A DNA stretch of 64,000 bases from Akkermansiaceae bacterium (GTDB lineage: Bacteria > Verrucomicrobiota > Verrucomicrobiia > Verrucomicrobiales > Akkermansiaceae). Location: NCBI GenBank assembly GCA_015061985.1, contig SUVN01000010.1, positions 1 to 64,000 of the forward strand, read 5' to 3'. A program made the translations under genes and the position numbers. Under the pieces are notes generated by a model that was given only the letters and a program-made list of their open reading frames with translations, was not told where the DNA came from and made no database searches. Positions 1 through 64,000 of this stretch are shown here, piece after piece. The number at the start of each line of letters is the position of its first letter. Position 1 is the first letter of the stretch.

Positions 1-81
1 CGACTGCTCCTGCTCATGGGTGAAAGCACTTCCGTAACACAGCTTCCGGAAAAACTGATTTCGGGAGCTCAGGTTTCGTAA
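1..81 (+). CDS. C-terminal end of an unidentified protein (partial)
   Basis: Frame 1 is open from the first base of the window to a TAA at 79-81 and gives 26 residues ending in GAQVS. Only the tail is present, so the family cannot be named. The reading could be chance, since 26 open codons are not strong evidence. No intrinsic terminator with a T-tract follows it. Confidence 0.4.
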   Translation, partial: RLLLLMGESTSVTQLPEKLISGAQVS

Positions 82-308
82 CTTGAAAATTTGCGCAGTT
101 TTGTATGACACAAAGCACGATTGCTTTGCGGGCTTGGTGAAGAACTCAGGCGTTGCGCTGAGTGGAGGTTGAATAAGCATGTATACGGTTGTTTGGAGTA
201 GGGATGTGGCGGCTCATTTCTCTGTCTGTTTAGTGGTATAGGGAAGAATCAACGCTTCCTTGATGTAATTTGCTTGAGAAACGGTAACAATTCGGGTACA
301 ATAAGGGC
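82..308 (+). other. intergenic region before glgB
   Basis: The gap is 227 bases and AT-richer than its neighbours. It holds a 7-bp hairpin at 111-128 (CAAAGCA/TGCTTTG, 4-base loop) without a T-tract. A 20-codon reading frame from the ATG at 179, preceded by GGAGG, ends in TAG and shows no recognisable features. The glgB promoter lies at its right end. Confidence 0.4.
274..302 (+). promoter_or_regulatory. sigma70-type promoter of glgB
   Basis: TTGAGA at 274-279 and TACAAT at 297-302 are 17 bases apart. The -10 box ends 6 bases before the ATG at 309, so the predicted transcript starts at or next to the start codon. Confidence 0.7.
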
Positions 309-2312
309 ATGAGAAGACCCCCGATACCCGGCTTGGTGCTGGCAGACAGCTGGTTAGCTCCCTTTGAACGCGATATCAAAGGCCGCCTGCGGCTTTTTGA
401 TTCGGCCATGGAGCGCATTTGTCGCCGCAGTGGGGATATTACGGAATTTGCGAAGGGCTATGAGCGCTATGGTTTTAACCGTGATGCCCGGACGGGTGAG
501 TGGATTTACCGCGAGTGGGCACCGGGGGCACGGGCGCTGTACCTGATAGGTGATTTCAACGGATGGAATCGTTCTGCCACTCCCATGCAGCGCAATGCTG
601 AGGGCGTGTGGGAAGTGCGGCTTCCGGCGGATGCTCTGGTACACGGACAGCATGTGAAGGTGCATGTCATCGGCGCAGACAATCAGGGGCGCGACCGCAT
701 GCCGGCCTGGATTCGCTACACGGAGCAGGATGCCTCCACCTTTGACTACTCCGGTATCATTTGGAAGCCCTCCGAACCTTACCGCTGGAAGAACACCCGC
801 TGGAATCCGTCTGTGGTTCGCACGCCGTTCATCTACGAGACGCACGTGGGCATGGCGGGAGAGGAAGAGTGCATCCATTCCTACCGTGAGTTTGCGGACA
901 ATGTGCTGCCGCGCATTGCCCGCCTGGGGTATAACGTGGTGCAAATCATGGCGATTCAGGAACACCCGTACTATGGTTCTTTCGGTTATCATGTCTCGTC
1001 TTTCTTTGCGCCGTGCAATCGCTTCGGCACCCCGGAGGACCTGAAGTATCTCATCGACACGGCGCATGGGCTGGGTATTGCCGTGCTGCTGGATGTGGTG
1101 CATTCCCACGCCGTCAAGAATGTGGCGGAGGGGCTGAACGACTTTGACGGCTCCGGCGGTCAGTATTTCATTGCCGGTGATCGCGACAGCCGCCACCCGG
1201 ACTGGGACAGCTGCCTGTTCAATTACGGGCGCATCGAGGTGCAGGAGTTCCTGCTCAGCAATCTGCGCTGGTGGCTGGAGGAGTACCGCTTTGACGGTTT
1301 CCGCTTTGACGGTGTTACCAGCATGCTCTACGTCCACCATGGGCATGAGCCTTTCACGGATTTGGGCTGCTATTTCAATAATCAGGTGAATCTGGATGCC
1401 GTGACCTACCTGCAACTGGCCACCACGCTGGTGCAGCGCGTCTGCCCGGGGGCGCTTATCATTGCGGAGGATATGAGTGGCATGCCCGGCCTTTGCCGTC
1501 CGGTGGATGAAGGCGGGTTCGGCTTCACGCACCGACTGGCCATGGGTCTGCCGGATTACTGGATTAAGCTGCTCAAGGAGAAGAAGGACGAGGAATGGAG
1601 TGTGGGGGATATGTGGTACACACTCATCAACCGCCGTTATGGCGAGCCTAATATCGCCTATGCCGAGAGTCATGACCAGGCTCTGGTGGGGGATAAGACG
1701 ATAGCGTTCAGACTCATGGATGCAGAGATGTATACCAACATGAGCTGCCTGCAGCCCGCCAGCCTCATTACGGACCGCGGCATGGCGCTGCACAAGATGA
1801 TTCGTCTGGCCACGCTGGCTGCCGGCGGCGAGGGCTGGCTCAATTTCATGGGCAATGAGTTCGGCCACCCGGAGTGGATAGATTTCCCCCGCGAGGGCAA
1901 CGGCAATTCCTACAAATACTGCCGTCGCCAGTGGAGTCTGGTGGACAATGTCGACCTGCGGTATCGCTACCTGAACGCCTTTGATGCGGCCATGGTGGCG
2001 CTGGCTCGCAAGGGGAATCTGCTCGATTCCCGCCCGGCACAGCCGCTGAACATGGATGAGCTCAATCAGGTGATGGCCTTTGAACGCGGCGGCTTGCTCT
2101 TTGTGTTCAATTGGAATGGCTCCCGCGCCATCCCGGACTACAAGCTGCCGGCCCCCGCACCCGGACGCTGGCGCGTGGTGCTGGATTCGGATGCCGAGGC
2201 TTTCGGCGGCTATGCCCGTCAGGATTCTTCCGTGTACCACTTCACGGATGAAAAGCGGCAGCTCTCTCTCTACCTCCTGCCGCGTACCGTGATGGTCTTG
2301 CAAAAAGCCTGA
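309..2312 (+). CDS. glgB: 1,4-alpha-glucan branching enzyme (GH13, eukaryote/Bacteroides-like type)
   Basis: This enzyme makes alpha-1,6 branches in glycogen by cutting and re-attaching alpha-1,4 glucan chains in the cytoplasm. The 667 residues carry an N-terminal CBM48-like beta domain (about 50-150, with WAPGA and GDFNGW), a GH13 barrel, and a C-terminal beta domain. The four GH13 signature regions are visible: DVVHSH near 261, GFRFDG near 330 (the Asp is the nucleophile), AEDM near 387 (the Glu is the acid/base) and ESHDQ near 454. Length and sequence style fit the GH13_8 type found in eukaryotes and some Bacteroidetes/Verrucomicrobia rather than the longer E. coli type. It stands alone; no other glycogen gene is in the window. 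The start is supported by the promoter immediately upstream. Confidence 0.93.
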   Translation: MRRPPIPGLVLADSWLAPFERDIKGRLRLFDSAMERICRRSGDITEFAKGYERYGFNRDARTGEWIYREWAPGARALYLIGDFNGWNRSATPMQRNAEGVWEVRLPADALVHGQHVKVHVIGADNQGRDRMPAWIRYTEQDASTFDYSGIIWKPSEPYRWKNTRWNPSVVRTPFIYETHVGMAGEEECIHSYREFADNVLPRIARLGYNVVQIMAIQEHPYYGSFGYHVSSFFAPCNRFGTPEDLKYLIDTAHGLGIAVLLDVVHSHAVKNVAEGLNDFDGSGGQYFIAGDRDSRHPDWDSCLFNYGRIEVQEFLLSNLRWWLEEYRFDGFRFDGVTSMLYVHHGHEPFTDLGCYFNNQVNLDAVTYLQLATTLVQRVCPGALIIAEDMSGMPGLCRPVDEGGFGFTHRLAMGLPDYWIKLLKEKKDEEWSVGDMWYTLINRRYGEPNIAYAESHDQALVGDKTIAFRLMDAEMYTNMSCLQPASLITDRGMALHKMIRLATLAAGGEGWLNFMGNEFGHPEWIDFPREGNGNSYKYCRRQWSLVDNVDLRYRYLNAFDAAMVALARKGNLLDSRPAQPLNMDELNQVMAFERGGLLFVFNWNGSRAIPDYKLPAPAPGRWRVVLDSDAEAFGGYARQDSSVYHFTDEKRQLSLYLLPRTVMVLQKA

Positions 2313-2374
2313 TTTTTACTCCGTGACGCAGAAAAAGTTGCGGATTCTCTTCGGAATCGGATGTATAGGGGTGT

Positions 2375-2761
2375 ATGAGATACATTTTTTCAGCAGCGTT
2401 GGTCCTGGTGGCAGTCGGCTGCGGCGATGCCCGTCCGTCCCGGACACAGCCGCCTCCCGCCATCGCCACCTATCCTGCATCTGAGCTGGATGCAGAGATT
2501 CTCACCGTCTGCATCAACGACTATAAAAAGCGATACCGCGCGGGCAGAGAGATGAAAAATTACCTTCGCTTTGACTACCGCGTGCTGACAAGTGAAGAAG
2601 CATCACGCCGCCGCTTCCTGCAACAGCCGCAGCTTGAGCCCGGACAACGCTATGTGCTGGTGACTATCTGCGATTTGCCGCCCCGCTGGTTGGGTGGTGC
2701 AGCGGAGTATCTGGTGCAGCCGACGACACGGAAAATACTGGCCTGGACACACGGAAAATGA
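2375..2761 (+). CDS. small putative lipoprotein, unknown function
   Basis: The 128-residue product begins with a short hydrophobic segment followed by a lipobox-like sequence ending VGCG, so it is probably a lipoprotein with Cys16 as the lipidated residue. The mature part is polar, has a Pro-rich stretch just after the Cys, and matches no family I recognise. A weak promoter may precede it (TTGCGG 2338-2343, TATAGG 2364-2369, spacing 20). Its stop codon overlaps the ATG of the next gene by four bases (ATGA), so the two are translationally coupled and may work together. Confidence 0.65.
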   Translation: MRYIFSAALVLVAVGCGDARPSRTQPPPAIATYPASELDAEILTVCINDYKKRYRAGREMKNYLRFDYRVLTSEEASRRRFLQQPQLEPGQRYVLVTICDLPPRWLGGAAEYLVQPTTRKILAWTHGK

Positions 2762-2961
2762 AACCCTGCTTAATCATGGTTGCGGCAGCAATCTCGTTGA
2801 TGGTCTGTTCCTGCAGCGATATGCAGGCAGATTATTTCTGCGACAACACTATCACTCTTGACAATGGAGGGAAGCAACGGCTGACGAAGCTCCCTCATCC
2901 TGATAGATTGGAATTTGGCGAGCCTCAGGCGAGCGGAAAATCAGCCCCGGCAGGGGCGTAA
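2758..2961 (+). CDS. short putative lipoprotein whose C-terminus is encoded by a repeat element
   Basis: The 67-residue product has a signal-like N-terminus and a lipobox-like segment (MVCSC), which suggests lipid attachment at Cys18 or Cys20. It overlaps the preceding lipoprotein gene by four bases. The last 14 or so residues (from GEPQASGK to the end) read straight into the palindromic repeat at about 2921-3200, and the stop codon lies within that repeat. The gene is therefore probably truncated or re-ended by insertion of the repeat. The function is unknown, and it may no longer be functional. Confidence 0.5.
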   Translation: MKPCLIMVAAAISLMVCSCSDMQADYFCDNTITLDNGGKQRLTKLPHPDRLEFGEPQASGKSAPAGA

Positions 2962-3200
2962 GAACACTAGCCGGGGGTAAGAGCGCGTCAGCGCTCGCAG
3001 CCCCCGGTATATTGAAAAAAATATCGAAGCCCCGGAGGGGTGACAGAAAGCGAAGCAATACACTGATGCTGTGCTTTCTGTCACCCCTCCGGGGCTCCAT
3101 TTTATTTTGTCGCATTCCGGGGGCTGCGCCCGCTCTGCGGGCTTACCCCCGGCTAGTGTTCTTTCACCCACTTCGTGGGCTCAAAATTCCTCGGGCTTTC
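2921..3200. repeat. large imperfect palindromic intergenic repeat
   Basis: The two halves are inverted copies. A 21-bp perfect pair lies at 2961-2981 and 3142-3162 (core CACTAGCCGGGGGTAAG), and a 24-bp perfect pair at 3028-3051 and 3073-3096 (core CCCCGGAGGGGTGACAG). Each arm also contains smaller palindromes, such as CCGGGGG...CCCCCGG at 2971-3007. An RNA copy would fold into a long branched hairpin. It resembles REP/MITE-like palindromic repeats that are scattered through many genomes. No transposase is adjacent. Confidence 0.7.
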
Positions 3201-3287
3201 AGCCCCACAACTTCGCATTTACCGAGTCATTTACTCAGACTTTGGGATACGTGTGGACATGCTGATGAAGCAGATGGAGCAATTCCA
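3201..3287. other. remainder of intergenic gap after the repeat
   Basis: Nothing recognisable is seen between the end of the palindromic repeat and the stop codon of the minus-strand gene at 3288. Including the repeat, the gap without a gene runs from 2962 to 3287. Confidence 0.4.
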
Positions 3288-3986
3288 TCAATCCCGCCAG
3301 GCATCCGGGAATTGATTGGGTTTCGGCAGCGCCCGGGCGGGGCGGCAGATGCGGTTGAACTCCACGGAAAGCTCCTGCCTGCCGTTGTCAAAGAGTATGT
3401 TCGTTTCCTGTACCGGGCTGTAGAGACAATCCCGCCGCCGCAGACTCATCTTCAGACCCGTGTAGCCACAGGTGTACACCTCTGCAACGTGGTCATAGCT
3501 CGGCGTTCCGTCCTCTTCCGTATACCAGGAGACCAGCCGCAGTTCCCGCGGGCTGACGCGATTGAGGAAGAGGCGGCGACCATCTTCCCAGAGGGCCGTT
3601 TTCCATACACCCTCAATCCATGCGGGATAATCTTCATCCGTACACGTGATATGTGCGACATGACGATGTGGAGGTTCCGGGCAGACCTCATCACTGCGGA
3701 AAAAACGGTCGGTGTCCCATATCTCCACCAGAATACCGCCGGATTCTGCATGCGGATAGAGGTGGAGTCTGAATGCTCCCCAGCTGCTGTCCATGCGGAA
3801 CGCCAGATAGGCGGCATTGATGCTGATGGGAGTCAGCTCGCATTCTTCGTCCCGTGTCACATCCGTCAGGCGGATATCGAGATAACGCTCTCTGACCTTT
3901 ATTTTCAGGCAATAGTCCATGATGTATGCAAAGTACCATGTGCCGGTGTACAGCGAACTCAGGGGAGTGTGGGTGCGGAGATTCAT
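3288..3986 (-). CDS. conserved-looking hypothetical protein
   Basis: The 232-residue product has no signal peptide and no membrane segment. It is rich in Trp, Tyr, Asp and Glu, alternates hydrophobic and charged residues, and looks like a mainly beta cytoplasmic protein. I do not recognise a family. The start is well supported: a promoter (TTGACT, 17 bases, TACCAT with an upstream TG) ends nine bases before this ATG. It is transcribed divergently from the giant surface-protein gene, with the 450-bp regulatory-looking gap between them. Confidence 0.7.
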   Translation of the reverse strand: MNLRTHTPLSSLYTGTWYFAYIMDYCLKIKVRERYLDIRLTDVTRDEECELTPISINAAYLAFRMDSSWGAFRLHLYPHAESGGILVEIWDTDRFFRSDEVCPEPPHRHVAHITCTDEDYPAWIEGVWKTALWEDGRRLFLNRVSPRELRLVSWYTEEDGTPSYDHVAEVYTCGYTGLKMSLRRRDCLYSPVQETNILFDNGRQELSVEFNRICRPARALPKPNQFPDAWRD

Positions 3987-3995
3987 CGATGCTCC

Positions 3996-4024
3996 ATGGT
4001 ATCATGGGGCACGAATGCAGTCAA
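3996..4024 (-). promoter_or_regulatory. extended -10 promoter of the minus-strand hypothetical gene
   Basis: Read on the minus strand, TTGACT (4019-4024) is followed after 17 bases by TACCAT (3996-4001), which has TG one base upstream. Nine bases separate the -10 box from the ATG, giving a predicted leader of about two bases. Confidence 0.7.
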
Positions 4025-4064
4025 TGTGATTTTTGTTATCGGAACAAGCGCTCAGCCTGTCGCT

Positions 4065-4214
4065 TTTCAAATGCGATACGCATTCATAATCTCCTTGTTA
4101 TTTGCTTGTTAAAACTTTAGATTTAACCCTATCCTGCTAGTATTCGTTTCTCAATCGCGTGACACTTATTGTAAACGATTGATGTTAAACGCAAAATGCG
4201 TATCGCATTTGAAA
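4065..4214. repeat. 20-bp perfect inverted repeat flanking 110 bp
   Basis: TTTCAAATGCGATACGCATT at 4065-4084 is exactly reverse-complemented at 4195-4214. Each arm is itself nearly palindromic (ATGCG, three bases, CGCAT). It could be a pair of operators for a dimeric regulator that loops DNA, or the ends of a 150-bp MITE. No clear target-site duplication flanks it. Confidence 0.75.
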
Positions 4215-4285
4215 GGAGAAAGATTGATTCCGGGTGAAAGTGCGCATCAGAAATAGAATGTCATAAAATGCAGAGTATGGACAAA

Positions 4286-4300
4286 TTTGTACTGTACAAA
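4286..4300. promoter_or_regulatory. 15-bp palindrome, operator-like
   Basis: TTTGTACTGTACAAA is a perfect 7+1+7 palindrome 138 bases before the preferred start of the giant gene. Its size and symmetry suit a dimeric repressor or activator. The identity of the regulator is unknown. Confidence 0.5.
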
Positions 4301-4437
4301 ACAACAAAAAAGTGATACAGATGGGTTGCCGTGTTAAAGTGCCTTTTTCATCCGTTTTCTTGCCTTTTCCTTGCGCGTGTCAGCGTGAAGGTAAGCGGAT
4401 GATTTTTTTGTTTGTCGTATTTGTAACTTTGCTGCCC

Positions 4438-7400
4438 ATGAAACTGCGTCTTTCTAATAGTTTGTATCGTTATTTGCTTGCTTCCGCTGCGCTGTTCGTT
4501 ACGTTGTCTACGGGTAGTTATGCCGCAGATTTGGAGGTGGATGATGTGGCTGCTCTTTATTTCGGGGACGATGGGTTGACCGCATCAGGAGAAGCCCGCA
4601 TCAGAAGAACCGGTAACAGGTCGAGCAATTATAGCTATACATGGTATGAATATGGCTCTTTTAACGGAGCAACATGGCAGACATCTTCCAGCACCAATGG
4701 TACTTCTGCCAGCTACTGGTGGGGCGCTTCGACTCTGCGCTTTTCCAAATATTCGGGAAACACGTATTATGCCACCAGCTCGGATGGTATATCCGATTCG
4801 ATCAGCCGCATCGTGCTGGGCGAGGGGCGTAGTCTTTACCTTGGAGGTGAGAATAATACCTACAATGGTACGATAGACATAGTGACGAGTGATGATACAG
4901 ATGATGATTATGCCATCATCGGCACTTATACGACAACAGCCGGTACTTATAATCTCGGCAAACTCACCGGTGAGGGGGTGGTTCTGTTGCAGGGGCTGAA
5001 TACAAGTGACACGACAACCTTTAATTTTCAGAGTACAGATACCTCAGATTGGTTCAGTGGAACAGTGAAGATGACCGCCAACGGAGGCGGGGTAGCTGTC
5101 CGAATAAACGGTGAGCAATGGCAGAATACCGTATTCAATTTTGAACGAAACGCGACTCTGAGTAGCAGTCCTGTAGACACAAGCGGGGCGGCTCCCGCAT
5201 CCCAGACGCTCACGCTCAGCGCCGACGCAACGGTGAAGGGCCTCGATTCCGGTTCCTCTTATGCAACTGTGAGTGGGGCTCACACCCTGACGCTGGGTAC
5301 AGATGATGCCGAGAATTACACCTATACAGGCTCTCTCAGCAGCGGGTTGAGTATCAATAAGATTGGAAGTAACACGCAGACTTTTGAAAATGCCGCCACC
5401 CTTGCTTCCGTGGAGGTGCAAAACGGTACGCTTCAGTTCTCGAATACAGCGACGATAAGCGGCGCGGCAGATATTCAGGGTGGCAAGATGTCGGTGGGCG
5501 GCGTACTCAAGACCGGAAGCCTGAATCACACCGGCGGCACGCTGGAAACCGCATCTGACGTGACCGTGACCAATCAGGCACAGTTCAGCGGCGTATCCGA
5601 TACCATCACCGGCACGCTCACGGCAGGCTCTCTTTCGCTGACGGATGCAAGCCTGGAGGTGAGCGAAATTGTGAATGTGGGAGGCGAGGTCAGCCTCTCC
5701 GGGGGAGAGCTGAACGTCAAGGGCGATTTTTCCGCAGATTCTCTTACTCTGCAGAGCGGAACGCTGACTACCCAGGGGGCGGTAACGCTGAACAGTGCGT
5801 CTTTGTATGGAGGAACGACATGGAATCTGGGCTCGGGTCGGGTCGGCAGCGGTGTAGACCTGACCCTGCACAATATGTCTGCCGGGGCTATTACCTTTGC
5901 CTCCGATACGGGAGCAAGCTGGACGTTCTCCCAAAATCTGGATTTGTCTGATGTCGGGGCTACTGCATATAGTCAACCTCTGTTTACCATGGACGGGGTT
6001 CATCTGCACCTGGGGGAATCCTTTACCCTGAGCGGAGTGCACGATGAGATGTCTGTCGGGGACACGATTGTGCTGGCCTCCCTTTCCCGTGGAGCCACTG
6101 CAGATTATGCGAATACCGCCTTGACTCTCTCTTCCGGCACATCGGAATATCAGGCGCAGCTGAGTACGGTCAACAATCAGGTGGTGCTGACGCTTACCGG
6201 AATAGTAGTGCCCACCACCACTGTGGAGAGCGGTCAGAAATTGTGGATTCATTCCTTTGCCGGGCAGAGCGGGCATGAAGACGGTGAGCTGGAAGGCTTG
6301 AGCAATGCTTCTTTCAATTCCGGCAGCTACAGCTGGTCAGGGACTTCCGTTACCAATCAGGCGGAGCTTCGTAATCTGGTGCTGAATGCCGGCTCTCAGG
6401 TGCATTTCCGCAAGGGTAAGTCCAATGTCGCCAATTATTGGAGTCATACGAATGCTGACCACATTCTGGAGTATGACGGCAATATTCGTGTGCAGACCGG
6501 GGAGGGGGAGGCTGCCCGTTTCGTGCCGGAAACTACATGGGTGCGGATGACGATGAGCGGAAAGCTGGAAGGCTCCGGGGCGTTGAAGCTTGTGACCAAT
6601 GCCAGCTCTGACTGGAACAGCGTTATCAGCTTTACTGCGAAAGAAAATACCGCTGAACCCTGGTTCAGCGGAGAATTGGCACTGCGCGCACCGAGAGGTG
6701 GTGTCCTGCAGATGAATGTGGGTAATATTGCGGGAGATACTCGCTGGCGCAATGTAGTATTCAACCTCAATAACGCGACGGCAGATACGGAGTCCATTCT
6801 GACAGGCTCGGAGCAAAAGGTGGCCAAAGATTTGGTGTTGGGGGTAGTGGGGGATGCTCAGATTGCCGGTATTGTCGGTGACAGTGCCAATGCCGGACTC
6901 GTGGGTGATGGCGGTAGCCATACGCTGACGATAGGTGCAGCGGATGATAGCCGCTATGTTTTTGCCGGACGCGTGGGTAATGGTGTTTTTTATCGCGGCG
7001 GTAATAAATCGGGCACCGATCAGGGCGGGCTTCCCCCCATTACCCCGGAAGCCGGGATGATGAGTATCACTAAAATAGGCACCAATACGCAGATATTTTC
7101 CGGTGAAGCGGATGTTCAGACTGTGACGCTGAATGGCGGGACTCTGCAGTTCGACGGGAGCTTGAATGCGGAAAACATTACGCTGCGAGGAGGTACTTTC
7201 ATCAGCAATGGCGAACTGACAAGTCAGAATCTGACCTTATACGGGGCTGCAGAATGGCAGATGGGGGGCACGACCACTACCGTTTTTGCTGATTTCATCA
7301 TGAATGACACCCCATTCCTTGTCACCGGAACGGGGAATGATGTCTCCTGGACCTTGGGCGGGACGTTCCATTTGAACAATGCCGGCATGAGCAGCAGTAC

Positions 7401-10400
7401 AGCTCCTTTCCTTACGATGGAGCATCTGAATCTGTCGATAGGCTCCTACCTGACGGTGAGAGGGGTGCATCTGGCAGATGGACAGGATAAAGTGGCTCTC
7501 TTTAATTTCTCCTCCGGTGATTTTGATTTTGGCAGTTATGAGTCGGCCTCTATCCGTACGCCGGATGGTGGCAGCTATACCGGTAAACTTGTCCTGGAGG
7601 ATGGAGTGGTTTACATCAGTAATCTGGTCAAGGATATCGACTGGCCTCCGTGTATTGATGAGACAACAGGCTTTATCTGGAGCGGTGAGAGAAACGGAAC
7701 GTCTCCCGGTGATTCTCAGCACCGCGCTCTGGTGATGGGTAAGGTCTGGCGTGCTGACGGTTCCGACGATAACACCGGCTGGCATGAACAGGCCGTTGAA
7801 GGGGGCGTTGCCGGTGTCTACGTCAACGGCAACAAGGTTACCTTTGGAGACTACAGTTTCCATGCCGATGAGAAAGTGGAAAAGGAGGGACGCATAGTCG
7901 ATATTTCGGGCCGTGTTGCTCCGGGGCTTATCCATGTGACGGCCGATGAGGCTCTCGGTGAAATGTACGGCGGTTCTGAGGCTCAGCTGAAGTTCGGCTA
8001 CGCGCTGGATGGCATGGACAAGGAAAGTTTCATCACGGATGTGATGGATGCCGCGGGCAATGTTATCACTCCTACCCGAATTGTGAAAGATGGAAAAGCG
8101 TTGTTGATTCTGGCAGCGAACAACACTTTCACCGGCGGGGTTGACGTGAATCAGGGCGGGCTGTATCTGGCCTCCGTGGGTGCGGCCGGTACGGGGACGC
8201 TGCGTTTCCATACGGACAACGAATGGAACTACGATGTCTACGACAGCATTAACGAGGAATGGGATAGCCTTGCGAAGCGTGGCGGTGAATTGATGGTGTG
8301 TTACATTCACAGCAATGAGCATGCCTCCGGCTATCGCTCCCCCTCGGTGAAGAATGATATTGTGCTGGTGGATAATGACCCTGGCAAGGCAGGACGCTTT
8401 ACCCTTTCTTTCGGCACTTCCGCCTATGAGCATTCCTCCGGCAACGACGACCACGCCAATGTACCGCGCCACTGGCGGCAGCTTACCCTCAGCGGAGCGC
8501 TGCATGTGGAAGGTACGCCGAGCAAGGATGATGAGCTGGTGCTGGCGGGGTATTGCTCCACCTACACCAATTATTCCGACCAGAGCTTTGTGACCACCGT
8601 GGTCATGAATGAACATGATGTATCGGATAAATCCCTCAAGAGCAATTTCAGCGGCACGGTTGTCATGAAGAACACGCTGAATACCTCCCCTCTGGAATCG
8701 AACCTGGTGAAAGAAAGTACAGCAGGGCGTACCGGCGGTTCCGTGCAGTTGATGCTTACCGGTGATAAATTGCAGATGGCGCATCTGGATATGACGCGCG
8801 AAAGCGTTTCTTCGGAGGAGTTGAAGTCACTGTATGGTATTGATGAAACCAACACCCGCCAGACCTACAATAACATCCTTGTGCTGAGCGGCACGACCAA
8901 CCTGCGCGGCCTTTCTGCCGATTTCTGCGGAGAAGGGTGGATTTTCACGCCCGACGGAACATCCCAAGCGACGAAAACATTTGAAACATTGGCACAGAAT
9001 GAGGAAGTGTGGCATGTACGCACGGTTGCCAACTCCAATGCCGTGCTGCGACTGGGACTGTATGAGGATGATAACAGTGCTAAGTACGTCTATTCCGGGG
9101 CGCTGGGCTATGAGCAATCCTATACGGAATTGTCGCAAGGCCACGTTATGTGGGGGGATGGTTTTGATGCTCCGCTTACGAACGAAGACGGAAGCCTCAA
9201 GACAGATGATGCATTCTATCGTCAGGCCTCCGGGGTGTACAGCATGGGGCTGCCCACCATCAGCCTGATTAAACGCAACGGCGCGACGCAGTACATCCAC
9301 ACGGCGAAGCTCAATGATATCCTGTTGTATGGCGGTACGCTGGGATTCAACAGCCTGGATTTGCAGGGTAACCTCAATATCGTGGGTGGTTCTACCCTGC
9401 ATCTGGGGGCAACGAGCGACTCGACGGACGGTGCCGTGAACTGGAATAACATCAGCGAGGGAACGACGTCTTCCTTCGAAACCATGGACGGCGGGACGTA
9501 TCGGGTTGTGGCTACTTCCGAGACCGTCTCCGTGGAATCATCCAAGACCTTCACGGTGTATACATCAGACTCCTACGGAAGTGAGAACAACCTCCCCGTT
9601 GCCGCAGAGGTGAAAGGCAACGTGGACTTGAAGGTTGGTTCAGCGTTGACTTTCCGCGTCAACAACGTGCTGCCCTCCACTGACCGCAACTATGTGCTGC
9701 TGGATGTGGACGGAAATCTGAATCTGGTGAATGACCCGACAAATGTGACCATCAATTTCTCCGGGGTGGATTTCTCTACGGTGGATTTTGAAAACAAGAC
9801 GTATTATCTGGCGGCAGCCAATGAGATAGTGGTCGACGGCGGGGACTCTTCAGGCTTTTCCGACCGCCTCATTTCTCTGGGATATGGCTATTTCGGCGTA
9901 CTGGATACGCTGGATGACAGTGTTCTCAGCGGGGCTCAGGCATCCGGCGATAATCGCGATTATCTGGTCATGCAGGTCTCCGGCGATCCCCGCCGCACCT
10001 GGTCCGGCATGAGTTCCCGGGAACCCTCCTACACCTGGTTCTCATCTGCCAATGTGCCGGCCAATGAGTATGACTATCGCTGGAAAGAGAACACCGCCTT
10101 TGAGGATGGACAGGTGGTGCTGTTCGGCAACCTTTATCAGCCCGTGGAATGGGAGGAAGATGCCCGCCTGCTCAGCGCGCAGACGGTGGATGTGCTGAGC
10201 AATCCGCTGCATCCGGGAACCACGGTGGCTGCGGGTGAAAGCGGCTTTGCCGTGGATGATCGCGGCGAGTATGCGGAAGGCTTCCAGAAGGTGCAGATTG
10301 TGGGTAACGTGGCTCCCGTTTCCATCATCATCAACTCTGAATATGTACAGTCCGGCAAGCCGATGGAGGACGGAACCAATTATTATTTCTTCGGTGACGG

Positions 10401-13134
10401 ACACATCGTGGATGCCGAGTCATCCGTACTACAGCAGCACGGATTTGATGGCGCATGGAAAACGGCACTGCTGAAGATGGGCTCAGGCGTGGCGGTGATT
10501 GCCACGGATAACAGCTTCTCCGGCGGATCGGAACTGAGCGGCGGCGCTATCGTTATGCAGCATCAGAACGCATTGGGTACAGGCAAGATTACCATTACCA
10601 ACGGTGCTACGCTGCAAGGGGATTTCACGGACTCTTTCACTCAGGATGAGCTGGATGCCTTTGCCGGTGCCTATGAGGGCGAAGGAATGATGACATCCAC
10701 GGTGTTAAACCCGGTGGAAGTCAATACCTATGTTGACCCCGACAATCCCGAGTACGACTTGGAGATTGATGCCCGCATCGCCAATGCTCATGACAGGAAG
10801 ATGGTTCTCACCTCTCTGACGGGTGAATCCGATACCGTGGTGACGCTGTACGGTATCTCTGCTCCGACTTCCGGGGACGACATGATAACGCTGGAAGGGG
10901 GAGAGCGTCCGGCTTATACATACGCTGTGTTCAAGGTACTGGATCCCAGCCGCTTCTACGGCGCGGTTCGTATGGACGGTAATCTGTGGGGAGCGGCCGC
11001 TGATACGGATGGCGGTAAGGTTCAGCTCGAAATCATGACGACCGAAAAGTCGGACACAGGCGCCGACTGGCTCAATACGGATATCGACCTCTCCGTCAAT
11101 AAGGGTACGGAACGCACGGTGCTGGCTCTGGATGCCATTGAGGGTGCAACGTATTCTCTGACACAGGAAGCGCTCATCAATTCACTCAACGGTACGGGAA
11201 CGGTGCGCATGGCAGATGGAGCCATCAATTCTTCCGTGGTCAATATGAGTGAAGAAAAGCATATTACCCTTGTTATCAAAGGCCTGGATAATGGCGATTA
11301 CGATGGGGTGCTGGGCTATGGTGAGTTTCAGCGCACGACTGATTACGGAACGGAGCATCGCGGGGATATTCCGCTGGTGGGTGAAACCTGTCACCATTAC
11401 GGTTGCGGCACGTTCGGTGACCTTAACATCCGCAAGGAAGGCAACACCACCCAGAGCGTGTACAATGCGTGGCTGGATGAGCTCTATGTGCAGGGTGGTA
11501 CGTTCATCGTGGACAAATCTCTGATGGTCAGTACCATCAGAGCCGGTGCCGGTCAGCGTCTCTTTGTGGGTGAGGTGAATGACTTTGCCACCGTGTATGC
11601 TCTGACCGTGGGCAAGGGGGGCATCCTCTCCATGGATACGCATCTGTTTGACAGCAACGGACAGAAGCATGATGCATGGGAAACGATTCAGCCCGGTGTG
11701 CTGGCTGATAACGAAGCATGGGTGAAGCTGCAGGACGGTGCTACGCTGACCGCTCATACCGACTGGTATACCGATACGCAGGTGGAATTGACCTACGGTG
11801 CCGCTGTGACGGTGAATGCCCACAATTATACGCCGGACCCCTACATCACCTCCGATCATGCCGACCACGCTCATATTGATGAGTCCGGCGAGGCACATGA
11901 GCACTTCAATCATTTCAACTCCAGTCATATCATCCAGCTGCTGGGTGATTTCCTGGGGCACAATGTTAACCTGACGTTCACCAACGAGCAAATCAGCCCC
12001 GGGGCGAATGAACAGGAAAAATTCGGCTCTGATTTCATGGGCTATGTGGCCATTAAGGACCATAACCAGATGAGTGGTGAGTTGACGGTGAAAGAACAGA
12101 CGGTGTTGCAGATTCTGCAGAGCAAAACGAAAGATGCCGCCATGAATGCCACGATTGACGGCACGGATGCAGCCATGCAGGTGGTGGAAGCCGCACAGTC
12201 TCAGTATATCAACAATCTGACGGTGAAGAATGACGGTGCGTTGTTGCTGGGCGGTGTGGAAAAGACCTCTCTGGGCTCCGGGGAAGCAGCTCTTCGTTCC
12301 ATTGATTATGGGGCGGAGGCGATTCAGCTTTCCGTCAGCAACCGCGATGCGTCTATCGGTACAATGAATAGCATCCACACCGAGCTCTCCGGCACCGCTG
12401 CCCGTATAGGCGGTTCGGAGGTACAGCAAAGTGTGGCAAATCAGGTTCACCTCACGGCACATTCGGCAGAAGGCACTCATTCGCTGCATCACGCGGATAT
12501 GCTTTCCTCTTTGGTCGAACTGGAAAAGAATGTTTCATTGGATATCAATGAAAGCGTTCTGGTGGATCAGAACTCCATTGTCTTCGGTGATGCCGGTGTT
12601 GCCGTGCAACCGAGAGCCGCCGTTAGCGCCTCTCTTCAGGAATTCGCTGACGTGCGTCCTGTGCAGACAAGCGAACGCATCAACACCGGGATTTCCACTA
12701 CGGTGGAGTTGACCGTTTCCGGCGGCGATGTCTATAAGACGGCAGATAAGGGTATTTACCATGTCTATGCGAATCAGCTGCATAATCTGGATGTCTATGG
12801 CGACGGTCTCACCATCCAACTGGCGAGTTCGGATATTATATCTGCTGCACAACAGAACGGATGCCGTTATGTGGCCATCCAGATATCCGGCTCCGGGCAG
12901 TTCCATTATGAGGATAGTCTGGGTAATTTTACCATTGATCAGCGTAAGCTGCTCAGTGTATCCGGGACGGATATTACGGATTTGTGGGTATCCTCTGCCA
13001 CCGTGGCAGCTGATACCGGTGTAGAGGTGTCAAACAATATGCTTTACATTTACGCTGTGCCGGAACCTGCTACGACGACGCTCAGTCTGCTGGCGCTGAC
13101 CGGGCTGGCCATGCGCCGCCGCCGCCGTCGGTGA
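4438..13134 (+). CDS. giant PEP-CTERM surface protein with autotransporter-type beta repeats
   Basis: This is an exported protein of about 2,898 residues, probably attached to or displayed on the cell surface. From the chosen start it has a classic signal peptide (MKLRLSN..., cleavage near SYA-ADL). Glycine-, threonine- and asparagine-rich beta-strand repeats of the autotransporter-associated type follow. The C-terminus has a PEP-CTERM tail: VPEPATTT, a hydrophobic helix, then a run of six arginines. Four related modules are marked by a lysine-x-glycine...TQ signature followed by GGTL or similar near residues 309, 881, 1616 and 2335. A His-rich stretch lies near 2475. No beta-barrel translocator or enzyme motif is seen. 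An alternative start at 4399 has a good ribosome site (GAAGG, seven bases away) and would add 13 hydrophobic residues. A GTG at 4312 is also in frame. The role is probably adhesion or surface-layer structure, but this is inferred. Confidence 0.88.
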   Translation: MKLRLSNSLYRYLLASAALFVTLSTGSYAADLEVDDVAALYFGDDGLTASGEARIRRTGNRSSNYSYTWYEYGSFNGATWQTSSSTNGTSASYWWGASTLRFSKYSGNTYYATSSDGISDSISRIVLGEGRSLYLGGENNTYNGTIDIVTSDDTDDDYAIIGTYTTTAGTYNLGKLTGEGVVLLQGLNTSDTTTFNFQSTDTSDWFSGTVKMTANGGGVAVRINGEQWQNTVFNFERNATLSSSPVDTSGAAPASQTLTLSADATVKGLDSGSSYATVSGAHTLTLGTDDAENYTYTGSLSSGLSINKIGSNTQTFENAATLASVEVQNGTLQFSNTATISGAADIQGGKMSVGGVLKTGSLNHTGGTLETASDVTVTNQAQFSGVSDTITGTLTAGSLSLTDASLEVSEIVNVGGEVSLSGGELNVKGDFSADSLTLQSGTLTTQGAVTLNSASLYGGTTWNLGSGRVGSGVDLTLHNMSAGAITFASDTGASWTFSQNLDLSDVGATAYSQPLFTMDGVHLHLGESFTLSGVHDEMSVGDTIVLASLSRGATADYANTALTLSSGTSEYQAQLSTVNNQVVLTLTGIVVPTTTVESGQKLWIHSFAGQSGHEDGELEGLSNASFNSGSYSWSGTSVTNQAELRNLVLNAGSQVHFRKGKSNVANYWSHTNADHILEYDGNIRVQTGEGEAARFVPETTWVRMTMSGKLEGSGALKLVTNASSDWNSVISFTAKENTAEPWFSGELALRAPRGGVLQMNVGNIAGDTRWRNVVFNLNNATADTESILTGSEQKVAKDLVLGVVGDAQIAGIVGDSANAGLVGDGGSHTLTIGAADDSRYVFAGRVGNGVFYRGGNKSGTDQGGLPPITPEAGMMSITKIGTNTQIFSGEADVQTVTLNGGTLQFDGSLNAENITLRGGTFISNGELTSQNLTLYGAAEWQMGGTTTTVFADFIMNDTPFLVTGTGNDVSWTLGGTFHLNNAGMSSSTAPFLTMEHLNLSIGSYLTVRGVHLADGQDKVALFNFSSGDFDFGSYESASIRTPDGGSYTGKLVLEDGVVYISNLVKDIDWPPCIDETTGFIWSGERNGTSPGDSQHRALVMGKVWRADGSDDNTGWHEQAVEGGVAGVYVNGNKVTFGDYSFHADEKVEKEGRIVDISGRVAPGLIHVTADEALGEMYGGSEAQLKFGYALDGMDKESFITDVMDAAGNVITPTRIVKDGKALLILAANNTFTGGVDVNQGGLYLASVGAAGTGTLRFHTDNEWNYDVYDSINEEWDSLAKRGGELMVCYIHSNEHASGYRSPSVKNDIVLVDNDPGKAGRFTLSFGTSAYEHSSGNDDHANVPRHWRQLTLSGALHVEGTPSKDDELVLAGYCSTYTNYSDQSFVTTVVMNEHDVSDKSLKSNFSGTVVMKNTLNTSPLESNLVKESTAGRTGGSVQLMLTGDKLQMAHLDMTRESVSSEELKSLYGIDETNTRQTYNNILVLSGTTNLRGLSADFCGEGWIFTPDGTSQATKTFETLAQNEEVWHVRTVANSNAVLRLGLYEDDNSAKYVYSGALGYEQSYTELSQGHVMWGDGFDAPLTNEDGSLKTDDAFYRQASGVYSMGLPTISLIKRNGATQYIHTAKLNDILLYGGTLGFNSLDLQGNLNIVGGSTLHLGATSDSTDGAVNWNNISEGTTSSFETMDGGTYRVVATSETVSVESSKTFTVYTSDSYGSENNLPVAAEVKGNVDLKVGSALTFRVNNVLPSTDRNYVLLDVDGNLNLVNDPTNVTINFSGVDFSTVDFENKTYYLAAANEIVVDGGDSSGFSDRLISLGYGYFGVLDTLDDSVLSGAQASGDNRDYLVMQVSGDPRRTWSGMSSREPSYTWFSSANVPANEYDYRWKENTAFEDGQVVLFGNLYQPVEWEEDARLLSAQTVDVLSNPLHPGTTVAAGESGFAVDDRGEYAEGFQKVQIVGNVAPVSIIINSEYVQSGKPMEDGTNYYFFGDGHIVDAESSVLQQHGFDGAWKTALLKMGSGVAVIATDNSFSGGSELSGGAIVMQHQNALGTGKITITNGATLQGDFTDSFTQDELDAFAGAYEGEGMMTSTVLNPVEVNTYVDPDNPEYDLEIDARIANAHDRKMVLTSLTGESDTVVTLYGISAPTSGDDMITLEGGERPAYTYAVFKVLDPSRFYGAVRMDGNLWGAAADTDGGKVQLEIMTTEKSDTGADWLNTDIDLSVNKGTERTVLALDAIEGATYSLTQEALINSLNGTGTVRMADGAINSSVVNMSEEKHITLVIKGLDNGDYDGVLGYGEFQRTTDYGTEHRGDIPLVGETCHHYGCGTFGDLNIRKEGNTTQSVYNAWLDELYVQGGTFIVDKSLMVSTIRAGAGQRLFVGEVNDFATVYALTVGKGGILSMDTHLFDSNGQKHDAWETIQPGVLADNEAWVKLQDGATLTAHTDWYTDTQVELTYGAAVTVNAHNYTPDPYITSDHADHAHIDESGEAHEHFNHFNSSHIIQLLGDFLGHNVNLTFTNEQISPGANEQEKFGSDFMGYVAIKDHNQMSGELTVKEQTVLQILQSKTKDAAMNATIDGTDAAMQVVEAAQSQYINNLTVKNDGALLLGGVEKTSLGSGEAALRSIDYGAEAIQLSVSNRDASIGTMNSIHTELSGTAARIGGSEVQQSVANQVHLTAHSAEGTHSLHHADMLSSLVELEKNVSLDINESVLVDQNSIVFGDAGVAVQPRAAVSASLQEFADVRPVQTSERINTGISTTVELTVSGGDVYKTADKGIYHVYANQLHNLDVYGDGLTIQLASSDIISAAQQNGCRYVAIQISGSGQFHYEDSLGNFTIDQRKLLSVSGTDITDLWVSSATVAADTGVEVSNNMLYIYAVPEPATTTLSLLALTGLAMRRRRRR

Positions 13135-13163
13135 CGGGACGGCATCGTCACAATGTGTTTACA

Positions 13164-13199
13164 CCCCCTTTTCTGCGCTGCCGGGAAAGGGGGATTTTT
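13164..13199 (+). terminator. intrinsic terminator after the giant surface-protein gene
   Basis: CCCCCTTT (13164-13171) pairs with AAAGGGGG (13186-13193) across a 14-base loop and is followed by ATTTTTA. It lies 30 bases after the stop codon. Confidence 0.8.
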
Positions 13200-13233
13200 A
13201 TATGCGCAGGTAACCCTCCATAAGAATGAAAGA

Positions 13234-13261
13234 TTGACTTTCAGCGGATTTGCCGTAGAAT
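13234..13261 (+). promoter_or_regulatory. sigma70-type promoter of dxr
   Basis: TTGACT (13234-13239) and TAGAAT (13256-13261) are 16 bases apart. The ATG at 13271 is nine bases past the -10 box, so the leader would be only two or three bases. Confidence 0.75.
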
Positions 13262-13270
13262 AGACGGCGT

Positions 13271-14431
13271 ATGAAGAGAAAACGCGTTGTCATCCTTGGC
13301 TCCACCGGCAGTATCGGCACCAGCGCACTCAAAGTGGCGCGCGATATCCCGGAGCGTATGGAGGTGGTGGCGCTTGCGGCCCACAGCAGTGTCGGCAAGC
13401 TGGCCGAGCAGGCACGTGAATTCGGCGTGCGCCATGTGTGCATCTTCGATGAATCCAAGGTCGCAGAGCTGCGCGCGCTTCTCCCGGCAGATGTGAAGAT
13501 TTGTGCCGGACTGGAGGGGCTGTGTAAGCTGGCCGCGCTGGAGGACGCCGACATGGTGCTGGTATCCATCATCGGCACTGCCGGGCTGCAACCCACGCTC
13601 TGTGCCATTGAGGCCGGGAAGGACCTGGCGATTGCCTCCAAGGAGATTCTGGTGATGGCCGGTGAGGTGGTCATGACGCGCGCAGCGGAGAAGGGAATCA
13701 ATGTGCTGCCTGTGGATAGCGAGCACAATGCCATCTACCAATGCCTGCAGGGCAACCACGGCGGTGCAGAGCAGGTGAGCCGCCTCATCCTCACCGCCAG
13801 CGGCGGCCCGTTCCGCACCACTCCCCGCGAACAGCTGGCAAACGTCACGCTGGAGCAGGCGCTCAAGCATCCCACCTGGAAGATGGGGCGCAAGATTACC
13901 ATTGATTCTGCCACCCTCTTCAACAAAGGGCTGGAAATGATTGAAGCGCGCTGGCTTTTCGATATTCCCATGGAGCGGGTGGATGTCATCGTGCATCCGC
14001 AGAGTATTGTGCATTCTCTGGTGGAGTATCGCGACGGCTCCATTCTGGCGCAGCTCAGCTCCAGCGATATGTGTTTCCCCATTCAGTATGCCGTCACCTG
14101 GCCGGAGCGTATTGATAATTCTCTGCCGCATCTCAATCTGGCAGAGATTGCCGCCCTGCGTTTCGAAGCCCCGCGTTGGGATGATTTCCCTGCGCTGAAT
14201 CTGGCACGCCATGCCGGAATCATCGGCGGCACGATGCCTGCCATGTACAACGCCGCCAACGAAGTGGCTGTGCAGGCATTCGTGGAAGGACGACTCAGCT
14301 TCCCCGGTATCTGGCAGACCGTGGAGAAAACTCTCGCCGCCGCCACCCCGGAGGATTACCACGGACAGCTGGATATCATCCTCGCGGCTGATGCCTGGGC
14401 GCGAGAATATGCAGCCTCTCTCATTCGCTGA
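13271..14431 (+). CDS. dxr: 1-deoxy-D-xylulose 5-phosphate reductoisomerase
   Basis: DXR converts deoxyxylulose phosphate to methylerythritol phosphate with NADPH, the committed step of the non-mevalonate isoprenoid pathway in the cytoplasm. The 386 residues match the usual length. The N-terminal GSTGSIGTSAL is the NADPH-binding loop. DSEHNAI near 155 carries metal-binding Asp and Glu, TASGGPF near 177 is the substrate loop, and the HPTWKMG...DSATLFNKG...EMIEA block completes the active site. It is a single-gene unit with its own promoter, and it converges on the large ABC transporter gene. The isoprenoids would feed, among others, the menaquinone made by the men genes in this window. Confidence 0.96.
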   Translation: MKRKRVVILGSTGSIGTSALKVARDIPERMEVVALAAHSSVGKLAEQAREFGVRHVCIFDESKVAELRALLPADVKICAGLEGLCKLAALEDADMVLVSIIGTAGLQPTLCAIEAGKDLAIASKEILVMAGEVVMTRAAEKGINVLPVDSEHNAIYQCLQGNHGGAEQVSRLILTASGGPFRTTPREQLANVTLEQALKHPTWKMGRKITIDSATLFNKGLEMIEARWLFDIPMERVDVIVHPQSIVHSLVEYRDGSILAQLSSSDMCFPIQYAVTWPERIDNSLPHLNLAEIAALRFEAPRWDDFPALNLARHAGIIGGTMPAMYNAANEVAVQAFVEGRLSFPGIWQTVEKTLAAATPEDYHGQLDIILAADAWAREYAASLIR

Positions 14432-14496
14432 GGTGCTGCATCATATGAAGCCCGGGCTGACAGGTTGACTAACTGGTAACAAACTGTTAAGCTCTT

Positions 14497-17400
14497 TTAT
14501 TCTCCCCGACAGATTCGGCGGAGTCGTGCGCCCGCCAGCAGGATGGGAACAAGCCCCATGATGAAGAGGTAGACGGCATTTCTCTTCACGGTGGAAACGG
14601 AATTCTCATCCGTCTCCTGATCAATGGTGGAGAAAGGCGGGGCCTGACGGGGAGCAAGGAAGAAGCCACGCTGTTCGGATTGGCGCACATCCTTGCGGGC
14701 CGTATTGACACCTTCACGGATAGAGACTAACTTACGATTGGAAAAGTAGAACTCTGCGGGCTGGTCGTTGTCGTGTATGGCTCTGTTGTCCAACGTGGTG
14801 AAGATGGATTCCAGATATTTTTCATCTTCAATTCTGGCAGCTTTTCGTACACGTCTCAATAATTCTCTGGCTTCGCGTACGGACGCAGCACTCCCGTTGA
14901 ACGCCAGGGCTGCGCGTTGGATGTAGCGAAGTTGCTCCGTACTGCCGGATTGTTTGTAAAGCTCACGTTTGCTATTGACCTCATCATTGGCCTTATCCCA
15001 TAGGTTCTCTGATGTCTGAATAACAAACATCATTTCGAAAGCATACCGAAGCGGGCAGAACTCAGCGATGAGAGGTACGGATTTGCTGGTGATTTCGTGG
15101 GTTAATTCATCCTGATAGGCGACGCGGTGTCTCAGGTTGGAAAGTCGGAAGTCGACAACTTCCGGGATGATACCATCAGGTATTTCGGGGCTGAATTCGT
15201 TCATTTCCTCAAAGCGCACCATAGCTCCGGCCAAAAGAATCTGCGGCACGAGGAGCAGGGGAACGATATTGAGTGCTGTGCGGTCAGAGCGAACGAAAGC
15301 TGAGACCATGAGAGAAAGAGCAATACCCACGAACGAAGTCAGCAGCATGACCAGAAAATGATTCCAGAACATGCCGTAAATTCCCAGAATCAGATTCCCG
15401 ACAATGAGATAGAGCGCGCACTGTAGCCCGGCTATGCCTGTCAGCACCAGCACCTTGGATAACAGATAGCCCGGAATGAAGAGGCGATAATTACTCTCTC
15501 TTCGCAGAATGGGCCTGTCCCGCAGGATTTCACAGGCTGCATCGGTCAGCCCAAAGAACATGGCAAGCACCAGCGAAAGAAATAGGTATTCATTGATGTG
15601 CAACGCCTTATAAAACGTATATGTTGATTCACTGGCGGCTCTCAGCGTGCCGGCAATGAGTAACGCCAGTACGGGGCCTTCCAGCAGGACTGCATACAAT
15701 CCCATACGGCTGCGCACACGTGACAGGAATGTGCGCAACATCCAGAGTCGGAAGAGTCTCCACAGTTCAAGAGGTGTTCTCTTGGGTAAGCGGGGAATAC
15801 TTCTTTTTTCACTGGCTCGCTGTTTGTTATTTTCAGTCTCAGCAGCATAGGCCGGAGATTTTTCAAAGCGCGATTGCCAGAGGGAAGAATCGGAAGCACG
15901 GGTGGAGCCAATGCGACGGAATGGTGCCTCAAGCACTTCAAAAACATAGTCGGCACCACCGGCGGCTATGGCCTCCGCAGGTACTTTGAGTTTAAGGTCT
16001 TTTGCGGCTTCCCGGAAATATCTTGTCATCTCACCGGGAGTACCCCAGAAAGCCATTTTGCCGTGACTGTCAAGCACCATGACCTTGTCGAATCGATTGA
16101 GCAGAGTCTGTGCCGGACGGTGGAGGGTGCAGAGAATGATGCGACCGTGCGACATTTCTTCCAGCGTGTCAATTACCCGCTCGGAATCACGAGAAGACAG
16201 GCCGCTGATGGGTTCATCTATCAGGAATACCTCTGCGGTGCCGGTGAGGTCAAGCCCCAGATTCAGCCGTGTTCGCTCACCGTCAGAAATGGTTCTCTCC
16301 CCGGCTCTGCCCACGGTTCGGTTGGACAAATGCCCGATACCCACAAATCCCAGAACTGATAACACTCTGCGTTTTCTTTCGGTGTGGGACAGACGTGGTC
16401 TTCTGGCGATGGAGGCCTGATAGACATGCTCCCCAACAGTCATGGCTTCATCGAGGATATCCTCCCGTGGTATGAAGGCAATATGGCGACGCAGATTTTC
16501 GGAATCGGATGTAAGACGTTCCCCATTGTAGCGGATGGAACCGAATGATGGCTCCAGATGCCCGGCCAGCATAGAGAGCAGGGTGCTTTTTCCGGAACCG
16601 CTGGGACCCAGAATGCAGGCCATTTCTCCCCGCTTGAGCGAGAAGACGATGTTGTCCACCACTCGACCGGAGCGTACGAAATCGCGCGTGAGCCCGCGCA
16701 CACGCAGCGAGGTAATGACGGAAGATTCCTCTTCCAGAACTCCGGCGGAGAAGCGACAACGCAAGTACTGGGAAGCGCTCAAGCCGATGAGGTCGCCGTC
16801 CCGAAGCTCTGTTTCACCCTTAACCGGTATATCATTAATTTTGAGGGAACTGCCGTTTCCCTCCAGAACGCGGAGTGTTCCCGCGTGGGTGGATTTATCG
16901 AACTGAACCTCGAATACAACACCGGGAGCCAACCAGGGGGTCAGCATCAGTACCCCGGGTCTGTTCATATAGGGCAGGTTGGTGACTGTTATGCGGCGAA
17001 TCCCCGGGTCAAGCTGGAAGCTGTGGCCGGTCGTATCCGTGTCGGAAATATCGGCGAAGGTGTAGGGACCAAGACCTTTGACGGTAAATGGGGTATAATA
17101 GGATGTCGTGACAGAATCTCCATTGAGCATCAATTTCCCGTCCAGGCAGAACATGGCGTTCTGTCTCAGAATCTCGATTTCAACATGGATACCGAACTTG
17201 ATGCGGGCAATGCTGTTGATGGGGCGTTGGCGAGTGACGGCCAGCCGGTCACCCTCCAGATGAATGTAGTTGACGATTTTGGCACCGGTATATCGACATT
17301 GAAGTAAGAGCAGAATACTGTTATACGAGAAGTAATGATGGCGAAGCTCCACCATATGAGCAGCAGAAAGAGGCAGTACTTCATTCTTGCGTAATTGCTG

Positions 17401-18078
17401 CCCCCTTACGGTAATCGGTTCTTCTCCATCGTTGACGACCAGCAGAAGATGAACGCAGCGGATAACGCGGAACTGAACGCCTCTGTCTTCCGTCGGCAGC
17501 ATAACGCAGTTCTCTTTCAGCGCAGAGGAGAACGTCAGGCTTTCCATGGGGCGCTGTGCCTCCATGCCGGGTGTGACCATCAGCGTTTCTATCACTCTGC
17601 TCATCCCGGGAAGATACAGTCCTACCGTAATGTCTCGGAATAGATTCGAGTTCATCACGTCGCTGCCAAGTCGGTGCAATAACGTGTATATCTCCAGAGC
17701 CAGGGCGATGCGTTCGGCCTCTGAACGATTGGAGGAAGCCATGCTCAGCGTCACCTCCAGCGGATACCGGGCTTCGTAGGCCACTTGGAAGCGTTCCGCA
17801 AGCCAGATGTGCTCCACATTGGGGAAGTCATGGCGCAGAATGTCGAGAGCACTCTCCATCTTGTCTTCATCCAGCCCTTCCACCTGCACCATGATAGAGG
17901 CAAAGAGATCCACGATGGTGCCGGCATGCGCACGACGGGATTCACCACGGAGAATCAGATTCCGTGGTGAAATGCGAAAGAGCGCCCCGGCGAGACTGCT
18001 GCGCCAGCGCAGTAGCCTGCGCCGCCAGAGATGCAGCCATGCCACAACCGTCTTAGCTCTGAATTCTCTGAAAATCAT
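14497..18078 (-). CDS. large ABC transporter (ATPase plus permease) with TerB-like and FHA-like N-terminal regions
   Basis: The 1,193-residue protein combines regulatory, ATPase and membrane parts. Residues 50-180 are helical and resemble TerB-like domains (weak call). Residues 375-450 look like an FHA domain (RVLEGNGSSLKIND..., DGDLIGL). The ATPase occupies about 455-690, with Walker A GPSGSGKST near 491, signature ISDGERTRL near 597, Walker B VFLIDEP near 617 and a switch His in TLHRP near 653. An ABC-2 type membrane domain follows (about 790-1010), with one more helix at the C-terminus (LFIMGLVPILLAGARL). The order ATPase then permease is as in ABCG half-transporters and Rv1747-like FHA transporters. 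Substrate unknown. It is the last gene of the minus-strand run and overlaps the Cys-cluster gene by four bases. Confidence 0.82.
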   Translation of the reverse strand: MIFREFRAKTVVAWLHLWRRRLLRWRSSLAGALFRISPRNLILRGESRRAHAGTIVDLFASIMVQVEGLDEDKMESALDILRHDFPNVEHIWLAERFQVAYEARYPLEVTLSMASSNRSEAERIALALEIYTLLHRLGSDVMNSNLFRDITVGLYLPGMSRVIETLMVTPGMEAQRPMESLTFSSALKENCVMLPTEDRGVQFRVIRCVHLLLVVNDGEEPITVRGQQLRKNEVLPLSAAHMVELRHHYFSYNSILLLLQCRYTGAKIVNYIHLEGDRLAVTRQRPINSIARIKFGIHVEIEILRQNAMFCLDGKLMLNGDSVTTSYYTPFTVKGLGPYTFADISDTDTTGHSFQLDPGIRRITVTNLPYMNRPGVLMLTPWLAPGVVFEVQFDKSTHAGTLRVLEGNGSSLKINDIPVKGETELRDGDLIGLSASQYLRCRFSAGVLEEESSVITSLRVRGLTRDFVRSGRVVDNIVFSLKRGEMACILGPSGSGKSTLLSMLAGHLEPSFGSIRYNGERLTSDSENLRRHIAFIPREDILDEAMTVGEHVYQASIARRPRLSHTERKRRVLSVLGFVGIGHLSNRTVGRAGERTISDGERTRLNLGLDLTGTAEVFLIDEPISGLSSRDSERVIDTLEEMSHGRIILCTLHRPAQTLLNRFDKVMVLDSHGKMAFWGTPGEMTRYFREAAKDLKLKVPAEAIAAGGADYVFEVLEAPFRRIGSTRASDSSLWQSRFEKSPAYAAETENNKQRASEKRSIPRLPKRTPLELWRLFRLWMLRTFLSRVRSRMGLYAVLLEGPVLALLIAGTLRAASESTYTFYKALHINEYLFLSLVLAMFFGLTDAACEILRDRPILRRESNYRLFIPGYLLSKVLVLTGIAGLQCALYLIVGNLILGIYGMFWNHFLVMLLTSFVGIALSLMVSAFVRSDRTALNIVPLLLVPQILLAGAMVRFEEMNEFSPEIPDGIIPEVVDFRLSNLRHRVAYQDELTHEITSKSVPLIAEFCPLRYAFEMMFVIQTSENLWDKANDEVNSKRELYKQSGSTEQLRYIQRAALAFNGSAASVREARELLRRVRKAARIEDEKYLESIFTTLDNRAIHDNDQPAEFYFSNRKLVSIREGVNTARKDVRQSEQRGFFLAPRQAPPFSTIDQETDENSVSTVKRNAVYLFIMGLVPILLAGARLRRICRGE

Positions 18079-18419
18079 GATGATGCTGGCTCTTTACCGG
18101 CACCGGGGCAGCGCTGCTCCCATCCCGGAAAATTCCAGCGATGAGGGAAATCCTTGCACTGTTGCGGCTTGACCGGCTGTATTTTGCATGTGTTGTCGGG
18201 TTGCAGCATGATACAAGCCCCATCTGCCGCATCAATGAGAGAGAGCCCGCGTCTGTTGCGCTGCAAGTGACAGAGCGAATTGATGAAATCTTCCTCTGTC
18301 ATGCCCAGAAACTCGGCAATGGCTGTAATATCTGCATCTGTCAGGCAGACATCTCCCTCCCAGCGGCAGCAGGCTCCACAACGCTGGCAAGTATGTATAA
18401 TGGAGGATGAAGTTGACAT
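18075..18419 (-). CDS. YkgJ-type zinc/iron-chelating Cys-cluster protein
   Basis: The small 114-residue protein has CQRCGACCRWEGDVC near its N-terminus and further Cys residues (CHL, CIM, CKI, QQCKDFP, RCPG), the pattern of the YkgJ/CxxCxxCC family thought to bind Zn or Fe-S. Its biochemical role is not established. I chose the ATG at 18419, one base past the tsaB stop codon; a longer reading from 18500 would overlap tsaB heavily and adds no conserved sequence. The 3' end overlaps the ABC transporter start by four bases, which indicates co-translation. Confidence 0.8.
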   Translation of the reverse strand: MSTSSSIIHTCQRCGACCRWEGDVCLTDADITAIAEFLGMTEEDFINSLCHLQRNRRGLSLIDAADGACIMLQPDNTCKIQPVKPQQCKDFPHRWNFPGWEQRCPGAGKEPASS

Positions 18420-18420
18420 G

Positions 18421-19053
18421 TCAGCGGCGAATCTCCCACGGTTTGTGGACTGCTTTTGTAATATGGGGCGGGCGGACGTAAATAGGCTCAGCAGGAGCAT
18501 TCAACGCTGCGGTTTGAGCATCGGAGGACATATCCAGCCACGTCTGCACCAGGCCTTCGGCTGTTGGTTGCAAGCCTTCTGCATCCGGTCTTATTCCTTT
18601 TGCCTGCATCACCCCAGGTGCTTCTATGGTCAGGATTCTGACACCTTCTTCCTGCTGCTGTTTAAGGTATTCAGCAGAGACGACATCGATATCGCCGTTT
18701 TCCCGTCGCATCGTCCAACCGCCTCGGCGGGCGTCGGATACAACTACCGCACCTTCTTCCGCCAGCTGAGCCCAGGAACACAGCGCCGCAACAGCCGCTC
18801 CCGTGACCTGCGCGATACCCACGGCTGCTGCGAGAGCCACACGCACCCCTCCGTAGCTCCCCGGGCCGGCTCCCACAAGAATGATATTCAGGGCGGAATC
18901 ATGCAGCATATCCATCGCCTTTTGCAAGGCCGGGAAAAGCCATTCATCATGATTGCGCTCAGTCGTCCATTCCGTTTGGAATACGATATGTCCGTCCCTG
19001 TACAGGCAAAGGGATGCATGCGGAAGTGAAGTCTCTATTGCGAGGATATTCAT
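18421..19053 (-). CDS. tsaB: tRNA threonylcarbamoyladenosine (t6A) biosynthesis protein TsaB
   Basis: TsaB is the inactive paralogue of the TsaD (Gcp) protein and acts with TsaD and TsaE to attach threonylcarbamoyl to A37 of ANN-decoding tRNAs. The 210-residue product starts MNILAIETS, has GPGSYGGVRVALAAA (the family's glycine-rich segment) and the expected ASKHA fold length. The ATG at 19053 overlaps the prmA stop by four bases (ATGA), so I preferred it to an upstream start. Co-occurrence with prmA is a translation-related pairing inside an otherwise transport-related run. Confidence 0.9.
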   Translation of the reverse strand: MNILAIETSLPHASLCLYRDGHIVFQTEWTTERNHDEWLFPALQKAMDMLHDSALNIILVGAGPGSYGGVRVALAAAVGIAQVTGAAVAALCSWAQLAEEGAVVVSDARRGGWTMRRENGDIDVVSAEYLKQQQEEGVRILTIEAPGVMQAKGIRPDAEGLQPTAEGLVQTWLDMSSDAQTAALNAPAEPIYVRPPHITKAVHKPWEIRR

Positions 19054-19898
19054 GCAATTTTCAACTTTGCAGTCGTCCACTTACCACGGGAGACCTTTTT
19101 CAGCAGCTGCAAGCCCTCAGCCTCCGCTGCTCGTATCGTTTCATCGGCTTGTGTATTGAGGATGCCGGATATGATGAGAATGCCATCCGGCTTCATGGCT
19201 GCTTTGAGTCGGGGAAACGCTTTCTGAAGCACGGCAGAGAAGAGATTGGCCAGTACAACATCGGACTGCTCGCCCTCAGCCGGGCTCCATTCAAACACAT
19301 CTGCCTGAAAGAGACTGAGATTGTCTGCACCTCCATTGCGTTTGATGTTCCGCTGTGCTACTTCAACCGCTTTGGGGTCAAAATCAAAGCTGATGGCACG
19401 AGAGGCCCCCAGTTTGAGGCCGGCAAGCGCCAACACCCCTGTCCCGCAGCCGATATCAGTAAGTGTCCATGATGCTTTCAGATGCCGCACATGGTCACAC
19501 AGCATGCGGAGACAGGTAGAGGTCGTGGCGTGATTCCCGGTGCCGAATGCTTGTTCTGCCGGGAAGGTAAGGATGATTCTCCCTTTGTATCGTGCTTTTA
19601 AATCCTCAAGCACTTTCGGATCAGAAGAGGCAGAAATGACGATTCTGTCCCGAATAATGAGGGGAGGAGTGTTTTCGGGAGCCGTCGCTGCAACCCAATC
19701 CGTATCAGGTAATGCACAGGCATTGCCGCCATAGCAAGCCTGAAGGACCAGTGCTTCCTCAGCCGTCTCCGTGTAGACATCGATGGCGATGCGTTCTGCC
19801 TGAAATCCGGCAGAAATGACGGTTCCGGGATAGGCGCTCAGGCGTTGTTGCCAGAGTTCTTCGTGTTCAGCCGATGCTGTTTTATGCCATTGCCACAT
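19050..19898 (-). CDS. prmA: ribosomal protein L11 methyltransferase
   Basis: PrmA trimethylates ribosomal protein L11 using SAM. The 282-residue protein carries FGTGNHATT, DIGCGTGVLALAGLKLGA (SAM motif I), FDFDPKAV (motif II) and VLANLFSAVL, all in the usual PrmA order. The start at 19898 (MWQWHK) leaves 19 bases to the upstream stop codon; a longer version would overlap the preceding gene with no conserved sequence. It lies between the DUF4340-like gene and tsaB in the same orientation. Confidence 0.92.
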   Translation of the reverse strand: MWQWHKTASAEHEELWQQRLSAYPGTVISAGFQAERIAIDVYTETAEEALVLQACYGGNACALPDTDWVAATAPENTPPLIIRDRIVISASSDPKVLEDLKARYKGRIILTFPAEQAFGTGNHATTSTCLRMLCDHVRHLKASWTLTDIGCGTGVLALAGLKLGASRAISFDFDPKAVEVAQRNIKRNGGADNLSLFQADVFEWSPAEGEQSDVVLANLFSAVLQKAFPRLKAAMKPDGILIISGILNTQADETIRAAEAEGLQLLKKVSRGKWTTAKLKIA

Positions 19899-19917
19899 AG
19901 ATAAATGAAAAAGAAGA

Positions 19918-22143
19918 TTACATGTCGATAATATCGCCGGCGAGCCCCTGAGCATCATCAAAGCTCAGGATGAAGAGTTCACCGGTTTCCGCAATGCGAC
20001 CATAGAAGAAAGGTTTATCGCTGTCCCCTTGAGCCGGAGAAATTTCCAGAGTCCGGGTTTCCTTGTGCGTTTTTCTTTCAGCAAGGGCGAGTTCTCGCAG
20101 ATGTTGGTCAAACTCATCCGTTTCCGACAGCATATCTTCCGGCGTTCCGGCGGCAGATTCATTCTGTTGCTCAACGATGCTGGATTCTGCATCGGAATAA
20201 TCCGTTATCTCCAGTTCCAGCTTAACGGAGAAAACCGGGTTTTGGAGAGCCGCCTGAGCGTCAGTGTCATTGTATTCAAGCCATTGATTTGCTTTGAGCT
20301 TCAGCAGGTTTCTGATATAATGCGTAGCGCGGTGCGGGTTGACCCGCGGGGTAACATCTTCACCATTGATGCTTCCTTTCCATGACTCATCAATATAATC
20401 GAAATCCAGTTCCAGCGGCGCTTGCTGGAAGCCGAGGGTCAGCTTGCGAACGGCTGAAATCGGGAAGGAAAGCACTTGTTTTTCCTTCCATTTTTCCGGG
20501 CGGAGAGCCAGCAGACGGGTAAATTTGGTGCTGAGTCGGCAGATGGAGTTAGCGCCCTCCTCCATACCAAACCATGACATGCGTCCGGTAGCGGGATCCG
20601 GATGACGCCTGATGAGGAATACGCGGGGTGAACGGTCTTTAACCAGCGGTAAGTCATGGCCGAAAAGGGTTGCTCTCACCACGCAAGGTCTGGGCAACAC
20701 GTAGATGATGTAGCGTGGTTCGTTAAGACCATACAGGTGCTTGAGCGGCCCCATATCCTCGCCCGGCGCAGCGTCTGCCACAACTTCCTGCACCGGAATT
20801 TCGCTCAAGCCGTTCAAGAATCGCATCACCGCGGCGCTATCGGCTTTTCGGAACGGCTCACCGGAAGCTGCGTACAACCACATATCGCCCACCTGGCTGT
20901 CCTTATCCCCCGGTACCATCATCAGGCGAATGGAGCCGTTAACTGCATTCGACGTACGCAAGACAACGCGGGACACATCCGCGGCATCTACGTCTGCAAA
21001 CTTCAGTGAGCGGAGCTGCTCAAGCGAAACGGGTAATTCGTTGGTATAGGTGGTGCTGTTCTGCAGACGCACCTGTGCCAACGCCTTGTCCGGCAGAACC
21101 GGCAAATCACAAATGGCGTTTACCAGATTGGAATAGCTGCCTTTGCGTAATACCCTACGATCAGCCTGAAGGGTAAATACGGCACGGCGGTCATTTACCG
21201 TGGCGTAACAGAGCATCTGATCTCCGGCGTCTTTTCGGAATGCAGGATAGAGCGTCAGTTCCATGGGCTTATCATAGCCATGCACCGATAAGCAGATACG
21301 CAGTTGGGGGGTATCCGGCAAATCAATAGATTCAGGGTCTTCCACCCGAATGGCCGTCAGATTACTCAACCCCTGTACCAGCTGATTGACTTTTTCCGTG
21401 TCCGCCGCAGTAATGACAGGAGACAGAATACTCCAACTCTCCGTTTCCGTGCGTTGCAGTCGCAGCGTTTGTTCCCCGCAGATGATTGTTATTTCTTGAA
21501 GTTGTTCCTGGTCAAAGAGCAGGGGACGAGGGTCTCTCAGTGACATTAAACCATTCTTGAAATGGTTCAGAATATTACCGCTGACCACATGAACTCGTTT
21601 ATCACGACCATAAAAATTGGTGCGCAGATAAGTCGTGGGAAGCAATGCTTCACTATCCTCCACCTCTGCCAGCCAGGGGGAGGTGTTACCCATAGTGTAG
21701 CGGGCAACCGTGGTGTAGTCATCCTTTTCTCCCTGCGGAACTTTGAGCGTGACATGGATGGGGGATGTCTCAACACCATATTCCCGCATATATTTTTTTG
21801 TTTCCTCATTACGCTCCAGACTGCTCACCACTTTGGCGTTTGCTGTAAAATTAAGAATAGCCTGAACGGCCTCCGGTGCCATGCGGTCAACAAAGGGCTG
21901 CCGAATCCACCAAACGCCCATCGCATCGCGTTCACACTCAATCTTGTCGTGCAAATCCGAAATGCGCATCCAGCAGACATCGTGAAGCTTCTTCGTGTTT
22001 TCGCCGGAGAAAAGCGGCATCCCGGCTCGGAATCGGTAGATACCGGTAATGCGGGACAGATTGCCGTCTACAGCCTGAAATACAGCCAGAACCGTGACGA
22101 CAGCGGCCAGCAGGGCAAGCGCTATGGTGTAAATGATTCTCAT
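19918..22143 (-). CDS. DUF4340-like membrane-anchored protein of a Gld-type ABC module
   Basis: The 741-residue product starts with one membrane helix (about 3-25) and continues as a long soluble, mainly beta, presumably extracytoplasmic region with repeated similar segments. In family terms it fits the DUF4340 proteins that commonly follow GldA/GldF/GldG-like ABC genes. The gene starts 17 bases after the stop of the GldG-like gene. The acidic C-terminus (EDMLSETDEFDQHL) is low-complexity. The function is unknown; I infer that it is the extracytoplasmic partner of the ABC complex. Confidence 0.7.
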   Translation of the reverse strand: MRIIYTIALALLAAVVTVLAVFQAVDGNLSRITGIYRFRAGMPLFSGENTKKLHDVCWMRISDLHDKIECERDAMGVWWIRQPFVDRMAPEAVQAILNFTANAKVVSSLERNEETKKYMREYGVETSPIHVTLKVPQGEKDDYTTVARYTMGNTSPWLAEVEDSEALLPTTYLRTNFYGRDKRVHVVSGNILNHFKNGLMSLRDPRPLLFDQEQLQEITIICGEQTLRLQRTETESWSILSPVITAADTEKVNQLVQGLSNLTAIRVEDPESIDLPDTPQLRICLSVHGYDKPMELTLYPAFRKDAGDQMLCYATVNDRRAVFTLQADRRVLRKGSYSNLVNAICDLPVLPDKALAQVRLQNSTTYTNELPVSLEQLRSLKFADVDAADVSRVVLRTSNAVNGSIRLMMVPGDKDSQVGDMWLYAASGEPFRKADSAAVMRFLNGLSEIPVQEVVADAAPGEDMGPLKHLYGLNEPRYIIYVLPRPCVVRATLFGHDLPLVKDRSPRVFLIRRHPDPATGRMSWFGMEEGANSICRLSTKFTRLLALRPEKWKEKQVLSFPISAVRKLTLGFQQAPLELDFDYIDESWKGSINGEDVTPRVNPHRATHYIRNLLKLKANQWLEYNDTDAQAALQNPVFSVKLELEITDYSDAESSIVEQQNESAAGTPEDMLSETDEFDQHLRELALAERKTHKETRTLEISPAQGDSDKPFFYGRIAETGELFILSFDDAQGLAGDIIDM

Positions 22144-22160
22144 GGAATGAAGCCGGTTTC

Positions 22161-23684
22161 TCAGTGGCGTCTCGTGTTCCAGATAAACAGAGCAATGAGC
22201 AGAGCGCTCAGCGGCATGAATACCAGAGTCAGATACTCCAGCGCATGTCGGGAGTGACGGTGCAGGTCGATCTTCATCGTCAAATCCTGATTGGCACTCT
22301 TGCCGGAGTATTCAGAGCGATTGCACATCCACGACCAGAGGGTGAGCATATAATCACGCTGCTCGGTTCTTGCGTTCTCACGGGAAAGCATCGTCACGTT
22401 GCCCATCACGACCATGGTGGAAAGATTGTTCGGATCCTTGACATTACCGCGAGTGACGGCGGCAATCAGACAGAGAGGGCCTTCCTTGTCCTCGCTCGGT
22501 GTGAACTGCGGCTTGAGATCCTGCCGGGTCTCACCATAATATTCAGCTGAAGAAAGGAGCAGGGGATACAAGGAGAGTCTGCGTAAAGATGCTGCATTTT
22601 CGTCTGCATGCTCCAGAGAGAGAGACATGCATTGCCCGTCCACATGCGTCGATCCGTTCCAGAAGCTGCGGGTGCAATCCAGGCTCTTCGGGAATACAGC
22701 AGAGATGTCATAGTATGCCCGATTGCGGTCGCGGAGCAGAACACGGTCAGAGTTGGGACGGATGCCCTGTTCACGCAGGAATCGGTAGAAGCGCGGAAGT
22801 TTGGGGGAATCCGGATTCAACGCCACCATAAAGGCATTGCGCCCCTCGCGTTCCCAGAACTCGCGAACAACGTTCATTTCTGCCTCCGTGAAATCCGTGT
22901 TGGGAGAAATTACAAAGAGCCCCTCTGCATCGTCCGGCAGCTTCTCAACATCTGCCAGGTTGACCCAGGACAGCTGGATATTGAGGGCCGTGGCCATGCG
23001 ACCGATGGATTCCAGCAAGTCCTGATTATCGCGTGAAACACCGCCCTTACCCTCTGCAACGTACATTCTTCTCATTTCACCCTCTACGGCTTCCGTGATG
23101 GCCGAACAGACGACCTCATCCATCATCAGCGCCACGGCGCGGCGGCTCTCATCCGGCAACGTTTCGTATTTGATGAACGAAGTACCCGGGCGAATGCGCA
23201 CGTGTTTGCGATCGCTCTGGTCGGATTCGAAGGTTTTGAGAGCTTGCGTTTTGTCCTTGCGAGCATCTATCACGCAAAGGTTCTGATTGAACTCCACGCC
23301 GTAAATCTGCGCAATTTCGCGCGCGCGGTTCGGTTGGCGAATGGGGTCGAAATACTCCACGGTTATCTTACCCTTACCGTAGCGCTCATATTCTTCCAAC
23401 AGGGAGCGCATGCGAGCGTAGTTGGTGGTATTACGCTTGAAAGCAAAGATGATGTGAACCGGAGTCTCCCGCTTCTGAACACGCTCGCTGGACAGTACGT
23501 TGATCGTTCGCTCCGAGATGGTATAGCGCTGTTCCTCCGTCAAATCGTAACGTGCATATTCGTGGCAGCCGATATAATTAGCCCCGATAACGATGACGGA
23601 GAGCAGTATCAGATTAATCCAGGCCAGGGGATTATTCTTGGCCTTGCGGGCATCCGGATGCCCGGTATATCCTTGTTTACTCAT
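22161..23684 (-). CDS. GldG-like ABC-associated protein
   Basis: The 507-residue product has an N-terminal membrane helix (about 20-40, LAWINLILLSVIVIGANY), a large extracytoplasmic alpha/beta region and a C-terminal helix (LTLVFMPLSALLIALFIW). This is the layout of the GldG/ABC_transp_aux family, named for Bacteroidetes gliding motility but widespread in non-gliding bacteria. The conserved opening of the soluble part (DLTEEQRYTISE) is visible. I chose MSKQGYTG at 23684, since an earlier ATG lies inside the upstream permease gene. It probably works with the adjacent permease and ATPase. Confidence 0.8.
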   Translation of the reverse strand: MSKQGYTGHPDARKAKNNPLAWINLILLSVIVIGANYIGCHEYARYDLTEEQRYTISERTINVLSSERVQKRETPVHIIFAFKRNTTNYARMRSLLEEYERYGKGKITVEYFDPIRQPNRAREIAQIYGVEFNQNLCVIDARKDKTQALKTFESDQSDRKHVRIRPGTSFIKYETLPDESRRAVALMMDEVVCSAITEAVEGEMRRMYVAEGKGGVSRDNQDLLESIGRMATALNIQLSWVNLADVEKLPDDAEGLFVISPNTDFTEAEMNVVREFWEREGRNAFMVALNPDSPKLPRFYRFLREQGIRPNSDRVLLRDRNRAYYDISAVFPKSLDCTRSFWNGSTHVDGQCMSLSLEHADENAASLRRLSLYPLLLSSAEYYGETRQDLKPQFTPSEDKEGPLCLIAAVTRGNVKDPNNLSTMVVMGNVTMLSRENARTEQRDYMLTLWSWMCNRSEYSGKSANQDLTMKIDLHRHSRHALEYLTLVFMPLSALLIALFIWNTRRH

Positions 23685-23722
23685 AATGGGAAGAAAGAAA
23701 AAAGTTGAGATGGTAAAGAGAA

Positions 23723-24544
23723 TCAGCGGTGCCAACGTCGGTAATCAACGATGCGTTTCGTAAGCCCGAGCGTGAGGATGGTCAGCGTGACGTAGAGCAC
23801 CGCAGGCCGGGAATCTATCAACCCGCGGGAAAATGCGCTGATTTGCTCCGTGCAGGAAATATAGTGGAAGATGGGTGCCGCCGGGAACTCGCCCCAGAGT
23901 TCTGTCACACGCCCCATGAAGTAATACATAATCATGAGACAGGTGCAGAGAATGCCGGCGATAATCTGGCTGCGAGTCAGCGAGGAACAGAGAATCCCCA
24001 GAGCAATGAAGAACATGCCGGAGAGCCCCAGAATCAGATACGGCCCAATCCAGTCTGCCAGGCGGTAATCAATATTGCCCACAGGGTCAATATCATAGCG
24101 CAGGCTGGTGTACACATTACCCAAATCGCTCATCCAGGGGTAGAGCATCATGGGCAGCCACAGCACAATGTAGAAGAGCAGAATGGCAAAATACTTACCC
24201 AGAACAATTTGGGTGGTGGTGACAGGAGCTGTGAGAAGCCCTTCCAGCGTACCCAGTCGTTCTTCCTCCGCCATGGAGCGCATGGTGATGAGCGGGAAGA
24301 TGAAGATAAAATAGAACCAGAAGTTCACGTTGTTGAGCATGTAATACATCACGCCCTCACCGCTGGCCTTACTCATGGTCTGTAACACGGTTTGCAGCCA
24401 GAAGCCTTGCAGTCCCATGGTGCAGGCCAGCAGGACCCAGCCGAACGGGGTGCCGAGAAAAGTCCTCAGCTCATGACTGAAAATGGTGTATAGTGTGTAA
24501 AACCAGCTCTTTCGCCGTTTAATCGTTTCTGAATCAGTTGCCAT
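23723..24544 (-). CDS. ABC-2 type permease (GldF-like)
   Basis: The 273-residue protein has about six membrane helices and the typical N-terminal FSHELRTFLGTPFGW. It also has ITMRSMAEEERLGTLEGLLTAPVT, the segment that couples ABC-2 permeases to the ATPase (the EExxGTLExLLtxP pattern). It lies between the ATPase gene (26-base gap upstream) and the GldG-like gene, and so forms a GldA-GldF-GldG-DUF4340 module. The transported substrate is unknown. Confidence 0.88.
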   Translation of the reverse strand: MATDSETIKRRKSWFYTLYTIFSHELRTFLGTPFGWVLLACTMGLQGFWLQTVLQTMSKASGEGVMYYMLNNVNFWFYFIFIFPLITMRSMAEEERLGTLEGLLTAPVTTTQIVLGKYFAILLFYIVLWLPMMLYPWMSDLGNVYTSLRYDIDPVGNIDYRLADWIGPYLILGLSGMFFIALGILCSSLTRSQIIAGILCTCLMIMYYFMGRVTELWGEFPAAPIFHYISCTEQISAFSRGLIDSRPAVLYVTLTILTLGLTKRIVDYRRWHR

Positions 24545-24570
24545 GTCAGGTTGGAAGTGGTTAAAAATTC

Positions 24571-25512
24571 TCAGTCGCGGCGGGTCATTTCTACAAACAC
24601 ATCCTCCAGACTGGGAATGTGACGGTAAATATGGCGCATGGGGTAGCCGTGCGCGGCAATAATGGCCGCCGCTTTCTCTCGGGTGTCAGTGCCCGGTTCT
24701 GCGCGTACAATGAGTCGATTCCAGCCGCCGGGCAGGGGCTCTTCCACGATGACTTTCTTCACCGGGGCAAAGGCCTCCAGCGCCTGCACAACAGGTGCCA
24801 ACTCGCCCTTGTATTCAATAGACACACGACCTGCGGCGCGCAGCCCTCTTGTCAGGTTTGCCGGAGTATCATCTGCCTTGATGACGCCCTGGTCTATGAT
24901 GATAACCTTGTTACATATCATTTCCACTTCGCTCAGGATGTGGGTGGAAAGGATAACCGTATGTTCCTCGGCCAGAGAGCGAATCAATTCGCGTATCTGG
25001 CGAATCTGGTTGGGATCGAGCCCGTTTGTCGGCTCATCCAATATCAGCAAATCCGGATTACCCAGTAGAGCATCTGCCAACCCTGTGCGTTGACGATAAC
25101 CTTTTGATAATGTACGGATAAGGTTTTTTCTCTTCGGCTCAAGCCCACAGCGGTCAATGGCCCAGCCAATCTGTTGACGCACGGAAGAGCCGTACAGCCC
25201 CTTGAGTCGGGCTCGGTATTCCAGATACTCGTATACGCGCATGTCTTCGTACAGGGGCACGTTTTCCGGCATGTAGCCCAGATGTCTGCGGGCTTCCAGG
25301 GGATTGTCGATGATATCATACCCGGCTATGCTGCCGGTGCCGGCTGTCGGCGGCAGATAGCCCGTCAGCATCTTCATCGTCGTGGTCTTACCGGCACCGT
25401 TCGGCCCCAGAAATCCCACGATTTCTCCTTTTTCTACCGTAAACGTCGCGTCCTTTACCGCCGTGAATCGACCAAAGACCTTGTGCAAATGCTCCGCGCG
25501 TACCATACTCAT
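24571..25512 (-). CDS. ABC transporter ATP-binding protein (GldA-like)
   Basis: The 313-residue ATPase has Walker A GPNGAGKTTT, signature LSKGYRQRTGLA, Walker B LLILDEP and a switch His in STHILSE. A C-terminal extension of the GldA/CcmA type follows (about 225-313). It powers the permease encoded next to it. I chose the ATG at 25512 because the promoter -10 box ends 11 bases before it; an in-frame ATG follows at 25506 and a TTG lies upstream. It is the first gene of an eight-gene minus-strand run with short gaps or overlaps. Confidence 0.9.
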   Translation of the reverse strand: MSMVRAEHLHKVFGRFTAVKDATFTVEKGEIVGFLGPNGAGKTTTMKMLTGYLPPTAGTGSIAGYDIIDNPLEARRHLGYMPENVPLYEDMRVYEYLEYRARLKGLYGSSVRQQIGWAIDRCGLEPKRKNLIRTLSKGYRQRTGLADALLGNPDLLILDEPTNGLDPNQIRQIRELIRSLAEEHTVILSTHILSEVEMICNKVIIIDQGVIKADDTPANLTRGLRAAGRVSIEYKGELAPVVQALEAFAPVKKVIVEEPLPGGWNRLIVRAEPGTDTREKAAAIIAAHGYPMRHIYRHIPSLEDVFVEMTRRD

Positions 25513-25523
25513 AAGCGACAATC

Positions 25524-25551
25524 ATTCTACCAGCTTCTCCTGTGATTTCAA
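25524..25551 (-). promoter_or_regulatory. promoter of the Gld-like ABC operon
   Basis: On the minus strand TTGAAA (25546-25551) and TAGAAT (25524-25529) are 16 bases apart. The -10 box is 11 bases from the ATG at 25512, so the predicted leader is about four bases. Confidence 0.7.
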
Positions 25552-25719
25552 GTTGAAACTATCGCACTGACGGGATGCGTGACGATATTCTCTTTCTCAG
25601 GTGCAATAATTCGGCATTACGTATATTATGCGCAGTTGTAACAAAGTGCCGAATGCCGGTGAAATTTGGATTCCCTGCGTAGAATTGATGGGAATTCAGG
25701 ATTGTGGCGGGATTCTTTC

Positions 25720-25748
25720 TTGACGCATGAGCGTGGTCGCGATAGGAT
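25720..25748 (+). promoter_or_regulatory. promoter of the osmC-like gene
   Basis: TTGACG (25720-25725) and TAGGAT (25743-25748) are 17 bases apart. Only six bases separate the -10 box from the ATG at 25755, so the transcript should be leaderless. Confidence 0.7.
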
Positions 25749-25754
25749 GCTCAC

Positions 25755-26162
25755 ATGGTAAAGTGTCATGTAACATATCAAGGTGGGCTGCATTGTGAAT
25801 TGCAGCATGAGCCGTCCGGAGCAACGGTGTGCAGCGATGCTCCTGTGGACAATCGCGGCAAGGGCGAATCGTTCTCACCGACAGATTTGATGTGTTCTGC
25901 CATGGCAGCCTGCATGGCCACCATTATGGGGATTTACGCAGAAGACAACGGGCTTGATTTGTCGGGAGCCAAGCTGACCGTCGGCAAAGTGATGAGCGCT
26001 AATCCTCGTCGCATAGCTCGCATCGAGACGGAAATCACCATACCGCTTCCGGCTGATACCCCACACGCCAAAGCGTTGGAAGAATGCGTACTGGGAAGCC
26101 CGGCCATGCGAAGTTTGCACCCGGACATTGAAGTGCCGATAACCTGGAATTGGGTTGGTTGA
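25755..26162 (+). CDS. OsmC/Ohr family protein
   Basis: Members of this family are thiol-dependent peroxidases or related stress proteins. The 135-residue protein has FSPTDLMCSAMAACMAT, the helix carrying the first reactive Cys (Cys54), and a second Cys near 111 (LEECVLGSP), in the expected places. The length is normal. Substrate range (organic peroxide or other) cannot be read from sequence. It is transcribed divergently from the Gld-like ABC operon and has its own promoter. Confidence 0.88.
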   Translation: MVKCHVTYQGGLHCELQHEPSGATVCSDAPVDNRGKGESFSPTDLMCSAMAACMATIMGIYAEDNGLDLSGAKLTVGKVMSANPRRIARIETEITIPLPADTPHAKALEECVLGSPAMRSLHPDIEVPITWNWVG

Positions 26163-26168
26163 TATGAT
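26160..26168 (+). promoter_or_regulatory. extended -10 element before the small membrane protein gene
   Basis: TG, one base, then TATGAT (26163-26168) lies nine bases before the ATG at 26178. No good -35 box is present at the normal distance, which is acceptable for an extended -10 promoter. Confidence 0.45.
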
Positions 26169-26177
26169 GCTCGCGCC

Positions 26178-26627
26178 ATGCGAAACCGCTTCACATACAT
26201 CTGCAGCATCCTTCCGGCAGTATTCCTGCTCAACAATCTGCCGGGATTCTTTCATGGATACTGGTCGCTGATAGTCGCCGGTGCGTTGGCGCTGCTCGTT
26301 TGGGTGTTGGTGTGGCTTCGCCTGTACAGTACGGGGAGCCTGCGCCCGGAATTCGCCATCCTTACCATCGTCCCGCAGATGGCAATTTACAGTCTCCTCA
26401 ATGCCGGGACTGAGGCTATCAATTACTTCAATACAACAGTTTATCAATATATTTACACTTTGCTCTGGATTGCAGCAGCCTTCGTCGGTATCCGCTCCAT
26501 GAAAGCCGGAGTCCGGGAAAAACCTAAAGGCAAAAAAGACTCTGTCTACGTGATGATGTCCATTCTCACCGCCGTATATTGTTTCTTTTGCTGCGCTTCG
26601 TTCTACGCCTTGATTACCAATAAATAA
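26178..26627 (+). CDS. small integral membrane protein, unknown function
   Basis: The 149-residue product has about five hydrophobic segments (around 7-24, 29-51, 58-78, 90-108, 125-147) separated by short loops, so it is an inner-membrane protein. No family is recognised. It follows the OsmC-like gene by 15 bases and may be co-transcribed, although an extended -10 element just upstream suggests its own start too. Confidence 0.7.
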   Translation: MRNRFTYICSILPAVFLLNNLPGFFHGYWSLIVAGALALLVWVLVWLRLYSTGSLRPEFAILTIVPQMAIYSLLNAGTEAINYFNTTVYQYIYTLLWIAAAFVGIRSMKAGVREKPKGKKDSVYVMMSILTAVYCFFCCASFYALITNK

Positions 26628-26637
26628 CACTTACGAT
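26610..26637 (+). promoter_or_regulatory. promoter of the Pro-rich lipoprotein gene
   Basis: TTGATT (26610-26615) and TACGAT (26632-26637) are 16 bases apart; the ATG at 26647 is nine bases past the -10 box. The -35 box lies inside the end of the upstream gene. Confidence 0.5.
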
Positions 26638-26646
26638 AAAGAACTT

Positions 26647-27402
26647 ATGAAAAAAGAAATCCTCCTTGGACTGACCGCGGCAGCGTTAGTATCCTGTTCT
26701 CAAACGGAACAGATGGCCTCAGAAATACGTCCCGACCAGGTAGACGGACACGCCAGAATTATTACGCGTTATCAACCTGTGGCAACTCCCGCACCAAAAC
26801 CTGCCCCGAAGCCGATTCTGCGTCAACAGCAACGCCCGACACCGCCCCCTGCAACAATGCCCCCTGCTCCTCTCCCCCCCGTTCCTGAGGAAATTGCAGC
26901 ACCTGCAGAGCCTGTCGTGAAGTCTCTACCGACTCCCAAGCCTCAGATTCTTGCTCCTGCTCAGCCTGCCGGAACAACAGTTTCCCCGATTGCCCAGAAG
27001 CAGCCTGTTGTAGCTGAACCTGCTCCAGCGCCGAAACCCGCACCCGCTCCGGTTGTGACGCAGAAGCAGCCGGTTGTAGCGACCCCTGCCCCTGCACCGA
27101 AACCCGCACCCGCTCCGGTTGCGACGCAGAAACAGCCGGTTGTAGCTGCGCCTGCCCCTGCACCGAAACCTGCACCCGCGCCATCAGTTGCACAACAACA
27201 GCCGCGCGTGGCCACGCAGCCCGCAACATTGACTCCTAAACCGGAAGTCAAGACTCCGACGCCGAAGACAACAACCGTGGAGCAGCGACAGCCGTCCGTT
27301 TCTTCTCCCGGTGCTTCTAATATCCGCACTTTCGGGGGGCGGGCATTCCCCGTGATGCCCGGACAGCGTCGGGGACTGCACACCACCCGTCCTTCTAACT
27401 GA
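26647..27402 (+). CDS. Pro/Ala-rich repeat lipoprotein
   Basis: The 251-residue product begins MKKEILLGLTAAALVSCS, a lipoprotein signal with Cys17 as the likely lipidated residue. Nearly the whole mature part is Pro/Ala/Lys/Gln-rich and unfolded. It includes three 22-residue tandem units starting QKQPVVA (residues 117-182) and a degenerate fourth. Such chains usually span the periplasm or peptidoglycan, like the linker of TonB. The C-terminal FGGRAFPVMPGQRRGL is the only non-repetitive part. The function is unknown. Confidence 0.75.
   Translation: MKKEILLGLTAAALVSCSQTEQMASEIRPDQVDGHARIITRYQPVATPAPKPAPKPILRQQQRPTPPPATMPPAPLPPVPEEIAAPAEPVVKSLPTPKPQILAPAQPAGTTVSPIAQKQPVVAEPAPAPKPAPAPVVTQKQPVVATPAPAPKPAPAPVATQKQPVVAAPAPAPKPAPAPSVAQQQPRVATQPATLTPKPEVKTPTPKTTTVEQRQPSVSSPGASNIRTFGGRAFPVMPGQRRGLHTTRPSN
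26995..27192 (+). repeat. three 66-bp tandem repeats within a coding sequence
   Basis: Units at 26995-27060, 27061-27126 and 27127-27192 each encode 22 residues of the pattern QKQPVVAxPAPAPKPAPAP. They are nearly identical at DNA level, so copy number could vary by slippage or recombination without shifting the frame. Confidence 0.85.
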
Positions 27403-27412
27403 TTTTTTCGCC

Positions 27413-28141
27413 ATGCCAAAACAGCGCTTAGATGTACTGGTAAGCTCGTTGGGACTCTGTGAGTCCCGCGAGCAGGCGCAGCGGCTGATACTGGCGGGAG
27501 AAGTCTTTGTGAAAGGTCAGCCGGTCACCAAACCCGGCACCAAGGTGGATGATTCGCTACCCATAACCGTCCGAAATAAGCCGAAGTACGTCAGTCGCGG
27601 CGGATTGAAGCTGGAGGGCGCGTTAAAAGCATTCCCCGTGTCGGCAGAAGGCAAGGTGTGTCTGGATATCGGTTCATCCACCGGGGGATTTACAGACTGC
27701 CTGCTCCAGAACGGCGCGCTGCGCGTACATGCTGTGGATGTGGGTACCAATCAGCTGGTGTGGAAGCTGCGGACAGACCCCCGCGTCATCGTCAAAGAAC
27801 AGTTCAATGCCCGCTATATGACCCCGGAAGATCTAGGGGAAAAGGTACAGCTGATAGTAAGTGACGTATCGTTCATTTCGCTCACCAAAATTCTCCCGGC
27901 AGCCTACGCCTGTCTGGCAGAGGGGGGCGAGATGCTCGTGCTTATCAAGCCGCAGTTCGAGCTGCAGCCGGAAGATATCGGTCCCGGGGGTATTGTGCGC
28001 GATTCTGCTCTGCATCAGCGAGCCGTCAATAAAATTCACGATTTTGTGGTCAATGAGTTGCACCGCGAATGGTGCGGTGTGGCAGACTCTCCCATCAAAG
28101 GTATGGAAGGAAATAAGGAGTTCCTCGCCTGGCTGAAATAA
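27413..28141 (+). CDS. TlyA-type rRNA 2'-O-methyltransferase (S4 plus FtsJ-like domain)
   Basis: The 242-residue protein has an N-terminal S4 RNA-binding domain (about 1-60: RLDVLVSSLGLCESREQAQRLI...AGEVFV) and an FtsJ-like SAM methyltransferase domain (DIGSSTGGFTDCLLQNGA, then VSDVSFISL and LIKPQFE). This is the TlyA/haemolysin A family, whose characterised members 2'-O-methylate rRNA; older annotations call it haemolysin, which is not supported by the sequence. It starts ten bases after the lipoprotein gene. Confidence 0.9.
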   Translation: MPKQRLDVLVSSLGLCESREQAQRLILAGEVFVKGQPVTKPGTKVDDSLPITVRNKPKYVSRGGLKLEGALKAFPVSAEGKVCLDIGSSTGGFTDCLLQNGALRVHAVDVGTNQLVWKLRTDPRVIVKEQFNARYMTPEDLGEKVQLIVSDVSFISLTKILPAAYACLAEGGEMLVLIKPQFELQPEDIGPGGIVRDSALHQRAVNKIHDFVVNELHREWCGVADSPIKGMEGNKEFLAWLK

Positions 28142-28234
28142 TTTCTTACTCAACACGTCGTATCGGAAATCCCGCCTCTCAAAATACTCCAATAATTAGT
28201 GAACGAGAGGGCGAAGTCATACCTCCTAATCTGC

Positions 28235-28750
28235 ATGAAGAATCGTGTGCGAACCTGTATCTGCGCTGCTCTCAATGCAAGCTGGATTCACCGAAGCGGG
28301 ATGGGTATCATCTTTCTGCGCGTCTGTGTGAGCATTCTGATGCTGGGGCATGGGCTGCCGAAGCTGTGGATGCTGTTGAACGGCGGCGGGAGCGAGTGGC
28401 TTGACCCGCTGGGAATAGGCGGCACACTCTCGTTGGCTCTGTGTGCCTTTGCGGAAGTCTTTTGCAGTCTCTTTCTCATCGTGGGGCTTTTCACACGTTT
28501 TTCGGCCATGGTGCTGCTGATTAACTTCTGGGTGGTAGTGTTTGTTGTGCATGCGCAGGGCAGTTGGGCACAGGCAGAGCTTCCCCTGCTCTATCTGATA
28601 TGCTACGGTACGCTCGTATGCACCGGCGCCGGACCATTCAGTCTGGACAGTCTGATAAAACGGCGCCTGCACTGCCGCTATTCAGAAGCGCCGCTCGGCA
28701 TGCCGACCTGCGGTGTCAGTGAGGCTGCCAGTGCTTCATCCGCAAAGTAA
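28235..28750 (+). CDS. DoxX family membrane protein
   Basis: DoxX proteins are small four-helix membrane proteins; some act in sulfur or redox metabolism, most are uncharacterised. The core FLRVCVSILMLGHGLPKLW, then GLFTRFSAMVLLINF and a final helix, fits the family. The start is uncertain: ATG at 28235, ATG at 28301 (starting right at the first helix) and GTG at 28199 are in frame, and there is no clear ribosome site. The last 24 codons overlap the 3' end of the opposite gene by 73 bases. Confidence 0.75.
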   Translation: MKNRVRTCICAALNASWIHRSGMGIIFLRVCVSILMLGHGLPKLWMLLNGGGSEWLDPLGIGGTLSLALCAFAEVFCSLFLIVGLFTRFSAMVLLINFWVVVFVVHAQGSWAQAELPLLYLICYGTLVCTGAGPFSLDSLIKRRLHCRYSEAPLGMPTCGVSEAASASSAK

Positions 28751-29157
28751 TTCAGCCCCGAAAGCTTGCCGCTGCGCAGTGCGGCAGCCAACTCTGCCTG
28801 CGCACGGGCATTACCGGAGAATGCAAGGCGGTGCAATTCCAGCGCAGCAGCGTAGGCCCACACGTTTTTATCCATGGGGAGCTGCGGATTGAGCTGTTGC
28901 AGCAGGCTGAGCACCAGTACCGGGAAAGTAGCGGTATTCACCGCCTGCCGGGCTTCCTGAAACAAAGCACGCCATTCAGGATTTGACGGCACCGCAGCCG
29001 GATTCAACTGTAAAATCGGGCTGACACCGGGGGACTGCTTACCACCGGTCACCTGCGCCCAGACTTCACTCATCGCCGCAGGGTCCAGAGTAATGGAATC
29101 CTGCTGTTGAGCCACAGCAGCCCCCATCAGCACAACGCAGAGGAACAATCGTTTCAT
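28678..29157 (-). CDS. exported protein of unknown function
   Basis: The 159-residue product begins MKRLFLCVVLMGAAVAQQQ, a signal peptide. The mature part is mostly helical with several Leu/Ala-rich segments (a possible TPR- or Sel1-like helical repeat, not certain). I chose the ATG at 29157, which shares one base with the stop of the upstream exported gene (TGATG), so the two are coupled. Its 3' end runs antisense into the DoxX gene by 73 bases. Confidence 0.65.
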   Translation of the reverse strand: MKRLFLCVVLMGAAVAQQQDSITLDPAAMSEVWAQVTGGKQSPGVSPILQLNPAAVPSNPEWRALFQEARQAVNTATFPVLVLSLLQQLNPQLPMDKNVWAYAAALELHRLAFSGNARAQAELAAALRSGKLSGLNYFADEALAASLTPQVGMPSGASE

Positions 29158-29615
29158 CAGTTCTTGTTGGAAGCGCGGCGACGGAAAGAATGCACAGTGA
29201 TGAGTCCCCATGCTTCCTGCATGCCGGAGGGTACAAACCACGGTTCTTTCTTGATTTTCTCCATGCGGATGTTAATTTTATTCTGAGCGCGAGCCAATTT
29301 ATCCAACTGGATATCATTCCCGCCTATCAGCACCGGCATGGGGTCAAACATCTTGATGAGTTGCTTCGCGGCATCCTTTGCGCTCTTTTCATCCTTCGCA
29401 GAATCCACAATCGGTTCCGCTTCGGCCAATTTTTCAATCTCCTTGGTGTACTGACGCTCGATGCTTGCCTCATTGGAGCTCTGCTTTTTGCGCCCGCGGC
29501 GCTCCGTTTTTTCCTTCTTATCGTCGTCCTTATCAGCCCAGGCCACAGAGGACGTGACAACGAACAGCCCCAGCGACAGAGCCGTCACACGAATCAGAGG
29601 ATACTGCGTTCTCAT
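29157..29615 (-). CDS. exported charged protein of unknown function
   Basis: The 152-residue product has a signal peptide (ending SSVAWA), then a highly charged Lys/Arg/Asp/Glu-rich stretch (DKDDDKKEKTERRGRKK) and a helical region. No family is recognised. The ATG at 29615 was chosen over one four codons upstream because that earlier ATG lies inside the -10 box (TATGCT) of a strong promoter. It heads a two-gene unit and diverges from rsmA. Confidence 0.7.
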   Translation of the reverse strand: MRTQYPLIRVTALSLGLFVVTSSVAWADKDDDKKEKTERRGRKKQSSNEASIERQYTKEIEKLAEAEPIVDSAKDEKSAKDAAKQLIKMFDPMPVLIGGNDIQLDKLARAQNKINIRMEKIKKEPWFVPSGMQEAWGLITVHSFRRRASNKN

Positions 29616-29622
29616 TGCCGCC

Positions 29623-29651
29623 AGCATAGCACAGAAGCCCTTTCATGTCAA
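29623..29651 (-). promoter_or_regulatory. promoter of the exported-protein pair
   Basis: On the minus strand TTGACA (29646-29651) and TATGCT (29623-29628) are 17 bases apart; seven bases separate the -10 box from the ATG at 29615. It sits back to back with the rsmA promoter, ten bases away. Confidence 0.75.
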
Positions 29652-29660
29652 ACGGGAATC

Positions 29661-29689
29661 TTGCTTTCCGTGCCTGTTCGCGCTACAAT
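29661..29689 (+). promoter_or_regulatory. promoter of rsmA-nudix
   Basis: TTGCTT (29661-29666) and TACAAT (29684-29689) are 17 bases apart; the ATG at 29698 is eight bases past the -10 box, giving a near-leaderless transcript. Confidence 0.7.
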
Positions 29690-29697
29690 GCGCGCGC

Positions 29698-31047
29698 ATG
29701 AATGCCACGCAAATTCATCAGGTACTGGAAAACACCGGAGTGACCCCATCCAAATCCATGGGGCAGAACTTCCTGGTGGATGAGAATATAGCCCGCTGGA
29801 TTGTCAGCCAGCTGGAAATTACACCGGAAGATTGCGTGGTGGAAGTCGGCCCGGGTACAGGAGCTCTCACCGAACACATGGCACCGCTGTGCCGTAAGCT
29901 CATTCTGGTGGAGTTCGATGCCCGGCTGGCCGAATACCAGCGACAGCGCTGGGCGGATTGTCCTCACGTGACGGTTCATCATGCCGATGGTGCATCCTGG
30001 GATCCGCGCCCGCTCTTTGCGGAGCGTCCGGTCAAGTTCATGGGTAACCTCCCCTATTCTGCCGGAGGAGCTATTCTGGCCAATTTCCTGACCTCACCCT
30101 GCGCAGTGGAACGCGCGGTGGTCATGCTGCAAAAGGAGTTCATCGACCGCATTCTGGCCCAACCCGGGGATGAGGCCTATGGGCTGCTCTCCCTGCGCAT
30201 GCAGATGGACTGGATACCCAAGGCGCTCAAGACTGTGCCGCCGGAGGCATTTTCCCCACGTCCGAAGATTGATTCAACGGTCATGCTGCTGACACCGCGC
30301 GACCCGCTGAGCCTGCCTGCTTTCGACCACAAGTTGATGGATGAGCTGATGCGCCGCTGCTTTGCCCAGCGCCGCAAGCAGATGCACAAGCAGCTCCCGG
30401 AACAGACGGAGTGGAAAGAGGTGGCCGCACGCCTCGGCATCTCCCCCACTGCTCGGCCGGAGGAGCTGGGGCTGGAGGAATGGGTGAACGTGACCAACGC
30501 CTACGACCCGCACCCTCTGGCCGCCGTACCGCAGAAGGACGATGAGCTGCTGGATGTGGTGGACGAGCAGAATCAGGTACTGCGTCAGGCCACGAGAAAG
30601 GAGATTCATGATACCGGACTGATGCACCGCGCCGTCCACATACTGGTATTCAACAAGAACCACGACTGCCTCCTGCAGCAGCGCTCCCTCCTCAAAGACC
30701 GCCACCCCGGCGTGTGGGACTCCTCTGCCGCAGGTCATCTGGATACCGGAGAGGATTACGAAACCGCCGCCCGCCGTGAGCTGGAGGAGGAACTGGGAAT
30801 CACGGACACGCGGCTGCTACATCTGGCAGACCTGCCGCCCACTCCCGGCAACGGCATGGAGCACGTAGCTCTCTACGCCGCCCTCTACAACGGCAAGGTC
30901 CACTTCCCCGCTGCGGAGATTTCCGGTGTCATCCCCTTCCCGGCTGCGCTCATCGACACCTGGCTGGAGCGCCGACCGCAGGACTTTGCCTGCTCCTTCG
31001 CCGAATGCTGGAAGATTGCCCGCACCATGCTGGGCAACGAGGAATAA
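29698..31047 (+). CDS. rsmA: 16S rRNA dimethyladenosine transferase (RsmA/KsgA) fused to a Nudix hydrolase domain
   Basis: The 449-residue protein has two domains. Residues 1-265 are RsmA/KsgA, which dimethylates two adjacent adenines near the 3' end of 16S rRNA: MGQNFLVD, VEVGPGTGALT (SAM motif I), GNLPYSAG (motif IV, near 116) and the C-terminal RRKQMHKQL helix. Residues 283-449 are a Nudix hydrolase of the IDI-like/YfcD-like group, with a complete Nudix box starting at Gly346 (GHLDTGE...RRELEEELGI). The usual RsmA ends near 270 residues, so the Nudix part is a true C-terminal extension in one frame. The Nudix substrate is unknown. It is followed 43 bases later by pheA. Confidence 0.92.
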   Translation: MNATQIHQVLENTGVTPSKSMGQNFLVDENIARWIVSQLEITPEDCVVEVGPGTGALTEHMAPLCRKLILVEFDARLAEYQRQRWADCPHVTVHHADGASWDPRPLFAERPVKFMGNLPYSAGGAILANFLTSPCAVERAVVMLQKEFIDRILAQPGDEAYGLLSLRMQMDWIPKALKTVPPEAFSPRPKIDSTVMLLTPRDPLSLPAFDHKLMDELMRRCFAQRRKQMHKQLPEQTEWKEVAARLGISPTARPEELGLEEWVNVTNAYDPHPLAAVPQKDDELLDVVDEQNQVLRQATRKEIHDTGLMHRAVHILVFNKNHDCLLQQRSLLKDRHPGVWDSSAAGHLDTGEDYETAARRELEEELGITDTRLLHLADLPPTPGNGMEHVALYAALYNGKVHFPAAEISGVIPFPAALIDTWLERRPQDFACSFAECWKIARTMLGNEE

Positions 31048-31050
31048 TGA

Positions 31051-31079
31051 TTGAATGAGGAAGCCAACTGTGATAGAAT
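31051..31079 (+). promoter_or_regulatory. promoter of the pheA-holB-yicC-gmk operon
   Basis: TTGAAT (31051-31056) and TAGAAT (31074-31079) are 17 bases apart, with TG one base before the -10 box (extended -10). The ATG at 31091 lies 11 bases past the -10 box. Confidence 0.75.
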
Positions 31080-31090
31080 GCGCGCATTGT

Positions 31091-32167
31091 ATGAACTTAG
31101 ACGAGCTGAGACAGGAAATTGACCGCATTGATGCCGGGCTGGTGGAGCTGCTGAAGCAGCGCGCCCGATGCGTGCATGAGGTGGGTGTCATCAAAAAATC
31201 AACCAACGCCCCCACCTTTGTGCCGGAGCGCGAGAGCCAGCTCATCGCCAAGCTGCTGCAGCTCAACAACGGAGCCCTGCCGGAAAAGAGCCTGCTGAGC
31301 ATCTGGCGCCAGATTGTAAGCTGCTCCTTCTTCCTGGAGGGTAACATGCGCATCGGCTATCTGGGGCCGGAGGGAACCTGGAGTCACCTTGCGGCGCTCA
31401 ATCGCTTCGGCGAGAGTGTGGAGCTGGTGCCGTTCACCACCTTTGCCAAGGTATTTGACGCCGTGGAGCGCGGCGAGGTGAACTATGGGGTCATTCCCAT
31501 CGAAAACAGCACGGACGGCTCAGTTTCCCAGGCCATGGACAACTTTGCCAAGGCTGATACCTCCCTGCGTATCTGCGCCCAGATGCACCAGCATGTACAG
31601 AACTGCCTCATGGCCAACTGTGCGCCGGAGGACATCCGCGTCATCTATTCCCACCCGCAGGTGCTGGGGCAATGCCGGCTCTGGCTCATGCAGCATTATC
31701 CGAATGCAGAACAGATTGCCATGCCTTCCTCCGCTGCCGCCGCCAAACAGGCGCTGGAGGAAAGCACCAGCGGTGCCGCCGCCATGGGCACTCCCATGGC
31801 AGCAGAAAAATACGGGTTGAAGCTGCTGGCAAAAAATGTGCAGGACAAGGCGAGCAACGCCACGCGTTTTGCCGTCATCGGTAAACAAAAGACCAAACCC
31901 ACCGGCAAAGACCGCACGACCATCTGCTTCAGCGTGCCTGCCCATGTGGCGGGCAGTCTGGTGGATGTGCTGCTGCATTTCAAGAAACACGGGCTGAACC
32001 TCTTCTGCATTGATTCCCGCCCCACGCGCGACACGGCATGGGAGTACCTGTTCTATGTGGATGTGCAGGGGCATGAGGATGCCGAGCCGCTGCGCACCTG
32101 TCTGGAGGAGCTGCGCGAGCAATGCCCCGTGGTAAAGGTGCTGGGCTCTTACCCGGACGAAGCCTGA
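31091..32167 (+). CDS. pheA: P-protein: chorismate mutase / prephenate dehydratase
   Basis: This bifunctional enzyme converts chorismate to prephenate and then to phenylpyruvate on the way to phenylalanine. The 358 residues contain an AroQ chorismate mutase (about 1-85: LDELRQEIDRIDAGLVELL...), a prephenate dehydratase domain (IGYLGPEGTWSHLA to NATRFAVIG) and a C-terminal ACT domain with a Phe-binding-like segment that reads DSRPTRDTAWEY where the classical motif is ESRP. Feedback control by phenylalanine is likely from the ACT domain. The start at 31091 is the one right after the promoter. Confidence 0.94.
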   Translation: MNLDELRQEIDRIDAGLVELLKQRARCVHEVGVIKKSTNAPTFVPERESQLIAKLLQLNNGALPEKSLLSIWRQIVSCSFFLEGNMRIGYLGPEGTWSHLAALNRFGESVELVPFTTFAKVFDAVERGEVNYGVIPIENSTDGSVSQAMDNFAKADTSLRICAQMHQHVQNCLMANCAPEDIRVIYSHPQVLGQCRLWLMQHYPNAEQIAMPSSAAAAKQALEESTSGAAAMGTPMAAEKYGLKLLAKNVQDKASNATRFAVIGKQKTKPTGKDRTTICFSVPAHVAGSLVDVLLHFKKHGLNLFCIDSRPTRDTAWEYLFYVDVQGHEDAEPLRTCLEELREQCPVVKVLGSYPDEA

Positions 32168-32186
32168 TTGATTCACCCTGCAGCCT

Positions 32187-33167
32187 ATGTCCTTTACTGC
32201 CGACCACGCCCGCAAGCTTCTGCTGCATGCCCGCCACAGTGGACGCATGCCCCATGCGCTGCTCATCACCGGCACCCGCGAGGCCGGCACGCACGACCTC
32301 GTGCTGGCACTGGCCAAGGAATTCAACGGAGCCGTGGCCGACCAGCCGGAGAACCTGCGCCACCCCATGTGCCGCATCCTGCGTCCCGGCTCCAAAAGCC
32401 GCCGTATCCTCATCGAGGACGTTCGTGCCGTAGAACCCTTCCTCGCGCTGCGGGCAGAGGCGCACGAAACCAAGCTTGTGGTCATTCTGGAAGCTGACCG
32501 CATGATGGATGAACCGGCCAATGCCTTTCTCAAGACGCTGGAAGAGCCCCCGCCGCAGACGCTCATCATTCTGGTGACGGAGCAGCCCAGCCGGCTCTTG
32601 CCCACCATCCTTTCCCGCTGTGTGCGGCTGGATTTGCGCAGCGCCACCCCCGGGCTGCACCTCAGCCGCGTGCAGGAACTCTTTCTACCGGCAGTCTGTC
32701 TGGCTCTCTCCCTCCTCGGCTCCGACGTGGCCGCGCTGGCCCTGCGTGCTGATTTTCAGACCCTGCTGACCAATCGGCGCGAAAGCATCACCAAAAAGCT
32801 CACTGCCGCCATCAAGGCAGAATCAAAAGCCATAGCGGAAGGAACGGACATCCGCGACTGGGAAGCACGGCAGAAAGATGCCACCGCCGCGCTCATTGAA
32901 ACGGAATATCTGGCCGAACGGGAACAGATGCTGGAGCTGCTCTCCCTCTGTCTGGGACAGGCCGTGCTGCTGGCCTCCCACGCGCCGGATGTCCGCCCCG
33001 TTTCCCCGGTGCTGCAGGAAGTGGCACAGAAACACAGCGTAGAAAGCCTCCTGCGCCGCATGCGAGCGGTGGATGCCCTGCGCACCGACCTCAACTTTAA
33101 CGTAGCCGAAGCGCTGGCGCTGGATTCCCGCCTGCTCGACATCATCGGCAACAATTCCCACTTATGA
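32187..33167 (+). CDS. holB: DNA polymerase III delta'-like clamp-loader subunit
   Basis: The 326-residue product has the fold signature of clamp-loader subunits: HALLITG near the N-terminus, LVVILEADRMMDEPANAFLKTLEEPP, and an SRC-like motif (TILSRCVRL). The P-loop is degenerate (TGTREAGTHDL instead of GxxGxGKT) and there is no Cys4 zinc module, so it should not bind ATP itself, as for E. coli delta'. Its job would be to load the sliding clamp together with delta and tau/gamma. It starts 19 bases after pheA and overlaps yicC by four bases. Confidence 0.8.
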   Translation: MSFTADHARKLLLHARHSGRMPHALLITGTREAGTHDLVLALAKEFNGAVADQPENLRHPMCRILRPGSKSRRILIEDVRAVEPFLALRAEAHETKLVVILEADRMMDEPANAFLKTLEEPPPQTLIILVTEQPSRLLPTILSRCVRLDLRSATPGLHLSRVQELFLPAVCLALSLLGSDVAALALRADFQTLLTNRRESITKKLTAAIKAESKAIAEGTDIRDWEARQKDATAALIETEYLAEREQMLELLSLCLGQAVLLASHAPDVRPVSPVLQEVAQKHSVESLLRRMRAVDALRTDLNFNVAEALALDSRLLDIIGNNSHL

Positions 33168-34039
33168 ACAGCATGACCGGATTCGGGGCTGCCACCGCCC
33201 CCCTTGCCTCCGCTTCCCTTCGCGTGGAAATCGGCGGCGTGAATCGCAAACAGACAGAAGTAGCCGTCACTCTCCCCCGCGCCTGGGCTGCGCTGGAAAC
33301 CACCGTCCGCGAGCTGGTAGCGGGCGCAGTATCGCGCGGGCGCGTCAATATCAGCATCAGCCTGCAACAGACGGCCGGCGGGGCAGCCCCCATCACCATC
33401 AACCGCGAGCGTCTCACCGCCCTGACAGCACAGCTGGCAGAACTGGAAAACACCCTCGGCAAGCCCGTGGACACCTCACTGGACGCTCTGCTGCGGCTGG
33501 GCATCCTTGCAGAAGAAATGGAAAGCGATTTACCGCTCGAAACCGTGGAAGCAGCCGTTGTTCCCGCCGTGCAGGAAGCACTGCACGCCTTCCTCACTCT
33601 GCGGGCGCAGGAGGGTGCCAACATGAAACAGGATTTACTCACCCGCATCAACACGCTGCGAGGATACCGCGTGGCACTCATGGAGCGAGCCTCCGGCGTG
33701 GCACTGCGGCACAGGGAAGCGCTTCTCAAGCGACTGGAAGAAAGCGGACTGCCCATCCCGGCGGATGATGAGCGCATCATCAAGGAGATTGCCCTCTTTG
33801 CCGACCGCTGTGATGTGACAGAGGAAATGACCCGTCTGGAATCCCACCTCAACCAGTTCGAACGCATCTGTGACAAAACGGAAGCGGTGGGGCGCACGCT
33901 GGATTTCCTCTGCCAGGAAATCTTCCGCGAGCTCAACACGACCGGTTCCAAGGCCAATGATGCGGAGCTGGCTCAAATGGTCGTTTCCGCCAAGACAGAA
34001 CTGGAAAAAATCCGCGAACAAGTACAAAATATCGAATAA
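33164..34039 (+). CDS. YicC/YloC family endoribonuclease
   Basis: The 291-residue protein begins MNSMTGFGAA, the hallmark of the YicC family, and ends with the conserved block VGRTLDFLCQEIFRELNTTG followed by SKANDAEL. Family members are reported to be endoribonucleases that act on RNA. Length is standard. It overlaps holB by four bases and is followed one base later by gmk, a common bacterial pairing (yicC-gmk). Confidence 0.92.
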   Translation: MNSMTGFGAATAPLASASLRVEIGGVNRKQTEVAVTLPRAWAALETTVRELVAGAVSRGRVNISISLQQTAGGAAPITINRERLTALTAQLAELENTLGKPVDTSLDALLRLGILAEEMESDLPLETVEAAVVPAVQEALHAFLTLRAQEGANMKQDLLTRINTLRGYRVALMERASGVALRHREALLKRLEESGLPIPADDERIIKEIALFADRCDVTEEMTRLESHLNQFERICDKTEAVGRTLDFLCQEIFRELNTTGSKANDAELAQMVVSAKTELEKIREQVQNIE

Positions 34040-34040
34040 C

Positions 34041-34625
34041 ATGACCTACGGAACACTTCTCATCGTTTCCGGGCCCTCCGGCTCCGGCAAAACCACTCTC
34101 TGCCGCCGCGCAGAAGCCGCCGGGCTCACCAGCTACTCCATCTCCTGCACCACCCGTGCTCCCCGCCCCGGCGAGCAGGACGGCGTGGACTATCACTTCC
34201 TCACCCCGGAGGTCTTCGCTGAAAAAGTACAGAACGGCGAGTTTCTGGAGTACGCCACCGTTCATGGCAACTCCTACGGCACGCTGAAGGCAGACATCAT
34301 CGAACTGCTGCAGGCCGGAAAGAACGTGGTCATGGACATCGACGTGCAGGGTGCCGCATCCATCCGCGCCTGCGAGGATGCCATCATCCGCCGCTGCTAT
34401 GCAGACGTGTACATCCACGTCCCCGCTGCGGAGCTGGAAGCCCGACTGCGCGGCCGACAGACAGATTCGGAGGAGGTCATTGCCCTGCGCCTGCGCAATG
34501 CCGCCGCAGAAGATGCGCGCCAGGGAGAATACCAGTTCGCCCTCGTTTCCGCCGACCGCGAGAGTGACTACACCCGCTTCACAGACCTGCTCTCTGCCCT
34601 CTCCATGCGCACCGCGCTGAGCTGA
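34041..34625 (+). CDS. gmk: guanylate kinase
   Basis: Gmk phosphorylates GMP to GDP with ATP in nucleotide salvage and biosynthesis. The 194 residues show the P-loop SGPSGSGKTTL, the GMP-binding block SCTTRAPRPGEQDGVDYHF, and VVMDIDVQGA, all typical. The start at 34041 is one base after the yicC stop; no Shine-Dalgarno sequence is visible. It is the last gene of the pheA operon. Confidence 0.95.
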   Translation: MTYGTLLIVSGPSGSGKTTLCRRAEAAGLTSYSISCTTRAPRPGEQDGVDYHFLTPEVFAEKVQNGEFLEYATVHGNSYGTLKADIIELLQAGKNVVMDIDVQGAASIRACEDAIIRRCYADVYIHVPAAELEARLRGRQTDSEEVIALRLRNAAAEDARQGEYQFALVSADRESDYTRFTDLLSALSMRTALS

Positions 34626-34652
34626 TACCTATTCCGGTCGATTCTCATACGT

Positions 34653-34690
34653 CCGCCGCGTCCTTACGGATTGCGGCGGCGCATTCTTTC
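34653..34690 (+). terminator. possible terminator after gmk
   Basis: CCGCCGC (34653-34659) pairs with GCGGCGG (34673-34679), with inner pairing TCC/GGA. Only a weak T-rich stretch (ATTCTTT) follows. Confidence 0.4.
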
Positions 34691-34772
34691 ATGGCATTAC
34701 ACAAATATAAAGAGTATGATACAAGTATTTTACAAAAAAATTACCAAATGTCAGATTTACTTCATTGAAGCA

Positions 34773-34801
34773 TTGACTTGACTCACAAAAAAAGCTATTA
34801 T
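34773..34801 (+). promoter_or_regulatory. promoter of a small exported protein gene
   Basis: TTGACT (34773-34778) and TATTAT (34796-34801) are 17 bases apart. Unlike most units here, it would give a real leader of about 40 bases before the ATG at 34849. Confidence 0.65.
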
Positions 34802-34848
34802 TCAGCCGAGTTAAACATCAGGTTATCCTAAACAATTTCTGCCGAATC

Positions 34849-35322
34849 ATGAAGACCACCGCCGTACTTACCGCCGTTCTGCTGAGCACTCCGCTGATTG
34901 CCCAGGACGCAGCCGTTACTCCTACGACTTCTGCTCCGGCAGAAGAGATGTCGGAACAGGCAAAAAACCATCTGCAGCTCAGCCGCAATATATTGTTGGT
35001 ACTTCGTGAGCTGACCGGCACACTGGAATCCGTCAACGACCAGACAACGGCAGACGCTGCCGCCGTCAAGGTGCAGGAAATAGCCGTCCGAATGCAGCAG
35101 CTGCAGCAGCAGGCCGACAGTTTTCCCTCCCTCAGCAAAGATCAGGAAGCTCTGGTCAAGGCCAACATCAATGAGCAGGAAGTTCAAAACACCGTTCACA
35201 ATTTCCTGGTATCAGTTGTGCAGATGGCTCAGATGAATTGCTACGACTCGGAATCCATGAGCAGGGCTCTTTCTATGGTGCTCCGCAAGGCGACCAGTGC
35301 CCCGTCGGGAGCGACTAACTGA
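34849..35322 (+). CDS. small exported helical protein, unknown function
   Basis: The 157-residue product has a signal peptide (MKTTAVLTAVLLSTPLIAQ) and a mature part that is Ala/Gln/Glu-rich and predicted helical, with heptad-like stretches (VQEIAVRMQQLQQQ) that suggest coiled coil. No family is recognised. It is a single-gene unit between a promoter and a clear intrinsic terminator. Confidence 0.7.
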   Translation: MKTTAVLTAVLLSTPLIAQDAAVTPTTSAPAEEMSEQAKNHLQLSRNILLVLRELTGTLESVNDQTTADAAAVKVQEIAVRMQQLQQQADSFPSLSKDQEALVKANINEQEVQNTVHNFLVSVVQMAQMNCYDSESMSRALSMVLRKATSAPSGATN

Positions 35323-35346
35323 AGAGCCGCTGCTAATATATTTTCC

Positions 35347-35383
35347 CATCCGCCGTGGTCACCGACCCGGCGGATGTTTTGTT
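35347..35383 (+). terminator. intrinsic terminator of the small exported protein gene
   Basis: CATCCGCC (35347-35354) pairs with GGCGGATG (35369-35376) across a 14-base loop and is followed by TTTTGTT. Confidence 0.8.
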
Positions 35384-35413
35384 GCCGCCCCGTTCTGCAA
35401 GTAGGGGTTTTCC

Positions 35414-35442
35414 TTGCCGAGCGAGGGTAAGTGTGATACCAT
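35414..35442 (+). promoter_or_regulatory. promoter of the menDBC operon
   Basis: TTGCCG (35414-35419) and TACCAT (35437-35442) are 17 bases apart, with TG one base before the -10 box. The ATG at 35453 is ten bases past it. Confidence 0.6.
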
Positions 35443-35452
35443 GTTGCGCGTT

Positions 35453-37060
35453 ATGGCAGGAATGAGCGCCAAAAGAGAACTGCGGGAGCTGGCAGCACTG
35501 ATGAACGCACATGGGGTAACGCGCTGTGTCGTGAGCCCGGGAAGCCGCAACGCGCCGATTGCAATGACGCTGGAAGCAGCGGGGTTCGAATGTCGCACTG
35601 TGGTGGATGAACGCAGCGCCGGATTTGTCGCTCTGGGGTGGGCCTCACAAGTGCAGGATGCCGTGGCCGTATGCGTCACCTCCGGCTCGGCCGTGCTGAA
35701 CCTCCATCCGGCCGTGGCAGAGGCATACTACCGCCATATCCCGCTTCTGATACTGACGGCGGATCGCCCTGCGGCCTGGATTGGTCAGCAGGATGGACAG
35801 ACGCTCCCCCAGCCGGGAGTGTTTGGCGGGATGGTGCGCGCTGCTTACCATCTGCCGGAGGGAGAAGGGAACGATTGGGAGGTCAACCGCATCATCAACG
35901 AAGCGTTGCTGGAGCTTCGGCATCGTTCCGGCGGTCCGGTACAGCTGAATATCCCGCTGAACGAACCATTGTTCACCACCACGGAAGAAGCGCTGCCGGA
36001 GCCGCGCATCATTCGCCGCACGGAGCTGTCGTGCATGACGGCAGATGATGAGGATGAGCTGCTGGATATGGTGGCACGACTGCCGCGCCGCATGATTCTG
36101 GTGGGCCAGCTGCCACAAAGCGCAGCCATACCGCCCGCACTGGTCACGGAAAAGCAATTCGCGACCGTGGGAGAACAACTGAGCAACACCCCCCTGCTCT
36201 GTGCCCGGCCGGACGCCCTGCTGAGCCGGGGTACGGAGGGGATGGCACCGGATTTACTCATCACCGTGGGGGGCTGCATCGTCTCCAAGCGGCTCAAGCA
36301 ACTGCTGCGCAGTCATCCCCCGAAGGAGCACTGGCACATCAGCCGCGATGGCGAGGTCTGCGACACCTTTTGTGCCCTCACCCGCTGCATCGAGGGCTCT
36401 GCCGACGAAATCTGGGAGTTGTTGGCCGCCTTTGCGGAAGAGGGAGATGAGGAATATGCGGTCCGGTGGGCAACGGAGCCGCCGGCGTTTGAAGGCTCGT
36501 TCTGCGGCATGACGGCCGTGGGCGCAGCATTGGCCGCACTGCCGGAGAATGCCGTGCTGCATCTGGGCAACAGTTCTGCCGTGCGCTATGCCCAGCTGTT
36601 CCCGCTGAAAGAGGGGGTGCAGGTAGAGTGCAACCGTGGAGTCAACGGTATCGAGGGCTGCGTCTCGGCGGCACTGGGCTTCGCCGGTGCGGATAACCGC
36701 CTGCAACTGCTGATTTGCGGAGATTTGAGTTTCTTCTACGATATGAATGCGCTGTGGATGTCCGGGGCGACACCGAACATGCGCATACTCCTGCTGAACA
36801 ACGGCTGCGGCGGCATTTTCTCTGCCATCGGAGCACCGGACAGCCCGCTGGTGAACGCTCCTCACCATGCCACGGCTGAAGCCTGGGTTCGCAGCTGCGG
36901 ATTCGGCTATCGCGCTGCCCGAAACGCAGCAGAGCTGGCAGAGGGGATAGCTTTTCTGATGGAGGAGAGTGTCTCCCAACCGCTGTTGCTGGAGGTCTTT
37001 ACCGATGCTCAGCAGGATGCTGATTTGCTGAAGAAGTTTTACAACCAAGCCGCTAACTGA
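35453..37060 (+). CDS. menD: 2-succinyl-5-enolpyruvyl-6-hydroxy-3-cyclohexene-1-carboxylate synthase
   Basis: MenD is a thiamine-diphosphate enzyme that adds 2-oxoglutarate-derived succinyl semialdehyde to isochorismate in menaquinone synthesis. The 535 residues show [11 protein letters not shown] and [13 protein letters not shown] at the N-terminus, LTADRP, and a C-terminal ThDP-binding part with [15 protein letters not shown] and [10 protein letters not shown]. The ATG at 35453 was chosen from the promoter position; ATGs at 35441 and 35462 are alternatives. It heads a tight operon with menB and menC. No menF or menE is in the window; menA lies 24 kb away. Confidence 0.93.
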
Positions 37061-37062
37061 AT

Positions 37063-37881
37063 ATGAAACGCGAATGGACAACGATTAAGGAATACAAGGA
37101 TATCCTCTTTGAACAACATGGCGGCATTGCCCGCATCACCATCAACCGCGAACGCTACCGCAACGCCTTCACGCCCCTGACCACAGCAGAAATGAGCGAT
37201 GCGCTCCGTCTCTGCCGCGAGATGCAGGATGTCTCTGTGGTGGTACTGACCGGGGCGGGCAAGGTCGCGTTCTGTGCCGGGGGCGATATGAATGTGAAAG
37301 GCCACGGCGGCTATCTGGATGAATCCGGCATTCCGCGTCTCTCTGTGCTGGATGTGCAGAAGCAGATTCGCTCTCTGCCCAAGCCGGTGATTGCCGCCGT
37401 GAACGGTTTTGCCATCGGTGGCGGGCATGTGCTGCATGTGGTCTGTGACCTCTCCATCGCCTCGGAGAATGCCGTCTTCGGCCAGACAGGCCCGCGCGTG
37501 GGAAGCTTTGATGCCGGGTTCGGCTCCTCCTACATGGCGCGCTGTATCGGGCAGAAGAAAACGCGAGAAATCTGGTTTCTCTGCCGCAAGTACAATGCGC
37601 AGGAAGCGCTGGAGATGGGGCTGGTGAACAAGGTTGTACCGCTGGAGCAGCTGGAGGACGAGTATGTGCAGTGGGCTGAGGAAATGATGCAGCATTCCCC
37701 CATTGCCCTGCGACTCATCAAGGCCGGACTCAATGCAGAACTGGATGGTCAGGCCGGTATCCAGGAGCTGGCCGGGGATGCCACCATGCTCTTTTACATG
37801 TGCGATGAAGCGCACGAGGGTTCCCGTGCATTTCTGGAAAAACGCAAGCCGGATTTCTCGAAATACCCCAAGATGCCCTGA
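37063..37881 (+). CDS. menB: 1,4-dihydroxy-2-naphthoyl-CoA synthase
   Basis: MenB closes the second ring of the menaquinone head group from o-succinylbenzoyl-CoA. The 272-residue crotonase-fold protein has [20 protein letters not shown] (CoA-binding and loop region), [17 protein letters not shown] (oxyanion hole) and [17 protein letters not shown] with the family's active-site Asp. Length and motifs are those of MenB rather than a generic enoyl-CoA hydratase. It begins two bases after menD and shares one base with menC (TGATG). Confidence 0.95.
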
Positions 37882-38867
37882 TGCGGATTCAATGGCAGAA
37901 ACGGGTGCTGCATTTCCGGCGTCCGGCCGCGACCTCTCGGGGTGCGCTCACGGAGCGTGTCACCTTCATCATTGAAGCCCGCACGGAGGACGGCTGCGGC
38001 TACGGGGAGTGCTGCACCATGCCCGGGCTGCTGCCGCAGCCCACGGAAGCAGAGCTGAATCATTGGTGCCGCGAAACGGAGAAGCTGGGCGATATCCCCG
38101 CCGAGTTCAGCATACCCTCCCCCATCCGATTTGGTCTGGAATGCGCTCTGGCGCAAGTCCGCCGCCCCGGACAGCCCCGCTGGGACAGCCCCTTTTCGCG
38201 GGGAGAAATGGGTATCGCCATTCACCACCTTATCTGGATGGATACGACCGACCGCATGCTGGCGGCCATGGCCGACGGGATTCAGCGCGGCTTTACCTGT
38301 CTGAAGCTGAAGGTGGGCGCCCTGCCCTTTGAGGAGGAAATCCACCTCCTGCGCGAAGCGCATGCCGCTTTCCCGCAGGCAGAAATCCGCGTGGATGCCA
38401 ACGGCGCGTTTTCTCCCGCCGAGGCATTCAACAAACTGGAAGCCCTCGCTGCAGTCGGAGTCAGCAGCATCGAACAACCCATCCGCCCCGGCCAATGGCT
38501 GGAGATGCAGGAACTTTGTCGTCACGCTCCGCTCAGTATCGCCTGTGATGAAGACCTGATTGCTGCACACCGTGATGCGGAGCGCTTTCTGGATACAGTC
38601 ATGCCGCAGGCGCTTGTCATCAAGCCTTCCCTGCACGGCGGACTGTCTGCCGCCGAACACTTAGCCCATCTGGCAAGGCAACGCGGCATTCACTGGTGGA
38701 TAAACTCTGCTCTGGAAAGCCACATCGGGCTCACCTCGCTGGCCGAATGGTGCGGCATCCATGCGCCCAATACCCTCCACGGGCTTGGCACCGGCCGTTT
38801 ATTCATCGATGATTTTTCCGACCTGATATATCTGCGAAACAACCAATTACACTATTGCATTTCCTGA
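37881..38867 (+). CDS. menC: o-succinylbenzoate synthase
   Basis: MenC is an enolase-superfamily dehydratase that makes o-succinylbenzoate from the MenD/MenH product. The 328 residues keep the expected catalytic set: the KxK motif in CLKLKVG, metal ligands in VDANGAF, IEQP and CDED, and the second base Lys in VIKPSLHGG. Stop and start codons of menB and menC overlap, so translation is coupled. It converges on murJ with a 21-base gap and no clear terminator. Confidence 0.92.
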   Translation: MRIQWQKRVLHFRRPAATSRGALTERVTFIIEARTEDGCGYGECCTMPGLLPQPTEAELNHWCRETEKLGDIPAEFSIPSPIRFGLECALAQVRRPGQPRWDSPFSRGEMGIAIHHLIWMDTTDRMLAAMADGIQRGFTCLKLKVGALPFEEEIHLLREAHAAFPQAEIRVDANGAFSPAEAFNKLEALAAVGVSSIEQPIRPGQWLEMQELCRHAPLSIACDEDLIAAHRDAERFLDTVMPQALVIKPSLHGGLSAAEHLAHLARQRGIHWWINSALESHIGLTSLAEWCGIHAPNTLHGLGTGRLFIDDFSDLIYLRNNQLHYCIS

Positions 38868-38888
38868 GTTTCCTTCAAGGATAAAATG

Positions 38889-40736
38889 TCAGGCTTTTCG
38901 CCGGCGCAGGAATCGGTTGGTAATGGCGTTAAGTTCCGGCACTCGGAACAACAGGCAGCCTACGCCGTATACCCCTGCACCGACGATACCGCCGATTGCC
39001 ATGGTACCCAGACGCTCAAGGAACGACCACGAGGTAAAACCATGGAAGAGGAAATAACGTGCCACATAACATCCCACTCCAAGCAAAAGACCTGCACCAA
39101 GAATGCGAACCAGACCGGGTAACAGCACGTGGCGGCAAGCCATAGTGCCCAGCAGGTGGCGCAGATACAGGAAATAAAACAGAAAATTAAGCGTTGTAAC
39201 AACGGATGTGGTCAAAGCCAGATATTGCACCGACATGCTGAACACCATGACAAAGAGATAGTTGAGCGTCACCGATATTGATGCTGCGAACAACGCCAAC
39301 CATGCCGGAGCCCATGGCTTTTCTAAAGCCAGGAACACCGGTTGCAGCACCTTCATCCCGGCATAACTCAGCAGTCCCAGCGAATAAGCAGCCAGCACGG
39401 ATCCGGTCAGAGCCGATGCCTCTGCATCGAAACGCCCCCGCTGGAAGAAAACGCTCACAATCTCTTCTCCCCAGAGACTGAGGAAAACAGCAGACGGCAC
39501 GGCAAACAGAGCCACGAAGCGGAGCGCCTTGGCAAGATGCGCTGCAATCTCCCTGCCATTATCACCCTCCGTCAACGTCATTCGGGAAACAGAGGGCAGC
39601 ACCACCATTCCCATCGCCACACCGAAGAGCGCCACCGGGAGCTGCCAGAGATGAAATGCGCCGGAAAGAGCGGTCACCGAACCGGGTTGAAGGTAGAGAG
39701 CAAATGAAGTGTTGATGAAAATGTTGGTCTGCGTGATGCCGGCGGCAATCACCCCGGGCAGCATCAGCATCCAAACCTTGCGGGCTTGCTCATCCGAAAA
39801 ACGCAGCCACCCGTTGCGCCAATGCAATCCTAAATCCCAATGCGGGCGGAAGCCTTTCTGCTTCAGCTTCGGCAACTGCACCAGAACCTGTGCCGCCCCA
39901 CCCAGAACAACCGCCACGGCGAAGCCATAAAGCGCATCCGAACCGAATGTGGGGTCTATCAGCCAACCGATGACAACACCTGCCCCCACCGTTGTGAGGT
40001 TGAATGCGGCACTGGCCAGATTCGGCAGACCGAACACACCAAACACATTGAGCGCCCCCATGCAAAGAGCGGAAACGGAAGCCAGCAGGATGAAAGGCCA
40101 GATGATGCGGCAGAGATCGGTTGCAAGCGCCATATAGCCTCGCGGCGCTACCGCCAGAGTTGCTGTGTTATCGGATGCCGTATCCGCAGCTGCGTCTTTC
40201 AACTCTTTTACCTCACCGGGTACGAGCTGTTCAGCGGTCTTCAATCTGATGCAACTCTGAGTGCTCAGCCAGGACGGTATTTCCGGGGCAACAAAGACGG
40301 CTTCTTTCAACCCATCTGCGTTGGTGCGCAGTTCTCGAAATGTAGTCGTCTCCACATTTCCCTGTTCTACAACTACCCGGGCACTTTCCGGATAAAGCGC
40401 CTGCATGAACGCTCCGGCCAGAAGAATACCGGCAGACACGATAATGAGCATCAGCGATACAAGCTGCGAGCATACACGGTTTGCCAGCTGCCAGGCAGCT
40501 CCCGCACCTTCCTGCTTCTCTACCTTACTCATCACGCTGGTGAAGCTCTGAGAGAGAGCCCCCTCAGCAAACATGTCGCGCAACATGTTCGGTACGCGGA
40601 ACGCCGTCAGGAAGGCATCCAGCGCACCTGTTGCGCCGAAGAGTGAGGTGTAAACCACCTCACGCAGCAACCCGGTGAATCGACAGCAGAAGATAGCCGC
40701 CGTGGCTATCATGCTTTTTTTCTGCAGGGACGACAT
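38889..40736 (-). CDS. murJ: lipid II flippase MurJ, with a large extra loop
   Basis: MurJ moves lipid II across the inner membrane for peptidoglycan synthesis. The 615 residues contain the family start (FTGLLREVVYTSLFGATGALDAF, FRVPNMLRDMFAEGALSQSF) and many membrane helices. At about 120-200, between early helices, there is an extra hydrophilic stretch of roughly 80 residues (from VVEQGNVE to DNTATLAVA) that E. coli MurJ (511 residues) lacks. This loop would lie outside or inside the membrane as an added domain. It is the last gene of the hom-lysC-tpr-tpr-murJ run. Confidence 0.92.
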   Translation of the reverse strand: MSSLQKKSMIATAAIFCCRFTGLLREVVYTSLFGATGALDAFLTAFRVPNMLRDMFAEGALSQSFTSVMSKVEKQEGAGAAWQLANRVCSQLVSLMLIIVSAGILLAGAFMQALYPESARVVVEQGNVETTTFRELRTNADGLKEAVFVAPEIPSWLSTQSCIRLKTAEQLVPGEVKELKDAAADTASDNTATLAVAPRGYMALATDLCRIIWPFILLASVSALCMGALNVFGVFGLPNLASAAFNLTTVGAGVVIGWLIDPTFGSDALYGFAVAVVLGGAAQVLVQLPKLKQKGFRPHWDLGLHWRNGWLRFSDEQARKVWMLMLPGVIAAGITQTNIFINTSFALYLQPGSVTALSGAFHLWQLPVALFGVAMGMVVLPSVSRMTLTEGDNGREIAAHLAKALRFVALFAVPSAVFLSLWGEEIVSVFFQRGRFDAEASALTGSVLAAYSLGLLSYAGMKVLQPVFLALEKPWAPAWLALFAASISVTLNYLFVMVFSMSVQYLALTTSVVTTLNFLFYFLYLRHLLGTMACRHVLLPGLVRILGAGLLLGVGCYVARYFLFHGFTSWSFLERLGTMAIGGIVGAGVYGVGCLLFRVPELNAITNRFLRRRKA

Positions 40737-40751
40737 AAGCTCAGCAGATCA

Positions 40752-42383
40752 TCAGCGTTTCTTTTCGGGCACGCTCTCCTTAATGGAACGAGCCAACGCC
40801 TTGGCCGTGGTTTTATCACCCACCAGCAGACAGCTGCGGGCGAACTCACGCACGATATCTTTGTAAAGCTTCGGGGCAACCTCATTGAGTCTGGCTCGGT
40901 CCTCCTCCGACATCTGGTCCACCTCGCGCTTGAGGTCTCTCAGCTTACGTATGGCAGTCGTATCCAGCATAGCCTTGCGTTGCACCAAGGCCAGTTCCAA
41001 TCGAGCCTGTAGTGCTTTGCCATCGGACAAGACGGGGTGAGCGGCCTCAATCATGCGGGTGGACTGTTCAATCCACTTGGCAGCGTTCGTGAAGTCTTCC
41101 TTCTGGAGGTACCATGCAGAGAGCTCGTTGATGATTTCAGCCTTGCGCTCATTATCAGCAGGAGAGTTTTTATCCTGCATCATATTCCAGCATTGCATGA
41201 GCAGTTCCATCTTCTCTTCACCCTCGGCGTGCTTTGCCATGAAGGTGATGCAGCGCAGGATTTCTGCGTTATCTTTCTCGTGTTCCATCAGATAGCGGCA
41301 GTCCTGCATGGCTTCTGATACCGCGCCACGTGCTTCATTGGCACGGGATGCCAGACGGCGCAGTTTTACCTGCAAATCCGGTGTCATTTCCCCATAGCCT
41401 TCAGCAAACGCTGCGGCCAGAGAAAGGGCCTGGGCACAGCCGGCATAATCCTGCAAACGATAGCGGATTTCCCCCAGAAGGGTGTAACAGACCGGGAGTC
41501 GATGCTCCTTGTCCGGGTACTCCAGCATGGAATCCCGGCAGTGCAGCAGCTTCTCCTCTATCTCCTTGAGCGAGTTCATCGGGATATTGGGATTGTCCCG
41601 CAGAGCGTTGGACACCTCCTTGAGCATCAACTGTGATGTAGCGGGGCAAAGCGGCCACTTGGCCTGCTCCAGGATGTTACGAACATTCTGCAACACCGGC
41701 TCGGGGACCCCGCAGATATTCGCCCGTTTCATCTGCAAATCTGCGGCTTCTGTGGCAAGAGCCGGGTCAGAGAGGCGCACCATGATAGCCGGAGCATCCA
41801 GTCGAGTGATGGCATGCACGGCATCATCGTTGCGTTTCATGCGGATGCAGGTCTCCGCATAGCGGCGGATGGAACGCAGCAGCAGTTTCGTCTGATCCGG
41901 CGCATTCATGAGCTTATTCTGCAACTGCCCGTCCAGTCGAAGCTGCAGCTCATAATCCTCATGCTCAAGAGCGGCTTGCGCCAATCGGTCCAGTCCTTCT
42001 ACGGGAGCCAGCGACTCAACCTCCGGCAGGATGCGTACTGCTTCTTCCCACTGGCCTTTATCCACCAGACGGGACATCAGGAACCAGCGGAACTGCCGCC
42101 GGGTGTCCACATTCTCAATCCAGCCGAGGCGGGTTGTTGAGTTTTCGGCCAGCTCCAGCAGTCCGGCCTTGTCGCCAGACAGGTCGCCCAGCAGACGATT
42201 CAGATTATCGTTGGCTTCCTTGTTGCTGTGTACGGTAATAGTCTGTCCCTTAAAATAGCGTAGGATGTCCTCTCCTTTGTAAAAGAGGCCGCCAATGGCT
42301 AAAGCTGCCACCGTAATGCCGATGGCAACAGCCGGCAGGGTGTGATTACCCTGTTTGCGGTTTTTGCGATAGCGTCGTTGCAT
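40752..42383 (-). CDS. membrane-anchored TPR-like protein (paralogue of the upstream gene product)
   Basis: The 543-residue product has a basic N-terminus (MQRRYRKNRKQ), one membrane helix (about 16-35) and a long helical repeat region of TPR type. No catalytic motif is seen. Residues about 80-125, with RLGWIENVDTRR...WEEAVRILPEV, align with SFSWINDAAILK...TEKAIPLLNKL of the neighbouring protein, and the overall layout is the same. Fifteen bases separate it from murJ. I infer a scaffold role, possibly at the envelope. Confidence 0.7.
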   Translation of the reverse strand: MQRRYRKNRKQGNHTLPAVAIGITVAALAIGGLFYKGEDILRYFKGQTITVHSNKEANDNLNRLLGDLSGDKAGLLELAENSTTRLGWIENVDTRRQFRWFLMSRLVDKGQWEEAVRILPEVESLAPVEGLDRLAQAALEHEDYELQLRLDGQLQNKLMNAPDQTKLLLRSIRRYAETCIRMKRNDDAVHAITRLDAPAIMVRLSDPALATEAADLQMKRANICGVPEPVLQNVRNILEQAKWPLCPATSQLMLKEVSNALRDNPNIPMNSLKEIEEKLLHCRDSMLEYPDKEHRLPVCYTLLGEIRYRLQDYAGCAQALSLAAAFAEGYGEMTPDLQVKLRRLASRANEARGAVSEAMQDCRYLMEHEKDNAEILRCITFMAKHAEGEEKMELLMQCWNMMQDKNSPADNERKAEIINELSAWYLQKEDFTNAAKWIEQSTRMIEAAHPVLSDGKALQARLELALVQRKAMLDTTAIRKLRDLKREVDQMSEEDRARLNEVAPKLYKDIVREFARSCLLVGDKTTAKALARSIKESVPEKKR

Positions 42384-42407
42384 GAAGTGATACGTTGTAA
42401 AAGGTGA

Positions 42408-44027
42408 TTAGGAAGAAATATCAGATGTAAAATCAGGGTCTGTCATATGGAGCCGGCTTCGGCAATCCTGCATGCGGCGAGTGGCGTCGTCGCGTTGTTC
42501 CGGCATATCGCTCAGCAAAGGAAGCACTTTTTCCCATGCGGCAAGGGATGCTTCCCACTTCTCTGCCCGAAAGAGAGCATGAGCGTGCCCGAGTAGCGCC
42601 ATGCGGCGATTCTCTGCGATATCGGGGGTATCTCCCTGCAACCAATCGGCAGCCTTGGCAAACAATTCTGCGGCCTGTTCCGGCATGTTTACCATATCCC
42701 GTGCATGCGCATGCAGCAAAGCCATGCGACCAAGTGACGGGGTATCGGATGCAAAATGTTTCAACCGCAGTTGAAGACAGTCAGAAAAGAGACGAGAGGC
42801 TTCCTCTCCCTGCTGAGCATCCAGATGACAGCGCCCTGCGCCCTCCATAGCCAGCACCGCAGTAGCCGGAAGCGGGGCATTATTCAGAGCACGGGAAAAG
42901 CTCTCGAGTGCCGTTTTTTTATCATTCAGCAGGAAAAAAAGCCAACCTTTCTGCACAAAGAGGCAGTTCCAGAAAGGCTCATCTGCCGCCACACGTCCGG
43001 TAGCAACACCTTCTGCCCGATTGAGCAGAGACATCGCCACTGCGTATTCTCCTTTATCCTGCGCCATGGTCGCCTGATAACGAAGGGCCAGCAAACGGCA
43101 AAGAGTATCCTGCAGGGAAAGGCTCAGTCGGGATTCCCCCATCTGAAACAATTGTTCTGCCTGTTCGGCATGCCCGACTTCCCGTGCGGCCACACCAAAG
43201 CAAATCAAGGCAGCAGGCGGCACGTTCCCCTTGTCCTCCGGGAGGAGTTTCAGGAGAGATGTAAAGCACTTGTTCGCATCCTCATCACGTCCCAGGTGAC
43301 GAAGCCTCTCCCCCTCATGGGCCAGAATCATGGCCCGAACGGACAGGGCGGCTTCACCCAATGACTCAGCTTCCCTCAGCAGGTCGTTCAATTCCCCGTT
43401 CACCTTTTCTCCGGCGGCTCCCGCGCTCAGACACACGGCGGCTACACCTTCAAGAGCCTGCGCATATTCATGTACCAGAGCGCATTGCTTTGCCATGTCT
43501 GCCGTTTTTCGATACCATTTCCGGGATTCTCCGGGGGAATCGGCGTTGAAAAGGCTTTCAGCAACGATTCCCGCGCGGCGGCACCAAAGCGGCTCAGCCG
43601 GGACATCAGTAAAGAGTTTATTCAGAAGAGGAATTGCTTTCTCTGTCTGTTTGCGTTGCAACAGAACACAGCCAAGCATCCACTCGGCTTCCTTTAGGAT
43701 AGCGGCATCGTTAATCCAGGAAAAGGACCGATTCGTATCCTCTGCCAGTTTCTGCAACTGCGAATCACTTGCGGATGCAGCCTGCATCAAATGAGCAATT
43801 CCCTGCACCGCTGCGGCATTGACAGCAGCCTCCACCTGACCGGAGGATATGCCGGATTCATAGCCCTGACGATACCCCAGCGCATACGTGGCGTAGCCGG
43901 AGCCCAGAACCAGCAGTGCAGCCAATCCCAACCCTGCGTATTTAACGAAAGGACGGTACTCGAGCTCCACCTCTTCTTCCTCCATGTCCGAAGCGGGAGC
44001 TTGCACAGGTTTTTGCGCGTCGCTCAT
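42408..44027 (-). CDS. membrane-anchored TPR protein
   Basis: The 539-residue protein has an acidic cytoplasmic N-terminus (about 1-28), one membrane helix (about 29-50, KYAGLGLAALLVLGSGYATYALG) and an extended TPR-like region, with many small helices of the form WxxxAxxL. It is the paralogue of the next gene product and carries no enzymatic motif. It starts 11 bases after lysC and ends 24 bases before the second TPR gene, so all are probably on the hom transcript. The function is unknown. Confidence 0.75.
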   Translation of the reverse strand: MSDAQKPVQAPASDMEEEEVELEYRPFVKYAGLGLAALLVLGSGYATYALGYRQGYESGISSGQVEAAVNAAAVQGIAHLMQAASASDSQLQKLAEDTNRSFSWINDAAILKEAEWMLGCVLLQRKQTEKAIPLLNKLFTDVPAEPLWCRRAGIVAESLFNADSPGESRKWYRKTADMAKQCALVHEYAQALEGVAAVCLSAGAAGEKVNGELNDLLREAESLGEAALSVRAMILAHEGERLRHLGRDEDANKCFTSLLKLLPEDKGNVPPAALICFGVAAREVGHAEQAEQLFQMGESRLSLSLQDTLCRLLALRYQATMAQDKGEYAVAMSLLNRAEGVATGRVAADEPFWNCLFVQKGWLFFLLNDKKTALESFSRALNNAPLPATAVLAMEGAGRCHLDAQQGEEASRLFSDCLQLRLKHFASDTPSLGRMALLHAHARDMVNMPEQAAELFAKAADWLQGDTPDIAENRRMALLGHAHALFRAEKWEASLAAWEKVLPLLSDMPEQRDDATRRMQDCRSRLHMTDPDFTSDISS

Positions 44028-44038
44028 CTAAGCAAGCC

Positions 44039-45268
44039 TCAGGCGTTTACCTGATCCAGATTGAATGCAGCGTGAACCACACGTGCAGCCTGCTCAATGT
44101 CGCCTGCCTCAACCGTGGTGGAAATGCGGATTTCCGATGTGGCAATCATGCCTGTGGCAATACCTGCATCGGCCAGCGAACGGAACATCGTTGCGGCCAC
44201 GCCGGCGTTAGAACGCATACCGACACCCACGACCGTCAGCTTGGCAAGCCCCGCTTCTGTCTCCAGACGAGCCTTGGCACCCAGCTGCGGCAGCACTTTC
44301 TTGAGCGCAGCCTGTGCGGAGCCGAGGTCGTTCATGTTCATGGTGAAAGACTGGCGAGCCACGCCATCATTGGCAGTGTTGGCCACAATCATGTCGATGT
44401 TCACCTCAGCCTCTGCCAGAGCGGCCAGGATGATGGAAGTATATGCCACAGGGGCGGTGATGCCCGAGACGGTGACACGGGCCTGGTTGCGTTCGATGGA
44501 AACACCGCGCACGGCGATGGACTCCATAGCAGAATTTTCTTCTTGCACGATGGTACCGGGGTTATTATTCATGGAATTGCGCACTTCGAACACGACGCCG
44601 AACTTCTTGGCGAACTCGACGGAGCGTGCCTGCATCACTTTGGAACCGCTGGAAGCCATTTCCAGCATTTCCTCATAAGAGAGTACGGAGATTTTACGGG
44701 CATCTTTCACCACACGGGGGTCACAGGTGTAAACACCGTCCACATCCGTGTAAATCTGGCACAGGTCGGCCTTTACAGCGGCAGCCATGGCAATGGCCGA
44801 CAGGTCGGAACCGCCGCGACCGAGGGTGAAGATGGTGCCGTCATCCTTGTTCACGCCCTGGAATCCGGCACAAACGACAATGTAGCCATCCTCCAGTGCC
44901 CGAAGGACGCTCTTGGGGTTGATATTGGCAATGCGACCGCGTGTGTGAGAGCCGTACGCATGCACACCGGCCTGATGCGCGGTGAAGCTCTTTGCCTTGT
45001 AGCCCATATCGGTGATAGCCATGCACAGCAGAGCAATCGACTGCTGTTCGCCGGTGGCCAGCAGCATATCCAGCTCACGCTCCGGCGGATTGTCCATCAC
45101 CTCCTTGGCCAGACCGATGAGCTTATCCGTCACACCGCTCATGGCAGAGATGACGGCCATCACCTGATTGCCGGCGTTTTTGGTTTCAATCAGTCTGCGG
45201 GCGACATTGCGAATGCGGTCGATGGTGCCGACGGAAGAACCGCCGTATTTCTGTACTATCAGGGCCAT
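44039..45268 (-). CDS. lysC: aspartate kinase
   Basis: Aspartate kinase catalyses the first step from aspartate to lysine, threonine and methionine. The 409 residues show VQKYGGSSVGT (substrate/ATP start), the kinase core (FTLGRGGSDLSA, YTDVDGVYTCDPR) and two C-terminal ACT domains (ending VGVGMRSNAGVAATMFRSLA). ACT domains make lysine or threonine feedback likely. It is five bases after hom, a natural pathway pairing. Confidence 0.95.
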   Translation of the reverse strand: MALIVQKYGGSSVGTIDRIRNVARRLIETKNAGNQVMAVISAMSGVTDKLIGLAKEVMDNPPERELDMLLATGEQQSIALLCMAITDMGYKAKSFTAHQAGVHAYGSHTRGRIANINPKSVLRALEDGYIVVCAGFQGVNKDDGTIFTLGRGGSDLSAIAMAAAVKADLCQIYTDVDGVYTCDPRVVKDARKISVLSYEEMLEMASSGSKVMQARSVEFAKKFGVVFEVRNSMNNNPGTIVQEENSAMESIAVRGVSIERNQARVTVSGITAPVAYTSIILAALAEAEVNIDMIVANTANDGVARQSFTMNMNDLGSAQAALKKVLPQLGAKARLETEAGLAKLTVVGVGMRSNAGVAATMFRSLADAGIATGMIATSEIRISTTVEAGDIEQAARVVHAAFNLDQVNA

Positions 45269-45273
45269 GGTCG

Positions 45274-46593
45274 TCAGTTATTGGTAAAGGTTTCGATGCG
45301 GAATACAGCCGGGTGGCGTTCGATGTAATCGTGTTTGCGCAGCGCTTTGAGCGCCTTGCGGAGTCTGCCCCACGGGCAGGAATGCAGGATGAACACCAGA
45401 TTGTTACGCGGCATGCCATCCACCATGTCGTGGGGTGTGGAAGAGGTGGCAGAGATGCCGATGTCCAGCTTGGCCAGCTCACTGGCAATCGCGGCAATCA
45501 CACCGGGGCGATCCTGTACCAGGAAACGCACGTAGTACGGGGTCTCTGTCTCTTCCTGGGGCATAACGGCCATCTTCTTGGTGTAGGGATGGAAGCCGGT
45601 GTGGTACTCGGGATGGCGGCACTCGCGCATGGCCAGCACCACATCACCGATAACGGCGCTGGCAGTCGGGTTCTTCCCCGCGCCGCGACCGTAGAAAACG
45701 GTTTCGCCCACGATATCCCCCCGCACGGCAATGGCGTTGAATACGCCATCCACCTTCGACAGCAGGTGACTCTGCGGCACGAAGCTGGGCTGCACACGCA
45801 GCTCCAGTCTGTCTCCTTCCTTGTGGTGTTTAATGACCACCAGCAGTTTAATAGTGTAACCCAGACGATCGGCAAACGCAAAATCAGTGCTGGTGACCCG
45901 CTCTATGCCGTATACAGAAATCTTATCCGGTGCCAGAGGTGTACCATAGGCCAGCATCGCCAGAATCAGCGCTTTGTGGGCAGCATCCCAGCCGTTGATA
46001 TCCAGTGTCGGGTCAGCCTCGGCATAGCCCTTTTCCTGCGCTGCGGCCAGTGCATCCGCATAGGAAACACCGCCCTTTTCCATAGAGGAAAGGATGTAGT
46101 TGCTCGTCCCGTTAATGATGCCGGTAATACTTTCTACATTGTTGCAGATGAGCGAATTCTGCAAACTTTGTATAATGGGAATACCGCCGCCGCAGGAGGC
46201 TTCGAAATACAGCGGCACTCCTTTTTCCTGCGAAATACGGAAGAGTTCGCTGCCGTATTCAGCCAGCAGAGCCTTATTGCCCGTCACCACCGGTTTGCCG
46301 GCCTGGAGGGAGGCCTTCACCAGATCATAAGCGACCCTGGTGCCGCCTATCAGCTCAATAATGATGTCGATTTCCGGGTCATCCACCAGTTCACGCCAGT
46401 TCTCCGTCAGCAGCTCCGGAGCCACTTCCACCTCTCGGGGGCGGGATAAGTCTCGCACAGCTATCTTTCTGACTTTGTATGCCATCTGCACACGCGCCTC
46501 AAGCAAATCATGATTCCGGCACAGTGTTTCATACACACCTGTACCCACTGTGCCAAGGCCCGCAAGCCCTATCTGCAACGTCTGTCTGGTCAT
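45274..46593 (-). CDS. hom: homoserine dehydrogenase
   Basis: Hom reduces aspartate semialdehyde to homoserine with NAD(P)H. The 439 residues show an N-terminal Rossmann motif (IGLAGLGTVGTGVY), VTGNKALLAEYG, the substrate-binding block EASCGGGIPII...GIINGTSNYILS, a catalytic region (EADPTLDINGWDAAHK) and a C-terminal ACT domain (VRFLVQDRPGVIAAIASELA). It is the first gene of a five-gene run, and its promoter is back to back with the region of the ankyrin gene. Confidence 0.95.
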   Translation of the reverse strand: MTRQTLQIGLAGLGTVGTGVYETLCRNHDLLEARVQMAYKVRKIAVRDLSRPREVEVAPELLTENWRELVDDPEIDIIIELIGGTRVAYDLVKASLQAGKPVVTGNKALLAEYGSELFRISQEKGVPLYFEASCGGGIPIIQSLQNSLICNNVESITGIINGTSNYILSSMEKGGVSYADALAAAQEKGYAEADPTLDINGWDAAHKALILAMLAYGTPLAPDKISVYGIERVTSTDFAFADRLGYTIKLLVVIKHHKEGDRLELRVQPSFVPQSHLLSKVDGVFNAIAVRGDIVGETVFYGRGAGKNPTASAVIGDVVLAMRECRHPEYHTGFHPYTKKMAVMPQEETETPYYVRFLVQDRPGVIAAIASELAKLDIGISATSSTPHDMVDGMPRNNLVFILHSCPWGRLRKALKALRKHDYIERHPAVFRIETFTNN

Positions 46594-46604
46594 GAGCGGG
46601 CGCG

Positions 46605-46633
46605 ATTTTACACCGAAATAACATCTAACTCAA
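46605..46633 (-). promoter_or_regulatory. promoter of the hom-lysC-tpr-tpr-murJ operon
   Basis: On the minus strand TTGAGT (46628-46633) and TAAAAT (46605-46610) are 17 bases apart; the ATG at 46593 is 11 bases past the -10 box. Confidence 0.7.
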
Positions 46634-46692
46634 GTCTATATTCCGTCTGTCTCCCATTTTCCTTTCGATAGCACGCGCTGTGCGTAAGTCGC

Positions 46693-46720
46693 TGCATTGT
46701 AACAAATGTGTTACAATGCA
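46693..46720. promoter_or_regulatory. perfect 12-bp dyad with 4-base loop
   Basis: TGCATTGTAACA and TGTTACAATGCA are exact reverse complements separated by AATG. There is no T-tract, so it looks more like an operator than a terminator. It lies between the divergent hom and ankyrin genes, 45 bases before the ankyrin ATG and 60 bases upstream of the hom -35 box. Confidence 0.6.
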
Positions 46721-46764
46721 CTTTTGTCTTGTTGGCATCTGTGCTCTGTGGCATTTTATCTGCG

Positions 46765-48594
46765 ATGACTGCTCTTTATAACTATGGCTTGCTTCTTCTG
46801 ATACTTCTTGCTGCCGTTCCCCTGCATGCGGGGGAGGACAAAACGCCCCTGCTCGTGTCCGCCGGCAACGGAGACATTACCGCAGTACGGCAACTGCTGA
46901 ATGACGGTGAAGATGTCAATCAGACCGGTTTTGCCGATTACACAGCGCTGATGGAAGCCGCCTACTACGGGCAGACGGATTGTCTCCGCATCCTGTTGGC
47001 CGCAGGGGCCGACGCAAACAGGACGGATGCTTTCGATTGCTCCGCGCTCTCCTACGCAGCCCTGCGGGGACACACGGAATGCGTGCGACTTCTTCTGTCC
47101 GCTCCGGGCATTGAGCTTAACCGCAAAGACCGGGATGGCGAAACACCCTTATTCAAAGCATGCCGGAGCGGTCAGAAGGAATGCGCCCGGTTGTTACTCT
47201 CAACTCCGGGTATTGATATCAACACCCGCAACCATATGGGCGAGTCTGCTTTTATCGTCGCTTCCCGCTATGCGGATACTCTGGCGTTGTTTCGACCATT
47301 CTCGGACAGGCTACGGCTAACAGTAGACGATTGGGAAATGTACGGCCCGCTCTGGCTGGGAGATGATGAAGTCAACATCGTTTTACTGAGTATCCTCAAA
47401 CCTGCCGACATTCCCCTCGCTCTGCTTGGAAAAATGCTGAACAGCGAAAACCCGGAGCCCATTATGAAGGCCATTCTGGCACATCCTTCCTTCTGTCTGA
47501 ATACTCGCGATGCTGACGAAAAAACACTTCTGCATTATGCAGTAATGGCCGGGAATGCAAAAACAGTCAAACTGCTTCTGGATGCGGGAGCAGATGTGAG
47601 CAGCCTTGATGGATTCCACTACTACGAACCGGAGTGTCACAGACTGATTCAGCATGCCAGAGATGTTCGGGAAGAGGAAATCCTGCTGAGTAGTCTGCCA
47701 CCCCTTCACCGTGCCGTCATGGAGCAGAACCCTTCTCTGCTAAGTGCTCTGTTACAAGCCGGAAATGATGTCAATATGACAGATGCAGATGACCGGACTC
47801 CGCTGCATTTTGCGCTCGGTTTCATCAGCGGAAGCAATCAGGATTGTAATCAGAACTATATCCGCTGCGTCAACATTCTCCTATCAACACCCGGGGTGGA
47901 TGTGAACAGGAAAACCTGCACAGGAGACTCCGCCCTCCATCTGGCAGTAGAGACGGAATCCGCAGAATGTCTGCAAGCCATTTTGTCCAAGTCCGGTGTC
48001 AACCTCAACGATAACAATAATGATGGCAACACAGCCTTACACCTCGCCGCAGATCAGGCAGATGGAAAATGCCTGCGTCTTCTGTTAGGCTCTCCGGAAG
48101 TCATGGTGAATGTGTGCGATTCTGAGGGAAAAACACCTTTGCTGCGAGCAGCACAAAAAGGGAATGATGCCTGTGTACAATTACTGCTGTCGGCTCCGGG
48201 TATTGATATCAATCGACCCGATGCAAGCGGCCGTACACCTTTAACTGCAGCCGCCGAACGCGGCCACCACGAATGTGTCCGTCTACTGTCTCAGGATAAT
48301 CGGACGGAACTTCTTGCCAGAGACGCTAAGGGGATGACCGCTCTTCATTATGCCTGTTGCAAAAGAAACGGCGCACCATGGCTGCCTTGGCTGCTCAAAT
48401 CCCCCCTTGAGCCCACGCAACTGAATACCCTGCTGGAAACTGCCATCTGTTCGCGCTCGGCGGAGGCAGTCCGAATTCTGATGCAGCAAGCAGAGGTAGA
48501 TGCCGGTCTCGTTATACATCTCATCCATAAGGCTGTGGAAAATCTGCATGCAGAGTGTGAGAAAGTCCTTTTGGAAGTCTCAGATGAGGAGTGA
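46765..48594 (+). CDS. exported ankyrin-repeat protein
   Basis: The 609-residue protein begins with a signal peptide (MTALYNYGLLLLILLAAVPLHAG), so it is predicted to leave the cytoplasm. At least ten ankyrin repeats follow, in two blocks: about 27-175 (TPLLVSAGNGDITAVRQLL, TALMEAAYYGQTDCLRILLAAGA) and about 250-560. They carry the usual TPLHxA-type starts and LLL helices. Several repeats end APGID or TPGID, a signature suggesting recent internal duplication. No catalytic domain is seen, so it presumably binds proteins in the periplasm or outside. Three earlier in-frame starts exist, but this ATG starts the signal peptide. Confidence 0.82.
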   Translation: MTALYNYGLLLLILLAAVPLHAGEDKTPLLVSAGNGDITAVRQLLNDGEDVNQTGFADYTALMEAAYYGQTDCLRILLAAGADANRTDAFDCSALSYAALRGHTECVRLLLSAPGIELNRKDRDGETPLFKACRSGQKECARLLLSTPGIDINTRNHMGESAFIVASRYADTLALFRPFSDRLRLTVDDWEMYGPLWLGDDEVNIVLLSILKPADIPLALLGKMLNSENPEPIMKAILAHPSFCLNTRDADEKTLLHYAVMAGNAKTVKLLLDAGADVSSLDGFHYYEPECHRLIQHARDVREEEILLSSLPPLHRAVMEQNPSLLSALLQAGNDVNMTDADDRTPLHFALGFISGSNQDCNQNYIRCVNILLSTPGVDVNRKTCTGDSALHLAVETESAECLQAILSKSGVNLNDNNNDGNTALHLAADQADGKCLRLLLGSPEVMVNVCDSEGKTPLLRAAQKGNDACVQLLLSAPGIDINRPDASGRTPLTAAAERGHHECVRLLSQDNRTELLARDAKGMTALHYACCKRNGAPWLPWLLKSPLEPTQLNTLLETAICSRSAEAVRILMQQAEVDAGLVIHLIHKAVENLHAECEKVLLEVSDEE

Positions 48595-48596
48595 CG

Positions 48597-49478
48597 TCAC
48601 TCAGCGTTTTTCGTAATGAGCAATACCCCTGCGGCTATCAGGAGGAGGGAGAGACACTTCTGCCATGTGAGGATGTCCAAGCCCAGCATTATCCCAACAA
48701 CAGCAGCAATAATGGGCTGCACATAGTTATAGGCCGCCACCGTGGGAGGATCCAGTCGCCTCTGCCCCACGATTAACAGCAGATAGCTGAAAAAGGATCC
48801 CCCGATGACGACATAGGCAATGGCGAAAAGTTCCTGAAGGCTGAAAGTAACGCTTGGCAGAGCTACAAGACGGCTGCGCATCGGCTGCAGCGTCAGCACA
48901 GCGGCAAACAGGAAGAGCCACTTCATGATGGTCACGGGATGATACCGACGCAGCACCCCGCCGAAAAAGACAAAATAACACGCCGCTGAAAACTGGGATA
49001 TGAGACACAGCGTATCGCCCAGCGGATGCCCACTGAGGCCGCCGCCTGACCCGAGTATCAACACCAACGCCCCGACGGATGCCAGCAGAAATCCACCCAC
49101 GCGCAGCAACGTCACCCGATGGTGCAGAAACAGTGCGGCAAGAATGAAGGTCATCACCGGGGTGGACGTACCGACAACGCAGGCATTCGTGGGTGATGTG
49201 TACTGAATCCCCAGAACATAGAGGAATTGATTGATGACCATACCGCAGAGCGACATCCCCAGCAGCGGCAACCAGTCATTGCGGGCTATTTTCTCGCGCG
49301 GCGTCAGCGGAGAGATAAGCCAGAACAACAGCGCCGCACCGCTGACGCGAAAAAAGGCCAGCAGAACCCCATCGATAGCTCCGTTCTGCATGGCAAGCTT
49401 ACACATGGGGCTCATCAGCCCGAACAGGAGGACTGCCCCAAGCGCGCAGATGTGACCTTTAAGCAGATAATGGCGCAT
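48597..49478 (-). CDS. EamA/DMT family transporter
   Basis: The 293-residue protein has about ten membrane helices in two EamA halves ([17 protein letters not shown] in the first, [25 protein letters not shown]...PIIAAVVG in the second). Drug/metabolite exporters of this family move amino acids, nucleotides or other small metabolites; the substrate cannot be read. Its stop codon lies two bases from that of the ankyrin gene, which it meets head to head. Confidence 0.88.
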
Positions 49479-49487
49479 GCGGCCGGC

Positions 49488-49516
49488 ATTCTACCACAGC
49501 GGCTCCTGTTCTTCAA
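49488..49516 (-). promoter_or_regulatory. promoter of the DMT transporter gene
   Basis: On the minus strand TTGAAG (49511-49516) and TAGAAT (49488-49493) are 17 bases apart. The ATG at 49478 lies nine bases past the -10 box. Confidence 0.7.
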
Positions 49517-49540
49517 TGCCAATCTGTTTTCGTTCCCCTG

Positions 49541-49568
49541 TTGACACCCCTGCTCACCGTGCTATAAT
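49541..49568 (+). promoter_or_regulatory. near-perfect sigma70 consensus promoter
   Basis: TTGACA (49541-49546) and TATAAT (49563-49568), both exact consensus hexamers, are 16 bases apart. The ATG at 49576 is seven bases past the -10 box, so transcription should begin on the start codon. Confidence 0.85.
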
Positions 49569-49575
49569 GCCGGGG

Positions 49576-50139
49576 ATGAAGACACAACGGGAACTGATGG
49601 TATCGGGTGAATTGTATGACCCCATGGATTCAGAAATCGAGCGTCTCCGCAATCGCAGCCGAGACATTCTGGCGCGATACAATGCCACGTCTCCGGCTGA
49701 GCAGGACACCAGAACCGCCCTGATGAGCGAATTCCTGGGCGGTCACGGTCGCAACCTGTATATCGAGCCCCCCTTTCGCTGCGACTACGGGTGCAACATT
49801 CGTGTCGGTGAGAATTTCTATTGCAACTTTGACTGTCTGTTCCTGGATTCCGCACCTATCACCATCGGCGACCGTGTCATGCTGGGACCGGGAGTCCACA
49901 TCTACACCCCCTGCCACCCGCTGCAGAAAGAACTGCGCGCCACCGGCAGAGAATACGCCAAACCTGTAACCATCGGTAACGATGTCTGGATTGGCGGCCG
50001 CGCCATCATCTGCCCGGGTGTTACCATTGGCAACGGTGTTGTTATCGGTGCCGGTTCCGTTGTGACTCGAGACGTGCCGGACAACTGCGTAGTCGCAGGC
50101 AACCCCGCCCGCATCATCCGTACCATCGAGCAGGTTTGA
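49576..50139 (+). CDS. maltose/galactoside O-acetyltransferase-like protein (hexapeptide repeat)
   Basis: The 187-residue protein has the Mac N-terminal region (about 1-60: [23 protein letters not shown]) and a left-handed beta-helix of hexapeptide repeats ([51 protein letters not shown]). The catalytic His is in HPL near 116. It transfers acetyl from acetyl-CoA to sugars such as maltose or galactosides; the exact acceptor is not determined. The start at 49576 is fixed by the promoter ending seven bases before it; the ATG at 49567 overlaps the -10 box and cannot be used. Confidence 0.88.
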
Positions 50140-50145
50140 ATCCTG

Positions 50146-50961
50146 TCAGCTCAGCGAGAGCGCGCCCCAATGCCGGAGAATTTGCATCACACCGGATTCG
50201 GGAGAGATAAAGCCGCTGTGTTCACGGAGCCAGGCAAGAACCTCCGGGTGAGCATCGGACGGCGCGGCGTTAAATGCCCCCGGGAAGCGGGAAAAGGCAT
50301 CCATATCGTTGTGACCGTCGCCGATGATAAGAAGGCGGTCCTCCGGCAGTTGCCATGCTTCTGCCACGTGAGCCAGCGCTGAGCCTTTGTGAAAGCGGGA
50401 GTCTGCCAGCCGCATGTAGCGCCCTGCCCGCTGCATGGAGACATCCGGGTGCTGCGCCATGAGCGGCCGGAGGAGAAAGGCGAGGGCATCCATCGTGGCT
50501 CCGTCTGCCGCTTCTACCGATAGGGGATCTGTCGGCGCAATAATCCAATCCAGCTGCGGTGCGATACAGCGTATTTTATCCAACTCCGCATGCAGCAGCG
50601 GCTGCATTTTTTGTTGCAGGTGAGCTGCGGCGTTGTTAGCGGCCCGGTTATGCGAGGTCAGCGGCTGCAGAGCGCCATCTGTATCCGCTAGATAGACAAA
50701 GCGCTCACAGGTGCAGATAAAATCCGGCAAAAAGGGAGCAATGGGTGCCAAATCATCGAAAAGATAGGCCATCGTGCGGCCGGTATTGATTCCCCATCGA
50801 ACGCCACGGGAACGCCATTGCTGCATCAGCGCAAAAAACGACATCGGGATGGGCGGAGTGACGTCTCCGTGCCAGAGAGTGCCGTCAAAATCCAGAGAAA
50901 TGAGCCAGCGGCAAGGCACATGCTGAGGCAGAGTCTGCCCCATCGGGAGAAAACTGTCCAT
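50146..50961 (-). CDS. HAD-superfamily hydrolase (Cof/sugar-phosphatase-like)
   Basis: The 271-residue protein has the HAD motif I LDFDGTLWHGD near 24 (two Asp, the first the nucleophile), a Cof-like cap region and motif IV IIGDGHNDMDAF near 214. This order matches HAD phosphatases of the sucrose-phosphatase or Cof type that act on sugar phosphates. It ends six bases after the acetyltransferase gene (converging) and starts six bases after the OmpA gene, so it belongs to the hydrolase-OmpA-HAD operon. The substrate is unknown. Confidence 0.85.
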   Translation of the reverse strand: MDSFLPMGQTLPQHVPCRWLISLDFDGTLWHGDVTPPIPMSFFALMQQWRSRGVRWGINTGRTMAYLFDDLAPIAPFLPDFICTCERFVYLADTDGALQPLTSHNRAANNAAAHLQQKMQPLLHAELDKIRCIAPQLDWIIAPTDPLSVEAADGATMDALAFLLRPLMAQHPDVSMQRAGRYMRLADSRFHKGSALAHVAEAWQLPEDRLLIIGDGHNDMDAFSRFPGAFNAAPSDAHPEVLAWLREHSGFISPESGVMQILRHWGALSLS

Positions 50962-50967
50962 GGGGCT

Positions 50968-52170
50968 TTACTTTTTAACGGGTGCTTTATCCGGCTTGGT
51001 CTTGAGCCCCGGGGTAATAGACTTACTGAGGGGGACTTTCACGCCCTTGATAATCTGTGCCCGAACGGCGGTCTTCATATCCACCTTAAAGGTGCTGGGC
51101 ATGGAGCCTTCAGGGATTTTATCACCCTTTTTGCGCATGTGAATTTCCACACGACGGTTGAGATTCTGTTGCTCCTTGGGCAGCTTGGTGTCGACCAGAG
51201 GGGCGCTGCAACCGCAGGAGCGGATATAGACATTGCGCACCGGCACATTATTGCCGGAAAGCCATTCGCGCACGGCGGCTGCACGCTGCATACCCAACAG
51301 GGCGTTATAATCATCACCGCCCACACTATCGGTGTGTCCTTCTATCAGGAACACCGTCTCCGGGTTCTTCTGAATGAGCGCGGCCAGTTGCAGCATGGTG
51401 ATGCGAGCCGAGTTCTTGAGCTGGCTCTCATTGAAGCCGAACAGCACATCTGCCCCCAGTCGCGCCACGCCGGATTTGGCGCTCAGATTGCCTTCTCCCA
51501 GCAAATCCGCCAGACTGCGGGTGTCAGCCGGCAATTCACCATGCCCAAGCTTGGTTGCCGACTCTCGCAAATCTTTTTCCATGAGAGAGGACGCTTCGTC
51601 CACGGTCTCCGGCTGAGCCTCCACCGCAGCGACTACTTCGTTGCTGTTGACCGGGGCCGGTTCGGGAATATCCAGAGCCTCACGGGGAACGGCTTCCATC
51701 TGCAGGGCGCCTACATCCAGTTGCGCAGGGGGGATATCGCTGATAGAGGGAGCAGACTCCTGTGTATAGACCGGTTCGGGCAAGGCAATTTCCGTCTTAC
51801 CGGGAGCCATGACCAGTTCTTCCATCTCGGCATCCAGAATATCGATTTCCTGTGGTTCGTAGGCAATCTCTTCCACTTCTTCCGGGGGAGGGGGAGGTTC
51901 TTCGGTCTTGGCTTCCTCCAGTTCCTCCTCCGGCTGTTGTTTGACGACAACGCGAATTTCCTCATCCTGAACCCGCTGCGGAGCTTCGAAAAGGTGGCGG
52001 AAATTGAATTGAATAACGGAAGGCCCCCACAGGAATACAACGATATGCAATACAGCTGCGGCACAGGCCGCCCCCAGAGCAATGGGCAGCATATCGCGCT
52101 GTTTGGTCAGCTCGTAGCCCTCGCGGCGACGATTACCAACTCTGCGGGATTTGGAAGAGAATAAAGACAT
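50968..52170 (-). CDS. inner-membrane-anchored OmpA-family protein with TonB-like linker
   Basis: The 400-residue protein has a short cytoplasmic N-terminus, one membrane helix (about 27-48, PIALGAACAAAVLHIVVFLWG) and a Glu/Pro-rich linker (EPPPPPEEVEE near 87) like that of TonB. A C-terminal OmpA/MotB peptidoglycan-binding domain follows (about 230-350: LFGFNESQLKNSA, IEGHTDSVGGDDYNALLGMQRA and NLNRRVEIHMRKKG). It is inner-membrane anchored rather than an outer-membrane barrel. The start at 52170 leaves 13 bases to the upstream stop. It probably tethers the envelope or transduces force; that is inference. Confidence 0.85.
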   Translation of the reverse strand: MSLFSSKSRRVGNRRREGYELTKQRDMLPIALGAACAAAVLHIVVFLWGPSVIQFNFRHLFEAPQRVQDEEIRVVVKQQPEEELEEAKTEEPPPPPEEVEEIAYEPQEIDILDAEMEELVMAPGKTEIALPEPVYTQESAPSISDIPPAQLDVGALQMEAVPREALDIPEPAPVNSNEVVAAVEAQPETVDEASSLMEKDLRESATKLGHGELPADTRSLADLLGEGNLSAKSGVARLGADVLFGFNESQLKNSARITMLQLAALIQKNPETVFLIEGHTDSVGGDDYNALLGMQRAAAVREWLSGNNVPVRNVYIRSCGCSAPLVDTKLPKEQQNLNRRVEIHMRKKGDKIPEGSMPSTFKVDMKTAVRAQIIKGVKVPLSKSITPGLKTKPDKAPVKK

Positions 52171-52183
52171 GAGAGAATAACAC

Positions 52184-53272
52184 TTATAAATGTAAATCTG
52201 ATGTAGGAACGGGGCGCGCCGGATCTGCAATACGGGGTGACAGGATAGCATCAGCCACCGGACCGTCCAGCCAGTGGACGAGAGAAGTCATGGCGGTTTC
52301 CTCATCAAACAGACGCTTTACATCCGGCAGGATGTCCCGCTGTCTGGGAGAGAGAGACGGCAAAGGCTCGTCTCCGCGAAGGAGTGCCCACACCTCACGC
52401 TTATCGCTGCACAAGCGATGATAAATGGTAAGAGAATCAGCCAGAGTACAGACGGGGTTATCGCGCGTCAGATGAATGACCAGTACGGGGACATCCCGGT
52501 CAATAAACGAGGCCTGCTCCACAGGGGCCACGTCAAAGCATTCCATGCCCACGGTGCGATCCATGCGCAGATTCATCAGTTCCAGAACTACCGGGGTAAG
52601 TATAGAGTCCGGCAGCATGCGTTTCACGGACTGACGGAGGGAGGCGTAGGCATCAATGACGGCAAGTCCCTGAATGCGTTTATCATGAGCAGCAGCCCGC
52701 AGCAGCAGCCCGGCTCCATATCCCTGCCCCACGGCCACAACAACCGGCTCCGATCGCTCACTACCAGCCTCCAGAGCATCGATGAGTAAGGGGACATCCC
52801 GACTTTCCCGAAGTCCATGGGTGCAATAGGGTCGCCTGTTATCCATACCTCTGGGATCCCAGAGAACACAACGCAACCCGGCGGCCGTCAGCGTTTCTGC
52901 CAGAGGGAGCGCAGAGCGAATGCCATGGTCCCAGTCCACACAAAGAAGCACATAATCAATGACCCCAAGCTTCTCAACAGGATTGACTGATAAATCACTC
53001 ATGACGGTGAGCTGGCGAGAGGACTCTTCCCCCTCCTTGGATACCAGAACCGCCTGCATTTCACCGCCGTCCCATCCCTTGAACGTGAAGGGTTCCATAT
53101 GAAGTCCCAACACCTTTTTGGGGAGGTTGGAGTAACCCGTGTAGGCCTGATTCAGGGGTACGAGAATGGGCTGCACCTGTCCCTCAATATAGAACCAGAC
53201 ACGCACCGCGCCTGCCCCCGCAAGCAGCAGGAACAGCAGGATAAGCAGATGCCTGAAACGGTGCTTTCTCAT
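52184..53272 (-). CDS. alpha/beta-hydrolase-fold protein lacking the nucleophile serine
   Basis: The 362-residue protein has an N-terminal membrane or signal helix (about 8-28) and an alpha/beta-hydrolase body (VDWDHGIRSALPLAETLTAAG, LWDPRGMDNR). The nucleophile elbow reads VGQGYGAG, with Gly where the family has Ser (GxSxG), so the protein may be catalytically dead or use another mechanism. A downstream HLTRDNPV could hold the acid residue. It is the first gene of a three-gene operon with the OmpA-like and HAD genes and has a very strong promoter. Confidence 0.7.
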   Translation of the reverse strand: MRKHRFRHLLILLFLLLAGAGAVRVWFYIEGQVQPILVPLNQAYTGYSNLPKKVLGLHMEPFTFKGWDGGEMQAVLVSKEGEESSRQLTVMSDLSVNPVEKLGVIDYVLLCVDWDHGIRSALPLAETLTAAGLRCVLWDPRGMDNRRPYCTHGLRESRDVPLLIDALEAGSERSEPVVVAVGQGYGAGLLLRAAAHDKRIQGLAVIDAYASLRQSVKRMLPDSILTPVVLELMNLRMDRTVGMECFDVAPVEQASFIDRDVPVLVIHLTRDNPVCTLADSLTIYHRLCSDKREVWALLRGDEPLPSLSPRQRDILPDVKRLFDEETAMTSLVHWLDGPVADAILSPRIADPARPVPTSDLHL

Positions 53273-53284
53273 CGTCGCATCGGC

Positions 53285-53313
53285 ATTATAACAGTCCCCT
53301 TGCCTGCCTGCAA
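53285..53313 (-). promoter_or_regulatory. promoter of the hydrolase-OmpA-HAD operon
   Basis: On the minus strand TTGCAG (53308-53313) and TATAAT (53285-53290) are 17 bases apart; 12 bases separate the -10 box from the ATG at 53272. Confidence 0.8.
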
Positions 53314-53343
53314 TCTGAAATTAAGCCATAGGGTTGAATAATA

Positions 53344-53376
53344 ACACTTCGGGCAGCCGCATGCTACCCGAAGTGT
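53344..53376 (-). terminator. terminator-like hairpin downstream of the Mrp gene
   Basis: ACACTTCGGG (53344-53353) pairs with CCCGAAGTGT (53367-53376), with an inner AGC/GCT. On the minus strand it is followed by TATTATT, a weak T-tract. It lies 25 bases after the Mrp stop and before the next promoter on that strand. Confidence 0.55.
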
Positions 53377-53401
53377 CAGAAAAAAGGTGAGGAAAGATAA
53401 T

Positions 53402-54478
53402 TTACTCGCCCAGCTGGCTGGCAAGCATTTGGGCAACACCATGGAATGCCGCCGCCACGCGGCTCTGTCCGGGGTCCTGAAGAGCCACGGGAGCACCCTG
53501 GTCACCACCCTCGCGGGTGCTGATATCCAGCGGAATTTTGCCCAGCAGGGGCACATTGAGCTTCAATGCCTCGCGGTCGCCGCCGCCCTCCCCGAAAATG
53601 TGATAGACCAGGCCATCGCTCGGGCAGATGAAGTAGCTCATATTCTCAATGATACCCAGAATCGGCGTTTCGACGCGCTGGAAGAGGCCCACAGCCTTGC
53701 GGGCATCGATAAGCGCCACCTCCTGCGGCGTGGTCACGATGACGGCTCCGGCCAAATCCACCGTCTGCACGATGGTCAGCTGTATGTCACCGGTGCCCGG
53801 AGGCATATCGAGAATGAGGAAGTCCAGACCGCCCCAATCCACATCGCGCAGGAACTGCTGAACGTAGCGGGTAGCCAGAGGGCCACGCACGGCCACGGGA
53901 GAAGCCTCATCCACCATCAGCCCCATGGAAAGGAGCTTGATGCCGTGAGCCTCCACGGGGAGGAATTGTTCTTTCTCAGAGCAGCCGGGGCGTTCTTTCG
54001 TGCCGAACATCAGCGCCATGGAGGGGCCGTAGATATCCAAATCAAGCAGACCCGTGCGATAGCCCAGACGGGAAAGTGCTACCGCGAGGTTCGCGGAAAC
54101 GGTGGATTTACCCACCCCGCCCTTACCGGATGCAACGGCAATCACATGCTTCACGCCGGGCACGGAGGATTTCCAGTCTGCCGGATCGTCGTTCGGTGTC
54201 TTGGCCTTCACCTTGGCGGGAGCATGGTGCTCGATATTCACATCAAGCTTCTTCACACCGGGAAGCTCTTTCACGATGCCCATCACGTTCTCGTAGATAT
54301 AACGGGGGACATCAGAGTTCTTGCTCTCCACGACAAGGGCGATGGTGACAGCCCCCTCCGGGCTCACCTCGATGTTGCGCACCAGACCGAACGATACAAT
54401 GTCGCGCGAAAACCCGGGGTATTTCACCGTGGTAAGAGCCGCGCGAATCAGCTCAGGAGTCAGATTGATTTCACTCAT
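53402..54478 (-). CDS. Mrp/ApbC-type Fe-S cluster carrier ATPase
   Basis: The 358-residue protein has an N-terminal DUF59/MIP18 domain (about 1-90) and a MinD-like ATPase with deviant Walker A GKGGVGKST near 117 and LDMPPGTGD near 215. Family members assemble or carry Fe-S clusters. The usual CPxC metal motif reads CPSD, so only one of the two Cys is present at that place (ENMSYFICPSDG), which may alter cluster binding. It is co-oriented with terC, 20 bases downstream of it. Confidence 0.9.
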   Translation of the reverse strand: MSEINLTPELIRAALTTVKYPGFSRDIVSFGLVRNIEVSPEGAVTIALVVESKNSDVPRYIYENVMGIVKELPGVKKLDVNIEHHAPAKVKAKTPNDDPADWKSSVPGVKHVIAVASGKGGVGKSTVSANLAVALSRLGYRTGLLDLDIYGPSMALMFGTKERPGCSEKEQFLPVEAHGIKLLSMGLMVDEASPVAVRGPLATRYVQQFLRDVDWGGLDFLILDMPPGTGDIQLTIVQTVDLAGAVIVTTPQEVALIDARKAVGLFQRVETPILGIIENMSYFICPSDGLVYHIFGEGGGDREALKLNVPLLGKIPLDISTREGGDQGAPVALQDPGQSRVAAAFHGVAQMLASQLGE

Positions 54479-54498
54479 AGTAAATAAGCAGATTAAAA

Positions 54499-55359
54499 TT
54501 AAGCCTTCTTAAAGCGTTTCCATGGCATAATGATAGTCTCTACCACCCAGACGAAAGCCGAGCAGCAGGCACGGAAAGCTGTCACCAGCGGATGGATGCG
54601 GCTGCGGAAGCCGGTAAAGTGCTCATAGAACAAACTGGCGGCCACTATGCAGCAGATGGTGCTGAACTTGAGCACAATGCCCATGTGCCAGTGAATACCG
54701 CAGGCAGCCAGAGCCATTTCCGTGGTAAGCGCCACACCCACAAAGCCGACCAGCAGGAAAGCCGTGTAGCCGAGAATGGGGTGTTTTTCAATAATGCCGA
54801 TACACCAGCCGGCCACAATTCGCAGGGCTGCAATGCCGATGAACACACCCAGACAGACCACCCAGAGATGCATTTCCTCCGGGATTTCCTTCACGCCGTT
54901 AACCATGCCGACAGCGGCCACCACGTTATCGAGGGACAGGGACAAATCCATCAGCTCGATACTCAGGATAGTCATCAGGAAAGTCTTACCCGCCGTCTTG
55001 GCGGCTTCTCCGCCGACAGAGGAATTCGATTTTGCCTTGGGATGCAGCTGCACATGCTCGCAAGCCAGATAGATGAGGTATAGTGCGCCGAACCACTTGA
55101 CCCAGGCATTGTGCATGAGCCACGCCACCAGAGCCAACACAACGCCTCGGAACACGTAGGCTCCGACAAGCCCCCAACGCAAAGCCGCTTTCTGCTGATG
55201 CTTAGGCAGGTGGGATGCCATGGCAGCAATCCCCAGCGCATTATCCACGGAGAGGAGGCCCTCGATGAGAATCAGGTTGAAAATAACCATGCCGCAGGCC
55301 GTCAGGAAGGCCGGCATATTCTCAATACTTTCCCATGCAGTAACAATATCAGCAAGCAT
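54499..55359 (-). CDS. TerC family integral membrane protein
   Basis: The 286-residue protein has about eight membrane helices and the family blocks LLSVDNALGIAAMA and LMDLSLSLDNVVAAVG, the two acidic helix motifs of TerC/Alx proteins. Characterised members are linked to metal (manganese, calcium) homeostasis or tellurite resistance; the ion here is unknown. It starts a two-gene unit with the Mrp ATPase and has its own promoter. Confidence 0.88.
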   Translation of the reverse strand: MLADIVTAWESIENMPAFLTACGMVIFNLILIEGLLSVDNALGIAAMASHLPKHQQKAALRWGLVGAYVFRGVVLALVAWLMHNAWVKWFGALYLIYLACEHVQLHPKAKSNSSVGGEAAKTAGKTFLMTILSIELMDLSLSLDNVVAAVGMVNGVKEIPEEMHLWVVCLGVFIGIAALRIVAGWCIGIIEKHPILGYTAFLLVGFVGVALTTEMALAACGIHWHMGIVLKFSTICCIVAASLFYEHFTGFRSRIHPLVTAFRACCSAFVWVVETIIMPWKRFKKA

Positions 55360-55365
55360 GGGGGT

Positions 55366-55394
55366 GTTCTATCACAGCCCACACTCAGATGCAA
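55366..55394 (-). promoter_or_regulatory. promoter of terC-mrp
   Basis: On the minus strand TTGCAT (55389-55394) and TAGAAC (55366-55371) are 17 bases apart, and six bases separate the -10 box from the ATG at 55359. Confidence 0.65.
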
Positions 55395-55425
55395 GCGCAG
55401 GATTTGTCATCCCCGAGGCTCAAGC

Positions 55426-55455
55426 TTGACAAGGCTCTGATGCGTGCGCTAGAAT
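55426..55455 (+). promoter_or_regulatory. promoter before the epimerase remnant, khpA and priA
   Basis: TTGACA (55426-55431) and TAGAAT (55450-55455) are 18 bases apart; the ATG at 55474 is 18 bases past the -10 box, leaving a leader of about 12 bases. It may now mainly drive khpA and priA. Confidence 0.7.
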
Positions 55456-55473
55456 GTGGGCGATATATCCGGC

Positions 55474-55644
55474 ATGAAAACAATACTAGTCACAGGAGGA
55501 ACAGGATTCATCGGTGCCAATCTGTGCCGCCGTCTCATTGCAGACGGACACCGGATTATTTGTCTGGACAACAACTACACCGGCTCGTTGGACAAAGGGC
55601 TCGATCTCACTATTGCCTATTTCCGTCGCAAACTCGGTTTGTAA
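55474..55644 (+). pseudogene. collapsed UDP-glucuronate decarboxylase-type epimerase (internal deletion)
   Basis: The 56-codon frame encodes the N-terminal Rossmann unit of an extended short-chain dehydrogenase ([20 protein letters not shown], then [10 protein letters not shown]). It then jumps straight into a sequence typical of the extreme C-terminus of the same family ([18 protein letters not shown]), followed by TAA. About 250 middle residues, including the catalytic YxxxK, are missing, but the frame is intact. The remnant still has a good promoter and lies directly before khpA. It cannot be an active epimerase. An assembly error that removed the middle of the gene is possible. Confidence 0.7.
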
Positions 55645-55662
55645 ACAATCCCGCTCCCGATT

Positions 55663-55938
55663 ATGCAAGAACTCACAGAATCCATTGGTAAGTATCTTCT
55701 GGCCGTTATTTCTCCACTCATCCGGCATCAGGAAAAAGCAGAACTGCGAGTAGCCGTTTCACCGGAGGGAGATGTGGCGCGTTTCCGGCTGGTACTGGAA
55801 CAACCGGATGTGGCGCGCGTTATCGGTCGCAATGGCATGACCGCCTCTGCCATCCGTTCTCTGGCCAAGGCTGCCGGTGAAAAACGGGGCATCAAGGTCA
55901 TCGTTCACATTATTTCCCACGAAGAAGTGGGGGTCTGA
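55663..55938 (+). CDS. khpA: KH-domain RNA-binding protein (KhpA-like)
   Basis: The 91-residue protein is almost only one KH domain; the GxxG loop is in VIGRNGMTASAIRSL near 54. This matches KhpA/YlqC, a small RNA-binding protein that in some bacteria pairs with KhpB and affects cell division and RNA stability. The start (MQELTESIGKYLLAVISPLI) and length fit. It is 18 bases after the epimerase remnant and 17 bases before priA. Confidence 0.88.
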   Translation: MQELTESIGKYLLAVISPLIRHQEKAELRVAVSPEGDVARFRLVLEQPDVARVIGRNGMTASAIRSLAKAAGEKRGIKVIVHIISHEEVGV

Positions 55939-55955
55939 ATCATTCCGTCCCGGTC

Positions 55956-58208
55956 ATGCAGGGGCTCTTTGCAGAAGAATCACTATCCTGCCGCGCAGCC
56001 CGCGTGCTGGTGGATGGCCTCAATGACATGGTGCTGGACTATGCCATTCCACCCGGAATGGACGGCGTGACGCGAGGCAGCCGCGTGGAAGTTCCCCTGC
56101 GCGGACGTGGGGCGACGGGTACGGTATTATGTCTGGTTCCCCCGGAAGCACAATGGGGAGGCTCTCTACGCCCCCTCCGCAGGCTGGTGAATGAAGAGCC
56201 TGTCGTATCTCCGGTGCTCATGGATTTGGCAGAATGGGCATCGCGCTATTACGCCGTCCCCGTTGAGCAGATGATACGCTGCATCGTGCCTGAACCCGTG
56301 CGACAGGAAAGACACGAAGAGAAAACCCGCAAAATCGCCGTTCTGACCAACTGGCCGGATGATGATAAGCTGAATAAAATCAACTCCCGAGCTCCCAGAC
56401 AAGCACACATCCTGCGCTACCTGCACCGGACAACCGAAAAACGCGCCCCGCTGGCGGATTTGGGCGGCACAGCCGCATTGAACCCGTGCCGTGCGCTGGA
56501 AAAACAAGGCTTTGTCCGAATAGAGGAAGAAAATGTCCACCGCGACCCGGCCGGTGAAGAAACATTTGCTCAGAGCGAGCCTCTGCAACTGAACGATGAG
56601 CAGGAGCTGGTTCTGAAAGCCGTGCTGACAGCCACGGATGCGGGCGATTCCAAACCCATGCTGCTGCAAGGGGTCACCGGCTCCGGCAAGACGGAAGTAT
56701 ACCTCCAGGCGGCGCAACACGCCATGGAACAGGGCAAAGGGGTGCTCATCCTCGTACCGGAAATCTCGCTCACGCCCCAGACAATGGCTCGATTCAAGAG
56801 CCGTTTTGCCGAGCATCAGGGCTCTGTGGCCATTCTGCACAGTGCCATGAGCGATGGCGAACGCTTTGATGAATGGCATTCCATCCGGCGGGGCAAGGCT
56901 CGCATCGCCATTGGCCCGCGCTCCGCACTATTCGCCCCGGTGCAGAATCTGGGACTCATCATTGTGGATGAAGAGCATGACGGCTCCTATAAACAGGAGA
57001 ACAGCCCCCGTTACCATGGCCGCGACCTGGCGGTGCTGCGAGCCAGAATGGAAGGAGCAGCCATCCTGCTGGGCTCTGCAACACCCTCTCTGGAATCTCT
57101 GCAGAATGCCCGCATCGGCAAATACACTCTGTTGCGTATGGACAAACGCGCTGACGGCCAGCACCTGCCGCTCACACGCGTGCTGGATATGCGAACGGAG
57201 GCCAAGGATAAGCGGAATCTGGGAATCCTGTCGGAGCGACTTCGAATGGCCATAGAGGACAGACTCCGCAAACAGCAACAGGTCATCCTGCTGCTGAACA
57301 GACGCGGATTTGCCCGCGCTCTGCAATGCCCGGACTGCGGGCATGTGGCGCACTGCGAGCATTGCGCCCTGCCCATGACCTATCACGCCACGGAAAACAG
57401 GCTGGTGTGCCACCTCTGCGGATTCCGTGCCGTCGTTCCCCTCTGCTGTCCCGAGTGCAGCTCCAATAACATCCTGCTGGAAGGATACGGCACACAGAAA
57501 GTGGAGGCGGTGCTGCGCCGCTGTTTCCCGCAAGCCAGGCTTCAGCGTGTGGATGCCGATGTCACAACACGAAAGAATGCGCTGCGTGACATCCTGAACG
57601 ACTTCCGCGCCGGCAAGACGGATATTCTGCTGGGCACACAGATGATAGCCAAGGGACTGGACTTCCCGCGTGTCACACTCGTGGGGGTACTGAATGCGGA
57701 TTTGGGGTTGAATATTCCCGACCCCCGCGCGGCGGAACGCACATTTCAGTTATTGACCCAGGTGGCAGGGCGCGCCGGGCGCGGGGAGTTGGACGGCGAG
57801 GTGATTGTGCAGACCTATTCCCCCCAATCCTGCGCGATTCAGTTTGCCAGACGTCATGATACGGACGGATTTGCTGAAAATGAACTGGGGCTGCGCCGTC
57901 AGTTCGATTTTCCGCCTTTCTGTCACATGGCTGTGCTCACCGTACGGTCTCCGCAGGAAGAAATGGCCAGATTCTCTCTGGAAACGCTTCACAAACGGCT
58001 GATGAGCAAACTCCCCCCACAGGTGCAGGTGAGTGATCCCCTGCCCGCGCCCATCGCCCGAGCATACGGACAATTCCGCTATCAATGCACGTTCAAAGCA
58101 CCGAGTGCCCGCATAATTGCGGATATCGTTTCAGCAGAAATAGCTGCCATGCAATTTGGTGATGAAATTATTGCCACGCTGGACATTGATGCCTACAGCT
58201 TCATGTGA
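55956..58208 (+). CDS. priA: primosomal replication helicase PriA
   Basis: PriA restarts stalled replication forks by unwinding and by loading the replicative helicase. The 750 residues have an N-terminal 3' DNA-binding domain (about 1-110) and a helicase core with Walker A GVTGSGKTEVYL near 243, DEEHDGSYKQE near 330 and QMIAKGLDFPRVTLVGVLNAD. A Cys-rich zinc module (CPDCGHVAHCEHC...CHLCG...CCPECSS near 455-500) and the C-terminal part with QVAGRAGRG follow. All eight zinc-binding Cys appear present. No Shine-Dalgarno sequence precedes the ATG. Confidence 0.95.
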   Translation: MQGLFAEESLSCRAARVLVDGLNDMVLDYAIPPGMDGVTRGSRVEVPLRGRGATGTVLCLVPPEAQWGGSLRPLRRLVNEEPVVSPVLMDLAEWASRYYAVPVEQMIRCIVPEPVRQERHEEKTRKIAVLTNWPDDDKLNKINSRAPRQAHILRYLHRTTEKRAPLADLGGTAALNPCRALEKQGFVRIEEENVHRDPAGEETFAQSEPLQLNDEQELVLKAVLTATDAGDSKPMLLQGVTGSGKTEVYLQAAQHAMEQGKGVLILVPEISLTPQTMARFKSRFAEHQGSVAILHSAMSDGERFDEWHSIRRGKARIAIGPRSALFAPVQNLGLIIVDEEHDGSYKQENSPRYHGRDLAVLRARMEGAAILLGSATPSLESLQNARIGKYTLLRMDKRADGQHLPLTRVLDMRTEAKDKRNLGILSERLRMAIEDRLRKQQQVILLLNRRGFARALQCPDCGHVAHCEHCALPMTYHATENRLVCHLCGFRAVVPLCCPECSSNNILLEGYGTQKVEAVLRRCFPQARLQRVDADVTTRKNALRDILNDFRAGKTDILLGTQMIAKGLDFPRVTLVGVLNADLGLNIPDPRAAERTFQLLTQVAGRAGRGELDGEVIVQTYSPQSCAIQFARRHDTDGFAENELGLRRQFDFPPFCHMAVLTVRSPQEEMARFSLETLHKRLMSKLPPQVQVSDPLPAPIARAYGQFRYQCTFKAPSARIIADIVSAEIAAMQFGDEIIATLDIDAYSFM

Positions 58209-58218
58209 GGCTTTTTAC

Positions 58219-58247
58219 TTGACATGATGAAGGGCAAAGGCTAGTCT
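58219..58247 (+). promoter_or_regulatory. promoter of the first thioredoxin-like gene
   Basis: TTGACA (58219-58224) and TAGTCT (58242-58247) are 17 bases apart. The first ATG at 58254 lies six bases past the -10 box, so an upstream GTG at 58248 is unlikely to be the start. Confidence 0.7.
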
Positions 58248-58253
58248 GTGCAG

Positions 58254-58772
58254 ATGATGAAACCTCTTCTGGTAAATACTGCATTGGTCGGTTTAATCCT
58301 CGGTTCGATGGTATGCCCCGCGCAAACACCTTCCGCAGCACTCGCAGCGGAAGCATCTGCGCTCAGCCCTGTGGCAGCTGCCATCGCCAAATTACCAACG
58401 GTCGGAGCGACATCTTTCAACCGGGATGCCGAGTACTTCATCTATCTGTACTCTGCCAGCTGGTGCGGCCCCTGCCGCCGGGTAATGCCGCATATTGTCC
58501 GATTTTACAAAGAGACGCTCAGCAAGGATAAGCGCATCGAAATCATTCTGGTGAATGTAGATAGAACGGAGGAAGAAGCTAAAGCCTACCTTGCCCATTA
58601 TGATGCCGATTTTTATACCATCATGGGAATAAATCCCGAGGTGGAGAAGCAGCTGCCGGGCGCATATCAGGTTCGCTCCATTCCCCACTATATCGCCGTT
58701 GACAAAAACGGAAATCGAATCAGCGGCGGGCATGCGTCCAAAATCTTCCTGGAGGTAGACAAACTCAAATAA
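58254..58772 (+). CDS. exported thioredoxin-like protein 1
   Basis: The 172-residue protein begins with a signal peptide (MMKPLLVNTALVGLILGSMVCPA) and a short linker. A thioredoxin fold follows with the active site SASWCGPCRRVMPHI near 65-79 and a cis-Pro-type SIPHY near 143. It is closest in style to TlpA/nucleoredoxin-like periplasmic thiol proteins. A reducing or oxidising role in the envelope is likely; partners are unknown. It is the first of three tandem thioredoxin-fold genes that share the block FIYL(Y/F)SASWCGPC. Confidence 0.88.
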   Translation: MMKPLLVNTALVGLILGSMVCPAQTPSAALAAEASALSPVAAAIAKLPTVGATSFNRDAEYFIYLYSASWCGPCRRVMPHIVRFYKETLSKDKRIEIILVNVDRTEEEAKAYLAHYDADFYTIMGINPEVEKQLPGAYQVRSIPHYIAVDKNGNRISGGHASKIFLEVDKLK

Positions 58773-58841
58773 GACATAGTATAAAACATCTTTTCTGCTT
58801 CTTCTGCCGCAGAGTATTCATCCTATGCGATACCTTTTTCG

Positions 58842-58870
58842 TTGACAAATGGATATCAAACCTGTACGAT
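58842..58870 (+). promoter_or_regulatory. promoter of the second thioredoxin-like gene
   Basis: TTGACA (58842-58847) and TACGAT (58865-58870) are 17 bases apart; the ATG at 58892 is 21 bases past the -10 box, giving a leader of about 15 bases without a Shine-Dalgarno sequence. Confidence 0.75.
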
Positions 58871-58891
58871 GCAAGCGCAACCGATTATAAA

Positions 58892-59884
58892 ATGATGACG
58901 AAGAACATATTTTCTGTCCTTTGCCTGCTGGGCTTCATGATGGCTCCCGCCACCTATGCTCAGGATGTTGATGCTGATACGACCGAAGAGGTCAGCACAG
59001 ATAAAAAGAAAAAGAAAAACGGTATACTCAGCAAAGTCAAAAAGCTCAAGCCCAAGTTTGCCAAGCTTCCCAAGTCTGCTGATTACCTGATGATTTGTAA
59101 GCTTTCTGCGGAGGATTCCGGCGCGGAGGAAATGCTGGAGACGCTGGCCGACGAGACATCCAAACTGAAGAGCAAGAAGGTGGCTCTCCTGATTCTCTGT
59201 GAGGATGATTCTGCCAAGAAAGCAGCCAAGATGATGAAAGCGGCCAAGCTGAAAGTGCCTGCCGTGTTCACAGCTTCTCTGCCGGATAAGGTTGAGGATG
59301 TTTCCGAGTACCTGCCTGCCACCTCCGACACCGTCACCTGTGTAGACATGGATGGTGAAGTCGTGTTCTCCGGAGATGCCTCTCTGGCCGGCTCCTGGCA
59401 GGATGCATTCGAAGAGATGGAAGCGAAAAAAAATTGGGCTACTCTCAAAGTCGACGAAAAGAAATTCCCCGTGGCCGCAGCGCTGAAAGCTATTGAAACT
59501 CCTACTTTCGGCACATTCGATACCAAGGCGGACTATTTCATCTATCTCTTCTCTGCCAGCTGGTGCGGCCCCTGCAAGGCCATTATGCCTGATATCGCCG
59601 GGAAACATTATCCCGAGATGCGAAAGAGCAAGAAGCCCAGCGTAGAAATCATCCTGATTGGCAAAGATCAGACCCCGGAGGGTGTGGGAGAATACCGTGA
59701 CCATTACAAGGCCAAGTTCTTCGCCGTTCACGGTAAGGATCCGGCAGTAAAACAGCTCCCCGGCTATACCGAGCCCAACGGCATTCCTCACTGCATCTTT
59801 GTGGATAAGAAAGGCGAGGTCATTCATTCCGGCCACGGCAGCGCAATCGGCAACTGGAAAAACATCGTAGATAACGCAAAATAA
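58892..59884 (+). CDS. exported two-domain thioredoxin-like protein 2
   Basis: The 330-residue protein has a signal peptide (ending ATYAQ), a Lys-rich linker, and two thioredoxin-fold regions. The first (about 60-185) keeps the start YLMICKLSAEDS but has no CxxC, so it looks like a degenerate copy. The second (about 205-325) has FIYLFSASWCGPCKAIMP and NGIPHCIF, the active site and cis-Pro. Inactive plus active thioredoxin domains in one chain recall protein-disulfide isomerase layouts. It shares the second domain closely with the genes on either side. Confidence 0.87.
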   Translation: MMTKNIFSVLCLLGFMMAPATYAQDVDADTTEEVSTDKKKKKNGILSKVKKLKPKFAKLPKSADYLMICKLSAEDSGAEEMLETLADETSKLKSKKVALLILCEDDSAKKAAKMMKAAKLKVPAVFTASLPDKVEDVSEYLPATSDTVTCVDMDGEVVFSGDASLAGSWQDAFEEMEAKKNWATLKVDEKKFPVAAALKAIETPTFGTFDTKADYFIYLFSASWCGPCKAIMPDIAGKHYPEMRKSKKPSVEIILIGKDQTPEGVGEYRDHYKAKFFAVHGKDPAVKQLPGYTEPNGIPHCIFVDKKGEVIHSGHGSAIGNWKNIVDNAK

Positions 59885-59889
59885 AAGTT

Positions 59890-60465
59890 ATGAGACGCAC
59901 TACTTTTTTCTCCCTGCTTTGCCTCGGCCTCGGTCTGCTTGCATCTCCTCTTTCTTTGGCTCAGGACGAAGCCCCGGCGGATGCCCCCATCTCAAAAAAG
60001 GCTGACAAGAAGAAACAGCCTGACAGCCCGGTAGTCAAGGCCGTCAAGAAGATGAAAAAGGTCAAGGGGCGACTTAATACCAAGGCCGATTACTATATCT
60101 ACCTCTTCTCCGCAAGCTGGTGCGGGCCTTGCTGCAAGGAAATGCCCGAGATTGTGGAGCAGCACAAAAAAATGAAAAAAGACGGGCGCGTGGATATCAT
60201 CCTCATGGGTAAGGATGAAACGCCGGCCGGAGTTAAGGGCTTCATTAAGCAGTTCAATATGAAGTTTTACGCCGTGATGGCCAGCGACAAGGATGCTACC
60301 AAGGTTCCGGGGTTCACCAATCCTTCCGGTATCCCGTTCTGCATCGTGGTTGATCGCTATGGCCGCGTCATGGCGCAGAGTCATCCCGCCGGCATTATCC
60401 CGAACTGGGAAGCCTACACGATTGATAAGGGCGTTCCCGAACCTCCGGCAGAAACGGAAAAATAA
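59890..60465 (+). CDS. exported thioredoxin-like protein 3
   Basis: The 191-residue protein has a signal peptide (ending LSLAQ), a Lys-rich linker and a thioredoxin domain with IYLFSASWCGPCCKEMPEI near 73-91. An extra Cys follows the CxxC (CGPCC), which is unusual. SGIPFCI carries the cis-Pro. The gene begins five bases after the second thioredoxin gene and is followed by an intrinsic terminator, so the two are one unit. The role is inferred as envelope thiol chemistry. Confidence 0.87.
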   Translation: MRRTTFFSLLCLGLGLLASPLSLAQDEAPADAPISKKADKKKQPDSPVVKAVKKMKKVKGRLNTKADYYIYLFSASWCGPCCKEMPEIVEQHKKMKKDGRVDIILMGKDETPAGVKGFIKQFNMKFYAVMASDKDATKVPGFTNPSGIPFCIVVDRYGRVMAQSHPAGIIPNWEAYTIDKGVPEPPAETEK

Positions 60466-60479
60466 CCCGCTCACCACAC

Positions 60480-60510
60480 AGAAAGGCAGTCATCAGGCTG
60501 CCTTTCTTTC
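60480..60510 (+). terminator. intrinsic terminator after the thioredoxin genes
   Basis: AGAAAGGCAG (60480-60489) pairs with CTGCCTTTCT (60498-60507) across an eight-base loop, followed by TTCGTCTT. It lies 14 bases after the stop codon and just before the pyrC promoter. Confidence 0.75.
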
Positions 60511-60513
60511 GTC

Positions 60514-60542
60514 TTGCTGAAACGGTGAAAATATGGTAGGGT
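60514..60542 (+). promoter_or_regulatory. promoter of pyrC and downstream genes
   Basis: TTGCTG (60514-60519) and TAGGGT (60537-60542) are 17 bases apart; six bases separate the -10 box from the ATG at 60549. Confidence 0.55.
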
Positions 60543-60548
60543 GTGGCC

Positions 60549-61556
60549 ATGGAACTCACGCTTGACTCTCCGCTGGACATGCACCTGCATCTGCGGGATG
60601 GGGATATGTTGAAACTGACGGCTCCGCTCTCATCTGATTTTGCGGGAGCGGTCATCATGCCGAATCTTGTGCCGCCCGTTACGACACCGGACATGATGCT
60701 GGCGTATGCGGAGCGTATTCGCGCCGCGCTGGACGGAGCCGCATTCACTCCCTACATGTCTCTCTTCTTCACGGCTTTGGATGAAAAAGCCCTTCAGGCA
60801 GCCATTTCCACGCCCGGATTCTTCGGGTTCAAACTGTATCCTGCCGGCATCACAACTAACAGCGAGGGAGGAGTCTCCAATCTGGCTGAGGCGGAACGCA
60901 CGCTGAAGCTCATGGAAGAGATGGGTATCCCCCTGCTGGTTCACGGCGAGAGCCACGGTTTTGTGATGGACAGAGAGCAGGAATTCCTCTCCGTCTACCG
61001 TCATCTGGCCACAGCCTACCCAAAACTGCGCATCAGCATGGAACACATCACCACTGCTGCCGCTGTGGAGCTGCTGGATGAGTTCCCCAACCTCTGTGCC
61101 ACCGTGACGTTGCAGCATCTTCTCATTACTCTGGATGACGTTGCCGGAGGCATGCTGCAACCGCATCTCTTCTGCAAGCCCATTGCCAAGCGCCCCGCCG
61201 ACCGCGAAGCTCTGCTGCAGGCGGCGCTCAACGGGCATCCGCGTCTCATGTTCGGCAGTGACTCTGCCCCCCACCCCCGCTGCAAAAAAGAAGCCTGCGG
61301 CTGCGCTGCCGGTGTATTCACCTCCCCCGTTGCCCTGCCGAAACTGGCAGAACTCTTCACGACCCACGGAGCAGCGGACAAATTGCAGGGTTTCATCTCC
61401 GGCAATGCCTGCCGACTGTACGGGTTGAAACCTGCCTCCAAACAGGTCACGCTCTGCGATACGCCCATGCAGGTACCTGCCCGCTACCGCAGCTACGGTC
61501 AGGAGGTAGTGCCCATGTACGCCGGACAGACGCTTCCCTGGAGCATTAAGAACTGA
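60549..61556 (+). CDS. pyrC: dihydroorotase (class II, E. coli-like)
   Basis: Dihydroorotase closes carbamoyl aspartate to dihydroorotate in pyrimidine synthesis. The 335 residues match the E. coli PyrC type: DMHLHLRDG (HxH zinc ligands near 13-15), FKLYPAG with the carboxylated Lys near 96, LLVHGE (near 131), MEHIT, and FGSDSAPH with the catalytic Asp near 244. Length is normal. The ATG at 60549 was preferred to a GTG at 60543 because of the promoter position. Confidence 0.94.
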
Positions 61557-61560
61557 GCCC

Positions 61561-61854
61561 ATGCAGGACGCTCCCATCCCCTCTGCCGATGACCTGCGTG
61601 CGCTGTTGGCAGAAATTGCTGCCGCGCATATGCCGTATGGCAAATACGGCCCGTCTACCTATCCGCCGGAGGGATGCCCGCTCATGGACTTGCCCACGGA
61701 ATATCTGGACTGGTTCTGGCAGCGCGGCTGGCCGAAAGGCAAGTTGGGGCGGCTCATGGAGCAGACTCTTCTCATCAAGAATAGCGGGCTGGATAAACTA
61801 TTCGACCCCTTCCGTGCCGCCAACGGCGGCCGCCGCAAATATCCCCGTAAATAA
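61561..61854 (+). CDS. DUF3820 family protein
   Basis: The 97-residue product matches the DUF3820 pattern: MPYGKY followed by LMDLPTEYLDWFWQRGWPKGKLGRL and IKNSGLDKLFDPF. Some related proteins (e.g. YqaJ- or QueG-like neighbours) deal with nucleic acids, but no function is proven for this family. It lies four bases after pyrC and two bases before menA, so it is on the same transcript. Confidence 0.85.
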   Translation: MQDAPIPSADDLRALLAEIAAAHMPYGKYGPSTYPPEGCPLMDLPTEYLDWFWQRGWPKGKLGRLMEQTLLIKNSGLDKLFDPFRAANGGRRKYPRK

Positions 61855-61856
61855 CC

Positions 61857-62765
61857 ATGCATTACCTCCGTTCCATCATTCTCGCTGCCCGTCCCAAAAC
61901 ACTCCCCGCCGGTATCGTGGCCGTCTGGGCTGGCTGCGTGATTGTTCACAAATTTCAGACACACATGCCGGAAATGGGTATCCGGCTCAATTGGTCACTG
62001 GCACTTTTCACCGTGCTGAGCTGTATGTGCATCCAGATAGCATGTAATTTCTTCAATGATGCCATCGATGCCACGAAACACGCCGACACCGACAAACGTC
62101 AGGGGCCCCGACGCATCACCGCCGGTGGGGATATGAGCCCGCTGACCGTCAAGCTCTGGGGCTGTGCCTTTCTCTCCGCAGCCGCCCTGCTGGCCATTCC
62201 GCTGATAGAGGCGCAGGGATGGCCCATTCTGGCCATCGGCATTCCGTCCATGTTCTTTGCCTACGGGTACACGGGCGGCCCGTGGCCGCTGGCCTATCAC
62301 GGGCTTGGGGAATTATTTGTGTTGCTCTTCTTCGGGCTGGTGGCCGTGGCCGGCACAGTTTTCGTGCAAGTGGGCTGGCAACCCGGGTTTGAGCATGTGT
62401 ATGCCACGGCCTTCATCATCGGGATTCAATGCGGATTGCTCTCCTGTGTGCTCATCGAGGTGAACAACATCCGCGACCGCAAGGAAGATGCCGGCACCGG
62501 CAAGCGAACGCTCGCTGTGCGACTGGGTGACGGCAAAGCACGCGGGCTCGCCATGGCCTTCATCGTGGCGGCCTATGTCACCCTCAAACAGACCGCCTTT
62601 TTCCTGCCCGGATTCAGCTGGAATCTCTGCTGGATTGCCGCCATTCTGCTGGGCGGTTATATCCTGCTGAAACTCCGCACCATGCCCGCAGACAGAAGAA
62701 TGAATATGCTGCTGGGACTTTCCTCCCTGCACATGATACTCTATCTGTTGGCTCTTACTCTTTGA
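61857..62765 (+). CDS. menA: 1,4-dihydroxy-2-naphthoate polyprenyltransferase (UbiA family)
   Basis: MenA attaches the polyprenyl tail to dihydroxynaphthoate in the membrane, the next-to-last step of menaquinone synthesis. The 302-residue protein has about nine membrane helices and the two UbiA Asp-rich motifs: NFFNDAIDATKHADTD near 62-77 and NIRDRKEDAGTGKRT near 202-216. The choice of MenA over other UbiA enzymes rests on the motifs and on menD, menB and menC elsewhere in the window. It lies in the pyrC-DUF3820-menA-hrpB run. Confidence 0.85.
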   Translation: MHYLRSIILAARPKTLPAGIVAVWAGCVIVHKFQTHMPEMGIRLNWSLALFTVLSCMCIQIACNFFNDAIDATKHADTDKRQGPRRITAGGDMSPLTVKLWGCAFLSAAALLAIPLIEAQGWPILAIGIPSMFFAYGYTGGPWPLAYHGLGELFVLLFFGLVAVAGTVFVQVGWQPGFEHVYATAFIIGIQCGLLSCVLIEVNNIRDRKEDAGTGKRTLAVRLGDGKARGLAMAFIVAAYVTLKQTAFFLPGFSWNLCWIAAILLGGYILLKLRTMPADRRMNMLLGLSSLHMILYLLALTL

Positions 62766-62769
62766 TTGT

Positions 62770-64000
62770 ATGCTGCCCATTGACCGGATACGGGAAAATG
62801 TGCTGGAAGCCGTGCATGAACCGGGCTTCTGTGTGCTCCTCAGTGCCCCTACGGGTTCAGGTAAATCCACACGGATTCCGGGCATGCTGCTGGAAGCCGG
62901 ACACGGAGAGCGTGGCACCATCATCGTGGTACAGCCACGACGGTTGGCAGCACGGTTGCTGGCGGGTTATGTGGCACGACAGTTTCCCTGCAAGCTCGGT
63001 CAGGAGGTGGGCTATACCGTGCGGTTTGATTCCCGCTGCTCCCGGGACACCCGCATCCTCTTTGTGACGGACGGTATACTGGAACGCCGCCTTACGGATG
63101 ACCCGGAGCTGAAGGGTGTATCGGCTGTCATATTTGATGAAGTTCACGAGAGGCGACTGTCCGGCGATTTATGCCTGGCACGCGTGTTGCAACTGCAACG
63201 GGGCAGCCGCCCGGACATTGGCGTATTCGTCATGTCTGCCACACTGGAGCTGGACAAGTTGCAGGGCTATCTTCCACAGGCAAAAGTGCTGCGGGCAGAG
63301 GGGCGACTTTACCCCGTTGAGGTGAGCTACCGCCCGCCCGTGGCTGTCCGAAACCGCTTCGGCTATGTCGTGCCGCCTCCCGTCTGGGAACAGTGTGCAG
63401 AGGCAACGTGCAGCCTGTCAGCGCTGCCTGACTGCGGGGACATCCTCGTCTTTCTGCCCGGGGCCTACGAAATTCGGCGCACTGTTGAACTGCTGGAGCA
63501 ACGCCCTGCCCTGCGTGGGTGGGACATATACCCCCTGCACGGTCAGCTGCCGCCGGAGGCTCAGGCCCAGGCCATAGAGCGCGGAGACAGCCCCCGAGTC
63601 ATTGTCTCTACCAACATTGCGGAAACTTCACTCACCATTGAGGGCGTGCGCTCTGTCGTGGACAGCGGGACAGCTCGGGAAGCCCGCTGGGATGCCCTGC
63701 GTGGCATGTCCACGCTGCATATAGAACCCATTTCTCAGGCTCAGGCAGAACAGAGGGCCGGTCGAGCCGGGCGACTCGGCCCGGGCCGCTGCATACGCCT
63801 GTGGAGCGAGGCCGAACACCGCCGCCGTGTACCCTTCCCTTCGCCGGAGGTCCACCGGGCCGATATCTCTGCCGCCTTTCTGAATCTGCTTGCCTGGGGC
63901 TGCCACACTCTGAGCGACATACGCCGCTTCCCCTGGCCGGATACCCCGGCAGAGGCAGAAACGCAGCGTGCCTGGCAGCTGCTGGAGGATTTAGGCGCGG
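62770..64000 (+). CDS. hrpB: ATP-dependent helicase HrpB (5' part, runs off the window)
   Basis: HrpB is a DEAH-type RNA/DNA helicase of unsettled cellular role. About 410 residues are present: SAPTGSGKSTRIPG (Walker A near 29), QPRRLAARL, FDEVHERRLSGDL (DEVH box), MSATLE (motif III), STNIAETSLTIEG (motif V) and EQRAGRAGRLG (motif VI). The reading frame is open to the last base. The C-terminal domains are outside the window. It starts four bases after menA. Confidence 0.9.
   Translation, partial: MLPIDRIRENVLEAVHEPGFCVLLSAPTGSGKSTRIPGMLLEAGHGERGTIIVVQPRRLAARLLAGYVARQFPCKLGQEVGYTVRFDSRCSRDTRILFVTDGILERRLTDDPELKGVSAVIFDEVHERRLSGDLCLARVLQLQRGSRPDIGVFVMSATLELDKLQGYLPQAKVLRAEGRLYPVEVSYRPPVAVRNRFGYVVPPPVWEQCAEATCSLSALPDCGDILVFLPGAYEIRRTVELLEQRPALRGWDIYPLHGQLPPEAQAQAIERGDSPRVIVSTNIAETSLTIEGVRSVVDSGTAREARWDALRGMSTLHIEPISQAQAEQRAGRAGRLGPGRCIRLWSEAEHRRRVPFPSPEVHRADISAAFLNLLAWGCHTLSDIRRFPWPDTPAEAETQRAWQLLEDLGA

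Follow-up and report, generated by a model that had tools for sequence, protein, structure and literature searches.

Leaderless transcription has been measured within the genus Akkermansia. With Cappable-seq of mouse cecum, 10% of 886 high-confidence transcription start sites (TSSs) of Akkermansia muciniphila were leaderless, in comparison to 0.4% in Escherichia coli, with TSSs at annotated gene starts, a -35/-10 logo and a YR start (PMC4782308). An earlier note on the DNA studied here had looked to Actinobacteria and Deinococcus for precedents, whereas the nearest one is thus Akkermansia itself. In Deinococcus-Thermus a "-10 motif adjacent to ORF" has been described, in which TANNNT lies a few bp before ~30% of ORFs, is leaderless and is conserved among orthologues; the -35 box is an optional enhancer there, and Shine-Dalgarno (SD) sequences are still used (PMC12340547). 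Akkermansia has also been placed beside the SD-scarce Bacteroidota, which show no SD enrichment and retain CCUCC in their 16S rRNA (PMC10783764). Leaderless mRNAs are few where they were measured in Bacteroidota, with 5.5% of the mRNAs of Flavobacterium psychrophilum (PMC9723704) and ~3.7% of 5' UTRs shorter than 10 nt in Bacteroides thetaiotaomicron (PMC7366714). The TA-led genes of Zheng et al. 2011, defined by TANNNT ~12 bp upstream of the start and tested with dinucleotide shuffles, form a further likeness, and the main text of that study names neither Akkermansia nor Verrucomicrobia (PMC3160421).

Here we analysed a 64,000-nt stretch of DNA from an uncultured Akkermansia (the window) together with a larger part of its genome. 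The A. muciniphila share was measured among all TSSs of another species, whereas ours is predicted and refers to first genes of transcription units; promoter-to-ATG spacing for each gene, SD analysis and conservation are given here and not in the account of A. muciniphila in PMC4782308. Eighteen starts were listed in the window, the 17 of the earlier note and the thioredoxin gene (Table 1). The promoters that had been read directly in front of the ATGs were recovered. A TANNN(T/C) hexamer was located 6-12 nt upstream of the ATG in 18/18, and a TTG-type -35 box at 16-17 bp in 17/18, with the gene at 26178 as the sole exception with a -10 only, as had been noted. The clearest promoter, TTGACA-N16-TATAAT, ends at 49568, also as reported. 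The number of nucleotides between the -10 and the ATG (gap) was 6 in five cases, 7 in two, 8 in one, 9 in five, 10 in one, 11 in three and 12 in one. Scored with a promoter matrix for which only relatives had served as the training set, 17/18 starts exceeded 5; when these upstream regions were dinucleotide-shuffled 200 times, such sites numbered 0.38 on average and 3 at most. Two of the 18 sites carried a GGAG or AGGA tetramer.

Table 1. Promoters abutting the listed start codons of the window. The ATG positions of the ABC-transporter operon and menD were assigned in this analysis; the names menD and pyrC are from the earlier note.
Feature	Span	Strand	ATG	-35, spacer, -10	Gap	Remarks
glgB promoter	274..311	+	309	TTGAGA-N17-TACAAT	6	motif kept in 28/30 genus orthologues
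gene at 3986	3984..4024	-		TTGACT-N17-TACCAT	9	weak, score 5.8
dxr promoter	13234..13273	+	13271	TTGACT-N16-TAGAAT	9	motif kept in 27/33 genus orthologues
ABC-transporter operon	25510..25551	-	25512	TTGAAA-N16-TAGAAT	11	ABC_tran domain
osmC	25720..25757	+	25755	TTGACG-N17-TAGGAT	6	OsmC domain
gene at 26178	26163..26180	+		TATGAT alone, no -35	9	score -1.8
gene at 26647	26610..26649	+		TTGATT-N16-TACGAT	9	
gene at 29615	29613..29651	-		TTGACA-N17-TATGCT	7	
rsmA	29661..29700	+	29698	TTGCTT-N17-TACAAT	8	RrnaAD domain
pheA	31051..31093	+	31091	TTGAAT-N17-TAGAAT	11	CM_2 and PDT domains
menD	35414..35455	+	35453	TTGCCG-N17-TACCAT	10	
hom	46591..46633	-	46593	TTGAGT-N17-TAAAAT	11	short leader predicted; 29/30 orthologues, nearly all gap 10-12
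DMT transporter (EamA)	49476..49516	-	49478	TTGAAG-N17-TAGAAT	9	kept in only 10/26 orthologues and paralogues
acetyltransferase	49541..49578	+	49576	TTGACA-N16-TATAAT	7	2/2 orthologues
gene at 53272	53270..53313	-		TTGCAG-N17-TATAAT	12	21/28 orthologues
terC	55357..55394	-	55359	TTGCAT-N17-TAGAAC	6	TANNNT at gap 4-12 in 15/22 orthologues
thioredoxin-like gene	58219..58256	+	58254	TTGACA-N17-TAGTCT	6	Thioredoxin_8
pyrC (amidohydrolase)	60514..60551	+	60549	TTGCTG-N17-TAGGGT	6	Amidohydro_2

As the listed sites were chosen for showing promoters, the fair test against chance is on unselected genes. We used a sample covering 32% of the genome (753 kb), with 236 first genes and 171 operon-internal genes. 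Equal frequency of the motif in shuffled upstream DNA, which the earlier note had named as evidence against its reading, was not seen: TANNNT at gap 4-12 was found in 76/236 first genes, in comparison to 28.8±4.2 in 50 dinucleotide shuffles. Operon-internal genes were at background (15/171 vs 12.0 shuffled), and in E. coli 2/56 first genes had the motif 4-12 nt before the start. With the window left out, the motif was found in 69/216 first genes, against 25-41 in the next four 9-nt bins. The untrained E. coli consensus for -35 and -10 gave matches at gap 4-12 in 48/236 first genes, with no more than 11 in each of the other bins, and 0/171 in operon-internal genes at gap 4-12. Among in-frame ATGs within genes, TANNNT stood at the abutting distance in 238/4473 (5.3%).

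The first gene caller, which set starts by score only, trimmed N-termini (the glgB start was set at 336, for example), and a second start rule was therefore adopted. On 48 annotated E. coli genes this rule recovered 46 stops and matched 41 starts; the caller is still incomplete, with 508 genes in 753 kb and osmC among those missed. The excess at first genes depended neither on the start rule nor on inclusion of the window. A start-free test on the 237 strong promoter matches of the sample, in which the seven training genes were here still represented by this genome's copies, gave 81 long-ORF ATGs at gap 4-12, in comparison to 18-22 per bin in the following four 9-nt bins and 2 in shuffled DNA. 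These copies were taken out for the SD, gap and matrix-based excess counts.

The reported scarcity of SD sequences was borne out. SD tetramers preceded 20/236 first genes and 13/171 internal genes, and the numbers in a control segment taken from this upstream DNA were 26 and 22, respectively. In E. coli the tetramers were found before 31/56 first and 26/40 internal genes, with 1 and 2 in the control. Internal genes of the related genome G004 were slightly above the control (15 vs 9 of 77). CCUCC was present at the 3' end of the 16S rRNA in 10/10 copies from three relative genomes of the genus, and the window's own assembly contains no 16S. Operon-internal starts were weakly structured, with an MFE of -3.4 around the start in comparison to -8.5 inside the gene, and 39/171 of them overlapped the upstream gene as ATGA. 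On plasmid DNA of D. deserti, 20/31 internal genes had SD tetramers (control 6). A mixed system of the Deinococcus type uses SD sequences at leadered and internal genes next to leaderless ones, which does not agree with the 13/171 internal genes of this genome. The genome also differs from Deinococcus-Thermus in its -35 box, which accompanies nearly every instance used (compared with PMC12340547), and from the Bacteroidota in that it combines missing SD enrichment with many abutting promoters.

Next to the window genes, we examined their orthologues in related Akkermansia. For seven genes, TANNNT was found at gap 4-12 in 132/171 rows and at 13-21 in 29/171, and a TTG lay exactly 23 nt ahead of the -10 start in 105/127 orthologous instances. 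The distance of the motif was thus kept, mostly with a TTG box at 17-bp spacing, and the intervening DNA was scrambled. Rows with identical upstream DNA, without a start codon within 12 codons or with a start shift of more than 2 codons were removed, which left 33/37 for dxr and 26/29 for 49478; the remaining orthologue sets were complete. In rows aligned from residue 1 with zero shift, identity at codon positions 1/2/3 after the ATG was 0.77/0.96/0.53 for glgB, 0.83/0.85/0.43 for dxr and 0.77/0.89/0.39 for hom. Beyond the abutting ATG, codon-phase conservation started at the second codon, no codon phase was seen upstream of this ATG in these three genes, and the ATG was present in all rows used (30/30, 25/25 and 29/29). 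We therefore take the abutting ATG as the true start of glgB, dxr and hom; for terC, 53272 and 49478 the codon-phase signal was weak or not clear. What marks TA-led genes is also found here, as TANNNT exceeded dinucleotide shuffles, the signal was at first and not at internal genes, and the ATG beside the promoter was real in these three genes.

Among related genomes, the motif was clear in G004 (31/133 first genes vs 14.2 shuffled) and weak in two small samples (4/26 vs 2.0 in G001 and 6/21 vs 4.2 in G022). A general Verrucomicrobiota trait of equal strength was not supported, with 8/79 vs 4.7 in G029 and 12/72 vs 5.9 in G031, and two pools of other Verrucomicrobiota were also low (28/198 vs 19.3 and 18/178 vs 8.2). 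At the dxr locus of other Verrucomicrobiota, from which 4/67 loci were removed as duplicates or as lacking a start, the motif was at chance level (7/63 outgroup rows). The ribosomal protein bS21 was considered as a lineage marker and rejected, as it was found in 39/39 genomes searched and does not discriminate between lineages.

That promoters were simply read into AT-rich upstream DNA beside ATGs is conceivable for 18 sites picked by eye, but the shuffles, control positions, inner ATGs and conservation across species all rule it out. It is also very unlikely that the abutting ATGs are not real starts and that an in-frame codon further downstream, behind an ordinary leader, is where translation begins. 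The score-only caller did place several starts further in, and start misannotation of this type has been reported in Deinococcus (PMC12340547), but codon-phase conservation and the invariant ATG speak against it for glgB, dxr and hom.

Somewhat less improbable, although still unlikely, is that the mRNAs are mostly leadered, with main starts upstream and the -10-like motif being either a minor real promoter or an AT-rich element that binds S1 and serves for ribosome standby. The untrained consensus does find upstream promoter matches in 8-11/236 first genes per 9-nt bin to ~48 nt, and in PMC5397173 an AT-rich bias at -20 to -10 was indistinguishable from S1 sites. However, an S1 site would need no TTG box at a fixed offset, operon-internal genes need ribosome sites too and have the motif at background only, and first genes show no enrichment of SD sequences. 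The data are best read as leaderless or near-leaderless transcription, given full -35/-10 promoters, their specificity for first genes, the distance to a verified ATG that is conserved in the genus, and the precedent in A. muciniphila (PMC4782308). The reading of the earlier note is thus supported in part. About half of the promoters are at gap 9-12 (35/71 genes), which is too far for the usual start at the A of ATG, so that a leader of 2-5 nt is predicted for them.

The claim that this mode dominates and covers most mRNAs goes too far. A strong abutting promoter (score >7) was found in only 67/236 first genes, ~22% above the control-bin mean, and was lacking in 169/236; the window is richer, with 10 of the 20 first genes called there. 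When a matrix trained on such promoters was used, 51-72% of the promoter excess detectable within 90 nt fell at gap 4-12; in raw counts, the untrained consensus placed 48 of 98 detectable promoters there. Abutting promoters in excess of background thus amount to between a fifth and a quarter of first genes, and to roughly half of all detectable promoters.

Bases around the start were also compared. A pyrimidine directly preceded the ATG in 96% and 85% of cases at gap 6 and 7, respectively. As a general mark of transcription start this was rejected, since it was also common in internal genes (0.78) and in first genes of E. coli (0.71). The only feature at -1 that stood out was C at gaps 6-7 (21/24 vs 88/171 internal genes, p = 8e-4). 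At gaps 9-12 an extra YR step at position 7-8 emerged only when rows of the genus were pooled, some of which are orthologues, and was not distinct in the own genome alone. AUG preference (61/65 vs 355/415) was in the expected direction and not significant (p = 0.08).

Very probably, judged from the sequence, primary-sigma promoters abut the AUG at a sizeable minority of transcription units in this uncultured Akkermansia, with predicted mRNA 5' ends on the AUG itself or 2-5 nt ahead of it. The arrangement seen in the sequence is a -35 (TTG..), a ~17-bp spacer and a -10 (TA..AT), whose end lies 4-12 nt, and mainly 6-12 nt, ahead of the true ATG. Transcription would start 7-8 nt past the -10, so that gaps 6-8 would be strictly leaderless and gaps 9-12 would have the short leaders. 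A promoter this close to the AUG leaves no room for an SD sequence, and with promoters against start codons and no SD enrichment many messages are predicted to begin within ~5 bases of the start codon. In other bacteria leaderless messages are read by initiator-tRNA-carrying ribosomes, which recognise the 5'-terminal AUG directly, and by analogy the 5'-terminal AUG of the Akkermansia messages may be read in the same way. Operon-internal genes without SD would rely on reinitiation at overlapping or adjacent stop and start codons, together with low structure around the start codon.

It may even be that, in this clade, initiation at the start of transcription units proceeds mainly on leaderless or ultra-short-leader mRNAs, a possibility we hold tentatively and lean somewhat against. 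Akkermansia would then have replaced SD guidance by position, with RNA polymerase putting the 5' end on the AUG and so determining where the ribosome starts, unstructured stop-overlapping starts within operons, and the anti-SD kept for another purpose.

As leaderless TSSs have been measured in A. muciniphila (PMC4782308) and Akkermansia has already been called SD-scarce (PMC10783764), the phenomenon itself is known. New are its extent, its conservation and the predicted split between strictly leaderless genes and genes with 2-5-nt leaders, as well as the SD-free operon-internal starts, which show little structure and in many cases overlap the gene before them. The two published facts, SD scarcity and leaderless transcripts, join into one initiation scheme, unlike that of Deinococcus, which is leaderless and SD-using, and unlike that of Bacteroidota, which is SD-free and mostly leadered where measured. 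If true, Akkermansia gene starts should be annotated from promoters and not from SD sites, and in expression tools made for this much-studied gut genus the promoter should be fused straight to the ATG. Since leader and promoter would be the same few bases, promoter changes would tune translation directly. The genus would then also be a natural system for studying the competition of leaderless messages and the role of an intact, unpaired anti-SD.

The earlier note had read promoters abutting start codons throughout the window, a spacing that stood out clearly from shuffled upstream DNA when unselected genes were scored. In a 753-kb sample of the organism's own genome, gene calls were made from codon usage alone, ignoring upstream DNA, and a gene was counted as the first of its transcription unit if it was divergent or at least 100 nt behind a same-strand gene. 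The -10-type motif TANNNT ended 4-12 nt before the start codon (the gap) in 76 of 236 first genes, in comparison to 28.8 ± 4.2 in 50 dinucleotide shuffles (maximum 38), and the four following bins held 33, 36, 43 and 27. Similar proportions were found with the window left out (69/216), with divergent genes alone (47/132) and with another start rule (75/241). Operon-internal genes had the motif in 15/171 cases (12.0 expected) and in-frame ATGs within genes in 238/4473. The same procedure gave 2/56 first genes in E. coli K-12 (8.0 expected) and 10/65 on a D. deserti plasmid (3.4 expected).

All 18 starts named in the window have a -10-type hexamer 6-12 nt 5' of the ATG, and 17 of them also a -35 of the TTG type with a spacer of 16 or 17 bp, the gene at 26178 having a -10 alone. 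A promoter matrix trained on relatives' orthologous promoters gave 17 of the 18 sites a score >5; in 200 shuffles such sites numbered 0.38 on average and 3 at most. Pfam agreed with the names glgB, osmC, ABC ATPase, rsmA, pheA, hom, lysC, DMT (EamA) and terC, and supported a thioredoxin-like protein, a hexapeptide acetyltransferase and, for 'pyrC', an amidohydrolase; the Pfam search gave no match for the products of 3986, 26178, 26647, 29615 and 53272. Between the divergent genes 49478 and 49576 lie 97 bp that hold both promoters, each abutting the ATG of its own gene, with -35 boxes 24 bp apart. Elsewhere in the window, an inverted repeat beside hom looks like a candidate operator, and the rsmA ORF is an apparent fusion.

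Features of the window and recurrence of the abutting motif in orthologues
Feature	Position (strand)	Observation	Orthologues with TANNNT at gap 4-12
Long ORF	4312-13134 (+)	2,940 codons; a single match to PATR (autotransporter passenger repeat), below threshold; no abutting promoter	
ABC operon	25512 (-)	ATG adjoins promoter	
rsmA (KsgA) ORF	29698-31047 (+)	also encodes C-terminal NUDIX domain	
menD	35453 (+)	ATG adjoins promoter	
Inverted repeat	46695-46720	perfect (GCATTGTAACA / TGTTACAATGC); between hom and rightward gene called at 46765, which has no abutting promoter; spans GTG at 46708	
DMT	49478	-35 at 49511-49516 (-)	10/26
Acetyltransferase	49576	-35 at 49541-49546 (+)	2/2
Gene at 53272	53272		21/28
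glgB			28/30
dxr			27/33
hom			29/30
terC			15/22

Upstream DNA of orthologues was collected for seven genes, for dxr from 39 relatives and for the other six from 40 genus genomes (up to 30 loci each). Pooled, TANNNT occurred at gap 4-12 in 132/171 as compared to 29/171 at gap 13-21, and of 127 instances 105 had TTG placed exactly 23 nt 5' of where the -10 begins. The remaining upstream DNA was 27-46% identical between orthologue rows, about chance in most sets. From codon 2 of glgB, dxr and hom onward, identity was 85-96% at second and 39-53% at third codon positions, with no phase upstream, so the abutting ATG is the start of all three; the contrast was small for terC, 53272 and 49478.

How far the arrangement extends was estimated from promoter models. 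A scan of both strands of the sample for -35/-10 pairs, made without reference to starts and taking in this genome's versions of the seven genes used for training, found 237 pairs scoring above 11 bits and, in shuffled DNA, 100. At gap 4-12 there were 81 ATGs opening at least 60 codons (2 in shuffled DNA), and in the next four bins 22, 22, 18 and 20. Once the training genes were removed, 228 first genes were eligible, of which 41-56 had a promoter at gap 4-12 at thresholds 9 to 5, and 30 at threshold 11. Of the excess of promoters in the nearest 90 nt or so, this bin held 51-72%, a share obtained with a matrix trained on abutting promoters; for this reason the untrained E. coli consensus was also applied, and found 48/236 first genes at gap 4-12 and 8, 11, 8, 9, 3, 6, 4, 1 and 0 in the following bins. 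When alternative ATGs were allowed, 67/236 first genes had a strong abutting promoter (control bins 9-21). The suggestion that most mRNAs are leaderless goes further than these counts show: the excess over background amounts to between one fifth and one quarter of first genes, and gap 4-12 takes about half of the detectable promoters.

Where transcripts would begin was judged from base composition. The base before ATG was a pyrimidine in 96% of genus instances at gap 6 (n=78) and 85% at gap 7 (n=66), and in the own genes at these gaps it was C in 21/24 as compared to 88/171 internal genes, a pattern that fits transcripts starting with the A of ATG at a pyrimidine-purine step. In the genus pool, gaps of 9-12 came with an extra pyrimidine-purine step 7-8 nt past the -10 (peak 0.40-0.61), and leaders of 2-5 nt are predicted for these genes. 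Since the pool includes orthologues and the own genome alone gave no clear signal, the split into two classes is a prediction. The 71 own genes scoring >7 comprised 36 at gaps 4-8 and 35 at gaps 9-12. DNA between -10 and ATG was 67% G+C in the own-genome sample, as compared to 45% further upstream. In E. coli, a G+C-rich discriminator of this kind is associated with stringent control.

The reported scarcity of Shine-Dalgarno (SD) sequences held up: neither first nor internal genes had SD tetramers or anti-SD pairing above the level of a control stretch. Pairing energies averaged -1.70 kcal/mol for first genes (control -2.27) and -0.81 for internal genes (control -2.49); internal genes of E. 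coli, and of the D. deserti sample too, had clear SD in the same analysis. The complete genus genome G004 was a partial exception (tetramer in 15/77 internal genes, control 9). CCTCC is retained at the 16S 3' end of 10/10 copies from three genus genomes, the own assembly having no 16S. Internal genes had weak structure at the start (MFE -3.4, compared to -8.5 within the gene and -7.5 upstream), and 39/171 had an ATGA overlap.

The window makes up the first 64,000 bases of contig C1 in an assembly of 2,365,510 bases (53 contigs, 90% complete). The encoded dxr protein shares 99% identity with that of Akkermansia sp. RGIG2114, from goat colon, and 97% with that of RGIG1758, from goat cecum, and a genome search placed the organism in one genus with other Akkermansia; together these indicate an uncultured Akkermansia (Verrucomicrobiota), neither an actinobacterium nor a Deinococcus. 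We infer the goat as its host from these nearest records. In G004, 31/133 first genes had TANNNT at gap 4-12 (14.2 by chance). Among small samples of related genomes, G013 had 9/33 (3.3) and G053 4/23 (1.6); G001 (4/26, 2.0) and G022 (6/21, 4.2) were not distinct from chance. The signal was weak in other Verrucomicrobiota, and at dxr the motif occurred there in 7/63, not beyond chance, which indicates that the abutting arrangement at dxr belongs to Akkermansia. Outside the genus, DNA before dxr often resembles the last part of an open reading frame, with aromatic-rich codons (loci L020-L080 and six more), as if dxr were operon-internal there; within Akkermansia it has a promoter of its own.

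Published work reports 886 confident A. muciniphila transcription start sites from Cappable-seq of mouse cecum, 10% at annotated starts (0.4% for E. coli; PMC4782308), and, in a 2024 survey, an SD-scarce Akkermansia with CCUCC intact (PMC10783764). Deinococcus-Thermus has the same promoter-beside-ORF pattern, which was tested by mutation there and concerns about 30% of ORFs (PMC12340547), and measured leaderless mRNAs are few in SD-free Bacteroidota (PMC9723704, PMC7366714). Among the open-access matches listed, none joined Akkermansia SD scarcity with leaderless transcripts or gave a promoter-to-ATG spacing for Akkermansia. For many genes the leaderless reading is very likely correct, and a predicted class with short leaders stands beside it. 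Akkermansia adds an SD-free example to a known mode, one already measured in the genus.
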